Source of the DNA: Azonexus sp.
GTDB lineage: Bacteria; Pseudomonadota; Gammaproteobacteria; Burkholderiales; Rhodocyclaceae
Length of the DNA stretch: 64,000 nucleotides
Assembly (NCBI GenBank): GCA_017983755.1
Contig: JAGOAU010000006.1
Span: forward strand, 62,001-126,000
Reading direction: 5' to 3'
The notes beneath the pieces are model-generated. The model was given only the letters and a program-made list of their open reading frames with translations, searched no databases and was not told where the DNA came from. Positions within the stretch are counted from its first letter, which is position 1. Each line of letters opens with the position of its first letter. The position numbers were made by a program, and so were the translations under genes. Below are positions 1-64,000 of this stretch, in pieces.

Positions 1-93
1 CTCACCGCCGCCGCCGTCTTCGCCCTCGGCCGTCGCCACTACGCCAGCGACCTGGCGCGCATCCGCGCCCAGCTGGCGCAGGAAAACCAATAG
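1..93 (+). CDS. C-terminal end of an unidentified protein (partial)
   Basis: An open frame enters from the left edge and ends at a TAG at 91-93, leaving the last 30 residues. It begins with a small hydrophobic stretch (LTAAAVFALG) and ends in a charged, glutamine-rich tail (ARIRAQLAQENQ), as in the end of a single-pass membrane protein. The next gene starts 17 bases later on the same strand, so co-transcription is possible. Too little remains to name a family. Confidence 0.45.
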   Translation, partial: LTAAAVFALGRRHYASDLARIRAQLAQENQ

Positions 94-110
94 ACCCCAA
101 CGGAGTTCCC

Positions 111-674
111 ATGTCCCGATCCCCCACCCCGACCGTCCTCTTCGTCCCCGGCCTGCGCGACCACGTCGATGACCACTGGCAGACCCACGCCCAGAAGAAG
201 ATCCCCGGCGCCCGCTGCGTCGCGCCGCTTGAGCACGACAAGCTGTCGCGCGACGCCCGCGTCGAGGCGCTGCAGGCGGCGCTGGCCGAAATCGACGGCC
301 CGGTCGTCCTCGCCGCGCACAGCGCCGGCTGCATGATCGTCGTCCAGTGGGCGCAAAAATACAGCCGCCGCGACATCTTCGGCGCGCTGCTCGCCGCCCC
401 GGCCGATGTCGAATCGCCGATGCCCGCCGGCTACCCGAGCGTCGACCAGCTCGCCGCTGCCGGCTGGACCCCGATCCCGCGCCGGCCGCTGCCCTTCCCG
501 TCCGTCCTCGCCGCCTCGACCAACGACCCGCTGTGCAACTTCGCGCGCGCCGAAGGCTTTGCCCGCGACTGGGGCAGCCGTTTCCTCGACGCCGGCGCCG
601 TCGGCCACATCAACCCGCCGGCCGGCTTCGGCGAGTGGAAGCTGGGCGAAGACCTCATCCGCGCGATGATCTGA
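111..674 (+). CDS. RBBP9/YdeN-type alpha/beta serine hydrolase
   Basis: The 187-residue protein matches the small RBBP9/YdeN family of cytoplasmic serine hydrolases. Visible family marks are VPGLRDHVDDHWQ near the N-terminus, the nucleophile elbow AHSAG with Ser71, an acid in STNDP (Asp139) and the C-terminal His in GHINP (His166), giving a complete triad. No signal peptide is seen. Length is normal for the family. Physiological substrates of bacterial members are generally unknown, so only hydrolase activity is claimed. The MFS gene starts 15 bases downstream and is probably co-transcribed. Confidence 0.85.
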   Translation: MSRSPTPTVLFVPGLRDHVDDHWQTHAQKKIPGARCVAPLEHDKLSRDARVEALQAALAEIDGPVVLAAHSAGCMIVVQWAQKYSRRDIFGALLAAPADVESPMPAGYPSVDQLAAAGWTPIPRRPLPFPSVLAASTNDPLCNFARAEGFARDWGSRFLDAGAVGHINPPAGFGEWKLGEDLIRAMI

Positions 675-688
675 ACTCCGGACGCCCC

Positions 689-1891
689 GTGAAAACGCTC
701 TCTCCAGCGGCGTTGACCGCGCTGCTGGCGGTGATCGGCCTGCTCAACTCCATCTGCTCCGACATGGTGATCCCGGCCCTGCCCTCGCTGCGCGACGACC
801 TGCAAGTCAGCAACTGGCAGGCGCAGCAGACGATCTCGTTCTTCTTCGGGGCCTGCGCCTTCATGTCGCTGTGGTACGGGGCGCTGGCCGATGCCTGGGG
901 TCGCCGCGCCGTCACCCTCGGCGCCCTGCTCGTCGTCGCCGTGACCGCTCTCGGCTGCATGGCCGTTCGCCAGATCGAGCACCTGTGGGTGCTGCGCACC
1001 GTCCAGGGCATGGCTTCGGGCGCCGGCCTGGTGATCAGCCGCACCGTCGTGCGCGACCTGCACATCGGCCCCACGGCGCAGAAACTGCTGAGCAACATCA
1101 TGATGGTGCAGACGCTGTCGCTGGTCGCGACGCCGGTGATCGGCGGGCTGCTGGCCGCCGCCTGGGGCTGGCGCGCTGTCTTCGGCGTTATCGCCGGCCT
1201 CATGCTGGCGCTGGCGCTCGCCTGCTGGCGCTGGCTGCCGGAAACCCTGCCGGTCGCGCAACGCCGCCCGCTGCGCCCGGCCGCCCTCTGGCACGCCTAC
1301 GCCAGCGTGGCGCGCAACGGCAGCTTTCTGCGCCTGTCGACCGCACACGTCGCCAACTGGGTGGCGATGGCGATGTACGCCTTCTCGGCGCCCGCCATCG
1401 TCATGCACCATCTCGGACGCGCAACGACCGACGTCTGGATGGTCTTCGTACCGATCACCGCCGGCCTGGTTTCCGGCTTCGTCCACTTCCCGCGACTCGC
1501 GCAGCGCCTCGCCAGCGCGACCATACTCGGGCGCGCCTACCGGATCCTGGCGCTGGCCGTGGCGCTCAACCTGGCCCTTTGCGGCCTGCTGCCGCCCGGC
1601 CCGCTCCAGTTGTTCCCGTTGTTCGTCTTCTCCTACGGCATGGCGCTGGCCCTGCCGATCCTGATCGACCGCGCGCTGGCGCCGGTGCATGAACACGCCG
1701 GGGTCGCCGCCTCGTGCCAGACCTTCATGCAGTTCGCCGTGATGGCCTTCGGCGCCGGCGTCCTCGCCCCGCTGCTGTGGGACTCGCTGTTCCTGCTGGC
1801 GCTCGGCACCGGCACCTTCACCGCCATCGGCGCCGGCTGCGTGCTCTACGAGGCGCGCCACCGCCATGCCCACCCCTGCCCGACCACCTGA
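689..1891 (+). CDS. MFS transporter, Bcr/CflA-like drug efflux family
   Basis: This is a 400-residue, very hydrophobic protein with about 12 predicted membrane segments, typical of the major facilitator superfamily. The N-terminal half carries DMVIPALPSLRDDLQ after TM1 and the loop 2-3 motif GALADAWGRR, as in Bcr/CflA-type proton-driven exporters. I chose the GTG at 689, which places TM1 at the N-terminus; the open frame extends upstream but only as a shadow of the hydrolase gene. Substrate is unknown. It sits 15 bases after the hydrolase and ends 10 bases before the DsbA-family gene. Confidence 0.8.
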   Translation: MKTLSPAALTALLAVIGLLNSICSDMVIPALPSLRDDLQVSNWQAQQTISFFFGACAFMSLWYGALADAWGRRAVTLGALLVVAVTALGCMAVRQIEHLWVLRTVQGMASGAGLVISRTVVRDLHIGPTAQKLLSNIMMVQTLSLVATPVIGGLLAAAWGWRAVFGVIAGLMLALALACWRWLPETLPVAQRRPLRPAALWHAYASVARNGSFLRLSTAHVANWVAMAMYAFSAPAIVMHHLGRATTDVWMVFVPITAGLVSGFVHFPRLAQRLASATILGRAYRILALAVALNLALCGLLPPGPLQLFPLFVFSYGMALALPILIDRALAPVHEHAGVAASCQTFMQFAVMAFGAGVLAPLLWDSLFLLALGTGTFTAIGAGCVLYEARHRHAHPCPTT

Positions 1892-1901
1892 CCATTACGC
1901 C

Positions 1902-2576
1902 ATGTCCACCACCCTCGCCATCGACGTCCATTTCGACCTGATCTGTCCCTGGTGCCTGATCGGCAAGCGCCACCTGCGCAGCGCCATCGAGCAATTCCGC
2001 AGCACCCATCCGGATGTCGACGTTGCGCTCAACTGGCGCTCGCACCAGTTGCTGCCCGACATTCCTGCCGCCGGCATCCCCTACCAGGTGTTCTACGAAC
2101 GGCGCCTCGGCAGCCCGGCCGCCGTCGCCGCACGCCGCGCCCAGGTCCAGGCCGCGGCGCGGGCGGCCGGCATCGAGCTTGCCTTCGAACGCATCGCGCT
2201 GATGCCCAACACGCAGCTGGCACACCGGCTGATCGACTGCGCCGGCGAATTCGGCGGCGCCGAGCAGGTGGCCTACCTGATCGAGCGCCTGTTCGCCGCC
2301 TACTTCATGGAAGGACGCAACATCGGCGCCCTCCCGGTCCTGCTCGCGATCGCCGCCGAGGCGGGCTTCCCGGCCGCCGCCATCGAGGCCCGCCTGGCCA
2401 CGCCGGAAGCCGGCGACCGCTTCCGCGCCCGGCTCGCCGCCGATGCCGGCATCTCCGGCGTCCCCTTTTTCGTCTTCAACGACCGCCTCGCGATCTCCGG
2501 CGCCCATCCGCCGGCCTCGTTGCTGGCGGCGATGGAACAGGCGCTGCTGCCGACCGCCACCGCCCACCCCGTTTAA
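1902..2576 (+). CDS. DsbA-family oxidoreductase, FrnE-like
   Basis: The 224-residue protein has a thioredoxin/DsbA fold with an N-terminal CPWC redox motif (Cys15, Cys18) after a short beta strand (IDVHFDLICPWC). There is no signal peptide, so it is cytoplasmic like FrnE and 2-hydroxychromene-2-carboxylate isomerase relatives rather than periplasmic DsbA. The C-terminal GISGVPFFVFNDRLAISGA matches the cis-Pro loop region of this family. The ATG at 1902 is preferred over one at 1866 because it starts directly before the first strand and avoids overlap with the MFS gene. Confidence 0.85.
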   Translation: MSTTLAIDVHFDLICPWCLIGKRHLRSAIEQFRSTHPDVDVALNWRSHQLLPDIPAAGIPYQVFYERRLGSPAAVAARRAQVQAAARAAGIELAFERIALMPNTQLAHRLIDCAGEFGGAEQVAYLIERLFAAYFMEGRNIGALPVLLAIAAEAGFPAAAIEARLATPEAGDRFRARLAADAGISGVPFFVFNDRLAISGAHPPASLLAAMEQALLPTATAHPV

Positions 2577-2630
2577 CCGGACCAGCCGCCCGCCCCGAGG
2601 CGGCACCATCGATATCAAAGGAGAACACTC

Positions 2631-4607
2631 ATGGAAAACCCCGTCCCCGCCTGGATCCCTTCGCCGCAAACGATCGCCGACGCCAAGGTCACCGCCTTCA
2701 TCGGCTGGCTGACCCGCGAGCGCGGCATCACGCTGGCCGATTACGACGCCCTGTGGCGCTGGTCGGTCAGCGACATCGACGCCTTCTGGAGCGCCGTCTG
2801 GGATTATTTCGCCATCCCCTCGACCGCGCCGCGCGGCAAGGCGCTGGCCGACGCCCGCATGCCGGGCGCCGTGTGGTTCCCCGGCGTCGAGCTGAACTAC
2901 GTCGAACAGGTCTTCCGCCACGCCACCGACACCCGGCCGGCAATCGTCTTCCGTGACGAATCCGGCGCCGAGCGCGACGTGTCGTGGGCCGAGCTGCAGC
3001 GCCAGGTCGGCGCGCTGGCCGCCACGTTGCGCGCGCAGGGCGTCGGCCGCGGCGACCGCGTCGTCGCCTTCATGCCCAACATCCCCGAGTCGGTGATCGC
3101 CTTCCTCGCGGTCGCCGGCCTCGGCGCCATCTGGTCGGTGTGCTCGCCGGACATGGGCCGCGTCGCCGTACTCGACCGCTTCCGCCAGATCGCGCCGAAG
3201 GCGATGATCGCCGTCGACGGCTACCGCTACGGCGGCAAGGCGCACGACCGCCGGGCGCTGGTCGGCGAACTGCTCGGGGAGTTGCCGAGCGTCGAGCACC
3301 TCGTCCTCTTGCCGCAGCTCGACCCCGCGGCCGGCACCACCGGCTTCGCCAACGCGACGACCTGGGCCGACGCCACCGCCGGCAATGCACCGCTGGCGCC
3401 CGAACACGTGCCCTTCGACCACCCGCTGTGGGTCGTCTATTCGTCGGGCACCACCGGCCTGCCCAAGCCCATCGTCCATTCGCAGGGCGGCGTCGTCATC
3501 GAGCACCTGAAGGTGATCACCTTCCACCTCGACCTCGGCCCCGGCGACCGCTACCACTGGTACTCAACCACCGGCTGGATGATGTGGAACTTCCAGGTCG
3601 GCGGCCTGCTCGCCGGATGCACCATCTGTCTGTTCGACGGCAATCCCGGCACGCCGGACCTCAACGCGCTGTGGCGCTTCGTTGCCGACCAGCGCGTCGA
3701 CTTCTTCGGCGCCGGCGCCGCCTTCTACGCCTCGTGCCAGAAAGCCGGCATCGAGCCGACGCAGGCCGGCGACCTCTCCCGCCTGCGCGGCCTCGGCTCG
3801 ACCGGCTCGCCGCTGTCCCCGGAAAACTACCAGTGGCTGCTCGAACACGTGCGCCAGGATCTGTGGATCAACCCGATCTCGGGCGGCACCGACCTGGTCA
3901 GTGCTTTCATCGGCGGCGTGCCGACGCTGCCGATGATCCCCGGCGAAATGCAGTGCCGCTGCCTCGGCGCCAAGATCGAAGCCTTCGACGAGGCCGGCCA
4001 GCCACTGACCGACGCGGTCGGCGAACTGGTGTGCACCGCGCCGATGCCGTCGATGCCGCTCTATTTCTGGAACGACAAGGACAACCTGCGCTACATCGAC
4101 AGCTACTTCGACACCTTTCCCGGCATCTGGCGCCACGGCGACTGGCTGCGAATCACGCCGCGCGGCGGCGCCATCATCTACGGCCGCTCCGACGCGACGA
4201 TCAACCGCCACGGTATCCGCATGGGCACCAGCGAACTCTACCGCGCGGTCGAAGACCTGCCGGAAGTGCTCGACAGCATGGTCGTCGACCTCGAATACCT
4301 GGGCAAGGAATCCTACATGCCGTTGTTCGTGGTTTTGCGCCCTGGCGAGACGTTGACCGCAACACTCACCGCGACGATCCGCGAGCGCATCAAGGTCGCC
4401 CTGTCGGCCCGCCACGTGCCGAACGACATCTTCCAGGTACCGGCCATCCCGCGCACACTGACCGGCAAGAAGCTGGAACTGCCGATCAAGAAGCTGCTGC
4501 TCGGCCAGCCGCTGGAGAAGATCGTCAATCCGGACACCATGGCCAACCCGGAATGCCTCGCCTGGTACGGCGAGTATGCCGCCCGCCGGCAGCAGCAGGC
4601 GGCTTGA
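2631..4607 (+). CDS. acetoacetate--CoA ligase (acetoacetyl-CoA synthetase)
   Basis: The 658-residue enzyme of the ANL superfamily activates acetoacetate (and probably 3-hydroxybutyrate) to the CoA thioester with ATP, linking ketone bodies or PHB breakdown products to central metabolism. Evidence is the acetoacetyl-CoA synthetase N-terminal domain (ALWRWSVSDIDAFW), the P-loop YSSGTTGLPKPIVHSQGG near residue 270, the WYSTTGWMMWN block, GRSDATINRHGIRMGTSE of the hinge region, and the C-terminal lysine in LTGKKLELPIKK. Length is typical. A strong AAAGGAG ribosome site precedes the ATG, and a hairpin terminator follows. Confidence 0.92.
   Translation: MENPVPAWIPSPQTIADAKVTAFIGWLTRERGITLADYDALWRWSVSDIDAFWSAVWDYFAIPSTAPRGKALADARMPGAVWFPGVELNYVEQVFRHATDTRPAIVFRDESGAERDVSWAELQRQVGALAATLRAQGVGRGDRVVAFMPNIPESVIAFLAVAGLGAIWSVCSPDMGRVAVLDRFRQIAPKAMIAVDGYRYGGKAHDRRALVGELLGELPSVEHLVLLPQLDPAAGTTGFANATTWADATAGNAPLAPEHVPFDHPLWVVYSSGTTGLPKPIVHSQGGVVIEHLKVITFHLDLGPGDRYHWYSTTGWMMWNFQVGGLLAGCTICLFDGNPGTPDLNALWRFVADQRVDFFGAGAAFYASCQKAGIEPTQAGDLSRLRGLGSTGSPLSPENYQWLLEHVRQDLWINPISGGTDLVSAFIGGVPTLPMIPGEMQCRCLGAKIEAFDEAGQPLTDAVGELVCTAPMPSMPLYFWNDKDNLRYIDSYFDTFPGIWRHGDWLRITPRGGAIIYGRSDATINRHGIRMGTSELYRAVEDLPEVLDSMVVDLEYLGKESYMPLFVVLRPGETLTATLTATIRERIKVALSARHVPNDIFQVPAIPRTLTGKKLELPIKKLLLGQPLEKIVNPDTMANPECLAWYGEYAARRQQQAA
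4352..4363 (+). repeat. Dispersed 12-base word GTTGACCGCAAC, copy 1
   Basis: This perfect copy in acetoacetyl-CoA synthetase is read as Leu-Thr-Ala-Thr with the unusual codons TTG and GCA. All copies match GTYGACCGCAAC or its complement; see the findings for the full list. Confidence 0.7.
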
Positions 4608-4614
4608 TTCGGTG

Positions 4615-4644
4615 ATGTCGTTCCCGGTCGGCCGGGAACGACAT
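4615..4644 (+). terminator. Rho-independent-like terminator after acetoacetyl-CoA synthetase
   Basis: A perfect 13-base-pair stem (ATGTCGTTCCCGG with its complement CCGGGAACGACAT) encloses a 4-base loop seven bases after the stop codon, followed by a short T-rich TTGTCT. It marks the right edge of the core block before the integron. Confidence 0.75.
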
Positions 4645-4755
4645 TTGTCTTGGCCGAGGCGGCCCGGATTTGTCAGGGTGGCTCCCGATCGGGACGAGTC
4701 TCATCGGGTGGTATCGCCCCAAACCGGAACTAGCCAGCTTTGAAAAGTGGACAGT

Positions 4756-4826
4756 CAGGAACGTCTGAGTTCAGGGGCGCTGCGCGGCTTCATCGCGCAG
4801 CGTCCGGTGGAGTGACGGGTTAGGGC
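4756..4826 (-). repeat. attC-like recombination site of the distal integron cassette
   Basis: A core-site-like GTTAGGG at 4819-4825 faces a degenerate ...GGAAC at 4758-4762. The stretch between folds into a hairpin with a perfect 9-bp stem (CGCTGCGCG/CGCGCAGCG) and an unpaired A next to it, as in the extrahelical bases of attC sites. The brnA stop codon lies inside the right core. The left core is a poor match to RYYYAAC, so the outer end may be degraded. Confidence 0.6.
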
Positions 4827-5044
4827 TTGCTGGGCCAAGCAATCTGTACTTGCCTATGTTGTGTAACACAGTCGCGGAGATAGAGATTGATAAGGCTCTG
4901 GTACGGAACCCCTGCATCGACCGCCATGCTTTTGAAATAAGCGACTACGTCTTCGGAGAGCCGCATGGTGACAGGTGTCTTGAGCTTCGATGCGTAGGGG
5001 TTCCTACGCGACTTCATTTTAGAGAGATCGTATTCGGCTTTCAT
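4820..5044 (-). CDS. brnA: BrnA-type antitoxin (integron cassette gene)
   Basis: This 74-residue protein has the BrnA antitoxin layout: a charged N-terminus that contacts the toxin, then a ribbon-helix-helix DNA-binding segment (TPVTMRLSEDVVAYFKSMAVDAGVPYQSLINLYLRD). In the family, BrnA neutralises the ribonuclease BrnT and represses the operon. It starts five bases after brnT. Its TAA stop falls within the core of the attC site, as is usual for cassette genes. The pair is clearly less GC-rich than the surrounding core genes, consistent with acquisition. Confidence 0.85.
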   Translation of the reverse strand: MKAEYDLSKMKSRRNPYASKLKTPVTMRLSEDVVAYFKSMAVDAGVPYQSLINLYLRDCVTQHRQVQIAWPSKP

Positions 5045-5049
5045 GGTTT

Positions 5050-5328
5050 TTACTTCCCGTAAAACGCACTTTCACGTTTGGTTGCCTTGCGGGCAGAAAT
5101 GATGCGGATGACGTGGCCTGCTTCCCGCTCACAGTGAGCTACGAGCAGCAATCTTGATCCCGTACTCATGCCCAATAACAGAAAACGCTTTTCATCAGAT
5201 GAGTGGTCATTATCGAAGAATTGGATAGCAAACTCATCGTAGAAAGTTGACTGGGCTTCCTCAAAGGAAACCCCGTGCTTCTTGATATTTGCCGTGGCCT
5301 TGGCTGGATCCCACTCGAACTTAATCAT
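5050..5328 (-). CDS. brnT: BrnT-type ribonuclease toxin (integron cassette gene)
   Basis: The 92-residue protein begins MIKFEWDPAKATANIKKHGVSF and carries the basic C-terminal RIISARKATKRE, both diagnostic of BrnT, a RelE-fold ribonuclease that inhibits translation. The family's usual length is about 90 residues, so it looks intact. It precedes its antitoxin, the standard brnT-brnA order. The ATG lies directly at an inverted repeat suitable for BrnA autorepression. In integrons such modules are thought to stabilise cassette arrays. Confidence 0.88.
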   Translation of the reverse strand: MIKFEWDPAKATANIKKHGVSFEEAQSTFYDEFAIQFFDNDHSSDEKRFLLLGMSTGSRLLLVAHCEREAGHVIRIISARKATKRESAFYGK

Positions 5329-5344
5329 ACATACAGTGTATGTA
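5328..5344 (-). promoter_or_regulatory. Inverted repeat at brnT start, probable BrnA operator
   Basis: TACATAC and GTATGTA form a 7-bp inverted repeat around a 3-base centre, immediately upstream of and touching the brnT start codon. A palindrome here fits autoregulation by a ribbon-helix-helix antitoxin; binding is inferred. Confidence 0.5.
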
Positions 5345-5366
5345 AATGTTGGCGGATGTCAAGCAA

Positions 5367-5448
5367 GCCCTAACGTGCTAGGTAAGGGGCGCGCGGCTTG
5401 CCGCGCGTCCCAGCAGCCGAAGGCTGCGCCTTGACCGAAATGTTAGCC
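5367..5448 (-). repeat. attC-like site between the two integron cassettes
   Basis: GCCCTAAC (5367-5374) and GTTAGCC (5442-5448) form the outer inverted core pair. Inside are a long imperfect hairpin (GGGCGCGCGG/CCGCGCGTCCC with one unpaired T) and a second small stem (CAGCC/GGCTG). The total of 82 bases is within the attC range. The stop codon of the membrane-protein gene sits inside GTTAGCC. The same GGCTAAC/GTTAGCC core recurs at the attI junction (5897-5903), as expected for a cassette bounded by recombination points. Confidence 0.7.
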
Positions 5449-5892
5449 ATTGGTTTTCCCGGAAGCAGAAGCGCGTACACGCAAAAGCTGACCTGCAACT
5501 AGCGCCAGAACATAGACCAATAGCCACCATGGTGCCCTAGAAGCGATTACCTCGAGAGCTTGTGAAACGCTCCCCGGGGCAGCAGCCATCCAGGGAAGAT
5601 GGGCGGGCAAAACCGTGTTTTTCCCTGGAACAAAAGGTGAAATGCACGCAAATACAATAACAAGAGGAAAGGCATTTATTGCAGCTTGCAATGAGTGCTT
5701 GATTTGTACTCCTGCAATTACAGCAACCAGCACAGGCAAAACCCACTCGATAAATAGGAATGCTAAAACTGGAAAACCAAGTCCAATAACCTCAACGAAG
5801 AGCACCCCGCTCTCCCGGATAACGAACATGAGCAAAGCGTAAACAGCTGCAATTGCGTAACCAAGTTTTATGTAATTGGGCGGCAGTAGCAT
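5443..5892 (-). CDS. Hypothetical membrane protein, first integron cassette
   Basis: The 149-residue product has about four hydrophobic segments (around residues 8-25, 30-60, 68-90 and 120-138) and no recognised catalytic motif. It is probably an inner-membrane protein. It is bounded by the attI core 5 bases before its start and by an attC site overlapping its stop, which makes it the first cassette of the array. Base composition is lower in GC than the flanking chromosome. I do not recognise the family. Confidence 0.7.
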   Translation of the reverse strand: MLLPPNYIKLGYAIAAVYALLMFVIRESGVLFVEVIGLGFPVLAFLFIEWVLPVLVAVIAGVQIKHSLQAAINAFPLVIVFACISPFVPGKNTVLPAHLPWMAAAPGSVSQALEVIASRAPWWLLVYVLALVAGQLLRVRASASGKTNG

Positions 5893-5895
5893 AGG

Positions 5896-5981
5896 TGGCT
5901 AACGTAAAGTGGACGTCAATTTTGCAGGGTTTATCTCCTGCTTGAGATCTATATTGGCGCGGGGCATGTCTGCAATCGTCC
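5896..5981 (-). other. Integron attI recombination site region
   Basis: The interval between the first cassette and the integrase promoter carries the core GGCTAAC (5897-5903; GTTAGCC on the cassette strand), identical to the distal core of the first cassette. Position and orientation match attI in known integrons. The outer limit towards the integrase is a guess. Confidence 0.6.
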
Positions 5982-6009
5982 TTGTCATCGGGTTTTTCGT
6001 GTATATACT
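5982..6009 (+). promoter_or_regulatory. Putative integrase promoter PintI
   Basis: TTGTCA (5982-5987) and TATACT (6004-6009) are five-of-six matches to -35 and -10 elements, with a 16-base spacer. The predicted transcription start falls at about 6016, the integrase ATG, implying a leaderless or nearly leaderless message. Confidence 0.55.
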
Positions 6010-6025
6010 GTGTTTATGTACAGCA
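6006..6025 (+). promoter_or_regulatory. LexA (SOS) box over the integrase promoter
   Basis: The sequence TACTGTGTTTATGTACAGCA contains a perfect CTGT-N8-ACAG core (6008-6023). It overlaps the -10 element and the integrase start codon. SOS control of integron integrases by LexA is established in several bacteria, and this position would block the promoter directly. Confidence 0.75.
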
Positions 6026-7053
6026 CTAAATATCCGGTCAAACCCTGCAAGCCTGCCGACAGGCCAGCACTCAAATCGGTGCGCTTGCTTGATCAGGTGC
6101 GTGAGCGTATTCGGTACAAGCATTACAGCATACGTACCGAGGAGGCTTATGTCTATTGGGTACGCGGATTCATACGGTTTCATCAGTTGAAACACCCCAA
6201 GGAGATGGGCTCCGCCGAGGTTACTGCGTTCTTGTCGTGGCTGGCGGCAGAGCGTGGCGTGGCACCGTCCACGCACAAGCAGGCGTTGTCGGCACTGTTG
6301 TTTCTGTATCGCGAGGTGCTGGAAATCGATCTACCGTGGATGAACGAAATTTTGCGTCCAAAGGATCGTGTCCGGGTGCCAACGGTACTTTCGGTAGGCG
6401 AGGTGGCACGCCTGTTTTCAGCGCTGGAAGGACCGATGGCGCTGCTCGGACGTTTGCTTTATGGCACGGGTCTGCGTTTGATGGAGGCACTGCGCCTGCG
6501 GGTCAAAGATGTTGATTTCGAGCGCCGGGAAATTGTGGTGCGTGCCGGCAAGGGAGACAAGGACCGGCGGGTGATGTTGCCCGAGTCGTTGGCCGCGCCG
6601 CTTAAGGAGCAGTTGGCGCATGCCCGTTTGATCTGGTCGCAAGACCGCCTGCACAGCTTGCCGGGGGTGTTTATGCCAGATGCACTGGATCGGAAATATC
6701 CAAACGCCGGGACACAATGGGCGTGGTTCTGGATATGGCCGGCCCCGGATCTGTCGATTGATCCGCGTAGCGGCATCCGTCGCCGCCACCACCTCTACGA
6801 ACAACGCCTGCAACGCGCTATCAAGCAGGCGGTGTTGCTGGCTGGGCTAAGCAAACAGGTGTCGGTACATACGTTGCGCCATTCCTTCGCCACACATCTT
6901 CTGGAAAGCGGTTACGACATTCGAACAGTGCAGGAATTGTTGGGGCACAGCGACGTGAGCACCACGATGATTTATACCCACGTCCTTAATCGTGGCGGGC
7001 GGGGGGTCATGAGCCCGCTAGATCGAATGGCGGCGGGTGCGCTTGCCGGTTGA
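6016..7053 (+). CDS. intI: Integron integrase IntI (tyrosine recombinase)
   Basis: The 345-residue tyrosine recombinase catalyses attI x attC cassette integration and excision. The catalytic set is complete: Arg154, His285, Arg288, His311 and the nucleophile Tyr320, each offset by 8 from class 1 IntI1. The decisive mark is the IntI-only insertion at about 219-270 ([17 protein letters not shown], then [21 protein letters not shown]), absent from XerC/D. The N-terminal [18 protein letters not shown] also resembles IntI1. It is transcribed away from attI and the cassettes, the normal layout. ATG 6016 is chosen; a GTG two codons earlier lies inside the LexA box. No frameshift is seen, so it is probably functional. 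Confidence 0.93.
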
Positions 7054-7444
7054 GTGATGATAAATGCGCCAGGCTGACGTTACCGGAATAACCGCTCTGC
7101 GGATGCAACTTCAGCCGGCCGCTGTTGGCCGATAGTGTGAGATCGAATACTTGCCCGTATGCCCGTCATTCAGGCATCAGTCACGGAAGGCAACCGCAGC
7201 ATTCGTGCCTCTTATGCCAAATGTCACATCGGCCAGGGGCGGACGTACGCCCATGCATCTGAAACCTGCCGGATACCCTACGCGAACAATTCGGCCTTTA
7301 CTGCCATTCGACGGACTGCTTACTTCGATCAGCAATAAAGGTCGCCCTCTTCGGGCGCGCCGCTTTTTCAGGGAGATTGAGAGGGGCCAGCCCGAGCGAT
7401 TTCTGGTGATTTTTTCGGTCGACCGGAGAAAGCACCCAAATCGC
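7054..7444 (+). other. Intergenic region between intI and hflX without a supported gene
   Basis: These 391 bases separate the convergent intI and hflX genes. An open frame of 144 codons from 7151 runs into the hflX antisense strand and shows no family features. A weak hairpin (CGCCC/GGGCG at 7343-7357) with a T-run at 7364-7368 could terminate intI. I see no attC-like pair or other gene. Confidence 0.5.
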
Positions 7445-8809
7445 TTAGCCGGGTGGGTTCAATTGGGCAAATTGCTCACGCAGCCTGTCCAGCGTCACAG
7501 GTTCGCCGCGCACCAGGAAAAAGGCGCCCTCCGCTTCCGCGCGTTCGGAGACCACGACGCAACTCGCGTAAATATCCTTGCGTAGTTGCTGTGCAGACCA
7601 TGGCAGGAAAAGCTCGGTCTCGACCACGCCTTGCTGAAAGAAGGCAATGATCTTCAGGCGCAGCGACGCCACGTCCTCCGGGCGCCGGGCGCTCATCACG
7701 ACACAATCCGGGTACTGCGCCCGCAAGGCCGCTTCGCGTTCGACTTGGGCCGGGGCGTCGCCAACGTGATCGATCTTGTTGAAGACACGAATGCGCGGCA
7801 TGGCGTCGGCGCCGATTTCGGCCAGCACCTTGTCGGTGACTTCCAGTTGCCGCTCGAATCCTGGATCGCTGGCATCGATGACGTGGAGCAGCAGCGCTGC
7901 ATCCAGCGCTTCGTCCAGCGTCGATTTGAACGAGGCCACGAGGCCGTGCGGCAGGTTCTTGATAAAGCCGACCGTATCGCTGATTAGCACGCGCGGCACG
8001 CTCTCCGGGTAAAGCGTGCGCACGGTGGTATCGAGCGTCGCAAAAAGCTTGTTGGCGACGAGGACCTCGCTCCCCGTCAGCGCCCGCATCAGGGTCGATT
8101 TGCCGGCATTGGTGTAGCCGACCAGCGCCACGCCGGCCAGGCCCTGACGCTCCTGGCGCCGGGCGCGCTGCGTCTTGCGCTCGGCTTCCATGGCGACGAT
8201 TTCCAGTTGCAGTTCGGCGATGCGATCACGGATCTTGCGGCGGTCCATCTCCGTGGCCGATTCGCCCGCTCCGCGCCCGCCCACCCCGCTACGCTGCCGC
8301 CCCTGCGGTCCAGCCAGCTTGGCCGCCTCGCGCAGGCGCGGCGCCATGTAGCCGAGGCGTGCTATTTCAACCTGCGCTTTGGCGGCGCGGGAGCGGGCAT
8401 TGCGGTGGAAAATTTCCAGGATGACCATGGTGCGGTCCATCACCTCGCAACCCACGTCGATCTCCAGGTTGCGCGCCTGGGAGGGCGAGATCTCGTGGTC
8501 TACAAAGACGGCCTCGATATCGTAGGCGCCGGAATTGGCGACCACTGGGGCGACCCCGTCCAAATCCTCCAACTCAGCGTCGTAATCAATGAATCGCCGA
8601 ATTTCCTGCCGCTTGCCGATGCCCAGGTAGCCAGTGGTGTCAAAGCCTGCGCGCTTCTGGACAAAGGTATGCACGACCACGTAGCCCAGCGTTTTTGCCA
8701 GCTCGCGCAATTCGGCCAGCGAGGCCTCGAACTCGACGTCGCTCACCGTGGGAAGCTGTACCGCTGCCACGACCGCATAAAGGGGCTTTTCGTTGATCTC
8801 TATCTGCAT
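7445..8809 (-). CDS. hflX: GTPase HflX, ribosome-associated
   Basis: The 454-residue GTPase binds the 50S subunit and, in E. coli, splits stalled or stress-damaged ribosomes. The N-terminal HflX domain includes the glycine-rich linker GRQRSGVGGRGAGESATEMDRR, a coiled coil follows at about 187-222, and the G domain has G1 GYTNAGKST (231-239), G3 DTVG (278-281) and G4 NKID (343-346). The start MQIEINEKPLYAVV is chosen because the upstream 37 codons lack family features. It is a single-gene unit here and not next to hfq, its common partner. Confidence 0.9.
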   Translation of the reverse strand: MQIEINEKPLYAVVAAVQLPTVSDVEFEASLAELRELAKTLGYVVVHTFVQKRAGFDTTGYLGIGKRQEIRRFIDYDAELEDLDGVAPVVANSGAYDIEAVFVDHEISPSQARNLEIDVGCEVMDRTMVILEIFHRNARSRAAKAQVEIARLGYMAPRLREAAKLAGPQGRQRSGVGGRGAGESATEMDRRKIRDRIAELQLEIVAMEAERKTQRARRQERQGLAGVALVGYTNAGKSTLMRALTGSEVLVANKLFATLDTTVRTLYPESVPRVLISDTVGFIKNLPHGLVASFKSTLDEALDAALLLHVIDASDPGFERQLEVTDKVLAEIGADAMPRIRVFNKIDHVGDAPAQVEREAALRAQYPDCVVMSARRPEDVASLRLKIIAFFQQGVVETELFLPWSAQQLRKDIYASCVVVSERAEAEGAFFLVRGEPVTLDRLREQFAQLNPPG

Positions 8810-8989
8810 TTCTGACGGCTTTTTATGGGCAAAGGCGGATAGTACCCGGCTATCCCCAACCTGACCCAACGACCAGGCCGTGAAGCCATCGCTAAGGCAC
8901 ACTTGCCGGTCGGCGCCCAATCGATGCGCCGCTCCGGAATTGGCCGGAGTTGTGTGCCCGGCAGGTCAGGCCGATCAGTTTGAATTGCC

Positions 8990-9625
8990 CTAACTGTCGG
9001 TCAGCCCGTGCCGCAACGCGTAGCGCAGCAGGTCGGCGTTATTCTCGACGCCGAGCTTTTCGAGCAGCCTGGTGCGGTAGGTGCTGACCGTCTTGACGCT
9101 GAGAAAGAGCTGTTTGCCGATCTCGGTCAGCGAGACGCCCTTGATGATCAGGTGCAGGATTTCCAGCTCGCGCGGCGTCAGCTTGAAGTGCGGCGGCTGG
9201 CCACCCTCCTTGCGCAGCTTGACGAAGATACTGCCGGCCGCCGCCGGCGACAGGTAATAGCCGCCGCCGGACGCGATGCGGATCGCCTGCACCAGTTCGC
9301 GGGCGTCGCAATCCTTGGAAAGATAGCCGTTGGCGCCGGCGTCGAGCGCCATCGCCGCGTATTGCTCGTGCGGGTACATCGACAGCATCAGGACCGGCTG
9401 CTCGTGCCAGCGGGCGCGGATGCGCTTCAGCGTGTCGAGGCCGCTGCGCCCGGTCATGTTGATATCGAGCAGGACCAGCGAATAGGCGCCGGCCTGCAGC
9501 ATGTCGAGCGCTTCCTGCCCGCTCCCCGCCTCGCCGCTCACCTGCATGTCGGTCTCGTCAGCCAGCAGGCGCTTCAGGCCGCTGCGGAAGATGGCGTGGT
9601 CGTCGACCACCAGGACGTCGATCAT
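8990..9625 (-). CDS. LuxR/NarL-type response regulator
   Basis: The 211-residue regulator has a receiver domain with acidic Asp8/Asp9 and phosphoacceptor Asp54 (VLLDINM), and a C-terminal LuxR helix-turn-helix (LTPRELEILHLIIKGVSLTEIGKQLFLSVKTVSTY). Architecture is like UvrY/NarL. Its start overlaps the end of the upstream kinase gene by four bases (ATGA), so the two form a translationally coupled two-component system. Target genes cannot be read from the sequence. Confidence 0.9.
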   Translation of the reverse strand: MIDVLVVDDHAIFRSGLKRLLADETDMQVSGEAGSGQEALDMLQAGAYSLVLLDINMTGRSGLDTLKRIRARWHEQPVLMLSMYPHEQYAAMALDAGANGYLSKDCDARELVQAIRIASGGGYYLSPAAAGSIFVKLRKEGGQPPHFKLTPRELEILHLIIKGVSLTEIGKQLFLSVKTVSTYRTRLLEKLGVENNADLLRYALRHGLTDS

Positions 9626-10662
9626 GGCTGCTCCTCCAGCGGAACGCGCAGCACCAGCAGGGTGCCGCCGCCCGGCGCGTCGCCGATCGCCAGCGTGCCG
9701 CCGAGTTCGCGCGCCCGTTCGCTCATGCCGACCAGGCCGATGCTCTTGCCGGTCGGCGTCCGGTTCGACACGCCACGCCCGTTGTCGCGGATTTCCAGCA
9801 TGAGGTCGCCGCCATCGCGGGCCAGGCTGATGTTGACCGCCGTCGCGGCGGCGTGGCGCGCGATGTTGGTCAGCGCCTCCTGGCAGATGCGGTAGATGGT
9901 GGTTGCCCGCTGCTGCGACAGGTCGATGTCGAAGTCGTCGGGCGTCAGCGCGCAGGTGATCTCGGTGCGCCGGGCGAATTCCTGCAGCGCCGAACGCAGC
10001 GCCGCGACCAGCCCGAGGTGATCGAGCACACCGGGGCGCAGGTCCTCGGAAATCTGGCGCACGGTACCGATGCTCTCCTGGACGAGGAACAGCAGGTCGG
10101 CGACGATGGCCTTGACCTCGCCGTCGTCAACGCGCCGGTCGATGCGCTGGATGTCGATCTTGATCGAGGTCAGCAGCCCGCCGACGACGTCGTGCAACTC
10201 GCGGGCGATGCGCGCGCGCTGTTCCTCGCGCACCGTGTTGATGTAGCTGGCCAACTCGCGCAGCCGCTCGCGCGAGATGCGCAGTTCCTCCTGCTGGCGC
10301 ACCCGCTCGGTGATGTCGATACCAACCCCGACCACCGCCGGCCGGCGGCGATAGAGCAGGCGCGAGCCATGCACCTCGAGATGGACGATGCTGCCGTCCT
10401 TGTGGATGCCCTTGGTGAAGAAACGGATGCTCGCCACCTCGCCGCTGATCCGCCTGCGGTAGTTGGCGAGCTGCTCGTCGCGGACGTCCGGCGCCACCAG
10501 CTCGCTCAGGCGCTTGCCGATCAGCTCTTCCGGCGTATAGCCGAAGATCCCGGCGAACGTCGCGTTGGCGTACTGGAACACCTCGTCCTGGATGACGTAG
10601 ATGCCGGCGAGCGACTGCTCGACGATGCCGCGGAAGGGAATGTCCAGCGAGGGATAGGCCAT
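9622..10662 (-). CDS. PAS-domain sensor histidine kinase (HisKA_3 type)
   Basis: This is a 346-residue soluble kinase: a PAS sensor domain at about 10-120 (YANATFAGIFGYTPEELIGKRL), a short coiled linker, a HisKA_3 dimerisation domain with phospho-acceptor His157 (ARELHDVVGGLL), and a HATPase domain with N box (CQEALTNIARHA) and G boxes (DNGRGVS, GLVGMSERA). No membrane segment is seen, so the signal is cytoplasmic, perhaps redox or a small ligand bound by PAS. ATG 10662 is preferred over an upstream in-frame start because the PAS domain follows at once. Confidence 0.88.
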   Translation of the reverse strand: MAYPSLDIPFRGIVEQSLAGIYVIQDEVFQYANATFAGIFGYTPEELIGKRLSELVAPDVRDEQLANYRRRISGEVASIRFFTKGIHKDGSIVHLEVHGSRLLYRRRPAVVGVGIDITERVRQQEELRISRERLRELASYINTVREEQRARIARELHDVVGGLLTSIKIDIQRIDRRVDDGEVKAIVADLLFLVQESIGTVRQISEDLRPGVLDHLGLVAALRSALQEFARRTEITCALTPDDFDIDLSQQRATTIYRICQEALTNIARHAAATAVNISLARDGGDLMLEIRDNGRGVSNRTPTGKSIGLVGMSERARELGGTLAIGDAPGGGTLLVLRVPLEEQP

Positions 10663-10818
10663 GGTCGACGGGCAACGGGTGGGCAAACCGGGGCACACGC
10701 CCCGCCCTGCCATTCTACGGCCGGCCGGATGAATGGTAGACAAAAAGACGGGGCACTCAGGCCCCGGAAAAAGATGGGTTGGCGGCGCATGAATCCCGCT
10801 CCCATCCGCAGAGTAACC

Positions 10819-10838
10819 AGGCCGGCCGCAGCCGGCCT
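10819..10838 (-). terminator. Hairpin at the end of the beta-oxidation operon
   Basis: A perfect 8-bp GC-rich stem (AGGCCGGC/GCCGGCCT) with loop CGCA lies five bases beyond the acyl-CoA dehydrogenase stop codon. There is no clear T-run, so it may act as an RNA 3'-end stabiliser or a weak terminator. Confidence 0.45.
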
Positions 10839-10842
10839 CTAC

Positions 10843-12636
10843 TTACAGCATGTCGTCGGTGACTGCCGTCAGGCCTGCATCGCCAGCCATGACCGTGGCA
10901 GCACGCGACTGCGCCTGCGGCAGGATCTGCTCGGCGTAGAAACGGGCGGTGGCGATCTTGCCGCGGTAGAAGGCCGGATCGCCCTCGCCGCGGTCGAGAT
11001 AACCGGCCGCCGCCAGCGCCGCCTTGCCCATCAGCCAGCCGCCGCTGACGGCAACGGCGAGGTCGAGGTAGGGGACGGCTGCGGTCAACACGCCGGAAAT
11101 GCCCGATTTCGCATTGGCGAGGACCCAGTCGGTCGCTTCCTGCCAGGCCTTGAGGCCGGCGCCCAGGCGCTGGCCGATGGCCTGCAGGTCGGCGTGGTCG
11201 GCTTCGTTCAGCGCGCGGGCGGTGGCGGCAACCTCGGCGAAGACGACGCGCGCCGTGGCCCCCTGGTCGCGCATCAGCTTGCGGAAGATCAGGTCGTTGG
11301 CCTGGATGCCGGTCGTCCCCTCGTAGATCGTCGTGATCCGCGAATCGCGCCAGTGCTGGGCGGCCCCGGTTTCCTCGATGAAGCCCATGCCGCCGTGAAT
11401 CTGGATGCCGAGCGAAGTGACCTCGATGCCCATTTCTGTGCCGCCGCCCTTGACGATGGGAATCAGGAATTCGGCGAGGTACAGGTCGCGCTTCTTCTGC
11501 TCGGCGTCGCTGCCGGCGTGGGCGCGGTCGAGCAGGCCGGCAGCCATGTAGGTGGTCGCCCGGCAGGCTTCGACGCGGCTCTTCATCAGCATCAGCATGC
11601 GCCGGATGTCGGGGTGGTGGTCGATGGTGACCAGCGCTTCGCCGGTCACCGCGTCGCGCCCCTGCTTGCGCTCGCGGGCATAGCCCAGCGCCTGCTGGTA
11701 GGCGCGTTCGCCGAGGGCGACGCCCTGCAGGCCGACGCCCATGCGCGCCTCGTTCATCATGACGAACATGTATTCGAGGCCGCGGTTGGGCTCGCCAAGC
11801 AACCAGCCGGTCGCCCCGCCGTTGTCGCCGAAGGCGAGCACGGCGGTCGGGCTGGCGTGGATGCCGAGCTTGTGTTCGATCGACACGCACTGCACATCGT
11901 TGGCTGCGCCCAGGCTGCCGTCGGCGTTGACCATGAACTTCGGCACCAGGAACAGCGAGATGCCCCGGACGCCGGCCGGGGCATCCGGCAGGCGGGCGAG
12001 CACGAGGTGGACGATGTTGTCCGTCATGTCGTGGTCGCCGTAGGTGATGAAGATCTTCTGGCCGAAGACCTTGTAGCTGCCGTCAGCCTGCGGCTCGGCG
12101 CGCGAGCGGACGAGCGCGATGTCGGAGCCGGCCTGCGGCTCGGTCAGGTTCATTGTCCCGGTCCACTCGCCGGTCACCATCTTTTCCAGATAGGTTGCCT
12201 TCAACTCGTCGCTGGCGCAGGTCAGCAGCGCCAGGATGGCGCCGCCGGTCAACATCGGGCACAGCGAGAAGGCCATGTTGGCCGACGCCAGCATCTCCTT
12301 GACGGCGATGTTGAAGGTCTCGGGCAGACCCTGGCCGCCGAATTCGGCAGGCATCGCGAGGCCGTTCCAGCCGCCGTCGCAGAAGGCCTGGTAGGCATCC
12401 TTCCAGCCGTCCGGCGTGGTCACGCCGTCGGCGCCCAGCTTGCAGCCCTGCTGGTCGCCGCTGCGGTTGAGCGGGGCGAGCACGCCGCCGGCGAACTTGG
12501 CGGCCTCCTCGAGGATGGCGTCGGCCATGTCCGGCGTCGCCTCCTCGTAGCCCGGCAGTTGCGCGATGTCGGCAAGGCCGACGATCTCATCCATCACGAA
12601 ACGCATGTCCCTGACGGGTGCGCGGTAATCACTCAT
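10843..12636 (-). CDS. Acyl-CoA dehydrogenase with C-terminal extension
   Basis: The 597-residue FAD enzyme performs the first beta-oxidation step, acyl-CoA to trans-2-enoyl-CoA. It is longer than classical 380-residue forms, with an N-terminal helical segment (MRFVMDEIVGL) and a C-terminal domain of about 130 residues, as in the DmdC/FadE-like subgroup. Visible marks are MNLTEPQAGSD, KIFITYGDHD, and IQIHGGMGFIEE with the adjacent catalytic-glutamate region. It is the last gene of a four-gene operon (ligase, hydratase/dehydrogenase, thiolase, dehydrogenase) and is preceded by a ribosome site GGAGACA. Confidence 0.9.
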   Translation of the reverse strand: MSDYRAPVRDMRFVMDEIVGLADIAQLPGYEEATPDMADAILEEAAKFAGGVLAPLNRSGDQQGCKLGADGVTTPDGWKDAYQAFCDGGWNGLAMPAEFGGQGLPETFNIAVKEMLASANMAFSLCPMLTGGAILALLTCASDELKATYLEKMVTGEWTGTMNLTEPQAGSDIALVRSRAEPQADGSYKVFGQKIFITYGDHDMTDNIVHLVLARLPDAPAGVRGISLFLVPKFMVNADGSLGAANDVQCVSIEHKLGIHASPTAVLAFGDNGGATGWLLGEPNRGLEYMFVMMNEARMGVGLQGVALGERAYQQALGYARERKQGRDAVTGEALVTIDHHPDIRRMLMLMKSRVEACRATTYMAAGLLDRAHAGSDAEQKKRDLYLAEFLIPIVKGGGTEMGIEVTSLGIQIHGGMGFIEETGAAQHWRDSRITTIYEGTTGIQANDLIFRKLMRDQGATARVVFAEVAATARALNEADHADLQAIGQRLGAGLKAWQEATDWVLANAKSGISGVLTAAVPYLDLAVAVSGGWLMGKAALAAAGYLDRGEGDPAFYRGKIATARFYAEQILPQAQSRAATVMAGDAGLTAVTDDML

Positions 12637-12661
12637 TTGCTGTCTCCAATCCTGTTTCTAG

Positions 12662-13858
12662 TTAAATGCGCTCGAAGATGCCGGCGGCGCCCATGCCGGT
12701 GCCGATGCACATGCTGACCATGCCGTACTTGCCGCCGGTGCGCTGCATGCCGTGCGTGAGGGTCGCCGTGCGGATGGCGCCGGTGGCCCCGAGCGGGTGG
12801 CCGAGGGCGATGGCGCCGCCGAGTGGGTTGATCTTGTCCGGGTTCAGACCGAGTTCGCGCGTCACCGCCAGCGCCTGGGCGGCGAAGGCTTCGTTCAGTT
12901 CGATCCAGTCGAGGTCGTCCTGCTTGATGCCGGTTTGCGCCAGCACGCGCGGGATCGCCGCGACCGGGCCGATGCCCATGATCTCCGGCGCCACGCCGCC
13001 AACCGCGTAGCCGGCAAAGCGGGCGAGCGGGGTCAGGTTGTGTTCCTTCAGCACCTTCTCGGAAACCAGCATTACCGCGGCGGCACCATCCGACATCTGC
13101 GAGGCGTTGCCGGCGGTCACCGAGCCCCCGGCGCGGAACACCGGGCGCAGCTTGGCCAGCTTCTCGAGCGAAATGTCGGCGCGGGCGCCCTCGTCGTGCT
13201 CGACGGTACGGCGGCGTTCCCTGATCTGGCCGCTGGCCAGATCCGGCAGGCGGTCGCAGACCGCGTACGGCGAGGTCTCGGCGTTGAAGTGGCCGGCGGC
13301 AATCGCCGCGCAGGCTTTCCGGTGCGAGGCTAGCGCGAAGGCATCCTGCTCATCGCGCGAAATCTGCCACTTGCTGGCGACTTCCTCGGCGGTCAGGCCC
13401 ATGCCGTAGGCGATGCCCAAGTTCTCGTCGGAAAAGATTGCCGGGTTCGGCACCACCTTGTTGCCCATGATGTTGGACATCGCGCTCATCGACTCGGTAC
13501 CGGCGGCGATCATCACGTCGGCCTGACCGAGGCGGATCTGGTTGGCGGCATCGGCGACCGCCTGCAGGCCCGACGAACAGAAGCGGTTGATGGTGTAGCC
13601 GGAAACGACATTGGGCAGACCGGCCAGCAGCACGCCGATGCGGGCGACGTTCATGCCCTGCTCGGCTTCGGGAATGGCGCAGCCGACTATGACGTCGTAG
13701 ATGCGCGCCGGATCAATGTCCGGCACCTGGGCGACGACCGAGCGGATGGCGTGCGCCAGCAGGTCGTCCGGGCGGACATGCTTGAACAGGCCCATGCGCT
13801 TGGCAACCGGGGTGCGGGTCGCGGCGACGATGTAGGCATCTTGAATCTGTTTGCTCAT
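12662..13858 (-). CDS. fadA: Acetyl-CoA C-acyltransferase (3-ketoacyl-CoA thiolase)
   Basis: The 398-residue thiolase cleaves 3-ketoacyl-CoA with CoA to acetyl-CoA and a shortened acyl-CoA. The acylated nucleophile is Cys94 (NRFCSSG); NEAF, the GHPLGATG histidine and the C-terminal MCIGTGMG cysteine complete the active site. The start is the ATG of MSKQIQDAY; the frame extends much further upstream only by overlap with the neighbouring gene. It lies 20 bases after the hydratase/dehydrogenase gene with the ribosome site GGAGACA, so it encodes the thiolase subunit of the same pathway complex. Confidence 0.93.
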
Positions 13859-13878
13859 TTTCTTGTCTCCTCGGCCGC

Positions 13879-16278
<2,400 letters not shown>

Positions 16279-16303
16279 GTTGTTCTCCGAATGGATGTTT
16301 CGA

Positions 16304-17950
16304 TCAACCGGCGATTTCTTCGCGGATGGCCTTCTTGTTGAGCTTGCCGACGCTGGTCTTGGCCAGCGCGTCGACGAAGCGGACCTGGTCGGGAATCGCA
16401 TAGCGCGAGATGTGGCCGGCGTCGGCATATTTCTGGACGTGCCGCTTGATGTCTTCCAGCGTTGCCGACTGGCCTTCCTTCAGCACGATCAGCGGCAACG
16501 GACGCTCACCCCACTTGTCGTCCTTGATGCCGACCACGGCCACTTCGTTGACCGCCGGGAATTCGGAAATGATGCTCTCCAGTTCCAGCGAGGAAACCCA
16601 TTCGCCGCCGGTCTTGATGACGTCCTTCAGGCGGTCGGTCACCTGCAGGCAGCCCTTTGCGTCGATGGCGCCGATGTCGCCGGTATGCAGGTAGCCGCCG
16701 GCCCACAGATCTTCAGAGGTGGCCGCGTTGTGCAGGTAGCCCATGGTCAGCCACGGGGCGCGGACGACGATCTCGCCGGCGCTGGCGCCGTCGCGCGGCG
16801 TGTCGAGCAGGTCGCCGTCGACCGTGTGCAGGTCGACCAGCGGGATCGGGTAGCCGGTGCGGATCCGTTCCGCAGACTGGCGTTCCAGGTCGTCGGCCGC
16901 CACCCCGGCCGGCACCCGGGCGATGGTCAGGATCGGGCAGGTTTCGGACATGCCGTAGCCGGCGAAGAGGTCGATGCCGCGGGCCAGCGCCGCGCTCGCC
17001 ATGCCCTTGGGCAGGGCCGAACCGCCGATGATGACCTTCCAGCCGGAAAAGTCGACATCCTTCGCGGCGGCGCTCGAGAGCAGCATGTGCAGGATGGTCG
17101 GCACGCAGTGCGAGAAGGTCACCTTCTCGTCGCGGATATACTGGGCCAGAGTGTCCGGCGCGTAGCGCCCGGGGTAAACCTGCTTGAGGCCGAGCAGTGT
17201 GGCGACGTAAGGCAGGCCCCAGGCATGGACGTGGAACATCGGGGTGATCGGCATGTAGACGTCGCCGCGATGCAGGCGGCCGTGGTCGGGCGCGCTGCCG
17301 AGATGGGCGGCGACCGCCATGGTGTGCAGCACCAGCTGGCGATGGCTGAAGTAGACGCCCTTGGGCAGGCCGGTCGTGCCGGTGGTGTAGAAGGTCGTGG
17401 CGCGGGTGTTCTCGTCGAAATCCGGGAAGTCGTAGTGCGCGGAAGCCTGGGCCAGCAGCGCCTCGTATTCGCCGGCGAAGGGAATCTTGAACGAGGCCAT
17501 GTCGCCGCCGGCATCGCTGATCAGGACGAACTTCTTCACCGTCTCCAGCTGGTCCTTGATGATCGCCAGCAGCGGCACGAATTCGGCGTTGACGATGACG
17601 ACATCGGCCTTGGCGTGGTTCAGCGTGTACAGGATCTGCTCCGGCGACAGGCGGATATTGACCGTCTGCAGCACGGCGCCCATCATCGGCACACCGAAGA
17701 AGCACTCCAGGTAACGGTGGCTGTCCCAGTCCATCATGGCGACGGTGTCGCCCCGGCCGACGCCGAGGCCCGCCAGCGTGTTGGCCAGGCGGCCAATGCG
17801 GGCGAACAGGTCGCGATAGGTCTGGCGGTGCGCGTCGCGATAGACGATTTCCTGATCGGCGGCGGTGGCCATCGGCGTGTGTAGCAGCTGCTTGATCAGC
17901 AGCGGGTAGGCGTAAGCGGACGGGGTGACGGAAATGTTCTGGGTACTCAT
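16304..17950 (-). CDS. Medium/long-chain fatty acid--CoA ligase (AlkK/FadD-like)
   Basis: The 548-residue ANL-superfamily ligase activates free fatty acids with ATP and CoA and is the first gene of the beta-oxidation operon. Motifs are the P-loop TFYTTGTTGLPKGVYFSH (near residue 185), the A5 region AGYGMSETCPIL, GYLHTGDIG, DRLKDVIKTGGEWVSS, and the C-terminal lysine in TSVGKLNKKAIRE. The whole pattern is closest to AlkK-type medium-chain ligases. No signal peptide is seen. The ribosome site GGAGAAC precedes the ATG. Chain-length preference is not visible from sequence. Confidence 0.9.
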   Translation of the reverse strand: MSTQNISVTPSAYAYPLLIKQLLHTPMATAADQEIVYRDAHRQTYRDLFARIGRLANTLAGLGVGRGDTVAMMDWDSHRYLECFFGVPMMGAVLQTVNIRLSPEQILYTLNHAKADVVIVNAEFVPLLAIIKDQLETVKKFVLISDAGGDMASFKIPFAGEYEALLAQASAHYDFPDFDENTRATTFYTTGTTGLPKGVYFSHRQLVLHTMAVAAHLGSAPDHGRLHRGDVYMPITPMFHVHAWGLPYVATLLGLKQVYPGRYAPDTLAQYIRDEKVTFSHCVPTILHMLLSSAAAKDVDFSGWKVIIGGSALPKGMASAALARGIDLFAGYGMSETCPILTIARVPAGVAADDLERQSAERIRTGYPIPLVDLHTVDGDLLDTPRDGASAGEIVVRAPWLTMGYLHNAATSEDLWAGGYLHTGDIGAIDAKGCLQVTDRLKDVIKTGGEWVSSLELESIISEFPAVNEVAVVGIKDDKWGERPLPLIVLKEGQSATLEDIKRHVQKYADAGHISRYAIPDQVRFVDALAKTSVGKLNKKAIREEIAG

Positions 17951-18078
17951 CGGTGTTCTCCTCGCTAGAGTTATTGGAATCGAGGATGCAACGATAGAGA
18001 GGAAACGTTCCCCCCACAGTCGGAATGTTCTCCCGACCCTGTAGGAAAATTCCTAAACGGTGACTGGCGCGTGTCCGG

Positions 18079-18807
18079 CTATTCCGGCAGATCCCTGCCG
18101 GCGAATATGGCGGCGGTGATCTCCCGCTCGCGCTCGATGATGGTTTCGAGAAATTCGCTGGCGTCGCGCATGCTGCGGAAGGCCTCGAAGCCGCGTTCGA
18201 GGAAGGCGTGCAATTCGCCGAGGCCGGCCAGATGCGCCGGTCCCTGCATCATCTTCAGTGCGCCGCGGACGAAGGACTTGCGCGCCAGCGCCTCGAGCGC
18301 CTCGCCGGTTTCACCGATCAGGCGCAGTTGCGTCGCACGTCCCGCCCGGTCGCCGACCGCCCGGTACGCCGCGGCGTAGGCGGCATCGCTCAAAGGCGCG
18401 TCATCCAGCTGCGCGCCCAGCTGACTCACCATCGCCGCGTCGAAACGCTCGGAAAGCGCATCGACCTCGACCGCCAGCAGCAGGGTGCGCAGGCCGGAAA
18501 CCGGCAACATGGTGGTCATCAGCGGCAGGATGCGCTCGACCTCGGCATCGCGCTCGCTGAAATCCTTCGGTCCGTAGAGATCCGACAGGAAGAAAGTTGC
18601 CGCCCGGCCGTAGCGCGGGCTGGCCAGCAGGTCGGCATGCGTCCGCGCCAGGCGCGCGGCCTGCCATTCGCGCAGGCGTTGCCGGCGCCCGCCGTGTTGT
18701 GCATCGGCCGCCGCGGCAAGGCGCAGATCGCGGGCCTCGGCGAGAAAGTCAGCCAGTGCCGCCGAGCAGGCCGCCCGGTCGAGTTCGGAATGTTCGGAAT
18801 CGCTCAT
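18079..18807 (-). CDS. Conserved hypothetical protein with FFLSDLYG motif
   Basis: The 242-residue, mostly alpha-helical soluble protein has no signal peptide or membrane segment. The segment RAATFFLSDLYGPKDFSERD near residue 70 looks like a conserved family signature, but I cannot attach a function. It lies upstream of the fatty acid operon on the same strand, about 130 bases from the ligase start, and diverges from the aldehyde dehydrogenase gene. A role in lipid metabolism is suggested only by location. Confidence 0.7.
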   Translation of the reverse strand: MSDSEHSELDRAACSAALADFLAEARDLRLAAAADAQHGGRRQRLREWQAARLARTHADLLASPRYGRAATFFLSDLYGPKDFSERDAEVERILPLMTTMLPVSGLRTLLLAVEVDALSERFDAAMVSQLGAQLDDAPLSDAAYAAAYRAVGDRAGRATQLRLIGETGEALEALARKSFVRGALKMMQGPAHLAGLGELHAFLERGFEAFRSMRDASEFLETIIEREREITAAIFAGRDLPE

Positions 18808-18913
18808 GCATCAATTATGAATAAGCCGCCAAACGGCGTTTAGAAGCATTTGCCTAACGGCCTCCGATCGTGCCAACTAAACTGAAATTGAACATTCTGC
18901 ATAGGAAAGGCCG

Positions 18914-20341
18914 ATGTCCGCTTCCATTCCGCTCGTCAACGATGTGGCCACGCTCGATGCCGCGTTTGCGCGCATTCGCCAGGCCAGTCGCGCGGATCTG
19001 CCGGTGCCGGTGGCCGAACGGCGGCGGCGGCTCGATGCTCTGGAAGCACTGCTGCACGACAACATCGATGCACTCTGCAATGCGGTTTCTGCGGATTTCG
19101 GGCAGCGCTCGCAGCACGAAACCCGGTTGCTCGAAATCTTTCCCAGTGTCGAAGGCATCCGCCATACCCGCCGCCATCTCGCGCGCTGGAGCAAACCGCA
19201 GCGGCGCCCGGTATCGCTGTGGTTCCAGCCCGGCCGGGCCGAGGTGCGCCCGCAGCCGCTCGGCTGCGTCGGTATCGTGACGCCGTGGAATTATCCGATC
19301 TATCTCGCCATCGGCCCGCTGACCGCAGCCTTTGCCGCCGGCAACCGGGCGCTGGTGAAAATGTCCGAATTTACGCCGTCGACCGCAACCGTGCTGGCCG
19401 AGCTTGCCCGCCGCTATTTCACGGCCGACGAACTGGCGATCGTCGAAGGCGACATGGCCGTCGCCGAAGCCTTCTCCCGGCTGCCCTTCGATCACCTGTT
19501 GTTCACCGGCTCGACCGCCGTCGGCCGCCATGTCATGCGCGCCGCCGCCGAGCACCTGACGCCGGTGACCCTGGAACTCGGCGGCAAGTCGCCGGCCATC
19601 GTCGCCCCCGATTATCCGCTGGAGAAGGCCGCCGCCCGCATCCTGAGTGGCAAGTGCCTGAATGCCGGACAGACCTGCATCGCCCCGGATTACCTGTTCG
19701 TTCCGGCCGGGCAGGAACAAGCCTTCGCCGAGGCCGCACGCCGCGTCGTCGCCAAAAACTACCCGGACATCGCGCGCAACCCGGATTACACGGCCATCGT
19801 CAACGAACGCCACTACCAGCGCCTGAACGCCTACCTGGATGACGCCCGGGCGCGCGGCGCAACCCTGCTGCCGCTCGCCGCATGTCCACCCGAAGCCGCC
19901 GCCCGGCGCTGCCTGCCGCCGACGCTGATCTTCGGCGCGAACGACGAAATGCGGGTAATGCAGGACGAAATCTTCGGCCCCCTGCTCCCGGTGTTCACTT
20001 ACGACCGCCTCGACGACGCGCTGGCCTTCGTCAATAGCCGCGACCGGCCGCTGGCGCTCTACCTGTTCGACAACGACCGCCGGCGCATCCGCCACGTGCT
20101 CGACCACACCATAGCCGGCGGCGTCACGATCAACGACACCATCCTGCACATCGCGCAGGAGAACCTGCCCTTCGGCGGCGTCGGCCCGAGCGGCATGGGG
20201 CATTACCATGGCCACGAAGGCTTCCTGACCTTCTCCAAGCTGAAGCCGGTCTTCTACCAGGCACGGATCAACGGCATCGGCCTCTTCAACCCGCCCTACG
20301 GCAAGCTGTTCGAGCGCCTGCTCAAGGTCTTGCTGCGATGA
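18914..20341 (+). CDS. Coniferyl-aldehyde-dehydrogenase-like / fatty aldehyde dehydrogenase
   Basis: The 475-residue NAD(P)-dependent class 3-like aldehyde dehydrogenase resembles CalB. Active-site features are complete: TPWNYP with Asn126, ELGGKSP with Glu221, and GQTC with nucleophile Cys255. A C-terminal amphipathic stretch (ARINGIGLFNPPYGKLFERLLKVLL) could peripherally anchor it, as in class 3 fatty aldehyde dehydrogenases. CalB-like enzymes are often annotated coniferyl aldehyde dehydrogenase. With a GMC alcohol oxidoreductase, lipase and fatty acyl-CoA reductase adjacent, long-chain aldehydes are an equally reasonable substrate. It overlaps the next start by four bases (ATGA). Confidence 0.85.
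   Translation: MSASIPLVNDVATLDAAFARIRQASRADLPVPVAERRRRLDALEALLHDNIDALCNAVSADFGQRSQHETRLLEIFPSVEGIRHTRRHLARWSKPQRRPVSLWFQPGRAEVRPQPLGCVGIVTPWNYPIYLAIGPLTAAFAAGNRALVKMSEFTPSTATVLAELARRYFTADELAIVEGDMAVAEAFSRLPFDHLLFTGSTAVGRHVMRAAAEHLTPVTLELGGKSPAIVAPDYPLEKAAARILSGKCLNAGQTCIAPDYLFVPAGQEQAFAEAARRVVAKNYPDIARNPDYTAIVNERHYQRLNAYLDDARARGATLLPLAACPPEAAARRCLPPTLIFGANDEMRVMQDEIFGPLLPVFTYDRLDDALAFVNSRDRPLALYLFDNDRRRIRHVLDHTIAGGVTINDTILHIAQENLPFGGVGPSGMGHYHGHEGFLTFSKLKPVFYQARINGIGLFNPPYGKLFERLLKVLLR
19378..19389 (+). repeat. Dispersed 12-base word, copy 2 (GTCGACCGCAAC)
   Basis: It lies in the aldehyde dehydrogenase gene, read as Ser-Thr-Ala-Thr (residues 156-159). Confidence 0.7.
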
Positions 20342-20823
20342 CGACACGCCGCGAATTCCTCAAGACCGGGCTGGCCGGCGGCATGTTGCTCAACGTCGCC
20401 GCGTGCACCCGCCCCTCGGAAAATGGCGGCCGCACGGTCGTCCTGAATGCCCTGATCCCGGTCATGCTGACCGGCGCCCTGCCGGCCGACGGCGCCGGGC
20501 GGCCGGAACTGATCGCCCGCACGCTGACCGGCGTCGAACGTGCCATTGCCGGGCTTTCGCCGGCCACCCAGAAGGAAATCGGCCAACTCTTCGATCTCCT
20601 CGCCTTCCCGCTGACCCGCATGCTGGCTGCCGGCATCTGGTCGCCGTGGCCGGAAGCGACGCCGGCCGCCATCGGCAATTTTCTCGAAAGCTGGCGCCAC
20701 AGCCGCTTCGATCTCCTTCAATCCGGCTACGCGGCGCTGCATGACCTGATCTTCGGCGCCTGGTACGCGCGCCCCGATACCTGGGCCGCCATCGGCTATC
20801 CGGGCCCGCCAGAGGTGAAATGA
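20338..20823 (+). CDS. Tat-exported lipoprotein, putative partner of the GMC oxidoreductase
   Basis: The 161-residue protein starts MTTRREFLKTGLAGGMLLNVAACT: a twin-arginine motif (TRREFLK), hydrophobic core and a lipobox-like VAAC, so it is probably Tat-exported and lipidated. The rest is small and helical, resembling the small subunits that accompany flavoprotein dehydrogenases (as in gluconate 2-dehydrogenase subunit 3). Four-base overlaps on both sides couple it to the aldehyde dehydrogenase and GMC genes. It may carry the co-folded GMC enzyme, which lacks its own signal, to the periplasm. Confidence 0.75.
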   Translation: MTTRREFLKTGLAGGMLLNVAACTRPSENGGRTVVLNALIPVMLTGALPADGAGRPELIARTLTGVERAIAGLSPATQKEIGQLFDLLAFPLTRMLAAGIWSPWPEATPAAIGNFLESWRHSRFDLLQSGYAALHDLIFGAWYARPDTWAAIGYPGPPEVK

Positions 20824-22430
20824 TGCGCGACCCGTTCCGTGAAGGACTCGCTGCCGGCTGGAAGCATGTCGATGCCTCGCAACTCGCGGTCGACCTGCCG
20901 GTCGAGGCCGATGTCATCATCATCGGCAGCGGCGCCGGCGGCGGCGTCACCGCCGAAATTCTGGCCGCAAACGGACTGAAGGTCGTGATCGTCGAGGAAG
21001 GCCCGCTGCGCACCAGCAGCGACTTCAGGATGCGCGAGGCGGAAGCGTATCCCGACCTCTATCAGGAATCCGCCGCCCGCAAGACGGCCGACAAGGCGAT
21101 CAACATTCTGCAGGGCCGCTGCGTCGGCGGTTCGACCACGGTCAACTGGACGAGCAGCTTCCGCACGCCGCCGCGCACCCTGCAATGGTGGCAATCCGCG
21201 TGGGGCCTCAAGCGCCTCGGCGTCGACGCCATGGCGCCCTGGTTCGCGGCGATGGAACAGCGGCTGCATGTCGGCCTGTGGCCGATTCCGCCCAACGAGA
21301 ACAACGCAGCCCTGGCGCGCGGTGCCACGCAACTCGGCATCCCGGTCGCCGTTATCCCGCGTAACGTCAAGATGTGCTGGAACCTCGGTTACTGCGGCAT
21401 GGGCTGCCCGACCAACGCCAAGCAGTCGATGCTGCTGACCACCCTGCCCGCGGCGCTGACCAACGGCGCGACGCTGATCTCGCGGCTGCGTGCCGAAAGG
21501 CTGGAGTTCTCCGGCGACAAGGCCGTTTCGCTGAGCGCCGTGGCGATGAAGGCGGACGGCATCCACCCCAGCGGCGCCAAGGTGACCTTGCGCGCCCGCC
21601 ATTTCGTGCTCGCCGGCGGCGCCGTCAATTCGCCGGCCCTGCTCCTGCGCAGCAAGGCGATTGACCCGCACGGCCTGCTCGGCAAGCGCACCTTCCTGCA
21701 TCCGACCCTGATTTCGTCGGGTCTGTTCGACAAGCCGGTGCGTGCCTATGCCGGCGCGCCGCAGTCGGTCTATTCCGACCACTTCCTCGACAATGTTGCG
21801 GTCGACGGCCCGCTGGGCTTCAAACTGGAAGTGCCGCCGTTGCACCCGATCCTCTTCTCGACCACCCTGCAAGGCTGGGGCGAGGCGCATGCCCGCCTAA
21901 TGCGGGAGTTCGCCAACAGCCAGACCATCCTCGCGCTGGTCCGCGACGGCTTCCACCCGGAAAGCCAGGGCGGCCAGGTCAGATTGCGTGACGACGGCTC
22001 GCCGCTCCTCGACTACCCGCTCAACGAAACCTTCTGGGAGGCCGCCCGCCGCGCCCTGCTGACGATGGCCGAAATCCAGTTCGCCGCCGGCGCCCGCTGG
22101 GTGACGCCGGTGCATGAATCCGCGATCGGCTACACCAGTTGGGCCGACGCCCAACGCGGTCTCGCCGAACTGCCGCTGGCGCCGCTGCGCTGCCGCGTCG
22201 TCAGCGCCCACGTCATGGGCGGCTGCGCGATGGCCGACAACCCGCAACGCGGCGTCGTCGACGACGAAGGCCGCCACTTCCAGATCGAAAACCTGTCGGT
22301 GCATGACGGGTCGTTGTTCCCGACCAGCATCGGCGCCAATCCGCAACTCTCGATCTACGGCCTGGTGGCGCGCCATGCGTCGCTGCTCGCCGCGGCATTG
22401 ACGGGGAAAGCGAAACCCGCGATTCTCTGA
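20820..22430 (+). CDS. GMC-family FAD oxidoreductase (alcohol oxidase/dehydrogenase)
   Basis: The 536-residue glucose-methanol-choline flavoenzyme has the FAD-binding dinucleotide fold VIIIGSGAGGGVTAEILAANG with ribose-binding Glu in IVEEG. The second GMC region is CVGGSTTVNW, and the C-terminal HVMGGCAMADNP and TSIGANPQLSIYGL carry active-site blocks. No signal peptide is seen. The substrate is an alcohol of unknown chain. The tight coupling to a fatty-aldehyde-type dehydrogenase and the nearby acyl-CoA reductase suggest long-chain alcohols, by inference only. Confidence 0.87.
   Translation: MMRDPFREGLAAGWKHVDASQLAVDLPVEADVIIIGSGAGGGVTAEILAANGLKVVIVEEGPLRTSSDFRMREAEAYPDLYQESAARKTADKAINILQGRCVGGSTTVNWTSSFRTPPRTLQWWQSAWGLKRLGVDAMAPWFAAMEQRLHVGLWPIPPNENNAALARGATQLGIPVAVIPRNVKMCWNLGYCGMGCPTNAKQSMLLTTLPAALTNGATLISRLRAERLEFSGDKAVSLSAVAMKADGIHPSGAKVTLRARHFVLAGGAVNSPALLLRSKAIDPHGLLGKRTFLHPTLISSGLFDKPVRAYAGAPQSVYSDHFLDNVAVDGPLGFKLEVPPLHPILFSTTLQGWGEAHARLMREFANSQTILALVRDGFHPESQGGQVRLRDDGSPLLDYPLNETFWEAARRALLTMAEIQFAAGARWVTPVHESAIGYTSWADAQRGLAELPLAPLRCRVVSAHVMGGCAMADNPQRGVVDDEGRHFQIENLSVHDGSLFPTSIGANPQLSIYGLVARHASLLAAALTGKAKPAIL
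21795..21806 (-). repeat. Dispersed 12-base word, copy 3
   Basis: It lies in the GMC oxidoreductase gene in reverse orientation, read as Val-Ala-Val-Asp. Confidence 0.7.
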
Positions 22431-22434
22431 GCAT

Positions 22435-23307
22435 ATGGTTCCTATCGCTCTCCTGGTCTGGCTTTCCACGGAAATCGCCATTTACCTCGCGGCTGCCCGC
22501 CAGCTGTTCGATGCCCCCTGGGATGCCGCCATTCTCGGCGCGCTCCTGGCGCTGCTCGCCGTACGCGGCGTCATCGTCGCCGTCACCTGGGCCTATGCCC
22601 GCGCCTACCCATCCCCCGCCCCTCCCCTGTCGGCCAGCCAGCGGCTGCGCATGGTGGTCGCCGAGTATCTTGCCTTCCTGCTCAGCTTCATCGTCGTCAT
22701 GCCCTTCGAGCGCCTGTGGATGCCGCCCGACCGCCTGCGCCCGTGCTCCCGCCCGCTGCTGCTGGTGCATGGCTACGCCTGCAGCCGCGGCGTCTGGTGG
22801 CGGCTGCGGCGCGATCTCGAAGCAGCCGGCCATACCGTCGCCAGCGTCAGCCTCTATCCGCCCTACACCAGCATCGGCAAGCTGGTGCCGCAGCTCAACC
22901 AGCGCGTCGAAGAAGTCTGCCGCGCCACCGGCGCCGACCAGGTCGTTCTCATCGCACACAGCATGGGCGGCCTGGTCTGCCGCTCCTATCTCGCCCGCCA
23001 TGGCGGCGGCCGGGTCGAGCGCCTGGTCACCATCGCCTCGCCGCATGCCGGCACCGAACTGGCGCGTATCGGCATCGGCAGGAATGCGCGGGAAATGGTG
23101 CCGGGTTCGCTATGGCTGAAAGACCTCGCCACGGAAAACGTGCCGGTCCCCACCATCTCGATCCGCACACCGCACGACAACTACGTGATGCCGCAGGACA
23201 ACCAGCGCCTGCCCGATGCCATCGATGTCGAAATGGACGGCATCGGCCATCTGTCGGTGCTCTACGCCCGCCGCACGGCCGAGGAACTGATCACCGCCTG
23301 CCGCTAG
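22435..23307 (+). CDS. Membrane-anchored alpha/beta-hydrolase lipase
   Basis: The 290-residue protein has two N-terminal membrane segments (about 3-22 and 33-53) and a third hydrophobic stretch at 76-92, then a lipase domain: LLLVHGYACSRGVWW oxyanion region, nucleophile elbow AHSMGG with Ser176, and C-terminal acid and histidine candidates in HDNYVMPQD and GIGHLSVL. This fits the triacylglycerol lipase/EstA-like family. It follows the GMC gene by four bases. Its stop overlaps that of the convergent peroxiredoxin gene in the palindrome CTAG. Confidence 0.8.
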   Translation: MVPIALLVWLSTEIAIYLAAARQLFDAPWDAAILGALLALLAVRGVIVAVTWAYARAYPSPAPPLSASQRLRMVVAEYLAFLLSFIVVMPFERLWMPPDRLRPCSRPLLLVHGYACSRGVWWRLRRDLEAAGHTVASVSLYPPYTSIGKLVPQLNQRVEEVCRATGADQVVLIAHSMGGLVCRSYLARHGGGRVERLVTIASPHAGTELARIGIGRNAREMVPGSLWLKDLATENVPVPTISIRTPHDNYVMPQDNQRLPDAIDVEMDGIGHLSVLYARRTAEELITACR

Positions 23308-23771
23308 AGCAGCGCCAGCACCTGCTCCCCGTGATCCGGACAATCCGGGTCGTCGATGATGTGGCTGATGCGGCCGTTCTCGTCGATGATGAAAGTGACC
23401 CGTTCGCTGAACTTGACGACGCTGCGCAGCAGGCTGCCAAGGCCGGAACCGGCGACGCCGTAGGCCTTGGCCACCGCCAGGTCGGTGTCCGCCAGCAAGG
23501 GAAAATTCAGGCTGAACTTGTCCGTGAAACGCTGGTGCGACTCGCTGCCCTGCGCCGAAACGCCGAGAATCGCCGCCCCGCGGGCAGCGATTTCGGCGTT
23601 CGAATCGCGCAGGCTGCACGCCTGTTTGGTACAGCCCGGCGTATCGTCCATCGGGTAGAAATACAGAACCAGTTTTCGCCCCAAAAAGTCGGTCGACCGC
23701 AACAGGCTGCCGTCGGTGGCCGGCGCCGCGAATTCCGGCGCCTGATCGCCGGGCTTGAGATGTGTCGCCAT
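23304..23771 (-). CDS. bcp: Peroxiredoxin, BCP/PrxQ type
   Basis: The 155-residue thiol peroxidase reduces H2O2 and organic or lipid hydroperoxides. The peroxidatic Cys47 and resolving Cys52 lie in DTPGCTKQACSLRD, the atypical two-cysteine PrxQ arrangement. Length is standard. Its ATG overlaps the stop codon of the upstream fatty acyl-CoA reductase gene by one base (TGATG on the coding strand), which couples their translation. A lipid-peroxide detoxifying role beside lipid synthesis is plausible. Confidence 0.92.
   Translation of the reverse strand: MATHLKPGDQAPEFAAPATDGSLLRSTDFLGRKLVLYFYPMDDTPGCTKQACSLRDSNAEIAARGAAILGVSAQGSESHQRFTDKFSLNFPLLADTDLAVAKAYGVAGSGLGSLLRSVVKFSERVTFIIDENGRISHIIDDPDCPDHGEQVLALL
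23692..23703 (+). repeat. Dispersed 12-base word, copy 4
   Basis: It lies in the peroxiredoxin gene, antisense to it; the gene reads it as Leu-Arg-Ser-Thr, a different frame from copies 1-3. Confidence 0.7.
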
Positions 23772-25762
23772 CAGAAGTAGATCCCGCGCATGAATTGCTG
23801 GAAGGCGACCTGGTCGGCCGACGGAATCTCGGGCAGCAGCCCCGCCTCCTTCTTCTTGGCTGCTGACGAGTCGGGGAACATGCGGAAGGTCGTGTTCATG
23901 ATGATCTGCGCCACGCGTGGCACCAGCGCATGCAGCACCTGGCCGGTGATGCCGAGACGCGTGGCAACGCGCACCGGCCGGTGGATCACGGCGTCGCAAA
24001 TCAGTGCCGCGGCTTCTTCCGGCGTCAGCGTCGGCACCTGGTCGTAGAGCTTGGTCGGGGCGATCATCGGCGTCTTGACCAGCGGCATGTTGATGGTCGT
24101 GAAGTAGATGCCGCGGTCGGCGAACTCAGAAGCGGCGCAGCGCGTCCACGCGTCGAGCGCCGATTTCGAGGCGACGTAGGCCGAGAAGCGCGGCGCATTG
24201 GTCAGCACGCCGATGGAAGAAATGTTGATGATGTGGCCGCGCTTCTGCTCGACCATCTTCGGCAACACACCCATGCTGACCTTGAGCGCGCCGAAATAGT
24301 TGAGCTGCATGGTGCGTTCGAAGTCGTGGAAGCGGTCGAAGGAATTCTCGATGGCACGCCGGATCGAGCGGCCGGCATTGTTGATCAGGAGGTCGACCAC
24401 GCCGTGCTCGGCCAGCACCTGCTGCGTCACCGCCTCGGCGGAAGCCATGTCGGCCAGGTCGCCGACGTAGGCGTGGAGTTTGAGGCCGGCCGCTTCGAAT
24501 TCGCGCACCACTTCGGCCAGTTGCTCGGCATCGCGGGCGATGGTGACGACATGGGCGCCGGCCTCGGCCAGCTTCCACGCGGTCGCCTTGCCGATGCCGG
24601 ACGAGGCACCGGTGACCAGCACCACCTTGCCTTCGACCTGGCCACGTAGGCTGCGGTCGATGAAGAGATCGGGGTCGAGATGGCGCTCCCAGTAATCCCA
24701 CAGGCGCCAGGCGTAGCTGTCGAGCGGCGGCACGGCGATGCCGGTGCCCTTGAGCACGCGGGTCGTCTCACGGCAATCGAAGCGCGTCGGGTAATTGACG
24801 AAGCGGAACATGTCGTCCGGCAGGCCGAGATCCTTCATCACGGCGTGGCGGATGCGACGCACCGGCGTCAGCGCCAGCAGCCCCTTGCGCATGTGGCGCG
24901 GGATGAAGCTGAACAGCGCGGCGTTGATGCGCATCGTCATCTCGGGCGCATGGGCGGCCCGGGCGAAGGTATTGAGCAGGTCGCCGACGCGCATCGGGGT
25001 CGGGTCGACCAGGTGGAAACACTTGCCGTCCTCGCCCTTGAGGTGGGCGATGTGATCGACGGCATTGACCACGAAATCGACCGGCACGACATTGATGCGA
25101 CCGCCCTCGATGCCGATGGTCGGCATCCACGACGGCAGCAGCTTGCGCATCTTCTGGATCAGCTTGAAGAAGTAATACGGGCCGTCGATCTTGTCCATTT
25201 CGCCCGTGTGCGAATCGCCAACGACCAGGCCCGGGCGGAAGATACGCCAGGGAATGCTGCACTCACGGCGGACGATGCCTTCCGAATCATGCTTGGTCCG
25301 GAAGTAGGGATGATCCAGCCCTTCGGCTTCCTCGAACATGTCTTCGCGGAACAGGCCTTCGAACAGCCCGGCCGAAGCGATCGAACTGAACAGGTGGAAA
25401 TGCCTGGCGCCGATGGACTCGGCAAACTGCACCGTGTTGCGCGTGCCATCGACATTGACCTTGAGCTGGATCTCGGCGTCGGCCGAAAGGTCGTAAATCG
25501 CCGCCAGATGGAAGAAATGGGTCGTCTTTTTACCCAGTTTCTTGCGGTCGACCGCAGCAACCCCGAGCAGCGGCTGGGTCAGGTCACCGACGACCGGAAT
25601 GGCCCGGCTGCGATCGCAGCCCCAGAATTCGTAAAGTCCGCCAAGCGCTTCGCGTTCGGCCTCGCGGACCAGAAAGTAAACAATGCTGTCATCGCGCTCC
25701 AGCAATTTCCTGACCAGGCGCTTGCCGATGAAGCCCGATGCTCCGGTGATGAAATATTGCAC
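23771..25762 (-). CDS. Alcohol-forming fatty acyl-CoA reductase (two-domain, Marinobacter type)
   Basis: The 663-residue protein has two Rossmann reductase domains. The N-terminal one (YFITGASGFIGKRL at 3-16; FHLAAIYDLSADAE; DHPYFRTKHDSEG) is an extended SDR of the thioester/acyl-CoA reductase group. The C-terminal one (VTGASSGIGKATA near 380; NNAGRSIRR; SAYVASKSALDA) is a classical SDR. From memory, size, order and many blocks (FREDMFEEAEGLDHPY, SIGVLTNAPRFSAY, TINMPLVKTPMIAPTK) agree closely with the about 661-residue Marinobacter enzyme that reduces fatty acyl-CoA with NADPH to fatty alcohol. A GTG start behind GGGGGAGA is chosen over an ATG 12 codons upstream. Confidence 0.88.
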   Translation of the reverse strand: MQYFITGASGFIGKRLVRKLLERDDSIVYFLVREAEREALGGLYEFWGCDRSRAIPVVGDLTQPLLGVAAVDRKKLGKKTTHFFHLAAIYDLSADAEIQLKVNVDGTRNTVQFAESIGARHFHLFSSIASAGLFEGLFREDMFEEAEGLDHPYFRTKHDSEGIVRRECSIPWRIFRPGLVVGDSHTGEMDKIDGPYYFFKLIQKMRKLLPSWMPTIGIEGGRINVVPVDFVVNAVDHIAHLKGEDGKCFHLVDPTPMRVGDLLNTFARAAHAPEMTMRINAALFSFIPRHMRKGLLALTPVRRIRHAVMKDLGLPDDMFRFVNYPTRFDCRETTRVLKGTGIAVPPLDSYAWRLWDYWERHLDPDLFIDRSLRGQVEGKVVLVTGASSGIGKATAWKLAEAGAHVVTIARDAEQLAEVVREFEAAGLKLHAYVGDLADMASAEAVTQQVLAEHGVVDLLINNAGRSIRRAIENSFDRFHDFERTMQLNYFGALKVSMGVLPKMVEQKRGHIINISSIGVLTNAPRFSAYVASKSALDAWTRCAASEFADRGIYFTTINMPLVKTPMIAPTKLYDQVPTLTPEEAAALICDAVIHRPVRVATRLGITGQVLHALVPRVAQIIMNTTFRMFPDSSAAKKKEAGLLPEIPSADQVAFQQFMRGIYF

Positions 25763-25814
25763 TTTGGTCTCCCCCAAATTTATAAGAATCAAGGACATTC
25801 TAGAGTAGCGCGCC

Positions 25815-25851
25815 TAGGATATTAGTGTGCCTCCTCTAATTGAATATCCTA
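25815..25851. promoter_or_regulatory. Inverted repeat in the divergent reductase/phasin promoter region
   Basis: TAGGATATT (25815-25823) and AATATCCTA (25843-25851) form a perfect 9-bp inverted repeat with a 19-base spacer. It lies between the divergently transcribed acyl-CoA reductase and phasin genes. The right arm includes ATTGAATATC, found again at 30767-30776 between wax synthase and acyl-CoA-binding protein. It is a candidate operator, possibly for the TetR protein at 27787. Confidence 0.4.
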
Positions 25852-25911
25852 CACTGGCTTCAAGGGCAGAGAGAGCTGCCGAACAAGTACACATCTTAAA
25901 AGGAGTCGATC

Positions 25912-26460
25912 ATGGTCAAGAAATTCAAGGCACTGTCGGAAAACCAACTGGCCCAAACCGTCAGGGAATCCGCACATCAAATCTGGCTGGCCGGACTGGG
26001 CGCCTATTCGAAGGCTCAGGAAGAAGGCAACAAGGTGTTCGATGCGCTGGTCAAGGAAGGTGAAACCATCCAGAAGAAGACCCGCAAGGCGGCCGATGAA
26101 AAGATGGCTGTCGTCGCCGGCAAGGCTGCCGGAACGTGGGATCGTCTGGAACAGGTCTTCGAGGACCGCGTTGCCCGTGCGCTGTCGAGCCTCGGCGTGC
26201 CGACCAAGAAGGATATCGACAAGCTGTCCAAGCGCGTTGCCGAACTGACCGCTGTCGTGCAGCAGCTGACCGAAGCGCAGGAAGGCGCAGCGAAGAAGGT
26301 CGCCAAGCCGGCGCCGAAGGCAGCCGCGGTTCCCGCAACCGCCAAGGCAGTCGCAACCAAGGCTGTGCCGGCAAAAAAGCCGGCCCCGCCTAAAAGTGCC
26401 GCCGTCAAGAAGGCCGCCGAACCTGCTGATGCCGCTGCTGGTGCAGCAACTGCTGCCTAG
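25912..26460 (+). CDS. Phasin / granule-associated protein (PhaI/PhaF family)
   Basis: The 182-residue protein has an N-terminal phasin domain (about 1-120; LAQTVRESAHQIWLAGLGAYSKAQEEG, then a coiled region SLGVPTKKDIDKLSKRVAELTAVVQQL) and an Ala/Lys/Pro-rich tail resembling the histone-like tail of PhaF. Such proteins coat polyhydroxyalkanoate granules and can bind DNA through the tail. No PHA synthase is in the window; the neighbours make and break neutral lipids, so it may coat wax ester or triacylglycerol droplets. The ribosome site AAGGAG precedes the ATG. Confidence 0.87.
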   Translation: MVKKFKALSENQLAQTVRESAHQIWLAGLGAYSKAQEEGNKVFDALVKEGETIQKKTRKAADEKMAVVAGKAAGTWDRLEQVFEDRVARALSSLGVPTKKDIDKLSKRVAELTAVVQQLTEAQEGAAKKVAKPAPKAAAVPATAKAVATKAVPAKKPAPPKSAAVKKAAEPADAAAGAATAA

Positions 26461-26512
26461 ATAGCCAGCCCGGGCAAGCCGGGTTATCGGCAAAGGTGAA
26501 CGGCATTAACGA

Positions 26513-26536
26513 GATGCCCGGCCATGACCGGGCATC
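26513..26536 (+). terminator. Hairpin between phasin and patatin genes
   Basis: GATGCCCGG and CCGGGCATC form a perfect 9-bp stem with a 6-base loop. There is no T-run. It covers an in-frame ATG at 26524, which argues for the downstream TTG as the patatin start and for partial termination or mRNA processing after the phasin gene. Confidence 0.45.
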
Positions 26537-26559
26537 CGTCACATTCAGGGGAAGACAAC

Positions 26560-27756
26560 TTGTCCAGAATTGGCATAGCACTGGCTGGCGGCGGGCCGCT
26601 CGGCGGAATCTATGAAATAGGTGCCAGCGCCGCGCTCGCCGAAGCGATCGAAGGGCTGGATTTCAACCATGCCGACATCTTCGTTGGCGTAAGTTCCGGC
26701 AGTCTGGTCGCCGCGGCGTTTGCCAACGGCATTGCCCCGCAAAAACTGGCGCGCATCCTGATCGACAACGATGCGGATGAATTCTTCGATCCGGAAATGC
26801 TGCTCAAACCGGCGTTCGGCGAATACTTCAGCCGGGCGCTGTCGGTGCCGCAACTGCTGATTTCGGCTGCCCAGAACTATCTCGCCGACCCCCTGCATCG
26901 CGGCCTGTTCGAATCCTTCCAGCGCCTGTCGCGCGCCATTCCGACCGGCCTGTTCGACAACAGCGGCATCGACCGCGTGATGCGCGACCTGTTCTCGCGC
27001 CGCGGCCGCACCAACGATTTCCGCAAGCTCAAGCATCGCCTGTTCCTCGTCGCCACCGATCTCGATTCGGGCGAAACCGTCGCTTTTGGCTCGCCCGGCC
27101 ACGACGACATCCCGATCTCGGTTGCCGTCCAGGCGAGTACCGCGCTGCCGGGCCTGTTCCCGCCCGTCCACATCGGCGACCACTATTATGTCGACGGCGC
27201 CCTGATCAAGACGCTGCACGCCTCGGTAGCGCTCAAGGAGGGTGCCGAACTGGTACTCTGCATCAACCCGCTGGTGCCCTTCGACGCCGAACTGGCCGCC
27301 CGGCGCAACGCCAGGGAACGCGAGGCGCTCAACGACGGCGGCCTGCCGGTCGTGCTATCGCAGACCTTCCGCGCCATCATCCATTCGCGCATGCGCGTCG
27401 GCATGGATCGCTACAAGCACCAGTACAGCGACGCCGACGTCGTGCTATTCGAACCGACGCGCGACGACGCCGAGATGTTTTTCACCAACGTCTTCAGCTA
27501 CCGCGACCGCCGCCGCCTGTGCGAGCACGCCTACCAGCGCACGCGCGTCGACCTCTACCGGCGCCGGCACGAGCTCCGGCCCATCCTAGAACGCCATGGC
27601 CTGGACCTCAACCTTGCGGTGCTGAAGGATCATCGCCGCTCGCTGATCGCATCACCCCGTCACCGCGCCCGGGTCAGCCTGGACAAGACGGCGCACGCGC
27701 TGGACGCTTCGCTGGACGAATTGCAGCACTGGCTTGAATCCCGGCTGCCGGCGTGA
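26560..27756 (+). CDS. Patatin-like phospholipase/acyl hydrolase
   Basis: The 398-residue lipolytic enzyme has a Ser-Asp dyad: oxyanion loop GGGPLGG (10-16), nucleophile elbow GVSSG with Ser45, and the DGA motif in YYVDGALIKT. Patatins hydrolyse phospholipids or neutral lipids and are often found on lipid or PHA inclusions. There is no signal peptide. A TTG at 26560 behind AGGGGAAG is chosen; an ATG at 26524 lies inside a hairpin and lacks a ribosome site. It is in the same direction as phasin and the TetR gene, which starts 30 bases later. Confidence 0.85.
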   Translation: MSRIGIALAGGGPLGGIYEIGASAALAEAIEGLDFNHADIFVGVSSGSLVAAAFANGIAPQKLARILIDNDADEFFDPEMLLKPAFGEYFSRALSVPQLLISAAQNYLADPLHRGLFESFQRLSRAIPTGLFDNSGIDRVMRDLFSRRGRTNDFRKLKHRLFLVATDLDSGETVAFGSPGHDDIPISVAVQASTALPGLFPPVHIGDHYYVDGALIKTLHASVALKEGAELVLCINPLVPFDAELAARRNAREREALNDGGLPVVLSQTFRAIIHSRMRVGMDRYKHQYSDADVVLFEPTRDDAEMFFTNVFSYRDRRRLCEHAYQRTRVDLYRRRHELRPILERHGLDLNLAVLKDHRRSLIASPRHRARVSLDKTAHALDASLDELQHWLESRLPA

Positions 27757-27786
27757 TGTATCCTCCGGTCTGGAGACAACACAAAA

Positions 27787-28440
27787 ATGAGTCCGGACAT
27801 GGAACGCAAACCAAAACGCCGCACCCGGGAGCGCATTCTCGAAACTGCCCTGAAACTGTTCAACGACTTCGGCGAGCCGAACGTGACGACGACCGTCATC
27901 GCCGACGAGATGGAAATCAGTCCGGGCAACCTGTACTACCACTTCCACAGCAAGGACGAAATCGTCAATGCGCTGTTCGCCGACTACGAGAAGGAGATCG
28001 AGCCGCTCCTCACCGCCCCCGGCAGCCGGCCGCAGGGTACCGAGGACATCTGGCTGTTCCTCCATCTGCTGTTCGAGACGATCTGGAAGTTCCGTTTCTT
28101 CTACCGCGACATCAACGACCTGCTGACCCGCAACCGGCTCGTCGAGACGCATTTCCAGCGCATTCTCGAACACAAGGAAAACACTGCCATCAGCGTCTGC
28201 GAGGGATTGGCCGCTTCCGGCACGTTGACCGCAACAGCCGGCGAAATCCGGGCGCTGGCCACCAACATGAGCGTCGTCGCGACCTTCTGGCTGTCGTTCG
28301 AACACGCCCGCCGCCCGCGCGGCGAACCGGATATCGGACGCGGCGTCTATCAGGTGATGTCGCTTGCCGCACCCTATCTGCAAGGCGAGGCGCGGCATCT
28401 GCTGGAAAAGCTGTCCGGTGAATACGTCGATAAAAACTAG
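27787..28440 (+). CDS. TetR/AcrR-family transcriptional regulator
   Basis: The 217-residue regulator has a basic N-terminus and the TetR helix-turn-helix at about 12-60 (TRERILETALKLFNDFG, then EISPGNLYYHFHSKDEIV). The C-terminal part is long and helical, as in regulators of lipid-island genes. Lying between a patatin gene and a TPR/wax synthase group, it is the obvious candidate local regulator, with an acyl-CoA or fatty acid as possible ligand (inference). The ribosome site GGAGAC precedes ATG 27787; ATG 27799 is an alternative start. Confidence 0.88.
   Translation: MSPDMERKPKRRTRERILETALKLFNDFGEPNVTTTVIADEMEISPGNLYYHFHSKDEIVNALFADYEKEIEPLLTAPGSRPQGTEDIWLFLHLLFETIWKFRFFYRDINDLLTRNRLVETHFQRILEHKENTAISVCEGLAASGTLTATAGEIRALATNMSVVATFWLSFEHARRPRGEPDIGRGVYQVMSLAAPYLQGEARHLLEKLSGEYVDKN
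28224..28235 (+). repeat. Dispersed 12-base word, copy 5 (GTTGACCGCAAC)
   Basis: It lies in the TetR regulator gene, read as Leu-Thr-Ala-Thr. Confidence 0.7.
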
Positions 28441-28463
28441 GTAAAAACCAAGGAGAGACTCTC

Positions 28464-29243
28464 ATGGCCAAGAAAGCCTGGAAAAAATTCCCGCATCCGG
28501 ACAAAAGCTTCGCCTATGCCGGTGCCAACCTCGAAAAACACTGGGCGCGCCTGCACCGCGGCGACTGCGAACCTTTCCCGAACGACGATGCCGCCCGCGA
28601 TGCCTGGCGTGCCTACCACGCCGGCGACTTCGCCAAGGCTGTGGAGATCGGCCTTGCCGCCGGACCATCCGGCATCAACGCGGCCAACAAGGCGGCGATG
28701 ATCTACGCCAACTACCTGGAAAACGACGAGGCAGCCAAGCTGGAAATCTTTGAGGAAATCGCCGAACGCTGCGTCGCGTTGCAGGAAGCGGCGCCGAAGA
28801 ACGCCAACGCCTGGTACATCCACGCTTACGCGCTGGGCCGCTACAGCCAGGGAATTTCAGTCGCCAAGGCGCTCGCCCAGGGCCTCGGCGGCAAGATCAA
28901 GAACAGCCTCGATCACGCGCTGAAAATCGAACCGAAACATGCCGATGCCCACATCGCGCTCGGCACCTGGCACGCCGAAATCATCGACAAGGTTGGCAGC
29001 ATGGTCGGCGGCCTCACCTACGGCGCGAAAAAGGACGCCAGCGAAAAGCATTTCCATACCGCCCTCGACTTCAACCCCGACTCGGCCATCGCCCGTACCG
29101 AATACGCCAACGGACTGGTCATGCTGTTCGGACGCTCACGCCTGAAGGATGCCGAAAGGCTCTATGAGGAAGCTATCGCCTGCACGCCGGCCGACGCGAT
29201 GGAAAAACTCGATATCGAAGCGGCAAAGGCGGAAATGGACTGA
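28464..29243 (+). CDS. TPR-like hypothetical protein
   Basis: The 259-residue soluble helical protein shows tetratricopeptide-like repeats in the C-terminal two-thirds (ALKIEPKHADAHIALGTWH, ALDFNPDSAIARTEYANGL, LYEEAIACTPADAMEKLDIEAAKAE). No enzyme motif, signal peptide or membrane segment is seen. It follows the TetR gene by 23 bases with a clear AAGGAGAG ribosome site, so it is probably co-transcribed, and it is convergent with the wax synthase gene. A scaffold role on lipid inclusions is possible but not shown. Confidence 0.75.
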   Translation: MAKKAWKKFPHPDKSFAYAGANLEKHWARLHRGDCEPFPNDDAARDAWRAYHAGDFAKAVEIGLAAGPSGINAANKAAMIYANYLENDEAAKLEIFEEIAERCVALQEAAPKNANAWYIHAYALGRYSQGISVAKALAQGLGGKIKNSLDHALKIEPKHADAHIALGTWHAEIIDKVGSMVGGLTYGAKKDASEKHFHTALDFNPDSAIARTEYANGLVMLFGRSRLKDAERLYEEAIACTPADAMEKLDIEAAKAEMD

Positions 29244-29277
29244 AGGGCGTTACGGTCAACGGGGCGCGACCGGCGGT

Positions 29278-30747
29278 TTATGCATCCGCGCAGGCCAGCC
29301 CCGCCTCGACGGCTTCGGGGTCGACCAGCCTGTCCCACGGCTCCATCAACACCAGCATCAGCAGCTTGTCGAATTCGCTGGCGAAGCGCTCGACAATATG
29401 CTCCGGGTCAGGTACCAGCCCCTTGTCGGTAATCAGGCCAAACTGCACCTTGCCATCGTATGAGAGGATCGAGACGCCCATGCCGATGTCGCCGGATTGC
29501 GGCACCCAGAACAACGGCTGGCACAGGCGCGCGCCTGCCAGGTAAAGCGCGGTCTGCGGTCCCGGCACGTTGGTCATCACCGCGGTGGCCTTGCTGGCCA
29601 GCAGGTCGAGCACCTGTTGCTGCGCGAACCTGGGCGCCATTCCGACCACGCCGAGAATCGATAGCGTCAGCGCCGCCTGGTAGGAACCCTTGAGCTTTTC
29701 CATCCGCTCGCGCGTGGCGTAGAGCCGGGCCAGCGGATTTTCGATGCCGACCGGCAGTTCGAGCGCGACGAGGCCGAAGCGGTTGCCGAGCGTTCCCGCA
29801 TCCTGCGGGCGTCGCATGTTGACCGGCACCAGGGCGCGGATTTCCACATCGTCGACCGCATCGCCACGCTCGACCAGGTAGGCGCGCAAGGCACCGGCAG
29901 CGGCCGAGAGCAGCATGTCGTTGACCGAACAGCCAAGCACCTTGCCAACGGCCTTGACCTCGGGCAGCGACATCGGTTCCGACCATGCCACCCGCTTGGC
30001 AACGCCCGGCTTGCCCTTGAAGCAGGTCGGGCTGTCATCCGGCATGGTGGCGAGCTTGGCGATCTCGCCGGCAATGCTGGTGGCGATACGGGTGTAGTCA
30101 AGCACCTTGGCCGGGTTGCTCAGCAGATCGACATACCTGGCCCACAGGTTGGTCGACACGCGAACCGAGGTCAGCATGGCATCGGTCATCGGGCGCCAGA
30201 TTGCATCCCAGAACAGGTCATCCTCCTCGACCCCGTCGTCCTCATCCTGCACCGCAACACGTTTCGGCGGATGCGCCCCCGCTACACCTGGCGAGGTTTC
30301 GGTCATCGAGAGAATGACGCCGACCAGCGCGATCCCGTCGGCGATGCTGTGATGAATCCGCATGATGAGCGCCTGGCCGCCGAGCGCGGTATCGACCAGA
30401 TGCATTTCCCACAGCGGACGACTGGGGTTGAGCGGGGTCGCCGCGAGATCTGCGACGAAATGCTGCAGTTCTACCTTGCCCGCCGGAACCGGCAGCACTT
30501 CGCGATGCAGGTGGTGGTCGAGGTCGAAGTCGGGGTCGTCCTGCCAGACGTAGCCCGCTCCCTCGGCCACGGCAACTTGGCGGAAGCGGCGAAAACCGAG
30601 CATGCGGCGCTCGATGCTGGCGCGCAGACGCTCGTAATCCAGTTGCCCCTCGAACAGGAGAACACCGACAATCTGCATCAGGTTGGACGGCCGGTCCATG
30701 CGCAGCCAGGCAGTATCCACGTTGGAAATGCGCTCGCGAGACGGCAT
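29278..30747 (-). CDS. Wax ester synthase / acyl-CoA:diacylglycerol acyltransferase (WS/DGAT)
   Basis: The 489-residue acyltransferase joins acyl-CoA to fatty alcohols (wax esters) or diacylglycerol (triacylglycerol). The catalytic HHxxxDG motif is intact as HHSIADG (His132, His133, Asp137, Gly138), and the PLWEMHLVD block precedes it. The further family blocks NVPGPQTALYLAGARL and SYDGKVQFGLITD are present. Length fits the 450-500 residue bacterial family. With the fatty acyl-CoA reductase 4 kb away, the genome holds both steps from acyl-CoA to wax ester. It is transcribed divergently from the acyl-CoA-binding protein. Confidence 0.92.
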   Translation of the reverse strand: MPSRERISNVDTAWLRMDRPSNLMQIVGVLLFEGQLDYERLRASIERRMLGFRRFRQVAVAEGAGYVWQDDPDFDLDHHLHREVLPVPAGKVELQHFVADLAATPLNPSRPLWEMHLVDTALGGQALIMRIHHSIADGIALVGVILSMTETSPGVAGAHPPKRVAVQDEDDGVEEDDLFWDAIWRPMTDAMLTSVRVSTNLWARYVDLLSNPAKVLDYTRIATSIAGEIAKLATMPDDSPTCFKGKPGVAKRVAWSEPMSLPEVKAVGKVLGCSVNDMLLSAAAGALRAYLVERGDAVDDVEIRALVPVNMRRPQDAGTLGNRFGLVALELPVGIENPLARLYATRERMEKLKGSYQAALTLSILGVVGMAPRFAQQQVLDLLASKATAVMTNVPGPQTALYLAGARLCQPLFWVPQSGDIGMGVSILSYDGKVQFGLITDKGLVPDPEHIVERFASEFDKLLMLVLMEPWDRLVDPEAVEAGLACADA

Positions 30748-30766
30748 TACGAACTCCGTTGAATGG

Positions 30767-30782
30767 ATTGAATATCTATAAT
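30767..30782 (+). promoter_or_regulatory. TATAAT -10 element and shared ATTGAATATC word before the ACBP gene
   Basis: A perfect TATAAT lies at 30777-30782, 35 bases before the acyl-CoA-binding protein ATG; no strong -35 is seen at standard spacing. The overlapping ATTGAATATC (30767-30776) also occurs in the reductase/phasin promoter region, hinting at common regulation. Confidence 0.4.
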
Positions 30783-30816
30783 ACCGACAATTTACAGGCC
30801 ATTCGAGGAGATACCG

Positions 30817-31071
30817 ATGAGCAATCTCAAAACTACATTCGACGCCGCCGTCGCCGCCTCAAAGACACTGAACGAGCGCCCCGACAACCAGACGCTTCTG
30901 CGCATCTATTCCCTCTTCAAGCAGGCTACCGAGGGCGACGTCAGCGGCAAGCGCCCCGGCTTCACCGACCTCGTCGGTCGCGCCAAATACGACGCCTGGG
31001 CCAGCCTCCAGGGAACATCCGCCGATACCGCCATGCAGGCCTACATCGACCTGATCGGCAAGCTAAAGTGA
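30817..31071 (+). CDS. Acyl-CoA-binding protein (ACBP)
   Basis: The 84-residue cytosolic protein matches the ACBP four-helix fold: FDAAVAASKTL, LLRIYSLFKQATEGDVSGKRPGF and RAKYDAWASLQGTS are the conserved acyl-CoA contact regions. ACBPs buffer and deliver long-chain acyl-CoAs. They are patchy in bacteria, and this one lies directly beside the wax ester synthase, which uses acyl-CoA. The ribosome site GAGGAG precedes the ATG. Confidence 0.93.
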   Translation: MSNLKTTFDAAVAASKTLNERPDNQTLLRIYSLFKQATEGDVSGKRPGFTDLVGRAKYDAWASLQGTSADTAMQAYIDLIGKLK

Positions 31072-31200
31072 CCTGCTACCCGGGATTAGCACGGTAGCGA
31101 CATAGAGCGTGCCGCATAGGGATCTAGAGGGGCGTATCGGGCGAACCCATGGAGTTGATCGGCAGCGAGATACGACGGTATCCCCCTAAGCCATAGGCAC

Positions 31201-31233
31201 AAAAACAAAACGCCCCGAAGGGCGCATGTTTTT
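31201..31233. terminator. Bidirectional terminator between ACBP and tRNA-Ser
   Basis: The stem CGCCC/GGGCG with loop CGAA is flanked by an A-rich tract on the left and a T5 run on the right. It can therefore end transcription from both the ACBP side and the tRNA-Ser side. Confidence 0.7.
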
Positions 31234-31241
31234 GATATTAC

Positions 31242-31334
31242 TGGCGGAGACGGAGGGATTCGAACCCTCGATGCAGGTTTTGCCCGCATGCTCCCTTAGC
31301 AGGGGAGTGCCTTCGACCTCTCGGCCACGTCTCC
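31242..31334 (-). tRNA. tRNA-Ser (GCT)
   Basis: This 93-base type II tRNA has acceptor GGAGACG/CGTCTCC, the anticodon stem CTCCC/GGGAG with anticodon GCT at 31298-31300, a long variable arm, the T loop GGTTCGAATCC and an encoded CCA end. It reads AGC/AGU serine codons. Confidence 0.95.
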
Positions 31335-31391
31335 GGATCCAGACTTCAACGAAGGCGCGGATGATATAGCCTCCGCGCCCTGTGGTCAAAC

Positions 31392-32612
31392 TTACTGGTC
31401 GAGACCGAAGGTGCGGTGCAGGACGCGGACGGCCAGTTCCAGGTATTTTTCGTCGAGAACGACGGAAATCTTGATCTCGGAAGTGGAGATCATCTGGATA
31501 TTGATCCCCTCGTCAGCCAGCGCCTTGAACATCTGGCTGGCGACGCCCGGGTGCGAACGCATGCCGACGCCGACGGCGGAAACCTTGCAGATCTTGTTGT
31601 CGCCGGTCACTTCGCGGGCGCCCAATTCCGCCTTTACCTTCTCGAGAATACCCATCGCCTTGGCGTATTCGCCGCGGTTGACGGTGAAGGAGAAGTCGGT
31701 GGTGCCGTCGTGGCCGACGTTCTGGATGATCATGTCGACGTCGATGTTGGCGTCGGCGATGGCGCCCAGGATCTGGTAGGCGATGCCCGGCTTGTCCGGT
31801 ACGCCGAGCATGGTCAGCTTGGCTTCGTCGCGATTGAAGGCGATACCGGAGATGATCGGTTGTTCCATGTTCTTGTCTTCCTCAACAGTGATCAGCGTGC
31901 CTTCCCCTTCGTCCTGGAAGCTGGAAAGAACGCGCAGTTTGACCTTGTACTTGCCGGCGAATTCAACCGAGCGGATCTGCAGCACCTTGGAGCCGAGGCT
32001 GGCCATTTCCAGCATTTCCTCGAAGGTGATGGTGTCGAGCTTCTTCGCTTCCGGCACGACGCGCGGGTCGGTGGTGTAAACGCCATCGACGTCGGTGTAG
32101 ATCTGGCACTCGTCCGCCTTCAGCGCGGCGGCCAGCGCCACACCCGAGGTATCGGAGCCGCCGCGGCCGAGCGTGGTGATGTTGCCGTCGGCATCGACGC
32201 CCTGGAAGCCGGCGACGACCACGACGTTGCCGGCATCGAGATCACGGCGCATGTTGGCTTCATCGATCGACAGGATGCGCGCCTTGGTGTGCGTGCTGTC
32301 GGTCAGTACCTTGACCTGGCCGCCGGTGTAGCTCTTGGCCGAGCAGCCAATGTCCTTCAGCGCCATGGCCAGCAGGCCGATGGTGACCTGTTCGCCGGTG
32401 GACATGATCATGTCTAGCTCGCGCGGATCGGGGTTGGCCTGCACTTCCTTGGCCAGAGCAATCAGCTTGTTGGTTTCGCCGCTCATCGCGGAAACCACGA
32501 CCACGACCTGGTGGCCCTGCGCCTGGAACCTGGCAACCCGCTTGGCGACATTCTTGATGCGCTCGGGGTTGCCGACCGAGGTGCCGCCGTATTTTTGAAC
32601 AATCAACGCCAT
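31392..32612 (-). CDS. lysC: Aspartate kinase
   Basis: The 406-residue enzyme phosphorylates aspartate, the first step to lysine, threonine, methionine and diaminopimelate. The N-terminal kinase domain starts VQKYGGTSVGNPERI and contains GRGGSDTSG and the YTDVDGVYTTDPR block. Two C-terminal ACT domains (from about 265; LTMLGVPDKPGIAYQILG and VSAVGVGMRSHPGVASQMF) bind the feedback amino acids. It is a monofunctional enzyme of normal length for beta/gammaproteobacterial LysC. It is a single-gene unit beside tRNA-Ser. Confidence 0.95.
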   Translation of the reverse strand: MALIVQKYGGTSVGNPERIKNVAKRVARFQAQGHQVVVVVSAMSGETNKLIALAKEVQANPDPRELDMIMSTGEQVTIGLLAMALKDIGCSAKSYTGGQVKVLTDSTHTKARILSIDEANMRRDLDAGNVVVVAGFQGVDADGNITTLGRGGSDTSGVALAAALKADECQIYTDVDGVYTTDPRVVPEAKKLDTITFEEMLEMASLGSKVLQIRSVEFAGKYKVKLRVLSSFQDEGEGTLITVEEDKNMEQPIISGIAFNRDEAKLTMLGVPDKPGIAYQILGAIADANIDVDMIIQNVGHDGTTDFSFTVNRGEYAKAMGILEKVKAELGAREVTGDNKICKVSAVGVGMRSHPGVASQMFKALADEGINIQMISTSEIKISVVLDEKYLELAVRVLHRTFGLDQ

Positions 32613-32686
32613 GGAATCATCCGGTTGAACGTTAGGAAAGGGCGAGATTTTACCTCACCCAGGCAATTTTCCGAAGAAACGGGGAC

Positions 32687-33613
32687 TCAGAGATCGGCCA
32701 GCGAACGCAGGTGCGCACCGACGCTGCGCGCCAGCGAGGTCATCACGTAGCCGCCTTCGAGCATCGAAACGATGCGTTTTTCCGAGAATTGCGCGGCGAC
32801 CTTCTTCAACTCTTCGGTGCACCAGGCGTAATCCTTCTCCAGCAGCTTGAGGCCACCCATGTCGTCCTCGTAATGACCGTCGAAACCGGCCGAGATGAAG
32901 ATCATCTGCGGCTTGAATTCCTTCAGGCGCGGCATCCAGACCTGCATCACCGCGTCGCGGAATTCCTCACCGCCACAACCCGCCGCCAGCGGCACGTTGC
33001 ACATATTGGCCGCCGGCTTGTCGGCGCCGCTGTAGGGGTAGAACGGATGCTGGAAGATACTGCACATCAGCACCTGCTCGTCGCCGGCGAAACAGTCTTC
33101 GGTGCCGTTGCCGTGATGCACGTCGAAGTCGATGATGGCGACCCGTTCCAGACCGTGCGCCTTCAGGGCATGGCGGGCGGCGACACCGATATTGTTGAAG
33201 AAGCAGAAGCCCATCGGATTGGCCTTCTCGGCGTGGTGGCCGGGCGGGCGGACAGCGCAAAAGGCGTTCTCGATTTCGCCTTTCATGACCAGGTCGACCG
33301 CATGGCAACCGGCACCAGCGGCGCGCAGGGCCGCCTGCCAGGTATGCGGATTCATCGCCGTATCCGGGTCGAGGTGGACGACACCGTGTTCCGGCGAGGC
33401 ACGCTTGATGCGCTCCAGATGCGATGCCGGATGCACGCGCAGCAGTTGCTCGAAGGTGGCAAGCGGCGCGTCGTAATAGACGAAATAGGCATCGATCCCC
33501 TGGGCAATCAGGTGATCGTTGATGGCGGTAAGGCGTTGCGGGCATTCCGGGTGATGCGAACCCATATCGTGCAACTGGCAGTCACGATGGGTGATGATGG
33601 CAGTGGTCGTCAC
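32687..33613 (-). CDS. Histone deacetylase-family amidohydrolase
   Basis: The 308-residue zinc hydrolase of the HDAC/acetylpolyamine amidohydrolase superfamily shows SHHPECPQRL at the N-terminus, the RPPGHHAEK active-site loop, the zinc ligands in DFDVHHGNGTED, and a further ligand in ISAGFDGHYED. Bacterial relatives deacetylate acetoin-utilisation proteins, polyamines or other amides; the substrate here is unknown. The start is a GTG at 33613 behind GAGAGAG; codons before it lack homology features. Confidence 0.88.
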   Translation of the reverse strand: MTTTAIITHRDCQLHDMGSHHPECPQRLTAINDHLIAQGIDAYFVYYDAPLATFEQLLRVHPASHLERIKRASPEHGVVHLDPDTAMNPHTWQAALRAAGAGCHAVDLVMKGEIENAFCAVRPPGHHAEKANPMGFCFFNNIGVAARHALKAHGLERVAIIDFDVHHGNGTEDCFAGDEQVLMCSIFQHPFYPYSGADKPAANMCNVPLAAGCGGEEFRDAVMQVWMPRLKEFKPQMIFISAGFDGHYEDDMGGLKLLEKDYAWCTEELKKVAAQFSEKRIVSMLEGGYVMTSLARSVGAHLRSLADL

Positions 33614-33735
33614 TTGTTCTCTCTCTCCGAACCGGCGCACTCTATGCGGCGCACGTCGAAATGTCATTATCGACCCAATCGGCGCGCCGCTTCAAGCATT
33701 AGAATGGATTCCGCCAACATTTTCGGGAATGCCAC

Positions 33736-34683
<948 letters not shown>

Positions 34684-34687
34684 CGCC

Positions 34688-35644
34688 GTGCCGCTGCTCG
34701 CCAATCTTAAGCGCCGCCTGTTTCGCTGGCAGAGCGACGGCACTGCACCGCTGCGCCTTGGCCAGCGCCGCATCTTCATCCTGCCGACCCGCGCCGGCCT
34801 GCTCTTCGCCGCCGCCCTGCTCGCCATGCTCACCGGCGCCATCAACTACAACCTGGCGCTCGGCCACGCCCTGGTCTTCCTGCTCGCCGGCCTCGCGCTG
34901 GTCGGCATGGTGCACGCCTTCCGCAACCTTTACGGCCTGACCATCGCACCCGGGCGCTGCCTGCCGGTGTTCGCCGGCGACCTCGCGCTCTTTCCGCTCC
35001 AGCTTTCCAGCGACCGGGCGTCGCCGCGACTGGCGCTGGAATTGCGCGCCGGCGACGGCCAACCGACCGTAACTTGCGCCGTCGCCGCACACGGCCTGTC
35101 CGACACCAGCGTGCCGGTCATTTCGAGCCGGCGCGGCTGGCTGGAACTGCCACGCACGAGGCTCTCGACCACCTATCCGCTTGGCCTGTTCGTCGCCTGG
35201 AGCTACCTGCAGCCAGCCATGCGTTGCCTGGTCTACCCGCAGCCCCTGCCGACACCGCTGCCGCCGCTGCAGGCGGCAACGCGGGCCGGCGATCAGCGCG
35301 GCGCTAATGGTCAGGAGGACTTTTCCGGCTTCCGCGAACGCCAGCCGGCCGACTCGCCGCGTCACGTCGCCTGGAAGGCCAGCGCTCGCGATGGCGGGCA
35401 GCGGCCGTTGCTGGTCAAGCAGTTCGCCGGCGGCGCCCAGCATGAGTTGCGGCTCGACTGGGAGCTGACGCCGGAAACCGCCGCGCCGGAAACCCGCATC
35501 GCGATCCTCGCCGGCTGGGTATTGGCAGCCGAGGAAGAAGGCGCCTGTTACGGTCTACGCCTGCCGGGGCACGAAATTGCGCCGGGTAGCGGCGACCTGC
35601 ACCGCCACCGCTGCCTCGAAGCGCTGGCGCTCCTGCCGGCATGA
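34688..35644 (+). CDS. DUF58 domain-containing protein
   Basis: The 318-residue protein begins with a cytoplasmic segment and two adjacent membrane helices (about 33-75), followed by a beta-rich region and the DUF58 block GQEDFSGFRERQPADSPRHVAWK, conserved in MoxR-associated proteins related to von Willebrand A folds. The start is GTG 34688. Function is unknown beyond MoxR partnership. Its stop overlaps the transglutaminase start (ATGA). Confidence 0.85.
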   Translation: MPLLANLKRRLFRWQSDGTAPLRLGQRRIFILPTRAGLLFAAALLAMLTGAINYNLALGHALVFLLAGLALVGMVHAFRNLYGLTIAPGRCLPVFAGDLALFPLQLSSDRASPRLALELRAGDGQPTVTCAVAAHGLSDTSVPVISSRRGWLELPRTRLSTTYPLGLFVAWSYLQPAMRCLVYPQPLPTPLPPLQAATRAGDQRGANGQEDFSGFRERQPADSPRHVAWKASARDGGQRPLLVKQFAGGAQHELRLDWELTPETAAPETRIAILAGWVLAAEEEGACYGLRLPGHEIAPGSGDLHRHRCLEALALLPA

Positions 35645-37581
35645 GCACGCGCCCCGCCGAAGCCCTCGACCGCGGCGCCGCGCCGTGGCTTTTTGCCGCC
35701 GCGCTGGCGACGACGCTGCCGCATGCCGAACATCAGCCGCTGTGGCTTAGCGCCCTGACCGCCGCGATCCTTGCCTGGGCAGGCTGGCTGTGGTGGCGCA
35801 ACGAGCGGCTACCCGGCCGCTGGCCGCTGATACTGCTGGTGGCGGTGGCCTGCGGCGGTGTGCTGTTCGAGTTCCGCACCCTGTTCGGGCGCGATGCCGG
35901 CGTCGCCATGCTGGTCGTCTTCATGGCCATGAAACTGCTCGAACTGCGCAGCCGCCGGGACGCCACCGTCGTCGTCACACTCGGTTATTTCCTGCTGCTG
36001 ACCCATTATTTTTATTCGCAGAGCATTCCGACCGGGGTCTGGCTGCTGGCCACGATGACGCTGGTCACCGCCACCCTGATCCGCCTGCACGGCGGCACGG
36101 CCAGCACACCGATGGCAACGTTGCGCTACGCCGCCCTGCTGACGCTGCAGGCGATCCCCTTCATGCTGGTGCTTTACCTCCTGTTCCCGCGCGTCGCCGG
36201 GCCGCTCTGGGGCCTGCCGCAGGATGCCCACGCCGGGCGCAGCGGTTTGTCGGAGCAGATGGCGCCGGGCAACATCGCAAATCTCGCGCTCAGTGGCGAA
36301 ATCGCCTTTCGCGTGCGCTTCGCCGAGCCGCTACCGCCGCGCGGCCGGCTCTACTGGCGCGGCCCGGTCCTCGAATACTACGACGGCAGGACTTGGCGGC
36401 CGCAACCAAGCCGCCTGCGGCCGCCGCAGGTCGAGGCGCTGTCGCCGCCGCTGGCCTACGAAACGACGCTCGAAGCGCATCAGCAACGCTGGTTGCTGGC
36501 TCTCGATGCGCCGGGTACGCTGCCTGCAGATTTGGTCCTTGAAAGCACGTTGACCGCAACCAGCCGCGTACCGCTCACCCAGCGCCAACGTTTTTCCCTG
36601 ACGGCCTTCCTCGATTTCCGTTTCAACCGGGACGAGGATCAGGCAGTGCTGCGCCGCAACCTCGCCTTCCCCGCCAATGCCAACCCGCGCTCGCGCGCGC
36701 TGGCCGAGTCCTGGCGACAGTCCGACCCCGATCCGGAACGACTGGTGCAGAAGGCACTGACGCTGTTTTCCGGCGCCAGCTTCACCTACACATTGCAACC
36801 GCCGCTGCTCGGCGAGCACCCGGTCGATGATTTCCTGTTCGTCACCCAGCGCGGCTTCTGCGAACACTACGCCTCTGCCTTCGTCGTCCTGATGCGCGCC
36901 GCCGGCGTGCCGGCGCGGGTCGTCACGGGCTATCAGGGCGGCGAGGCGAACCCGGTCGACGGCTTCGTCATCGTCCGCCAATCCGATGCCCATGCCTGGG
37001 CCGAAGTCTGGCTTGCCGGCCGCGGCTGGACGCGCATCGACCCGACTGCCGCCGTGTCGCCGACCCGCGTCGAAAGCGGCATCGTCGCCGCCATGCCGGC
37101 CGGCGAACCCCTGCCGGCGCTGATCCAGTTGCGCAGTGACTGGCTGCGCACCCTGCAGTTCCGCTGGGAAGCGATCAACAATGCCTGGAACCAGTACGTC
37201 CTCGGCTACAACCCGCAGCGCCAGCGCGAAGTTCTCAGCCGCCTCGGCCTGCCCAACCCCGACTGGCGCAATCTGGCGGCCACCCTGGCAATCATCTGCG
37301 GCACGCTGCTACTGGCCATTACCGCCTGGGCCCTGTACCAGCGGCCACACCTCGACCCGGCCGCGCGCCTGTGGCAAAAAGCCTTGCGCCGGCTGGCGCG
37401 AAGACAAGTAAACTGCGCCCCTTGGGAAACGCCGCTGGCGCTCGCCCGGCGCCTCGAACATGAGCGCCCGGCCATGGCGTCGGCCGTCAGGGAAGTGGTC
37501 GACGCTTATCTGCAGGCGCGCTACAGCCGCTTCCCGGACGACCTGACTAAATTGCGCGCCGCCATCGCGCGGCTGCCCTGA
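35641..37581 (+). CDS. Transglutaminase-like membrane protein TgpA (DUF3488)
   Basis: The 646-residue protein has five to six N-terminal membrane helices (about 15-180), a periplasmic transglutaminase-like domain with catalytic Cys in RGFCEHYASAF (near 405), His in DAHAWAEVW and Asp in RIDPTA, then a final helix near 550 and a short cytoplasmic tail. Pseudomonas TgpA has this layout and is important for growth. A GTTGACCGCAAC repeat copy lies inside the gene. It forms one operon with MoxR and DUF58. Confidence 0.9.
   Translation: MSTRPAEALDRGAAPWLFAAALATTLPHAEHQPLWLSALTAAILAWAGWLWWRNERLPGRWPLILLVAVACGGVLFEFRTLFGRDAGVAMLVVFMAMKLLELRSRRDATVVVTLGYFLLLTHYFYSQSIPTGVWLLATMTLVTATLIRLHGGTASTPMATLRYAALLTLQAIPFMLVLYLLFPRVAGPLWGLPQDAHAGRSGLSEQMAPGNIANLALSGEIAFRVRFAEPLPPRGRLYWRGPVLEYYDGRTWRPQPSRLRPPQVEALSPPLAYETTLEAHQQRWLLALDAPGTLPADLVLESTLTATSRVPLTQRQRFSLTAFLDFRFNRDEDQAVLRRNLAFPANANPRSRALAESWRQSDPDPERLVQKALTLFSGASFTYTLQPPLLGEHPVDDFLFVTQRGFCEHYASAFVVLMRAAGVPARVVTGYQGGEANPVDGFVIVRQSDAHAWAEVWLAGRGWTRIDPTAAVSPTRVESGIVAAMPAGEPLPALIQLRSDWLRTLQFRWEAINNAWNQYVLGYNPQRQREVLSRLGLPNPDWRNLAATLAIICGTLLLAITAWALYQRPHLDPAARLWQKALRRLARRQVNCAPWETPLALARRLEHERPAMASAVREVVDAYLQARYSRFPDDLTKLRAAIARLP
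36549..36560 (+). repeat. Dispersed 12-base word, copy 6 (GTTGACCGCAAC)
   Basis: It lies in tgpA, read as Leu-Thr-Ala-Thr; preceded by AC as in copies 1 and 5. Confidence 0.7.
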
Positions 37582-37592
37582 CGGAGAATGAT

Positions 37593-38585
37593 TTGAAACA
37601 TGCCCTTGCCGCCCTGCTGCTTGCAGCATCGACCTGTCTTTGCCAGGCAGCAACCGCCCTGCCCGGCTTTGCCGGCAATCCGGAGGTCGTCGAATTTGCC
37701 CGCGACCTTGAGCAGCGCCACGGCTTCAGCGCCGACCTGTTGCTGGAACAGTTCACGCAGGTCCGCCCCAACACCAAGGTTCTCGAACTCATCAAGCCAC
37801 CGGCTTCGCCGGTGCAGCGCTCGTGGGAACGCTACCGGCCGCGTTTTCTGAACGAGCGGCGGATCAACTGGGGCGTGCAGTTCTGGCAGGAAAACCAGGT
37901 CAGCCTGGCGCGCGCCCGCGCCACCTATGGCGTCCCCGAAGAAATCATCGTCGCCATCATCGGCGTCGAAACCGAATACGGGCGCAACATGGGCAGTTTC
38001 CGCGTGCTCGAAGCACTTGCCACACTGGCTTTTTACTACCCGCGCCGCGCCGACTTCTTCCGTACCGAACTCGAACAATTCCTGCTGCTGGCGCGCGAGA
38101 ATGACATGGACGCGGTCAATGTCCGCGGCTCCTTCGCCGGCGCGATCGGCATTCCGCAATTCATGCCTGGTAGCCAGCGGCGTTACGCGGTCGACTTCGA
38201 CGGCGACCGGAAAGTCGATCTCTATGGCAGCGTCGATGACGCCATCGGCAGCGTTGCCCGCTTTCTCGAACAACACGGCTGGCAGGCCGGGCAGGCGGTT
38301 GCCGTCCCCGCACGCACGCGCGGCGAACCTGAGCGCAGCCTGATCGAGGCCGGTATTCAACCAACACTGAAGGTGGCCGACCTGGCACAACAGGGAATCA
38401 CCGCGAGCGCCGACCCGCAGGCCGTGGTGACGCTGGTCGATCTCGTCTCTCCCGGCCGGGCGACGGAATACTGGCTCGGCTTTGACAATTTTTATGTCAT
38501 CACCCGCTACAACCGCTCCAGTTTCTACGCCATGTCGGTGTTCCAGCTAGCCGAGGAAATCCGGGCGCGCATGCCGCGCCAATGA
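37593..38585 (+). CDS. mltB: Lytic murein transglycosylase B
   Basis: The 330-residue periplasmic enzyme cleaves peptidoglycan with 1,6-anhydro-muramic acid formation. The catalytic glutamate is Glu126 in GVETEYGRNMGSF, and the second family block is SFAGAIGIPQFMPGSQRRYAVDFDGD. The N-terminal segment MKHALAALLLAASTC is a signal sequence with a possible lipobox cysteine. Translation probably starts at TTG 37593 behind GGAG. It follows the tgpA stop by 11 bases, so read-through expression is likely. Confidence 0.9.
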   Translation: MKHALAALLLAASTCLCQAATALPGFAGNPEVVEFARDLEQRHGFSADLLLEQFTQVRPNTKVLELIKPPASPVQRSWERYRPRFLNERRINWGVQFWQENQVSLARARATYGVPEEIIVAIIGVETEYGRNMGSFRVLEALATLAFYYPRRADFFRTELEQFLLLARENDMDAVNVRGSFAGAIGIPQFMPGSQRRYAVDFDGDRKVDLYGSVDDAIGSVARFLEQHGWQAGQAVAVPARTRGEPERSLIEAGIQPTLKVADLAQQGITASADPQAVVTLVDLVSPGRATEYWLGFDNFYVITRYNRSSFYAMSVFQLAEEIRARMPRQ

Positions 38586-38590
38586 GGCGG

Positions 38591-39526
38591 CTACAGTAGC
38601 GAGTCGCGGGCGATGCCGCCGCGCTTGACGATCTTGCGCAGGCGGTCGAGCGCCTCGACCTGGATCTGCCGCACGCGTTCCCGGGTCAGGCCCAGCTCGC
38701 CGGCAAGCACGTCGAGAGTGGAAATATCGGCGCCGTTCAGCCCGTAACGCCGCTCTATGACCTGGCGTTGCCGTTGCGTGAGCTGGCCCAGCCAGTCGTT
38801 CAGCAGCGAGTCGGTCTCGCTGCATTGCAGCAGTGCTTCCGGATTGACCGCTGATTCATCGGCAATCGCCTCGCCGATGGTATGACTGGGATCGATCTCC
38901 AGCGGCGCATCGAGCGAGGCGATATGTTCGTTGAGCTGCAATATGCGCCGGACGTCGGCGACCGGGCGGTCGATCAGCGCGGCGATGCGCTCGACCGACG
39001 TCTCGCGATTGGCCGCCGAGTCGAGGTGGCGGATGGCGCGCAGCACCAGGTTGATTTCCTTGACCACATGCACCGGCAGGCGGATCGTGCGCGACTGGTT
39101 CATGATGCCGCGCTCGATGCTCTGGCGCACCCACCAGGTGGCATAGGTCGAGAAGCGGAAGCCGCGCTCCGGGTCGAATTTCTCCAGCGCATGGATCAGG
39201 CCGAGGTTGCCCTCCTCGATCAGGTCGAGCAGCGGAATGCCCCGGTTGAGGTAGTGCTTGGCGATATTCACGACCAGGCGCAGGTTGTGCTCGATCATCT
39301 TCTGGCGCGCCTGAAAATCCCCGGCGCGCACCCGGCGGGCCGTCGCCACCTCGTCATCCGGCGTCAGCAGCGGCTTGGCGCCGATTTCATTCAGGTAGAG
39401 CTGGGTGACGTCCTCAAGCAGTTCCAGTTCCGGGGCAATCGGCTCGGGATCGGGTAGCGGCGCCAGGTCGGCCTCAGCCGACGTCAGTTCGTCGTCTTCC
39501 GAATCCTCCGCCACCCCGGACATCAT
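38591..39526 (-). CDS. rpoS: RNA polymerase sigma factor RpoS
   Basis: The 311-residue sigma-70 family protein holds regions 1.2 (DVTQLYLNEIGAKPLLTPDDE), 2 (GNLGLIHALEKFDPERGFRFSTYATWWVRQSIERGIMNQSRTIRLP), 3 and 4 (LTRERVRQIQVEALDRLRK). It lacks the long region 1.1 of RpoD. The identification as the stationary-phase sigma is supported by the surE-pcm-nlpD-rpoS order, conserved across beta- and gammaproteobacteria. Its ATG-ATG start overlaps the nlpD stop. Extra rpoS promoters often lie within nlpD; none is called here. Confidence 0.94.
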   Translation of the reverse strand: MMSGVAEDSEDDELTSAEADLAPLPDPEPIAPELELLEDVTQLYLNEIGAKPLLTPDDEVATARRVRAGDFQARQKMIEHNLRLVVNIAKHYLNRGIPLLDLIEEGNLGLIHALEKFDPERGFRFSTYATWWVRQSIERGIMNQSRTIRLPVHVVKEINLVLRAIRHLDSAANRETSVERIAALIDRPVADVRRILQLNEHIASLDAPLEIDPSHTIGEAIADESAVNPEALLQCSETDSLLNDWLGQLTQRQRQVIERRYGLNGADISTLDVLAGELGLTRERVRQIQVEALDRLRKIVKRGGIARDSLL

Positions 39527-40494
39527 CTTTTCGGCAGGTAGAGCGAAGGATCGATCGGCTTGCCCTGCTTGCGAATCTCGAAATGCAGCTTCACCGATTC
39601 GCTGTCGGTATTCCCCATTTCGGCGATCTTCTGGCCGCGCGTCACCTGCTGGCCTTCCTTGACCAGTATCTTGCGGTTGTGTGCGTAAGCCGAGAGGAAG
39701 GTCGCGTTGTGCTTGACGATCACCAGTTCGCCGTAGCCGCGCAAGCCGGCGCCGGCATAGACGACCTTGCCGTCGGCCGCCGCCTGCACGGGGTCGCCGG
39801 ACTTGCCACCAAAATCGAGCCCCTTGTTGCCGGCATCGCTGTAGCCGTTGGTCACCTTGCCGGATGACGGCCACTGCCATGCCACATCGTCGGAGCCGAC
39901 CGCCGCCGGTTCCGCCCTGGGTTCCGGCTTCGCCTCGGGCGGCGGCTCGGTTTTTGGCTCTGGCTTGGGGTCGACCGCAGCAAGCGTCGTTTTCGGTGCC
40001 GCCTCGCCGCTCCGGTTCAGGCGCGCATATGCCTCATCGGAATACGGCTCCTTGCCACCGCGCGGCTCGCGCTTGAGCCCTTCAGTGGACGTCGAAGTCG
40101 TCGGGGCAGGAGCGCTGACGACCTTGCCCGGCGCATCCAGCGATTGCGTCTCGACGACCGGCGCCGTCACCACCGGCTGGGCGACGACCGGGCCGCCGGC
40201 CGCAGCAGGAGCCGCACCCGGCGGTGCCACGCGCAACACCTGACCTTCGCGGATCGATCCCGGATTGGTAATGTTGTTCCACGCCGCCACGTCCTTGTAA
40301 TCCTGGCCGTGCTCGAGGGCGATGCGGTACAGGGTGTCGCCGCGCTTGACCGTGTAATACCCGGGGCCCGAGGGCGTTGCCACGGCACTCTGGCGCGCCT
40401 GCCCCGAACTGCGATCGACGGTCGGTGCCGGCGGCTGGGACATGCAACCCGCCAACAGCATGGCGGCAACCAATGGGACAAATGCGCGAATCAT
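39523..40494 (-). CDS. nlpD: NlpD-like lipoprotein with LysM and M23 domains
   Basis: The 323-residue lipoprotein has a signal peptide with lipobox LLAGC (Cys17), a LysM peptidoglycan-binding domain at about 46-92 (YYTVKRGDTLYRIALEHGQ), a Pro/Ala/Glu-rich linker and a C-terminal M23 domain (GYSDAGNKGLDFGGKSGD, HFEIRKQGKPIDP). The usual metal-binding HxxxD histidine appears replaced (NKGLDFGG), as in NlpD/EnvC, which activate amidases rather than cut peptidoglycan. It overlaps pcm and rpoS by 4 bases each. Confidence 0.92.
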   Translation of the reverse strand: MIRAFVPLVAAMLLAGCMSQPPAPTVDRSSGQARQSAVATPSGPGYYTVKRGDTLYRIALEHGQDYKDVAAWNNITNPGSIREGQVLRVAPPGAAPAAAGGPVVAQPVVTAPVVETQSLDAPGKVVSAPAPTTSTSTEGLKREPRGGKEPYSDEAYARLNRSGEAAPKTTLAAVDPKPEPKTEPPPEAKPEPRAEPAAVGSDDVAWQWPSSGKVTNGYSDAGNKGLDFGGKSGDPVQAAADGKVVYAGAGLRGYGELVIVKHNATFLSAYAHNRKILVKEGQQVTRGQKIAEMGNTDSESVKLHFEIRKQGKPIDPSLYLPKR

Positions 40495-41153
40495 TGTGTT
40501 CCTGCGAGAAGAGGGACAAAGCGAACGGGATCGAGCCGGGTTTCGACAAAAGCCTGCGGCTTCCGTTCGATGAACGAAAGATACTGCTCAGTCGTGCCAA
40601 CTGGCAAGACCAGCCGGCCGCCGAGCGCCAGTTGTTCAAGCAGTGCCGGCGGCACTTTCAGACCAGCCGCGGCGACGATGATGCTGTCAAACGGCCCTGC
40701 CTCGGGCAAACCGAACTGCCCATCGGCATGCTTGAGCCGCACATTGAACTGCTTCAGCTGGCGCATGTTGGCCTTGGCCTTTTCCAGCAGCGGCCCGAGC
40801 CGTTCAAGGGAATAAACCTCGGTGGTCAGTTGCGCCAGCACCGCCGCCTGGTAGCCGCACCCGGCACCGACTTCCAGCGTCCTGCCCAGCGAAGACCGGC
40901 CGTTGAGCAGCAACTCGATCATGCGTGCAACCACGAAGGGTTGTGAAATCGTCTGGCCCATGCCCAGTGGCAGGGCCGTGTCTTCATAGGCACGCGATGC
41001 CAGCGCTTCCTCGACGAAAACGTGGCGCGGCACCGCCGCCATGGCCCGCAGCACCGCCTCGTTGCGGATGCCCTTCTCGCGCAGGCGCTCGATCATGCGC
41101 GCCCGCGTCCGCTGCGACGTCATCCCGATGCCGTGCAGGCCGTTGGTCGTCAT
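40491..41153 (-). CDS. pcm: Protein-L-isoaspartate O-methyltransferase
   Basis: The 220-residue repair enzyme methylates isoaspartyl residues of aged proteins with S-adenosylmethionine. Marks are [28 protein letters not shown], the SAM loop [17 protein letters not shown], and [20 protein letters not shown]. Length is typical. It lies between surE and nlpD with 4-base overlaps, the standard stationary-phase survival operon. Confidence 0.95.
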
Positions 41154-41890
41154 TGCATCCAGTGCTTGATCGCCGCAAGCTGCGCGGTGTGGGTCAGATC
41201 GATCTGCAGGGGCGCGATGGAGACACAGCCACGCTCAACGGCGTTGAAATCGGTCCCCGGCCCGGAGTCAGCCGCAGCACCCGCAGCACCGACCCAATAG
41301 ACGGTCTCATTGCGCGGCGAACGCATCGCCACCACCGGTTCCGCCTTGTGCCGCCGGCCGAGCCGGGTAACCTCGGTGCCCTGCAGGTCGGCATGGGGAA
41401 TATCCGGTACATTGACGTTCAAAAGCACCGGCTCGCGAATCGGATTGGCAATAAAGCGTTCGACAATTTCACGCGCCACCCGGCCGGCGGTATCGAAATG
41501 CTTGCCATCATGGCTGGTCAGTGAAATCGCGATCGACGGAATACCCAGTAAAAATCCTTCGGTCGCTGCCGCCACCGTACCTGAATAAATGGTGTCGTCG
41601 CCCATATTGGCACCGTTATTTATTCCGGAAACAATAATGTCCGGCAGATAATCGAGCATGCCGGTGACCGCGAGATGAACGCAATCGGTAGGGGTGCCAT
41701 TAACAAAATAAAATCCGTTGACCGCCTGTTTCAAAAAAAGCGGCCGGTCCAGCGTCAGCGAATTACTCGCACCGCTTCTATTCTGTTCCGGCGCAACGAC
41801 AACAATCTCGCCCAGCCCGGCAAGTGCATCCGCCAGCGCCTGAATGCCTGGGGCAAAATAGCCGTCGTCGTTGCTCAGGAGGATGCGCAT
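41150..41890 (-). CDS. surE: 5'-nucleotidase SurE
   Basis: The 246-residue metal-dependent nucleoside monophosphatase starts [19 protein letters not shown], which contains the metal-binding Asp pair, followed by [16 protein letters not shown] and [22 protein letters not shown] of the active site. The ATG at 41890 is chosen because the metal site must be at the N-terminus. It is the first gene of surE-pcm-nlpD-rpoS and ends with a 4-base overlap with pcm. H-NS lies just upstream with a two-base gap. Confidence 0.95.
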
Positions 41891-41892
41891 CG

Positions 41893-42207
41893 TCAGACGG
41901 TCAGCGAATCCAGCGTGCCGCCCTTGGCCAGCCATTCGGCAACCCATTTCGGTTGACGGCCGCGCCCGGTCCATTCAAGCGTCGCATTTTCCGGGTGGCG
42001 ATACTTGACCTTGACCTTTCCCGTCGGCGCCTTGATTTTCACTTCCTTGCCGACCAGTTCTTCAAGCGCAAAGCCACGGGCTTTGGCGAAGGCACGCACT
42101 TCATTCAGGATATTGGCCTTATCCTGGGCTTCGCGGCGCTTTAATTCGACGGGAATCTGTTGTTGCAGATCACGCAACTGGGCTGCGTTCAGGGAAGACA
42201 AATCCAT
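41893..42207 (-). CDS. H-NS-family nucleoid-associated protein
   Basis: The 104-residue protein has an N-terminal coiled-coil oligomerisation part ([27 protein letters not shown]) and a C-terminal DNA-binding domain [25 protein letters not shown]. The core TGRGRQP is the AT-hook-like H-NS signature. Such proteins silence AT-rich foreign DNA and compact the nucleoid. The region upstream is unusually AT-rich for this genome, a likely site for autorepression. Confidence 0.92.
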
Positions 42208-42279
42208 GATTACCTCCTTTAATAAAATGGTGGAAACAATCTAATTTGTCTTAATATATTTTTCAACAGATAAAATTAA

Positions 42280-42300
42280 AAAACCGGCATAAGCCGGTTA
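42280..42300 (-). terminator. Terminator after tRNA-Pro
   Basis: AACCGGC/GCCGGTT forms a 7-bp stem with loop ATAA. On the minus strand it is followed by a run of Ts, so it ends the tRNA-Pro transcript before the H-NS promoter region. Confidence 0.75.
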
Positions 42301-42306
42301 ATTAAT

Positions 42307-42384
<78 letters not shown>

Positions 42385-42417
42385 CAAGCCGCGCATTATA
42401 CCCGAAATGCCCGGGAA

Positions 42418-42795
42418 TCAAAGGCGCAACATCTCGATAACGTATTGCAATTCGGCGCGCAGGCCGCCAACGGTTTTTGGCATTTCCTGATGGTCGACCG
42501 CAACAGCCCCAGCCACATCACCTTCGTCCAGCTTGTTGCGCGCGCCGCTGATCGTAAAGCCCTGATTATAAAGAAGCTCACGGATGCGTCGAACGAGCAG
42601 GACTTCATGATGCTGGTAATAACGACGATTGCCGCGCCGTTTGACCGGCTTGAGCTGATTGAATTCCTGTTCCCAGTAGCGCAGGACGTGCGGCTTGACG
42701 CCGCACAATTCGCTGACTTCACCGATGGTGAAATAGCGCTTGGCCGGAATCGGTGGCAACTCCTCGCCACCGTGAGGCTTATGCCGCTGTTCCAT
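42418..42795 (-). CDS. MerR-family transcriptional regulator downstream of ihfA
   Basis: The 125-residue protein has an N-terminal winged helix-turn-helix of the MerR type ([60 protein letters not shown]). There are no effector-binding cysteines and only a short C-terminus. A MerR gene directly after ihfA (17-base overlap here) is a conserved pattern in beta- and gammaproteobacteria; the target is unknown. It contains a perfect copy of the 12-base dispersed word. Confidence 0.9.
42493..42504 (+). repeat. Dispersed 12-base word, copy 7
   Basis: It lies antisense in the merR gene, which reads it as Val-Ala-Val-Asp. Confidence 0.7.
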
Positions 42796-43081
42796 CGCAG
42801 GCGAGTTCGACGTCGGACTTCAGTTTCTGGCTGGCATGAAAAGTCACCACACGGCGCGCCGTGATGGGGATTTCCTGGCCGGTCTTCGGATTACGGCCGG
42901 GACGTTGCGGCTTGTCGCGCAACTGAAAATTGCCGAAGCCGGAGAGCTTTACGCCATCGCCGGTTTCCAGGGAATTGCGGATTTCCTCGAAGAAAGCCTC
43001 GACCATGTCTTTGGCCTCACGCTTGTTGAGGCCAACCTTTTCAAACAACAGGTCGGCAAGTTCGGCTTTGGTCAGTGTCAT
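42779..43081 (-). CDS. ihfA: Integration host factor subunit alpha
   Basis: The 100-residue HU/IHF-family DNA-bending protein starts [34 protein letters not shown] and has the beta-arm region [34 protein letters not shown], including the RNPKTG tip with the intercalating proline. Placement after pheT is standard for ihfA. Confidence 0.96.
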
Positions 43082-43095
43082 CGTGATTTTTTCCG

Positions 43096-46582
<3,487 letters not shown>

Positions 46583-46596
46583 AATTACGCTTTCGC

Positions 46597-46956
46597 TCAG
46601 GCGCCGAGCTGTGCCTTGGCCTGATTGGCCAGAGCGGCAAAAGCCGGCTGATCGAAGACGGCCAGATCAGCCAGGACCTTGCGGTCGACTTCGATATTGG
46701 CCTTCTTCAGGCCGTTCATCAGGGTGCTGTACTTCATGCCCAGCTCGCGAGCCGCGGCATTGATACGGGCAATCCACAGCGAACGGAACTGGCGTTTGCG
46801 TTGACGACGGTCACGATACTGGTATTGACCGGCCTTCATCACCGCCTGTTTGGCGATGCGATATACGTTCTTGCGACGACCGCGGTAACCCTTGGCCTGG
46901 GCAAGAACCTTCTTGTGACGCGCGCGCGCCGTTACACCACGTTTGACTCTAGGCAT
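46597..46956 (-). CDS. rplT: 50S ribosomal protein L20
   Basis: The 119-residue basic protein starts [30 protein letters not shown] and contains [18 protein letters not shown], both universal for L20. In other bacteria L20 also represses its own operon by binding the infC-rpmI-rplT mRNA. It lies 11 bases after rpmI. Confidence 0.97.
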
Positions 46957-46967
46957 CTTCTATCTCC

Positions 46968-47165
46968 TTATGCGTAGGGCATCATGGCGCGGACAGATGC
47001 TGCGTCGCGCTCGTGAACTGCAACGGCACCGCGGAGGTGACGCTTAACCTTGGTGGTCTTCTTGGTCAGGATGTGACGCTTGAAGGCTTGGCCGCGCTTG
47101 ATGGAACCACCGGCGCGAACCGAGAAGCGCTTCTTGGCGCTGCTCTTGGTCTTCATTTTGGGCAT
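46968..47165 (-). CDS. rpmI: 50S ribosomal protein L35
   Basis: The 65-residue protein [20 protein letters not shown] is L35. The ATG at 47165 is the family start; an upstream in-frame ATG at 47186 would add seven non-conserved residues. It is in the infC-rpmI-rplT operon. Confidence 0.97.
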
Positions 47166-47262
47166 TTGGATGCTCCTTAATGACATGCTGCCAGGTGGCT
47201 CCCGACGGGAACGCTTTTACTACCCGAAAGCACTTATATAAACAACTGTTTACAGCTACTTC

Positions 47263-47787
47263 TTAAACCTTTTTCTTGGCCGGGGCGATGATCATGATCA
47301 TCTGGCGACCTTCCATCTTCGGCATCTGCTCGACTTGCCCGACGGCTTCGAGGTCTGCCTTGATCCGTTCCAACTGGCGCATTCCGAATTCCTGATGCGC
47401 CATTTCGCGGCCCCGGAAGCGCAAAGTCACCTTGACCTTGTCTTCTTCTTCCAGGAATCGCGTCATGTTCCTGAGCTTGATCTGGTAATCGTTTTCGTCG
47501 GTGCCGGGGCGCAGCTTGACTTCCTTGACCTGCACCTGCTTCTGCTTCAGCTTGGCCTCGTGCGCACGCTTCTGTTCCTGGTACTTGAACTTGCCGTAGT
47601 CCATGATGCGGCAGACTGGCGGCTTGGCTACCGGCGCGATCTCGACCAGATCGACGCCCGCCTCTTCGGCCAACTGCAGTGCAGCTCGGGTACTCATGAT
47701 CCCCAACTGCTCGCCTTCCAAACCCTGGAGACGAATCTCCGGTACCGTGATTTCTTCGTTGAGGCGGTGCGCCTTGTTCTGAGCTAT
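47263..47787 (-). CDS. infC: Translation initiation factor IF-3 with a probable ATA start
   Basis: The 174-residue factor binds the 30S subunit and discriminates against non-canonical start codons. The N-domain reads [19 protein letters not shown] and [21 protein letters not shown]-type blocks follow; the C-domain ends [11 protein letters not shown]. The conserved N-terminus requires the ATA codon at 47785-47787 as initiator, preceded by a GGGGG ribosome site; the first in-frame ATG (47721) would delete 22 conserved residues. IF-3 genes are known for rare starts, usually ATT, which allow autoregulation. Confidence 0.9.
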
Positions 47788-47813
47788 GGTGAAACCCCCG
47801 AAAACATCAATAA

Positions 47814-49730
47814 TTAGGCCGTGCCACTACGCGCTGCGACTTCCCCTCGGAGTCGCTCGATCAGGGCCTCGACGGACATCTGTCCGAGATCCTGACCACC
47901 GCGTGTTCGCACGGCCACCAGTCCGGCTTCCTTTTCCTTGTCGCCCACGACGAACTGGTAAGGCAGCCGGTTCAAGCTATGTTCGCGGATTTTATAGGTT
48001 ATTTTCTCGTTGCGCAAATCCGACTCGGCCCGGAAGCCCGCCTGATGCAGCTTTTGCGCAACATCGGCAGCATAATCGGCCTGCTTTTCGGAGATGTTCA
48101 GCACGATGGCCTGAACGGGTGCTAGCCACAGCGGCAGGGCACCGGCGAAGTTCTCGATCAGGATACCGATGAAGCGTTCGAGCGAACCGAGGATGGCACG
48201 GTGCAGCATGACCGGCACCTTGCGCGTGTCGTCGGCCGCCACGTATTCGGCGCCGAGGCGGCCCGGCATCGAGAAGTCGACCTGCATCGTGCCGCACTGC
48301 CAGGAGCGGCCGATGGCGTCCTTGATGTGGAATTCGATCTTCGGCCCGTAGAAGGCGCCCTCGCCCGGCAGTTCCATCCATTCCAGGCCAGAAGCGCGCA
48401 AGCCCTGGCGCAGCGCATCCTCGGCCTTGTCCCAGACCTCGTCGGAACCGACGCGGCTATCCGGGCGCAGCGCCAGCTTGACGGCGACGTCGCTGAAACC
48501 GAAATCGGCATAGACCTTCTTGACCAGCGCGTTGAAGGCGGTCACTTCGGATTCGATCTGGTCTTCGGTACAGAAGATGTGGCCGTCGTCCTGGACGAAG
48601 CCGCGCACGCGCATCAAGCCGTGCAGCGCGCCGGTCGGCTCGTTGCGGTGGCAGGAACCGAATTCGCCATAGCGTAGCGGCAATTCGCGGTAGGAACGCA
48701 GGTCGGCATTGAAGACCTGGACGTGCCCCGGGCAGTTCATCGGCTTGACCGCGTAGTCACGGTTTTCCGATGCCGTGGTGAACATGTTGTCCTTGTAATG
48801 CTCCCAGTGGCCCGATTTCTCCCACAGCGTCTTGTCGAGAATCTGCGGACAGCGCACTTCCTGGTAACCGTTGTTGCGATAGACGGCGCGCATGTATTGT
48901 TCGATTTCCTGCCAGATCGCCCAACCCTTCGGGTGCCAGAAAACCAGGCCCGGCGCCTCGTCCTGCATGTGGAACAGGTCGTATTGCTTACCGAGGCGAC
49001 GGTGGTCGCGCTTCTCGGCTTCTTCCAGCATGTGCAGGTAGGCGTCGAGATCTTCCTTCTTGGCCCAGGCCGTGCCGTAGATGCGCTGCAGCTGTTCGTT
49101 GCGATGGTCGCCGCGCCAGTAGGCGCCGGCCACCTTCATCAGCTTGAAGACCTTGAGCTTGGCCGTGGTCGGCACATGCGGGCCGCGGCAGAGGTCGATG
49201 AAATCGCCTTCGCGGTACAGGGAAACTTGCTGATCCGCCGGAATCGCGGCGATCAGTTCGGCCTTGTATTTCTCGCCCTGGTCGAGGAAAAACTTGACCG
49301 CGTCGTCGCGGTTCCAGACTTCACGGCTGACCGGAATGTCCTTCTTCGCCAGTTCGGCCATGCGCTTTTCGATGGTGACCAGATCTTCCGGGGTGAACGG
49401 GCGCTTGTAGGCGAAGTCGTAGTAGAAGCCGTTCTCGATGACCGGGCCGATGGTTACCTGCGCTTCCGGAAACAGTTCCTTGACCGCGTAGGCCAGCAGG
49501 TGCGCCGTCGAGTGGCGGATCAATTCCAGGCCTTCGGCATCCCGCTCGGTAATGATGGCCAGATCGGCATTCTGCTCGATCAGGTACGAGGTATCGACCA
49601 GGTTGCCGTCAACCCTGCCGGCCAGCGCGGCACGGGCCAGCCCGGCGCCGATGCTGGCGGCAACCTCGGCAATGGTGACTGCTTGCTCGTAAGAGCGGAT
49701 GGAACCATCGGGCAGTTTGATATCTGGCAT
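47814..49730 (-). CDS. thrS: Threonine--tRNA ligase
   Basis: The 638-residue class II synthetase has the N-terminal TGS domain ([24 protein letters not shown]), an editing domain with [16 protein letters not shown] and the zinc/cysteine region, class II motif 2 ([25 protein letters not shown]), motif 3 ([18 protein letters not shown]), and a C-terminal anticodon domain. It is the first gene of thrS-infC-rpmI-rplT, with infC starting 26 bases later. Confidence 0.97.
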
Positions 49731-49746
49731 GGCAAATCTCTAGGCG

Positions 49747-49778
49747 AAAAAAAAGTGCGGGGCGAGCCGCACTTTTTT
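49747..49778 (-). terminator. Terminator between tRNA-Val and thrS
   Basis: AAAAGTGCGG/CCGCACTTTT forms a 10-bp stem with a GC-rich loop, bordered by A and T tracts on both sides. On the minus strand it ends the tRNA-Val transcript; its position just upstream of thrS could also allow leader control of thrS. Confidence 0.75.
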
Positions 49779-49861
49779 GGTCGAACGAAGGCTGACTCGA
49801 TTACGGTTTCTGAACTGCAATGCAAGTTCGGAAAATCACCAATTCAGCTCCGTCAGGTATT

Positions 49862-49937
49862 TGGTAGGCGGTATTGGAATCGAACCAACGACCTCCACGA
49901 TGTCAACGTGGCGCTCTAACCAACTGAGCTAACCGCC
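49862..49937 (-). tRNA. tRNA-Val (GAC)
   Basis: This 76-base tRNA has acceptor GGCGGTT, D arm GCTCAGTTGGTTAGAGC, anticodon stem CCACG/CGTGG with anticodon GAC at 49902-49904, the T loop GGTTCGATTCC and an encoded CCA. Confidence 0.95.
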
Positions 49938-50009
49938 TGAAGAAGCGCGCATTATAAGGATGTCCGGAGGCAAGTCAACAGGTATTGCCGCAAATTCCGC
50001 TGTAATGAC

Positions 50010-51314
50010 CTACGCCGCGAAGGCTGCGGTCAACGCGGCCACCATGTAGCCATGGTCGAGGACACCGGCGCTTTCGCGGATGCTGTGCATGGCCCACATC
50101 GGCGAGCCGACATCAACGCTCGCCACGCCGAGGCTGGCGGCGACGATGGGGCCGATGGTGCTGCCGCAGCCAAGATCAGTGCGATGCGCATAGTGCTGGT
50201 ACGGCACGCCTGCCTTCTCGCACAGCATGATGAAACGCGCCGCGCTGTCGGCGCCAGTGCTGTAGCGCTGGTTGGCGTTGATTTTGATCACCGGACCGCC
50301 GTTGACCACAACACGATGGCAGGGCTCGTAGGCCCCGGGGAAATTCGGGTTAAAGGCGTGCGCCATGTCGGCGCTGATGAAGAAACTGCGGGCCAGTGCA
50401 CAGCGATAGGCCTCGTCGTCGAGTCCGGCACACCCGGCAATCCGCCGCAGCACATCGGCGATGAAGCTGCCGCCGGCACCGGTGGCGCTTTCGCTGCCCA
50501 CCTCCTCGTGGTCGAAAAAGGCACAGACGTTGGTCGTCGCGGGATGTTCCGCAGCCAGCAGGGCAGCCAGCCCGGCATGGCAGGAAGCGAGGTTGTCCAG
50601 CTGGCTGTCGGCGATGAATTCCCGGCTCGCCCCCCAGAAGGCGCCCGGCTGCGCATCGCAGGCATTGAGTTCCCAACTCAGGATATCGTCGGCAGCGACG
50701 TCCAGTTGCGCCGCCAGCAGGGCATGGAAACGCCCGTCGGCAGCATCGCCCTCACCCGCCAGCCCTAGCACCAGGGGCAGTTCGGTCTGCTTGTTGAATT
50801 TGAGCCCGCTCTCGTTGACCTCGCGGTTCATGTGGATCGCCAGGTTCGGCAAGCGCAACAGCGGTTGCTGGAAATGCACCAGGCGTAGCGCCGGGCCGGT
50901 CGCGGTTCGCACGGCGACGCGCCCGGCCAGGCCCAGGTCGCGGTCGGCGAAGGTCGCCAGGATCGGCCCGCCGTACACCTCGACGCCAAGGCGCAGCAAG
51001 CCGTCGCCAGCCTGCAAGGCCCTGGGCTTCAAGCGCAGGCCGGGGGAATCCGTATGGGCGCCGACCAGCCTGAAGCCGCTTTCCGACAGCGCTGCGCTAC
51101 CGGCGACGAAAGCGATGATCGACGAGCCGCCACGAATCACGTAATAGCGCCCGCCGGCCGCCAGTTGCCAGCGCTCGTCCTCATTCAGGGCGACAAAGCC
51201 GCTGCCCCGCAGGCGCTCGGCAAGCGTCTGCACCGCATGCCACGGGCTGGGGCTGGCATCGATGAAAGCAAGGAGTTCCTGCGCCAGCGTGCGCGAATCG
51301 GCGGATATTTCCAT
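50010..51314 (-). CDS. apeB: M18-family aminopeptidase
   Basis: The 434-residue zinc aminopeptidase starts MEISADSRTLAQELLAFIDASPSPWHAVQTLAERL, the conserved M18 opening. Further marks are VGAHTDSPGLRLKP (first zinc histidine/aspartate), FFDHEEVGSESATGA (catalytic glutamates), SADMAHAFNPNFP and the C-terminal MWAMHSIRESAGV histidine. It removes N-terminal residues, often acidic ones, from peptides. The gene stands alone on the minus strand and is divergent from the small protein/slyX unit. Confidence 0.9.
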   Translation of the reverse strand: MEISADSRTLAQELLAFIDASPSPWHAVQTLAERLRGSGFVALNEDERWQLAAGGRYYVIRGGSSIIAFVAGSAALSESGFRLVGAHTDSPGLRLKPRALQAGDGLLRLGVEVYGGPILATFADRDLGLAGRVAVRTATGPALRLVHFQQPLLRLPNLAIHMNREVNESGLKFNKQTELPLVLGLAGEGDAADGRFHALLAAQLDVAADDILSWELNACDAQPGAFWGASREFIADSQLDNLASCHAGLAALLAAEHPATTNVCAFFDHEEVGSESATGAGGSFIADVLRRIAGCAGLDDEAYRCALARSFFISADMAHAFNPNFPGAYEPCHRVVVNGGPVIKINANQRYSTGADSAARFIMLCEKAGVPYQHYAHRTDLGCGSTIGPIVAASLGVASVDVGSPMWAMHSIRESAGVLDHGYMVAALTAAFAA

Positions 51315-51414
51315 GACGGGTCGTGTCTCAAAGGCAATGGCCGAAAGATACCAAAGCTGGCGCGACGGCGTGTGCGAATCGCAGTAAGATGCCGCGTTTT
51401 CCGGGAGAGGCTCA

Positions 51415-51558
51415 ATGAACGAGGGATGGATCGTACTGGCGATATGCCTGCTGTTTGTCTTGGGCGCCGCGCTTCCCCTGATCCGGGATCGTGGTTCGGA
51501 CAAGTCACACCTGCCGCCGCCGAAGGAAACCCTGCGCGACTGGCGCAACGAAAAATGA
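51415..51558 (+). CDS. Small single-pass membrane protein, 47 residues
   Basis: A short frame from ATG 51415 encodes MNEGWIVLAICLLFVLGAALPLIRD followed by a hydrophilic tail rich in Pro, Lys and Arg (DKSHLPPPKETLRDWRNEK). A GGGAGAGG ribosome site lies 5 bases upstream, and the TGA overlaps the slyX ATG (ATGA), a typical operon junction, so it is very probably translated. It has one membrane helix (about 5-22) with a cytoplasmic or periplasmic tail. No family is recognised. Confidence 0.7.
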   Translation: MNEGWIVLAICLLFVLGAALPLIRDRGSDKSHLPPPKETLRDWRNEK

Positions 51559-51773
51559 GCGAGGAAAGCCGCATGGACTCGCGAATCACCGACCTGGAAA
51601 TCAAGATCAGCTACGCCGAAGACCTGGTCGACGAACTGAACCGGATCGTCTTCCGCCAGCAGCAACAGATCGACCTGCTCGCCACCCAGATCAAGGAACT
51701 GCGCGAACAGATCAAGGCCGACGCCCCGGGCGAAAAACGCAGCCTGCGCGACGAGCTCCCGCCGCATTACTGA
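51555..51773 (+). CDS. slyX: SlyX family protein
   Basis: The 72-residue coiled-coil protein reads MDSRITDLEIKISYAEDLVDELN after a short leader, then RQQQQIDLLATQIKELREQI and the characteristic SlyX end RDELPPHY. Function is unknown in the family. The ATG at 51555 overlaps the upstream stop codon; an ATG at 51573 is an alternative. It is followed four bases later by the DHH phosphoesterase. Confidence 0.88.
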   Translation: MSEESRMDSRITDLEIKISYAEDLVDELNRIVFRQQQQIDLLATQIKELREQIKADAPGEKRSLRDELPPHY

Positions 51774-51777
51774 TCCC

Positions 51778-52779
51778 GTGTCCGCCGCTCCGACCACCAT
51801 TCTCTACCATGCCGACTGCCCGGACGGTTTCGGCGCGGCCTACGCGGCGTGGCGTCGCTTTGGCGACACTGCCGCCTACCGCCCGATGCATCACGGTCAA
51901 CCGTGGGAAATGGCCGAAATTGCCGGACACACGGTATACATCCTCGATTTCTCGTTTCCGCCGGAAGTGCTGGAAGCGATGGCCGCCCGCGCCAGCGCGG
52001 TCATCCAGATCGATCACCACGCCTCGGCGCGCCGGCCATGGGCCGATCGCCTGACCAAAACGACGGACGGCGGCGAAAGCTGCCGGCATCAAGCGCTGCC
52101 GCTCACCGTGATCTTCGACCTCGGCAAATCGGGCGCCCGGCTGGCCTGGGAATACTTCCATCCGGCGGCGCCCTTGCCGCTCATCCTGCGCCATGTCGAA
52201 GACATGGATATGTGGCGTTTCGCACTGCCGGAAACGCGCGCCGTCGGACGTGCATTGCGCCTGCTTGCCTTCGATTTCACGGCCTGGCATGAACTGATCC
52301 AGAACACGCCAGATCCCGAAGCCCCGCGCTACAAGGCGCTCGTCGCCGAGGGGGAAGCCATCGAGCGCTTCTTCCGGATCGAGGTCGAGCGGCTGGCGCA
52401 CAGCCGTCTCGTCATGGCGGCGCAGCTGCGCGGCGAACCGGTCGATTCCTTGCAGGTTCGGCGCCACGGCCTGCCGACGATCATCGACGAAGAGCATGCC
52501 TGGCGCGCAGTCGAGGGTCTGGCGATCAACGCCAGCGTGCTGTTCGCATCCGAATTGGGCAACCAGCTTGCCGAACGCAGCGGCACCTTCGGCCTGGTCT
52601 GGCAACTCGACGCGGACGGCGAAGCGAAGTGTTCCTTGCGCTCGAAGGGAAACGTCGATGTAGCGGAAATCGCTACCCGCTACGGTGGCGGCGGACACCC
52701 GAACGCCGCCGGTTTCCGCCTGCTGTTCGCCCGTTTTGCGAGCGAAATTCTCGGCAAATTATGTTATAAATCAGATTAA
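51778..52779 (+). CDS. DHH-family phosphoesterase
   Basis: The 333-residue protein shows the N-terminal DHH layout: YHADCPDGFGAAYAAW with the first metal-binding Asp, DFSFPPEVLEAM, the IQIDHHASA signature, and a C-terminal DHHA1-like GGGHPNAAGFRL. Family members are nanoRNases, pAp phosphatases or cyclic-di-nucleotide phosphodiesterases; this subgroup's substrate is unknown to me. The start is GTG 51778. It is co-directional with slyX. Confidence 0.87.
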   Translation: MSAAPTTILYHADCPDGFGAAYAAWRRFGDTAAYRPMHHGQPWEMAEIAGHTVYILDFSFPPEVLEAMAARASAVIQIDHHASARRPWADRLTKTTDGGESCRHQALPLTVIFDLGKSGARLAWEYFHPAAPLPLILRHVEDMDMWRFALPETRAVGRALRLLAFDFTAWHELIQNTPDPEAPRYKALVAEGEAIERFFRIEVERLAHSRLVMAAQLRGEPVDSLQVRRHGLPTIIDEEHAWRAVEGLAINASVLFASELGNQLAERSGTFGLVWQLDADGEAKCSLRSKGNVDVAEIATRYGGGGHPNAAGFRLLFARFASEILGKLCYKSD

Positions 52780-52785
52780 CTAAAA

Positions 52786-52820
52786 ATTATAAACCAATGA
52801 TTTACAATCATATCATTGGT
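52786..52820 (-). terminator. Terminator of tRNA-Leu overlapping its CCA end
   Basis: ACCAATGAT (52793-52801) and ATCATTGGT (52812-52820) form a perfect 9-bp stem. On the minus strand TTATAATTTTT follows. The upstream arm includes the encoded CCA of tRNA-Leu, so the terminator stem and mature tRNA 3' end share bases. Confidence 0.65.
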
Positions 52821-52901
52821 GCCCAGGAAGGGACTCGAACCCCCACACCTTGCGGCGCCAGAACCTAAATCTGGTGCGTCTACCAATTTCGCCACCTGGG
52901 C
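52817..52901 (-). tRNA. tRNA-Leu (TAG)
   Basis: This 85-base type II tRNA has acceptor GCCCAGG/CCTGGGC, anticodon stem CCAGA/TCTGG with anticodon TAG at 52865-52867, a long variable arm (GCGCCGCAAGGTGT), the T loop GGTTCGAGTCC and an encoded CCA. Confidence 0.94.
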
Positions 52902-52953
52902 AAGCGGGCGGATTCTACCACCCCGACTGCCTTAACCCTATACTCCGCGGCCG

Positions 52954-53763
52954 ATGTCCGTCGATCACTACGAAAACTTCCCCGTAGCTTCCTTCCTCGT
53001 CCCGGCGCCGCTGCGTCGGCCGATCGAGGTGATCTACCGTTTCGCCCGCAGCGCGGACGATATCGCCGACGAAGGCGACGCCTCGCCCGAGGAACGCCTG
53101 GCCGGGCTGGCGGCATACCAGGCGGAACTCGACCGCATTGCCGCCGGCGCCGCGCCGCAGACGCCGCTGTTTCTTGCGCTGGCCGATGTCATCCACCGGC
53201 ATGGGTTGCCGCTTCAGCTATTCCGCGACCTGCTCGACGCCTTCGCCCAGGATGTCGTCAAGAAACGCTACGCCGACTATCCGGAACTGCTCGACTACTG
53301 CCGCCGTTCGGCTAACCCGGTCGGCCGCCTGGTGCTGCATCTGTTCGACCGCACCGAGCCGGAACATCTGGAGCAATCCGACTGCATCTGCACGGCGCTG
53401 CAACTGATCAACTTCTGGCAGGATGTTGCGGTCGACTGGCAAAAGGACCGTGTTTACATCCCGCAGACCGATTTTCCGCACTTCAGGGTGGGTGAAGCCG
53501 ACATCGCCGCCGGCCGCTGGTCGGCCAACTGGGCAGCGCTGATGGATTTCGAGATCGACCGGGCGCAGGCCCTGATGCGGCGAGGCGCCCCGCTGGTCCA
53601 CGCCCTGCCCGGCCGCCTCGGCTGGGAAATCCGCCTGACCGTCCAGGGCGGCCTGCGCATCCTCGAACGCATCCGCCAGGTACGCGGCGACGTCTTCCAG
53701 CGCCGCCCGCAGCTTGGCAAAAGGGACTGGCTGGTGCTCGCCGGCCGTTCCCTTACAATGTGA
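52954..53763 (+). CDS. hpnC: HpnC, squalene synthase-type enzyme of hopanoid synthesis
   Basis: The 269-residue prenyl-transfer-fold protein has two aspartate-rich regions, DDIADEGD and NFWQDVAVDWQKDR. In the HpnCDE route HpnC converts presqualene diphosphate to hydroxysqualene. It begins hpnC-hpnD-hpnE and a run that continues into pgaABCD. The second Asp-rich region coincides with a perfect copy of the dispersed 12-base word (53425). Confidence 0.93.
   Translation: MSVDHYENFPVASFLVPAPLRRPIEVIYRFARSADDIADEGDASPEERLAGLAAYQAELDRIAAGAAPQTPLFLALADVIHRHGLPLQLFRDLLDAFAQDVVKKRYADYPELLDYCRRSANPVGRLVLHLFDRTEPEHLEQSDCICTALQLINFWQDVAVDWQKDRVYIPQTDFPHFRVGEADIAAGRWSANWAALMDFEIDRAQALMRRGAPLVHALPGRLGWEIRLTVQGGLRILERIRQVRGDVFQRRPQLGKRDWLVLAGRSLTM
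53425..53436 (-). repeat. Dispersed 12-base word, copy 8
   Basis: It lies in hpnC in reverse orientation, read as Val-Ala-Val-Asp beside the second Asp-rich motif. Confidence 0.7.
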
Positions 53764-53767
53764 ACCC

Positions 53768-54601
53768 ATGAATCCCCATCAATACTGCCAGGAGAAATGC
53801 GCCGCCAGCGGCTCCTCCTTCTATTACAGCTTCCTTTTCCTGCCCCCCGAGCGCCGGCAAGCCATCATGGCGCTCTACGCCTTCTGCCGCGAAGTCGATG
53901 ACGTCGTCGACGAATGCAACGATATTTCGATCGCGTCGACCAAGCTGACTTGGTGGCGCCAGGAAGTCGAGCGCGTCACCGGCGGCCAGCCGACGCATCC
54001 GGTGGGATTGGCGCTGCAGGCGGTGAGCGGCCAGTTCAACCTGCCGAAGGAGCAATTGCTGGAAATCATCGACGGCATGGAGATGGACCTGCAGCAGTCG
54101 CGCTATCTCGACTTCAAGAACCTGTCGCTCTACTGCTATCGCGTTGCCAGCGTCGTCGGCCTGCTCGCCGCCGAGATCTTCGGCTACCAGGACCGGCAAA
54201 CGCAGAAATACGCCCACGACCTCGGCATGGCCTTCCAGCTCACCAACATCATCCGCGACATTGGCGAGGATGCCCGGCGCGGCCGCATCTACCTCCCGAT
54301 GGATGAGCTCAAGCAGTTCAACGTGCCGGCCGCCGACATCCTGAACGCCAAATACTCGGACAATTTCACCGCCCTGATGCAGTTCCAGGCCGAGCGCGCC
54401 GAGAAATACTACGCCCAGGCTTTTGCCCAGTTGCCGGCCGTCGACCGCAAGCGCCAGCGCCCCGGCCTGATCATGGCGGCTATCTACCGCACCCTGCTCG
54501 ACGAGATCAAGCGCGAAAACTTCCAGGTTCTGCACCAGCGCATCGCCCTGACGCCGGTGCGCAAGCTCTGGATCGCCTGGAAAACCTGGGCCTTCGCGTG
54601 A
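53768..54601 (+). CDS. hpnD: HpnD, presqualene diphosphate synthase
   Basis: The 277-residue enzyme condenses two farnesyl diphosphates to presqualene diphosphate. Motifs are SFYYSFLFLPPERRQAIMALYAFCREVDDVVDE (first Asp-rich) and LTNIIRDIGEDARRGRIYLP (second). ATG 53768 (MNPHQYCQEKC) is chosen; it lies four bases after hpnC. Its end overlaps hpnE by four bases (GTGA). Confidence 0.94.
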   Translation: MNPHQYCQEKCAASGSSFYYSFLFLPPERRQAIMALYAFCREVDDVVDECNDISIASTKLTWWRQEVERVTGGQPTHPVGLALQAVSGQFNLPKEQLLEIIDGMEMDLQQSRYLDFKNLSLYCYRVASVVGLLAAEIFGYQDRQTQKYAHDLGMAFQLTNIIRDIGEDARRGRIYLPMDELKQFNVPAADILNAKYSDNFTALMQFQAERAEKYYAQAFAQLPAVDRKRQRPGLIMAAIYRTLLDEIKRENFQVLHQRIALTPVRKLWIAWKTWAFA

Positions 54602-55836
54602 AAGTCGCCGTCATCGGCGGCGGCTGGGCGGGCATCGCCGCCGCTGTCGAACTGACGGCAAGCGGCGCCACCACCACCCTGTACGAAGCCGGCCGTGCCC
54701 TCGGCGGACGGGCGCGCTCGATTGCCATCGACGGCCGCACACTGGATAACGGCCAGCACATTCTGCTCGGCGCCTACCGCGACACGCTGGCCCTGATGCG
54801 CCAGGTCGGCGCCGACCCCGAACTGCTGCTGGAACGACGCCCGCTGCAGGTCGTCGATCACACCGGCTTCCGTCTGGCGCTGCCGAAATGGCCGGCGCCG
54901 CTCAACGTCGCCTGGGGCCTGCTGTCGGCCCGCGGCGTCGGCTGGCGCGAAAAGCTGGCGACCGCCTGGTGGATGCAGGGCATCAAGGCTCGCCGTTTCC
55001 GCCTGGACGAGGATTGCAGTGTCGCCGAATGGCTGGACGCCGCCGGCCAGACCGGCGCCTTGCGCCACCACCTGTGGGAACCGCTCTGCCTCGCCGCGCT
55101 CAACATCCCCGCCGGGCGCGCCTCGGCCCAGGTCTTCGCCAACGTGCTGCGCGACAGCCTGGGCAGCGCCCGGCGCGAAGATACCAATCTGCTGCTGCCG
55201 CGCGTCGCCCTGGGGCAACTGCTGCCGGAACCGGCGACACGCTGGTTCGCGGCCAGCGGTGCGACGCTGCGCCTCGGCCACCGTGTCGCCAACTTCGCCC
55301 CGCTACCGCATGGCATCGCGGTCGATGGCGAAATCCACGATGCTGCGGTCGTCGCCACCGCCCCGCAGCACGCCGGCAAACTATGGCCGGCGCTCGCCGC
55401 CGATTTCGATCACGAGCCAATCGTTACGGTCTACCTACAATTCGCGGCAAAAACCAGTCTCGCCTTTCCCCTGCAAAAGCAGTCCGGAAACTACGGTCAA
55501 TGGGTCGTCGACCGCGGCAATGGCCTGCTCGCCTGCGTGCTCAGCGGCCATGGCGACTGGGAAGCCCTCGCCGAAGCCGAACTGGTCGCCGCGCTCGTCG
55601 CGGAACTCGCCCTGCCGACGCTGCCCACCTGGACCAGGGTCATCTGCGAGAAGCGCGCCACCTTCGCCTGTCGCCCGAACCTCGCGCGCCCCGATCACCG
55701 CACGCCCGACCCGCGCATCCTGCGCGCCGGCGACTACAGCTGGGCCGATTACCCGGCGACGCTGGAAGGCGCCGTGCGCAGCGGCCGCCGCGCTGCCCAC
55801 GCCCTGCTTCGAAATGGCTATAATCCGGCGTCATGA
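54598..55836 (+). CDS. hpnE: HpnE, hydroxysqualene dehydroxylase
   Basis: The 412-residue FAD-dependent amine-oxidase-fold enzyme reduces hydroxysqualene to squalene, ending the HpnCDE route. The FAD motif is VIGGGWAGIAAAVELTASG with YEAGRALGGRARS, and the C-terminal FAD contact is AGDYSWADYPATLEGAVRSGRRAA. The start is GTG. A squalene-hopene cyclase is not in the window, so the final hopanoid steps must be elsewhere if present. Its stop overlaps the pgaA ATG. Confidence 0.93.
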   Translation: MKVAVIGGGWAGIAAAVELTASGATTTLYEAGRALGGRARSIAIDGRTLDNGQHILLGAYRDTLALMRQVGADPELLLERRPLQVVDHTGFRLALPKWPAPLNVAWGLLSARGVGWREKLATAWWMQGIKARRFRLDEDCSVAEWLDAAGQTGALRHHLWEPLCLAALNIPAGRASAQVFANVLRDSLGSARREDTNLLLPRVALGQLLPEPATRWFAASGATLRLGHRVANFAPLPHGIAVDGEIHDAAVVATAPQHAGKLWPALAADFDHEPIVTVYLQFAAKTSLAFPLQKQSGNYGQWVVDRGNGLLACVLSGHGDWEALAEAELVAALVAELALPTLPTWTRVICEKRATFACRPNLARPDHRTPDPRILRAGDYSWADYPATLEGAVRSGRRAAHALLRNGYNPAS

Positions 55837-57845
55837 ACCGTCTGCGCCCCGTCCTGCTGCTCTCCATCGGCCTCGCTGCCACGGCCGTCGACGCCGGCGA
55901 GGAGTGGGTAATGCCGCCCCGGGCGAAGTACGCCGTTCCGTCCCCTGCCCCGGTTGTCGTCGGCGAGGACTGGGCCGTAAAACTCGGCCAGCAACTCACC
56001 CTCCTGAAACAGCAGCCGGATAACCGCGGCGCGCGCAAGGCCGCCTGGGTCGCCGCCATGCGCCTCGGCCTCTTCGCCCAGGCTGCCGCGCTGGAAGCAC
56101 CGCTGTCGGCCGACGAGCGCCGGGCGATGGAGGGCGACCGCATCGCCCTCGACATCCGCTACGGCATCGTCGACCGCAACACCCTGCGCGGACCGGAACG
56201 CTTTTTGCACCTCGACCAGGCGTTGACCGCAACCGACCCGCTCGCCGCCGAATTTTTCGCCGGCAAGGCGCCGGATGCCGAAGACCAGCGCCGCCTGACC
56301 GACCGCCTCAGCGCGCTGGCCGCCCGCCGCCGCGCCGCCGATGCGGTCGAGCTCTACGAAACCCTGCGCCGGCGCGACATCCCCGTGCCGTTGTGGGCCG
56401 AGCGCGACATCGCCGGCAGCTACCTCGAATTGCGCCGCCCGCAGGAAGCGCTGGCCCTCTACCAACGGGTGGTCGACGCCAACCCGGACGATTTCGACGC
56501 CAACCTCGGCCTTTTCTACGCGCTCGTCGAAACCGAGCAACTCGACGCCGCCACCGAACACATCGACCGCTTCGCCGCCCAACTGCCGGAACGCCGCCAC
56601 CTCGACGGCCGCTACAACGGCGAGCGTCTGAGCGCCGACATCACGGCGGACCGCGTGCGCCTCTTCGCCGACCGCCTCGCCGAAGCGCAGGCCCGCATCG
56701 ACGCCCGCCAAGACACCATCCCCTACAACAGCGAGGCGCGCCAGTCCTCAGCCAGCCTCGCCCTGGCCCGCGGCTGGCCGCGGCAGGGCGACGAGATGCT
56801 GCGCCGCACGCTTGGCTCCGATCCGATCAACCCGGCGCTGCACGCCGACCTTTCCGAAAACCGCCTGACCCTCCAGGACTGGCCGGCTGCCCGCGCCGCG
56901 CTCGACTACGCCACCGGCCTCGACCCGGACAACGGCGCCGTGCGCCGCGCCCGCCGTAGTTACGAGCTGTACGACAGCTACGAACTCTATATCGAAGCCG
57001 GCTACGGCGAAGGCCAGGACGTCAATTACTTCGGCAGCCGCGACTGGTCGATCGACAGCTTTCTCTACAGCCGCCCGCTTGACGACAACTGGCGAGTCTT
57101 CGCCCACAACTATTCCGCCAGCGCGGATTTCTATGGCGAAAAACAGACCTGGATCCGCAGCGGCGCCGGTGCCGAATGGCGCCACCTCGGCTGGCGGCTG
57201 ACCGGCGAGATGAATGGCGGCAGCGGCGTCAAGGCCGGCGCCACCGGCACCGCGCGCTGGAAGCCCGACGACTACTGGACCTTTTACGGCGGTGCCGAAA
57301 GCGTGACCAACCAGATCCCGCTGCGCGCCGTTGCCGACGGTATTTACGCCAGCCGGGTCAGCCTCGGCACCGACTGGCAGCAGAACGAATCGCGCAAGCT
57401 GGCACTCGGCGTGTTTTCCAGCGACTTCTCCGACGGCAACCTGCGCACCGGCGTCAACACCGCGTGGTTCGAGCGCTGGGCCAGCGGGCCGAAATGGATG
57501 TTCGAGACCACCCTTGGCGCCGACGCCTCGCGCAATTCGCTGGATACCAGCGTTAATTACTTCAACCCGAAAAGCGACCGTTCCCTGTGGTTGACCGCAG
57601 CCGTCGAAAACCTCACCTGGCGCAGCTACGACCACGCCTTCCGCCAGCGCCTGGCGCTGACCGGCGGCACCTACTGGCAGGAAGGCTACGACGCCGGCGC
57701 CATCGAGGCCATCGAATACAGCCACCGCTGGGAACTCGACCGCGATCTCTCGCTGCGCTACGGCATCGGCCGTATGCTGCGCCCCTACGATGGCGAACGC
57801 GAAGGACGCACCTTCGCCAACCTGGTCCTGCTATGGCGCTTCTGA
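55833..57845 (+). CDS. pgaA: Poly-beta-1,6-GlcNAc export porin PgaA
   Basis: The 670-residue outer-membrane protein has a signal peptide (about 1-21), a periplasmic TPR region (about 60-360; EALALYQRVVDANPDDFDANLGLFYAL) and a C-terminal beta-barrel of alternating aromatic strands ending in Phe (LVLLWRF). E. coli PgaA is about 807 residues; the reduction is mainly in the TPR part. It exports deacetylated poly-GlcNAc. It overlaps hpnE by four bases and pgaB by 13, and it carries two copies of the dispersed word 53 bases apart. Confidence 0.9.
   Translation: MNRLRPVLLLSIGLAATAVDAGEEWVMPPRAKYAVPSPAPVVVGEDWAVKLGQQLTLLKQQPDNRGARKAAWVAAMRLGLFAQAAALEAPLSADERRAMEGDRIALDIRYGIVDRNTLRGPERFLHLDQALTATDPLAAEFFAGKAPDAEDQRRLTDRLSALAARRRAADAVELYETLRRRDIPVPLWAERDIAGSYLELRRPQEALALYQRVVDANPDDFDANLGLFYALVETEQLDAATEHIDRFAAQLPERRHLDGRYNGERLSADITADRVRLFADRLAEAQARIDARQDTIPYNSEARQSSASLALARGWPRQGDEMLRRTLGSDPINPALHADLSENRLTLQDWPAARAALDYATGLDPDNGAVRRARRSYELYDSYELYIEAGYGEGQDVNYFGSRDWSIDSFLYSRPLDDNWRVFAHNYSASADFYGEKQTWIRSGAGAEWRHLGWRLTGEMNGGSGVKAGATGTARWKPDDYWTFYGGAESVTNQIPLRAVADGIYASRVSLGTDWQQNESRKLALGVFSSDFSDGNLRTGVNTAWFERWASGPKWMFETTLGADASRNSLDTSVNYFNPKSDRSLWLTAAVENLTWRSYDHAFRQRLALTGGTYWQEGYDAGAIEAIEYSHRWELDRDLSLRYGIGRMLRPYDGEREGRTFANLVLLWRF
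56169..56180 (+). repeat. Dispersed 12-base word, copy 9
   Basis: It lies in pgaA, read as Val-Asp-Arg-Asn, a further reading frame. Confidence 0.7.
56222..56233 (+). repeat. Dispersed 12-base word, copy 10
   Basis: It lies in pgaA 53 bases after copy 9, read as Leu-Thr-Ala-Thr; the two copies are in different frames of one gene. Confidence 0.7.
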
Positions 57846-59374
57846 TCCGCACCCTCCTCGCCGCCCTGCTGGCGCTCGCCGCCGCGCTGGCAACGGCCGC
57901 CGACGCCCGCTTCATGGCGCTGAGCTACCACGAGGTCCTCGCCGACGACGAACCGGCGACGCCGACCGCCGTCCGCGCCAGCGACCTCGCCCGCCAGTTC
58001 GCCTGGCTCCAGGCCAACGGCTACCACCCGGTCAGCGTCGAGCAGATCCTCGCCGCCCGCGCCGGCGGCCCGCCACTGCCGCCCAACGCCATCCTGCTGA
58101 GTTTCGACGACGGGTTTCTCGATGTTTACACCCGCGCCTTCCCGCTGCTCAAGCTGTTCAACTACCCGGCAGTAATCGCCCTGGTCGGCAAATGGATGGA
58201 CGTTCCCGCCGGCCAGATGGTCGACTACGACGGCAAGCCCGTGCCGCGCAGCAAATTCCTGAACTGGGAGCAGGTGCGCGAGATGCAGGCTTCCGGGCTG
58301 ATCGAAGTCGCCTCGCATTCCTACGACCTGCACCACGGCATCCCCGCCAACCCGCAGGGCAACACCCAGCCGGCGGCGACCACGCGCCTGTATGCGAACG
58401 GCCGCTACGAGGACGACACCGCCTACCTCGCCCGCCTGCGCCACGATCTCCGCGACAGCATCAGCCAGCACACCGGCAAGGCGCCGCGCATCATCGTCTG
58501 GCCCTACGGGCGCAGCAACCTGGCCGCCCAGCAAGTCGCTGCGGAACTCGGCATGCCCATCGGCCTGACCTTGATCGACGGCTTCAACGACGCCGCCACG
58601 CCGACGGCCGTCTGGAAACGCCAGCTGATCGAGAACAGCCCGTCGCTGCAGGCCTTCGCCGAAATGCTGCGCGTCACCTGGGATCCCAGCCCGGCGCGCA
58701 GCGTGCGGGTCGATCCCGGCACATGGCCGCCCGGCGAGGACGGCCTTTCGCCGACCCTCGACCGCCTGCTGACGCTTAGTCCCAACATCGCCTTCGTGCG
58801 GCCGGCCGTCGTCCGCGACGGCCGTGAAATGGCCCTGTTTCCGACGAAACTGCGCCCGGTCGCGGCCGACCAGCTGAACCACATCGCCTGGCAGACCGAA
58901 CGCCGGGCCGGAGTCCCGGTCTTCATCGACCTGCCGGATGCCTGGCTGGACGAACCGGAACTGGTCGCCGACCTCGCCCGCCAGGTCAATTTCGCCGGCC
59001 TGCGCGTGCGCGCCGCGCCGGACAGCGCCGCCGCCGAGCGCATCCGCCAGGCGGCCGGACGCTGGGTCTGGCCGTTGCAGATGGCCTACGCCGTCGACCA
59101 GCCGCCGACACCGGCGCAATGGGCGCGCCTGCGCGCTGGCGATCTGGTCGTGCTCGCCGCTAGCGAGGAGAACATTGCCGCCGTGCCCCGGGAAATGGCC
59201 GGGCGCGTCGTCTTCGAATTCGACCCGTCGCTGCCGCCGGCGAACATCGCCCGCCGCATGAACCGTCTCGAAGCCGATGGCTTCCGCCAGTTCGGCGTCG
59301 CCGGCTTTCCGGAGAGCCTGTTGGGCCCGATCTTTCCTTCACTCTCGCTGCGCTGGCAGCCGCAACTGCGATGA
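57833..59374 (+). CDS. pgaB: Poly-GlcNAc N-deacetylase PgaB
   Basis: The 513-residue periplasmic enzyme has a signal peptide (about 1-22), a polysaccharide deacetylase domain with MALSYHEV, the metal-binding LSFDDGF and VASHSYDLHHG, and a C-terminal region (about 280-513) matching the PgaB glycoside-hydrolase-like domain. At 513 residues it is shorter than E. coli PgaB (about 670), so the C-terminal domain is reduced. The ATG at 57833 lies inside the pgaA end. Partial deacetylation is needed for export and biofilm adhesion. Confidence 0.88.
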   Translation: MALLIRTLLAALLALAAALATAADARFMALSYHEVLADDEPATPTAVRASDLARQFAWLQANGYHPVSVEQILAARAGGPPLPPNAILLSFDDGFLDVYTRAFPLLKLFNYPAVIALVGKWMDVPAGQMVDYDGKPVPRSKFLNWEQVREMQASGLIEVASHSYDLHHGIPANPQGNTQPAATTRLYANGRYEDDTAYLARLRHDLRDSISQHTGKAPRIIVWPYGRSNLAAQQVAAELGMPIGLTLIDGFNDAATPTAVWKRQLIENSPSLQAFAEMLRVTWDPSPARSVRVDPGTWPPGEDGLSPTLDRLLTLSPNIAFVRPAVVRDGREMALFPTKLRPVAADQLNHIAWQTERRAGVPVFIDLPDAWLDEPELVADLARQVNFAGLRVRAAPDSAAAERIRQAAGRWVWPLQMAYAVDQPPTPAQWARLRAGDLVVLAASEENIAAVPREMAGRVVFEFDPSLPPANIARRMNRLEADGFRQFGVAGFPESLLGPIFPSLSLRWQPQLR

Positions 59375-60654
59375 CGCCGCTACCCGTCCTGCTCGGCGAC
59401 GTCTGGGGCGCCATCCTCGCCTACGTCTTCTTTTACCCGGTGCTGATGTCGGTGGTCTGGATGATCGGCGGCATTGCGTTTTACCTGCGTTTCGAGCGTT
59501 TACCGCACCGCATCGTCAACCAGCCGCCGCCGCGCGACGACTATCCGCTGATTGCCGTCCTCGTGCCCTGCTACAACGAGGAGGCGCACGTCGACGAAAC
59601 CGTCGAAGCGCTGATGGAGCTGGAATATCCGAATTTCGAGGTAGTCGCCATCAACGACGGCAGCCGCGACCGCACCGGCGAACTGCTCAACGCGCTGGCC
59701 ACCCGCTTCCCGAAACTGCGAGTCGTGCATCAGCTGGAAAACCAGGGCAAGGCGGTCGGCCTCAACACCGCCGCGCTGCTGACCAAGGCGGAGATCCTCG
59801 TCGGCATCGACGGCGACGCCCGCCTCGATCCGCATTCGCTGCACTGGCTGGTGCGCCATTTCGATGACCACGAGGTCGGCGCCGTGACCGGCAACCCGCG
59901 CGTGCGCAACCGGTCTACGCTGCTCGGGCGCATCCAGGTCGGCGAATTCTCGTCGATCGTCGGCCTGATCAAGCGTGCCCAGCGTTCGGTCGGCCTGATC
60001 TTTACCGTCTCCGGCGTCATCACCGCCTTCCGCCGCAGCGCGCTGCACGAAGTCGGTTACTGGAGCCCGGAGAAGCTGACCGAAGACGTTGACATCTCGT
60101 GGAAACTGCAACTTGCCGGCTGGGAAGTCCGCTTCGAACCGCGCGCGCTGTGCTGGATCCTCATGCCGGAAACCCTGGGCGGCCTGTGGAAGCAACGCCT
60201 GCGCTGGTCGATGGGCGGCACCCAGGTACTGCTCGACTACTGGCCGCAGCTGTTTTCGCTGAAAAACCTGCGCCTGTGGCCGCTCTGCATCGAGTATTCG
60301 ATGAGCATTCTCTGGGCTTGCCTGTTCTCGTTGCTGGCGGTTTACCGGGGGATCGACCTGATATTTTTCAAGGTGGACCTGCAGAGCGTCCCAATCCTGA
60401 TGCTCGGCTGGGCCGGCCTGCTGATCGGCACCACCTGCATGGTGCAGATCATGCTCAGCCTGGTGCTCGACCGCCCCTACGATCGCGGGCTGCTGAAAAA
60501 CTACTTCTGGATGATCTGGTATCCGATCATCTACTGGGTCATCACCGCTGCGACTTCTGTCATGGCATTACCGAAAATCCTTCTCCGAGACACTGAAAAG
60601 CGCGCACGATGGACGAGTCCCGACCGCGGCATCAAACCCGACGCCTCCCGCTGA
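59371..60654 (+). CDS. pgaC: Poly-GlcNAc synthase PgaC (GT2 glycosyltransferase)
   Basis: The 427-residue inner-membrane enzyme polymerises GlcNAc from UDP-GlcNAc. It has N-terminal membrane segments (about 10-40), a GT2 domain with AVLVPCYNEEAHVDETVEAL, GIDGDARLD, TEDVDISWKL and QRLRWSMGG (D, D, D, QxxRW), and C-terminal helices (about 315-410). In E. coli it works with PgaD and requires c-di-GMP. It overlaps pgaB by four bases. Confidence 0.93.
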   Translation: MTPLPVLLGDVWGAILAYVFFYPVLMSVVWMIGGIAFYLRFERLPHRIVNQPPPRDDYPLIAVLVPCYNEEAHVDETVEALMELEYPNFEVVAINDGSRDRTGELLNALATRFPKLRVVHQLENQGKAVGLNTAALLTKAEILVGIDGDARLDPHSLHWLVRHFDDHEVGAVTGNPRVRNRSTLLGRIQVGEFSSIVGLIKRAQRSVGLIFTVSGVITAFRRSALHEVGYWSPEKLTEDVDISWKLQLAGWEVRFEPRALCWILMPETLGGLWKQRLRWSMGGTQVLLDYWPQLFSLKNLRLWPLCIEYSMSILWACLFSLLAVYRGIDLIFFKVDLQSVPILMLGWAGLLIGTTCMVQIMLSLVLDRPYDRGLLKNYFWMIWYPIIYWVITAATSVMALPKILLRDTEKRARWTSPDRGIKPDASR

Positions 60655-61100
60655 TCATCGAGCGGCCCGACCTCGCGCACCCGCTGCGGCGGGCAATCGG
60701 GCTGTTTGTGACGGTACTCGCCTGGCTGCTCTGGCTGGCGATGTGGATCCCGTTTCTCGCGGCGCTCGGCCGCTATCTCGGCTACGACCTGCCGGAAATC
60801 TATTTCCCGAGCCAGATCAGCCTCCACTCGTTTCTCTCGCTGGTCAATATCCTGCCGACGGTAGTCGGCATTGCCGTTGCATTGGTGATGGCCAGCTATC
60901 TCAGGGAAAAAATGAAATCCCGCGCCGACCAGCGCGACGAGCGCTGGCGCCCGGTCGGCGTCGAGCGCCTGGCAACCGGCCTGGCACTCGATCCCGAACG
61001 TCTCGCCGCCTGGCAGGCAGCCCAGGTGCTCTACGTGGCGCACGGCCCGCTCGGCCGCGTCACCGACGCCAGCACGACTCAGCCCAGCCGCCCCGACTGA
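60609..61100 (+). CDS. pgaD: PgaD-like subunit of the poly-GlcNAc synthase
   Basis: The 163-residue inner-membrane protein has two hydrophobic helices (about 28-55 and 74-95) and a charged cytoplasmic C-terminus. Sequence conservation of PgaD is low; the call rests on size, the IIERPDL-type opening before the first helix and position after pgaC (46-base overlap). In E. coli PgaC and PgaD together bind c-di-GMP. It is convergent with and overlaps the ybbA end by 22 bases. Confidence 0.85.
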   Translation: MDESRPRHQTRRLPLIIERPDLAHPLRRAIGLFVTVLAWLLWLAMWIPFLAALGRYLGYDLPEIYFPSQISLHSFLSLVNILPTVVGIAVALVMASYLREKMKSRADQRDERWRPVGVERLATGLALDPERLAAWQAAQVLYVAHGPLGRVTDASTTQPSRPD

Positions 61101-61750
61101 ATCCGCAGTACCCGCCCGCAGCGCGCGGCGATCGCTTCGTCGTGGGTGACGAGCACCAGCGTCGTGCCCTGCTTCGTGTTGAGGTCGAACATCATATCGA
61201 TGATCTGCTGCCCAGTCGCCGCATCGAGGTTGCCGGTCGGCTCGTCGGCCAGTACCAGCCGCGGGTTCGGCGCGAAGGCGCGGGCCAGCGCGACGCGCTG
61301 CTGCTCGCCGCCCGACAGATGTTTCGGATAGTGCTTCAGGCGGTGCTCCAGCCCGACACGCACCAGCCAGTCGCGGGCAGTTGCGGTCGACGTCCGCGAA
61401 CCGGCCAATTCCAGCGGCAGCATGACGTTCTCCAGCGCCGTCAGCGACGGCAGCAGTTGGAAGGACTGGAAAACGAAGCCGAGCAGCTTGCCGCGCTGGC
61501 GCGCCCGCTCGTCTTCGTCGAGCGCCGCCAGCGAGACGCCGTCGAGACGGATTTCGCCGGCCGTGGGAACATCCAGCCCGGCCAGCAGACCAAGCAGGGT
61601 CGACTTGCCCGAGCCCGAGGCGCCGACGATGGCAACCGTTTCTCCCGGCATGACCGAAAAGGAAATATCCTGCAGAATCGTCAGCGGCTCGCCGCCGTTA
61701 TCCACCGTCTTGCCCAACGCCAATACTTCAACCACCGGTTTTTCCATCAT
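61079..61750 (-). CDS. ybbA: ABC transporter ATP-binding protein, YbbA/LolD family
   Basis: The 223-residue ATPase has Walker A GASGSGKST, the Q-loop FQSFQLLPSLTALENV, the signature LSGGEQQRVALARA, Walker B LVLADEPTGNLD and H-loop VTHD, all typical of the LolD/MacB/YbbA group. Pairing with divergent tesA and then selU copies the E. coli ybbA-tesA-ybbB order and supports YbbA. The permease partner is not in the window. A GTTGCGGTCGAC-type word copy lies inside. The ATG at 61750 overlaps the tesA ATG by two bases. Confidence 0.88.
   Translation of the reverse strand: MMEKPVVEVLALGKTVDNGGEPLTILQDISFSVMPGETVAIVGASGSGKSTLLGLLAGLDVPTAGEIRLDGVSLAALDEDERARQRGKLLGFVFQSFQLLPSLTALENVMLPLELAGSRTSTATARDWLVRVGLEHRLKHYPKHLSGGEQQRVALARAFAPNPRLVLADEPTGNLDAATGQQIIDMMFDLNTKQGTTLVLVTHDEAIAARCGRVLRIQSGRLG
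61380..61391 (-). repeat. Dispersed 12-base word, copy 11
   Basis: It lies in ybbA; the gene strand reads GTCGACCGCAAC as Ser-Thr-Ala-Thr. Confidence 0.7.
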
Positions 61751-62351
61751 GCGGATCGTCCTGCTCCTGTTTGTCCTGCTCTTCTCTGCCGCCCCGGCGC
61801 TCGCCGCCCGCACCATCCTGGTCATGGGCGATTCGCTTTCCGCCGGCTACGGCATCCGCCCCGAACAGGCCTGGCCTTCGCTGCTCGGCAAGCGGCTGGC
61901 GGAAAAGCGCCTCGATTATAGCGTCGCCAATCTCTCCATCTCCGGCGAAACCACGGCCGGCGGCCGCGCCCGCCTGCCCGAGGCACTACGCCAGCACAAG
62001 CCGGCGGTCGTCGTCATCGCCCTCGGTGCCAACGACGGCCTGCGCGGCCTGCCGCTCGCCCAGATGCGCGACAACCTGTCTGCCATGCTCGATGCCGCCC
62101 ATGCCGCCGGCGCCCGCACGCTGCTGGTCGGTGTCCGCCTGCCGCCCAATTACGGCCCTTACGCCACCGAATTCGACCGGACCTTCGCCGAGGTCGCCAG
62201 ACAGAAGAAAAGCGCTCGCCTCGACTTCCTGCTGGCGCCGATCGCCGCCGAACGCGGCTATTTCCAGGCCGACAACCTGCACCCGACCGCCGAAGCGCAA
62301 CCGCTGCTCCTCGACACCGTCTGGCCCAGCCTGCAGCCCCTGCTAAAATAG
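61749..62351 (+). CDS. tesA: TesA-type GDSL lysophospholipase/thioesterase
   Basis: The 200-residue periplasmic SGNH esterase has a signal peptide (about 1-19, ending APALAA), block I GDSLSAGYG with Ser29, block III ALGANDGLRG, and block V DNLHPTAEAQ with the Asp/His pair. E. coli TesA hydrolyses acyl-CoA thioesters, lysophospholipids and arylesters. The ATG at 61749 overlaps the divergent ybbA ATG, so its promoter must lie within ybbA. Confidence 0.92.
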   Translation: MRIVLLLFVLLFSAAPALAARTILVMGDSLSAGYGIRPEQAWPSLLGKRLAEKRLDYSVANLSISGETTAGGRARLPEALRQHKPAVVVIALGANDGLRGLPLAQMRDNLSAMLDAAHAAGARTLLVGVRLPPNYGPYATEFDRTFAEVARQKKSARLDFLLAPIAAERGYFQADNLHPTAEAQPLLLDTVWPSLQPLLK

Positions 62352-62355
62352 GCCG

Positions 62356-63417
62356 ATGACGCCTGACCGCCCGCCTTTTCCCGATCTCGGCGAATTCGAC
62401 GAGATCATCGATGTCCGCTCCCCCGCCGAATTCGCCGAAGACCACATCCCCGGCGCCATCAACTGCCCGGTACTCGACGACGCCCAGCGCAGCGAGGTCG
62501 GCACCCTGTACAAGCAGGTTTCACCCTTCGAGGCCAAGAAGATCGGCGCGGCGATGGTTTCCGAGAACATCGGCCGCCACTTGCGGGCGAATTTCCTCGA
62601 CCGCCCCAAGACCTGGAAGCCCCTGATCTACTGCTGGCGCGGCGGCGAGCGCAGTGGCGCGATGACCACCGTTTTCCGTTCCATCGGCTGGCGCACGATG
62701 AAACTCGACGGCGGCTACAAGGCCTGGCGCAGCCATGTCGTCGAACAACTGGCAACGCTGCCCGGCAATTTCCGCATGCGCGTCATCTGCGGCGCCACCG
62801 GCAGCGCCAAGACGCGCATCCTGCAGGAAATCGCCAGGCTGGGCGAACAGACGCTCGACCTCGAAACGCTGGCCTGCCACAAGGGCTCCGTGCTCGGCAT
62901 CCTGCCCGGCCAGCCGCAACCCGGCCAGAAATGGTTCGAGACTACGCTGCTGCAGGCACTGGCCGGTTTCGATCCGGCGCGGCCGGTGTACGTCGAGGCG
63001 GAAAGCCGCAAAATCGGCAACCTGCACGTGCCGGAAGCGCTGATCGAACGCATCCGGCAAGGCGAATGCCTGCAGGTCGACGCGACGCTCGACGCGCGTG
63101 TCGCGTTTCTTCTGGGCGATTACGACTATTTCCTGACGATGCCGGCGCTGCTGGACGAGCGCCTGGATGCACTCAAACACCTGCAGAGCCGCGAAACGCT
63201 TGCCCGTTGGCATGACCTGGTACATGCCGGCAACTGGCCGACCCTGGTCCGCGAACTGCTCGAACAGCATTACGATCCGCTCTACCGCCGTTCGCAGAAC
63301 CAGAATTTCACCGGCTACCAGCACCCGCAGGTGTTTCCCAGCGCAGACCTGTCGGCCGCCGGCATCGCCCGCCTGGCCGGCGCCATCGCTCAGTCGCGGA
63401 CGGCGCAGATCGCCTGA
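62356..63417 (+). CDS. selU: tRNA 2-selenouridine synthase (MnmH/SelU)
   Basis: The 353-residue enzyme replaces sulfur by selenium in the wobble uridine of some tRNAs through a geranylated intermediate. The rhodanese domain (1-125) carries catalytic Cys93 in IYCWRGGERSG, and a P-loop-like domain follows with GATGSAKT. It starts five bases after tesA. Presence implies selenophosphate supply (selD) elsewhere in the genome. Its 3' end overlaps the convergent methyltransferase gene by 28 bases. Confidence 0.93.
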   Translation: MTPDRPPFPDLGEFDEIIDVRSPAEFAEDHIPGAINCPVLDDAQRSEVGTLYKQVSPFEAKKIGAAMVSENIGRHLRANFLDRPKTWKPLIYCWRGGERSGAMTTVFRSIGWRTMKLDGGYKAWRSHVVEQLATLPGNFRMRVICGATGSAKTRILQEIARLGEQTLDLETLACHKGSVLGILPGQPQPGQKWFETTLLQALAGFDPARPVYVEAESRKIGNLHVPEALIERIRQGECLQVDATLDARVAFLLGDYDYFLTMPALLDERLDALKHLQSRETLARWHDLVHAGNWPTLVRELLEQHYDPLYRRSQNQNFTGYQHPQVFPSADLSAAGIARLAGAIAQSRTAQIA

Positions 63418-63899
63418 CGCATGGCGGGTTTCGGCAGGTCGGTATAGCCTTCCTCAAAGGCCAGTTCACGCAGGCCGGCGGCAGCGGCGACCGTGCGCAA
63501 CTCACCGGGGCGCAGCAGGAAATCGGGATTCGACGGTTTTCCATATGCTTCGTTGCCAACCATGAAAGTCTCGTAGATCAGCACCCCGCCCGGCGCCAGC
63601 AGCGCGCAGACGTCGGCCATCCGCGGCCGCCACAGATAGTTGGTTACCACCACCCCGGCAAATTGCCGGCCGGCCAGCGGCCACTCGTCCGTTTCGAGGT
63701 CGGCAACCAGTACCGCAACACCGGACAAACCCTGCAGCCCGGCCAGCGCCGACCGGTCGCGGTCGACCGCCAGCACGTCACGCCCCCGGGCCGCCAGCCA
63801 GCGCGCATGGCGCCCGCTGCCGCAGGCGAGATCGAGCATCTGCCCGCCGGCCGGCACCTGCGGCAAATGGCGCAGCACCCACGGCGAAGGGGGTATCAT
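63390..63899 (-). CDS. SAM-dependent methyltransferase
   Basis: The 169-residue class I methyltransferase shows the SAM-binding motif I LDLACGSGRHARWLA, motif II acid in VLAVDRD, and motif IV VVVTNYLWRP with LLAPGGVLIYETF. It resembles TehB-like small methyltransferases; the substrate is unknown. The ATG at 63899 (MIPPSPWVL) is chosen; an ATG at 63929 would overlap the divergent OsmC-like start. No clear ribosome site is seen for either. Confidence 0.8.
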   Translation of the reverse strand: MIPPSPWVLRHLPQVPAGGQMLDLACGSGRHARWLAARGRDVLAVDRDRSALAGLQGLSGVAVLVADLETDEWPLAGRQFAGVVVTNYLWRPRMADVCALLAPGGVLIYETFMVGNEAYGKPSNPDFLLRPGELRTVAAAAGLRELAFEEGYTDLPKPAMRQAICAVRD

Positions 63900-63927
63900 C
63901 GCAGCGATTTCATTCGAGGAGCCAGTC

Positions 63928-64000
63928 ATGTCGGGTAGCGTCGTCGTTCGGGAAAATGGACAGGGAAGATACCAGCAGGAGGTCATCGTCGGCCAGCACC
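63928..64000 (+). CDS. OsmC-like protein, N-terminal end (partial)
   Basis: The last 73 bases open a frame, MSGSVVVRENGQGRYQQEVIVGQH, behind a GAGGA ribosome site. The pattern of a short strand, charged turn and YQQEVIVGQH matches the start of OsmC/Ohr-family proteins, which remove organic peroxides. Only 24 residues are visible, so the call is tentative. Confidence 0.55.
   Translation, partial: MSGSVVVRENGQGRYQQEVIVGQH

Follow-up and report, generated by a model that had tools for sequence, protein, structure and literature searches.

The 12-base word GTYGACCGCAAC, which recurs throughout the analysed 64,000-nucleotide stretch of an Azonexus draft genome (hereinafter, the window), is most likely the core of a DNA uptake signal sequence, presumably read by a type IV pilus receptor, as judged from its sequence context and distribution. 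The window contains 11 exact copies of the word compared to 0.04 expected (100 dinucleotide shuffles, none of which reached 11), and 28 matches with at most one mismatch compared to 0.88 expected. All 11 perfect copies listed in the original prediction were recovered with their coordinates and strands, and its estimate of far fewer than one copy by chance agrees with the shuffles; the ten one-change copies that it named are all among the 28 matches, and seven further one-mismatch matches are located at positions 2022, 29249, 29851, 43838, 49602, 50301 and 63756. The genome-wide count, proposed at that time as a check, gave 349 exact copies of GTYGACCGCAAC in the draft genome that includes the window (G000; 2.5 Mb), 177 on the forward and 172 on the reverse strand, against 5 copies of the reversed word used as a control. 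The nearest named genomes are those of Azonexus and Dechloromonas, in line with the earlier guess of Rhodocyclales. Coding constraint, already doubted as the cause of the excess, is excluded: 39 copies were found within genes in 462 kb of G000, whereas 60 synonymous codon shuffles yielded a mean of 1.3 and a maximum of 4.

The word accounts for only about one third of a motif of approximately 33 bp that includes two AT tracts; the original prediction, which treated the 12-base word as the signal, missed both the tracts and the dialects described below. When the word is read as GTTGCGGTCRAC, both tracts fall on its 3' side, 11 bp apart. In dialect 1 (n=99; background 36% AT, the genome being 64% GC), tract 1 occupies positions 17-21 (56-83% AT) and tract 2 positions 28-32 (84, 98, 98, 95 and 64% AT, respectively), and the same core-and-tract layout is seen in the related genome G020 (n=31); conservation is slight beyond about 35 bp. 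At least four of the five letters of tract 2 are A or T in 70 of 76 sites within genes and in all 23 other sites. At a score of at least 16, the full motif is found 156 times in genes, compared to 24.4 under codon shuffling, and at a loose cut-off, 193 times, with 54.7 matches expected from codon usage alone. Because more than a quarter of the loose in-gene matches are thus expected, the density is closer to one site per 2.5 kb, the value obtained after removal of the codon-shuffle background, than to the raw value of one per 1.9 kb. Genomes carry from hundreds to roughly a thousand sites, many of these within genes. There are 38 extended-motif matches in the window (see Table 1 for the sites considered individually), among which the exact copy at 56169 and the near-copy at 50023 are absent.

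Table 1. Sites in the window; the strand of the 33-bp sites is that of the GTTGCGG reading
Feature	Positions	Strand	Score	Remarks
Extended site	4331..4363	-	30.0	Holds exact copy 4352; inside ORF 2631-4607
Extended site, CGGTCGAC core with tract	7397..7429	-	21.9	No gene called over it
Extended site, core GCTGCGGTCAAC	11078..11110	+	30.0	Inside ORF 10843-12636
Extended site	14785..14817	-	27.4	Overlaps inverted copy at 14800
Extended site	15929..15961	+	34.5	Inside ORF 13879-16428
Extended site	19357..19389	-	36.4	Holds exact copy 19378; window's best score
Extended site, exact copy	21795..21827	+	24.2	Inside ORF 20820-22430
Extended site	23671..23703	-	25.5	Holds exact copy 23692; no gene called over it
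Extended site	25526..25558	-	29.5	Inverted overlapping pair 25541(-)/25547(+)
Extended site	28203..28235	-	25.8	Holds exact copy 28224
Extended site, variant core GTTACGGTCTAC	35547..35579	+	22.0	
Extended site	36528..36560	-	28.5	Holds exact copy 36549; word kept in G020, G022, G040
Extended site	39949..39981	-	29.8	Holds 39970; word kept in G020, G022, G040, G015
Extended site	42472..42504	-	33.4	Holds exact copy 42493; word kept in G057, G020, G051
Extended site, core GCTACGGTCAAC	45911..45943	-	25.8	
Extended site	50280..50312	-	26.1	One-mismatch copy 50301
Extended site, core ATCACGGTCAAC	51890..51922	+	22.8	
Extended site, exact copy	53425..53457	+	25.4	Word kept in G020, G022, G040, G059, G042, G052, G008, G051
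Extended site	54419..54451	-	26.4	One-mismatch copy 54440
Extended site, variant core GTTACGGTCTAC	55423..55455	+	23.7	
Extended site, core GCCGCGGTCGAC	55486..55518	-	25.7	
Exact 12-mer without second AT tract	56169..56180	+		Not among extended-motif matches
Extended site	56201..56233	-	21.6	Holds exact copy 56222
Extended site	57569..57601	-	26.7	One-mismatch copy 57590
Extended site, exact copy	61380..61412	+	31.6	No gene called over it by simple caller

Across the genus Azonexus and Dechloromonas, the motif comes in several dialects that differ in both the core and the tracts and all share CGGTCRAC; 41 of the 59 assessable genomes carry a dialect, and none was found in the sampled genomes of other genera. 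The letters GCGG are present in dialects 1a and 1b and are replaced by ACGG in dialect 2, and in a third dialect the letter preceding CGG varies. At 44 bits, dialect 2 is long and strong, with AT tracts at positions 13-18, 24-29 and 31-34 (n=91), and 30 of the 53 copies of its word CCGGTTGACCGT lie outside called genes; in its strong form, it falls in one nested group of the PheT tree (10 of the 11 rows with this dialect), and one genome, G054, contains 364 dialect-2 words. Cultured strains rich in the motif include Azonexus hydrophilus and Azonexus sp. R2A61. The 12-mer count underestimates the spread of the motif, given that A. fungiphilus, MAG.149, HJP_bin19, STC_94, G038 and G102 carry other dialects. 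Presence and absence of the motif require 8 changes on the tree, and sampled stretches of some close relatives nearly lack it (2 core-plus-tract matches in 116 kb of G034 and 1 in 133 kb of G100).

Conservation of the word at individual positions is not general across relatives. In G020, G022 and G040, 4 of 5, 3 of 5 and 3 of 5 words of the window, respectively, are kept, compared to a fraction of 0.18-0.25 for any 12-mer; the 17 relatives compared together retain 18 of 47 aligned words, and G010, G033, G050 and G112, which are rich in the motif but more distant, retain none of 9. Two elements inserted in comEC, 77 kb in total, contain no copy of the dialect-2 word, compared to 23 copies in 160 kb outside the elements in the same two genomes, although the GC content of the elements (0.56 and 0.52 versus 0.61 in the surroundings) by itself lowers the expected count, and the looser word GTYGACCG does occur in them (6 copies versus 65 outside).

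The sites arise by substitution, not by insertion: insertion-like gaps relative to the compared genomes were detected in 1 of 587 comparisons for dialect 1 and in none of 124 for dialect 2. The empty sites that a dispersed small mobile element of the REP or MITE kind would leave are thus not seen in these relatives, and the slight conservation past about 35 bp also argues against this explanation, which, despite the length and strength of dialect 2 and the location of many of its copies outside genes, we consider extremely improbable. A HIP1-like word, or a product of methylation, repair or mutation bias, would be in keeping with the marked overabundance of a short GC-rich word on both strands of genes. 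HIP1 of cyanobacteria is likewise an over-represented word dispersed through genes, but it is short and palindromic and lacks phased tracts, which does not fit an asymmetric motif of 33 bp, far longer, with fixed-distance tracts reaching 98% AT and with dialects that differ in both components; this makes such an origin very unlikely.

Orientation bears on two further alternatives. The original prediction doubted that the word is a polar guide of the KOPS or Chi type, and the results agree with this doubt: the strands are balanced in G000 and in G020 (332/338), copies on both strands occur within single 20-kb samples of G104 and G020, and in local samples, strand does not significantly follow GC skew in any of three sets (Fisher p 0.10 for G000, 0.41 for G020 and 0.18 for the dialect-2 set), so that the strand bias by replichore typical of KOPS or Chi was not found in these samples. 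The frequency of one site per several kb would suit such a guide, and the G000 samples lean slightly with the skew (12 forward and 31 reverse where it is positive, 26 and 32 elsewhere), but a polar function has hardly any probability left. A chromosome-organising or nucleoid protein (SlmA, Noc and MatP are of this kind), with binding sites selected for their position or number, is an unlikely but more substantial candidate, considering that the motif, its AT tracts being in helical phase, has the look of an extended protein-binding site and that the spacing of the sites is slightly more even than chance (variance/mean 0.72 in 91 windows of 5 kb; a departure of about 1.8 standard deviations). 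The large number of sites per genome, many of them in genes, speaks against this possibility, as do the lack of a significant link to GC skew and the absence of the dialect-2 word from the inserted elements, and several dialects within one genus, together with near absence in G034 and G100, would be odd for an essential chromosome function.

Among the three options in the original prediction, an uptake-type signal fits best, on account of mixed orientation, the AT-tract motif, dialects that follow clades around a conserved inner core, origin by point mutation, and the lack of dialect-2 words in the two inserted elements; the HIP1-like option did not hold up against the asymmetric 33-bp motif. 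The copy number in the hundreds or more, in both orientations and far above chance, and the presence of competence machinery in the host genus are also as expected of an uptake signal. Our inferred model of recognition, uptake and spread is as follows. A sequence-reading minor pilin, or else a protein at the tip, of the competence type IV pilus would bind the core, GTTGCGGTCRAC in this species, along with both AT tracts; these tracts lie one helical turn apart 3' of the core, where retraction might bend the DNA on its way into the periplasm, and ComEC would then move one strand inwards for recombination. Preferential uptake of fragments with good sites would cause sites gained by point mutation to be passed on and to build up until the genome is marked as self; a shift in receptor preference could produce clade-specific dialects, and upon loss of competence, the sites would decay.

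In the portions of the literature available to us, uptake-signal systems are named only in Neisseriaceae and Pasteurellaceae, with a density of about one site per kb; the Azonexus motif is sparser than this value, which is usual for the known systems but does not define them. The Haemophilus uptake signal sequence (USS) consists of a GCGGT core followed on the 3' side by two AT segments, occurs in both orientations and often in genes, and originates by point mutation (PMC1626085, PMC12616744). In the form read as GTTGCGGTCRAC, the Azonexus motif shares with it the core letters TGCGGT and the two 3' AT segments about one helical turn apart (positions 17-21 and 28-32); the receptor is putative in both cases. 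The 9-bp Pasteurellaceae cores, AAGTGCGGT in Haemophilus and ACAAGCGGT in the Apl type, differ from GTTGCGGTCRAC and its dialects; furthermore, the Azonexus tracts start further from the core, dialect 2 has ACGG in place of GCGG, and the lineage is betaproteobacterial. The Neisseriaceae DUS, which is recognised by ComP, resembles the motif in having dialects that follow clades around an invariant inner core and in being scarce in genomic islands, and pilins of the ComP_DUS family are present in Azonexus and Dechloromonas, but the DUS inner core CTG is unrelated and there are no flanking motifs. Identity with the DUS/ComP system was accordingly rejected, CGGTCRAC lacking CTG and the ComP_DUS pilins not following the motif.

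More tentatively, and with somewhat less than an even chance, Azonexus and Dechloromonas might possess a complete, independent uptake-signal system of Haemophilus-like design, in which a pilus-tip pilin reads a GCGGT-type core and the DNA is bent into the secretin at two phased AT tracts. If so, either a GspH/FimT-type receptor for GCGGT predates Pasteurellaceae or has been transferred between lineages, or the mechanics of drawing a DNA loop through the pilus pore force repeated evolution of this architecture. Confirmed uptake would add a further bacterial group with self-DNA tags, in a genus familiar from wastewater and for its reduction of perchlorate and nitrate. The lineage is environmental and rich in dialects, and its close relatives include both bearers of the motif and genomes poor in it, so that comparisons could then directly test how uptake specificity evolves, which protein is the receptor and what the AT tracts do. 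The motif suggests that natural transformation is active, now or recently, in the genus, and could serve as a tag in transforming these strains and in recognising foreign islands in their genomes.

Natural transformation of Azonexus or Dechloromonas was not reported in any of the papers retrieved by the literature searches. ComP_DUS pilins are encoded in 70 and FimT/GspH pilins in 69 of the 76 genomes of the genus, whatever their motif and including motif-poor ones, so that their presence tells nothing about the receptor, and neither family could be singled out by co-occurrence. The ComP_DUS matches sit in general minor-pilin operons, the type of which does not follow the dialect (13 and 21 loci compared), and the best solved relatives of the G000 member are PilA/PilE-type pilins, with none of the 17 matches named ComP. 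ComEC matches were found in 75 of the 76 genomes (68 over the cut-off), comEC not being found in the window's own draft, which is 74% complete. The state of the gene, set by hand, is intact in 55 genomes, broken in 12 and unclear in 9; the broken set includes G054 and G034, in which adjoining pieces in different frames could be sequence errors. With 17 of the 76 genomes of unknown motif state and 6 of the remaining 59 with unclear comEC left out, the gene is broken in 8 of 15 motif-poor genomes (intact in the other seven) versus 4 of 38 motif-bearing ones (Fisher p 0.002). This significance is that of the plain counts; of 5 independent pairs on the tree, an average of 0.8 agree with the association and 0.1 run the other way.

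The 12-base word was recovered at all 11 positions given for exact copies in the original prediction and at all 10 given for near-copies; 0.04 exact copies are expected in the window by chance, in line with the predicted value far below one, and 28 matches with at most one mismatch were found versus 0.88 by chance. A genome-wide excess is also apparent: the draft genome (G000; 2,515,346 bases, 74% complete), in which the window spans positions 62001-126000 of contig C17, contains 349 exact copies (177 forward, 172 reverse) versus 5 for the word read backwards. In 462 kb of this genome (the window and the further samples L092-L111), we identified 59 copies, of which 39 are located in genes predicted with our own simple caller (coding fraction 0.79), so that some of the 20 non-genic copies may sit in missed genes. 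Over 60 rounds of synonymous codon shuffling of the same 462 kb, the 39 in-gene copies compare with a mean of 1.3 and a maximum of 4, and GTYGACCGCARC with 74 versus 2.4; therefore, as originally proposed, coding constraint is not the cause of the word. Three copies or near-copies (56169, 56222 and 57590) are found in the gene for a PgaA-type poly-N-acetylglucosamine export porin (window 55833-57845).

Aligning the sites by the word exposed a T tract upstream of it; longer flanks and reading of the motif in the opposite direction gave the fuller picture, in which GTTGCGGTCRAC is followed by two AT tracts separated by a GC-rich gap, the first at positions 17-21 (56-83% AT) and the second at positions 28-32 (84, 98, 98, 95 and 64% AT versus a background of 36%; n=99). 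The sites of G020 follow the same two-tract pattern (n=31). At least four of the five second-tract letters are A or T at 70 of the 76 in-gene sites and all 23 other sites, and the window sites display this tract directly, except for the exact copy at 56169. A weight matrix trained on G000 detects 237 sites in the 462 kb at a loose cut-off versus 9 in a Markov shuffle; its in-gene matches exceed those in synonymous shuffles at score 12 (193 vs 54.7) and at score 16 (156 vs 24.4), implying that a site occurs about every 2.5 kb. At score 12 there are 38 matches in the window; the parts listed for it are the 24 matches with a score of at least 20 and the exact copy without the tract. Spacing, proposed originally as a check, is slightly more even than expected at random (a variance/mean ratio of 0.72 per 5 kb, n=91). 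Four overlapping inverted core pairs of the GTTGCGGTCGACCGCAAC type, sharing GTCGAC, occur in the 462 kb. Both strands are mixed inside single 20-kb samples, and strand shows no significant association with GC skew (p = 0.10 in G000, 0.41 in G020 and 0.18 in the dialect-2 set), in agreement with the doubt initially voiced about a polar guide.

Motif dialects, inverted core pairs and split comEC genes (G, genome; C, contig; L, genomic stretch)
Feature	Sequence or location	Genomes	Remark
Dialect 1a	GTTGCGGTCRAC		
Dialect 1b	GCTGCGGTCRAC	G031, G029, G059, G033, G014	few CARC words there end in AAC
Dialect 2	CCACGGTCAACCGGAAAAA..ggCCAAAaTT.AAA	G104, G111, G002 and others	44 bits
Third dialect	CGGTCRAC and second tract only	G038, G102	69 sites in 111 kb each
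Inverted overlapping pair	window 14802/14806		4-bp offset
Inverted overlapping pair	window 25543/25547		4-bp offset
Inverted overlapping pair	L096:10258		4-bp offset
Inverted overlapping pair	L102:6680		4-bp offset
Split comEC	C1:3064248-3130284	G100	
Split comEC	C1:2720194-2765330	G111	
Split comEC	C33:109264-144789	G002	
Split comEC		G043, G103, G005, G056, G018, G035, G028	

The named genomes nearest to the window in a PheT search are those of Azonexus and Dechloromonas, considered together here as the genus (76 genomes). GTYGACCGCAAC occurs 2-479 times per genome in 59 further members of the genus and 0-14 times in 40 genomes from 40 other families of the order. Among 48 named genomes, GTYGACCGCARC is high solely in members of the genus, with 0-23 copies in Azospira, Propionivibrio, Accumulibacter, Zoogloea, Thauera, Azoarcus, Aromatoleum and Rhodocyclus. 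Within the genus, 32 of the 76 genomes carry at least 100 copies of GTYGACCGCARC (at most 12 of the reversed control) and 10 carry at least 100 of CCGGTTGACCGT, the union being 34; G000, G020, G022, G040 and G057 are rich in the former and contain 0-8 copies of the latter. In a small sample of one pheT locus per genome (8.7-22 kb), the combination of the core and AT at the second-tract offset is common in Azonexus and Dechloromonas, including A. fungiphilus and others missed by the 12-mer, and absent from the loci of other genera apart from a single match in Propionivibrio limicola.

Related words, or dialects, emerged when words were counted in 100-kb samples from 12 genomes. A weak dialect-2-like pattern is present in G047 (12 sites in 111 kb); motif training produced nothing convincing for G043 and drifted to codon periodicity, giving no motif, for G034 and G100. 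In a quick PheT tree (59 genus rows and 3 outgroups, with G106 and other genomes lacking a complete PheT left out; 19 of 59 inner branches below 80% support), dialect 1 appears in each of the two main clades as well as in G023 at the genus root, and strong dialect 2 (at least 97 copies) in a single nested group comprising 11 rows, within which G034 lacks it, presumably through loss; on this distribution, dialect 1 is probably ancestral. With refined motif classes (41 of the 76 genomes with the motif, 18 without it and 17 of unknown status), eight changes on the tree are enough.

Comparison of the 33-bp sites of the pheT region with relatives, in which sites are shared and the comparisons non-independent, gave substitutions only in 458 of 587 dialect-1 cases (otherwise 124 small gaps, 4 identical and 1 insertion-like) and in 94 of 124 dialect-2 cases (15 small gaps, 15 identical, none insertion-like). 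Conservation of the words, also proposed originally as a check, holds in part: in motif-rich relatives, 4 of 5 window words are kept in G020, 3 of 5 in G022 and 3 of 5 in G040, versus 0.18-0.25 for any 12-mer; it does not extend to all 17 relatives (18 of 47 kept) or to the motif-rich, more distant G010, G033, G050 and G112 (0 of 9). None of 4 words is kept in the motif-poor G100 and G018.

Like the Haemophilus-type uptake sequence (Hin-USS), the motif contains TGCGGT and has a two-tract design; it departs from the Hin-USS in the flanks of the core, the offset of the tracts, density and lineage, and identity with the Hin or Apl USS was therefore ruled out. By inference, the Azonexus motif probably works like such a USS. 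In published accounts, the inner USS core GCGG is essential and the AT tracts contribute (PMC7811141), the predicted USS receptor is the pilin ComN/PpdA, structurally similar to FimT (PMC12616744), arginines of the conserved GRxR motif aid DNA binding by Legionella FimT (PMC8897410), and genomic islands are noted to lack DNA uptake sequences (DUS; PMC7371117). In the open-licence PMC literature, we found no published report of uptake sequences in Rhodocyclaceae or of transformation in Azonexus or Dechloromonas and, among the matches listed, neither a report of the motif words by title nor one of this motif in the general literature on uptake sequences.

The ComP_DUS-family pilin of G000 (C23:109378-109623), with PilA/PilE-type pilins as best solved relatives, adjoins a GspH/FimT-type pilin gene and lies near a gene that we take to be ispH-like. 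Such ComP_DUS-family pilins are present in 70 of the 76 genus genomes and GspH-type pilins in 69, whatever the motif. The minor-pilin operon (L111-L131) comes in two gene orders at a site that differs between relatives, flanked either by what is presumably an ispH-lspA-ileS-like block or by a small gene beside genes that we assume to be arginine-biosynthesis-like; it is a fast-shuffling locus, and among the loci read there is no correspondence between operon type and dialect.

ComEC matches were detected in 75 of the 76 genomes; none was seen in the 74% complete draft G000. In ten genomes, 2-64 kb of DNA interrupts the gene within a single contig, at several different places, and in others the pieces are on separate contigs. 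The elements within it have a GC content of 0.515-0.58 (four sampled), and comEC appears to be a repeated target for large mobile elements, as expected if these gain from switching competence off. Among genomes of clear status, a broken comEC occurs in 4 of the 38 that bear the motif versus 8 of the 15 that are motif-poor (p = 0.002, Fisher's test; independent tree pairs are too few to decide). The inserts of G111 (43 kb; GC 0.56) and G002 (34 kb; GC 0.52) together contain no copies of CCGGTTGACCGT, 1 of GTTGACCGT and 6 of GTYGACCG versus 23, 37 and 65, respectively, in 160 kb outside them in the same genomes (GC 0.61).
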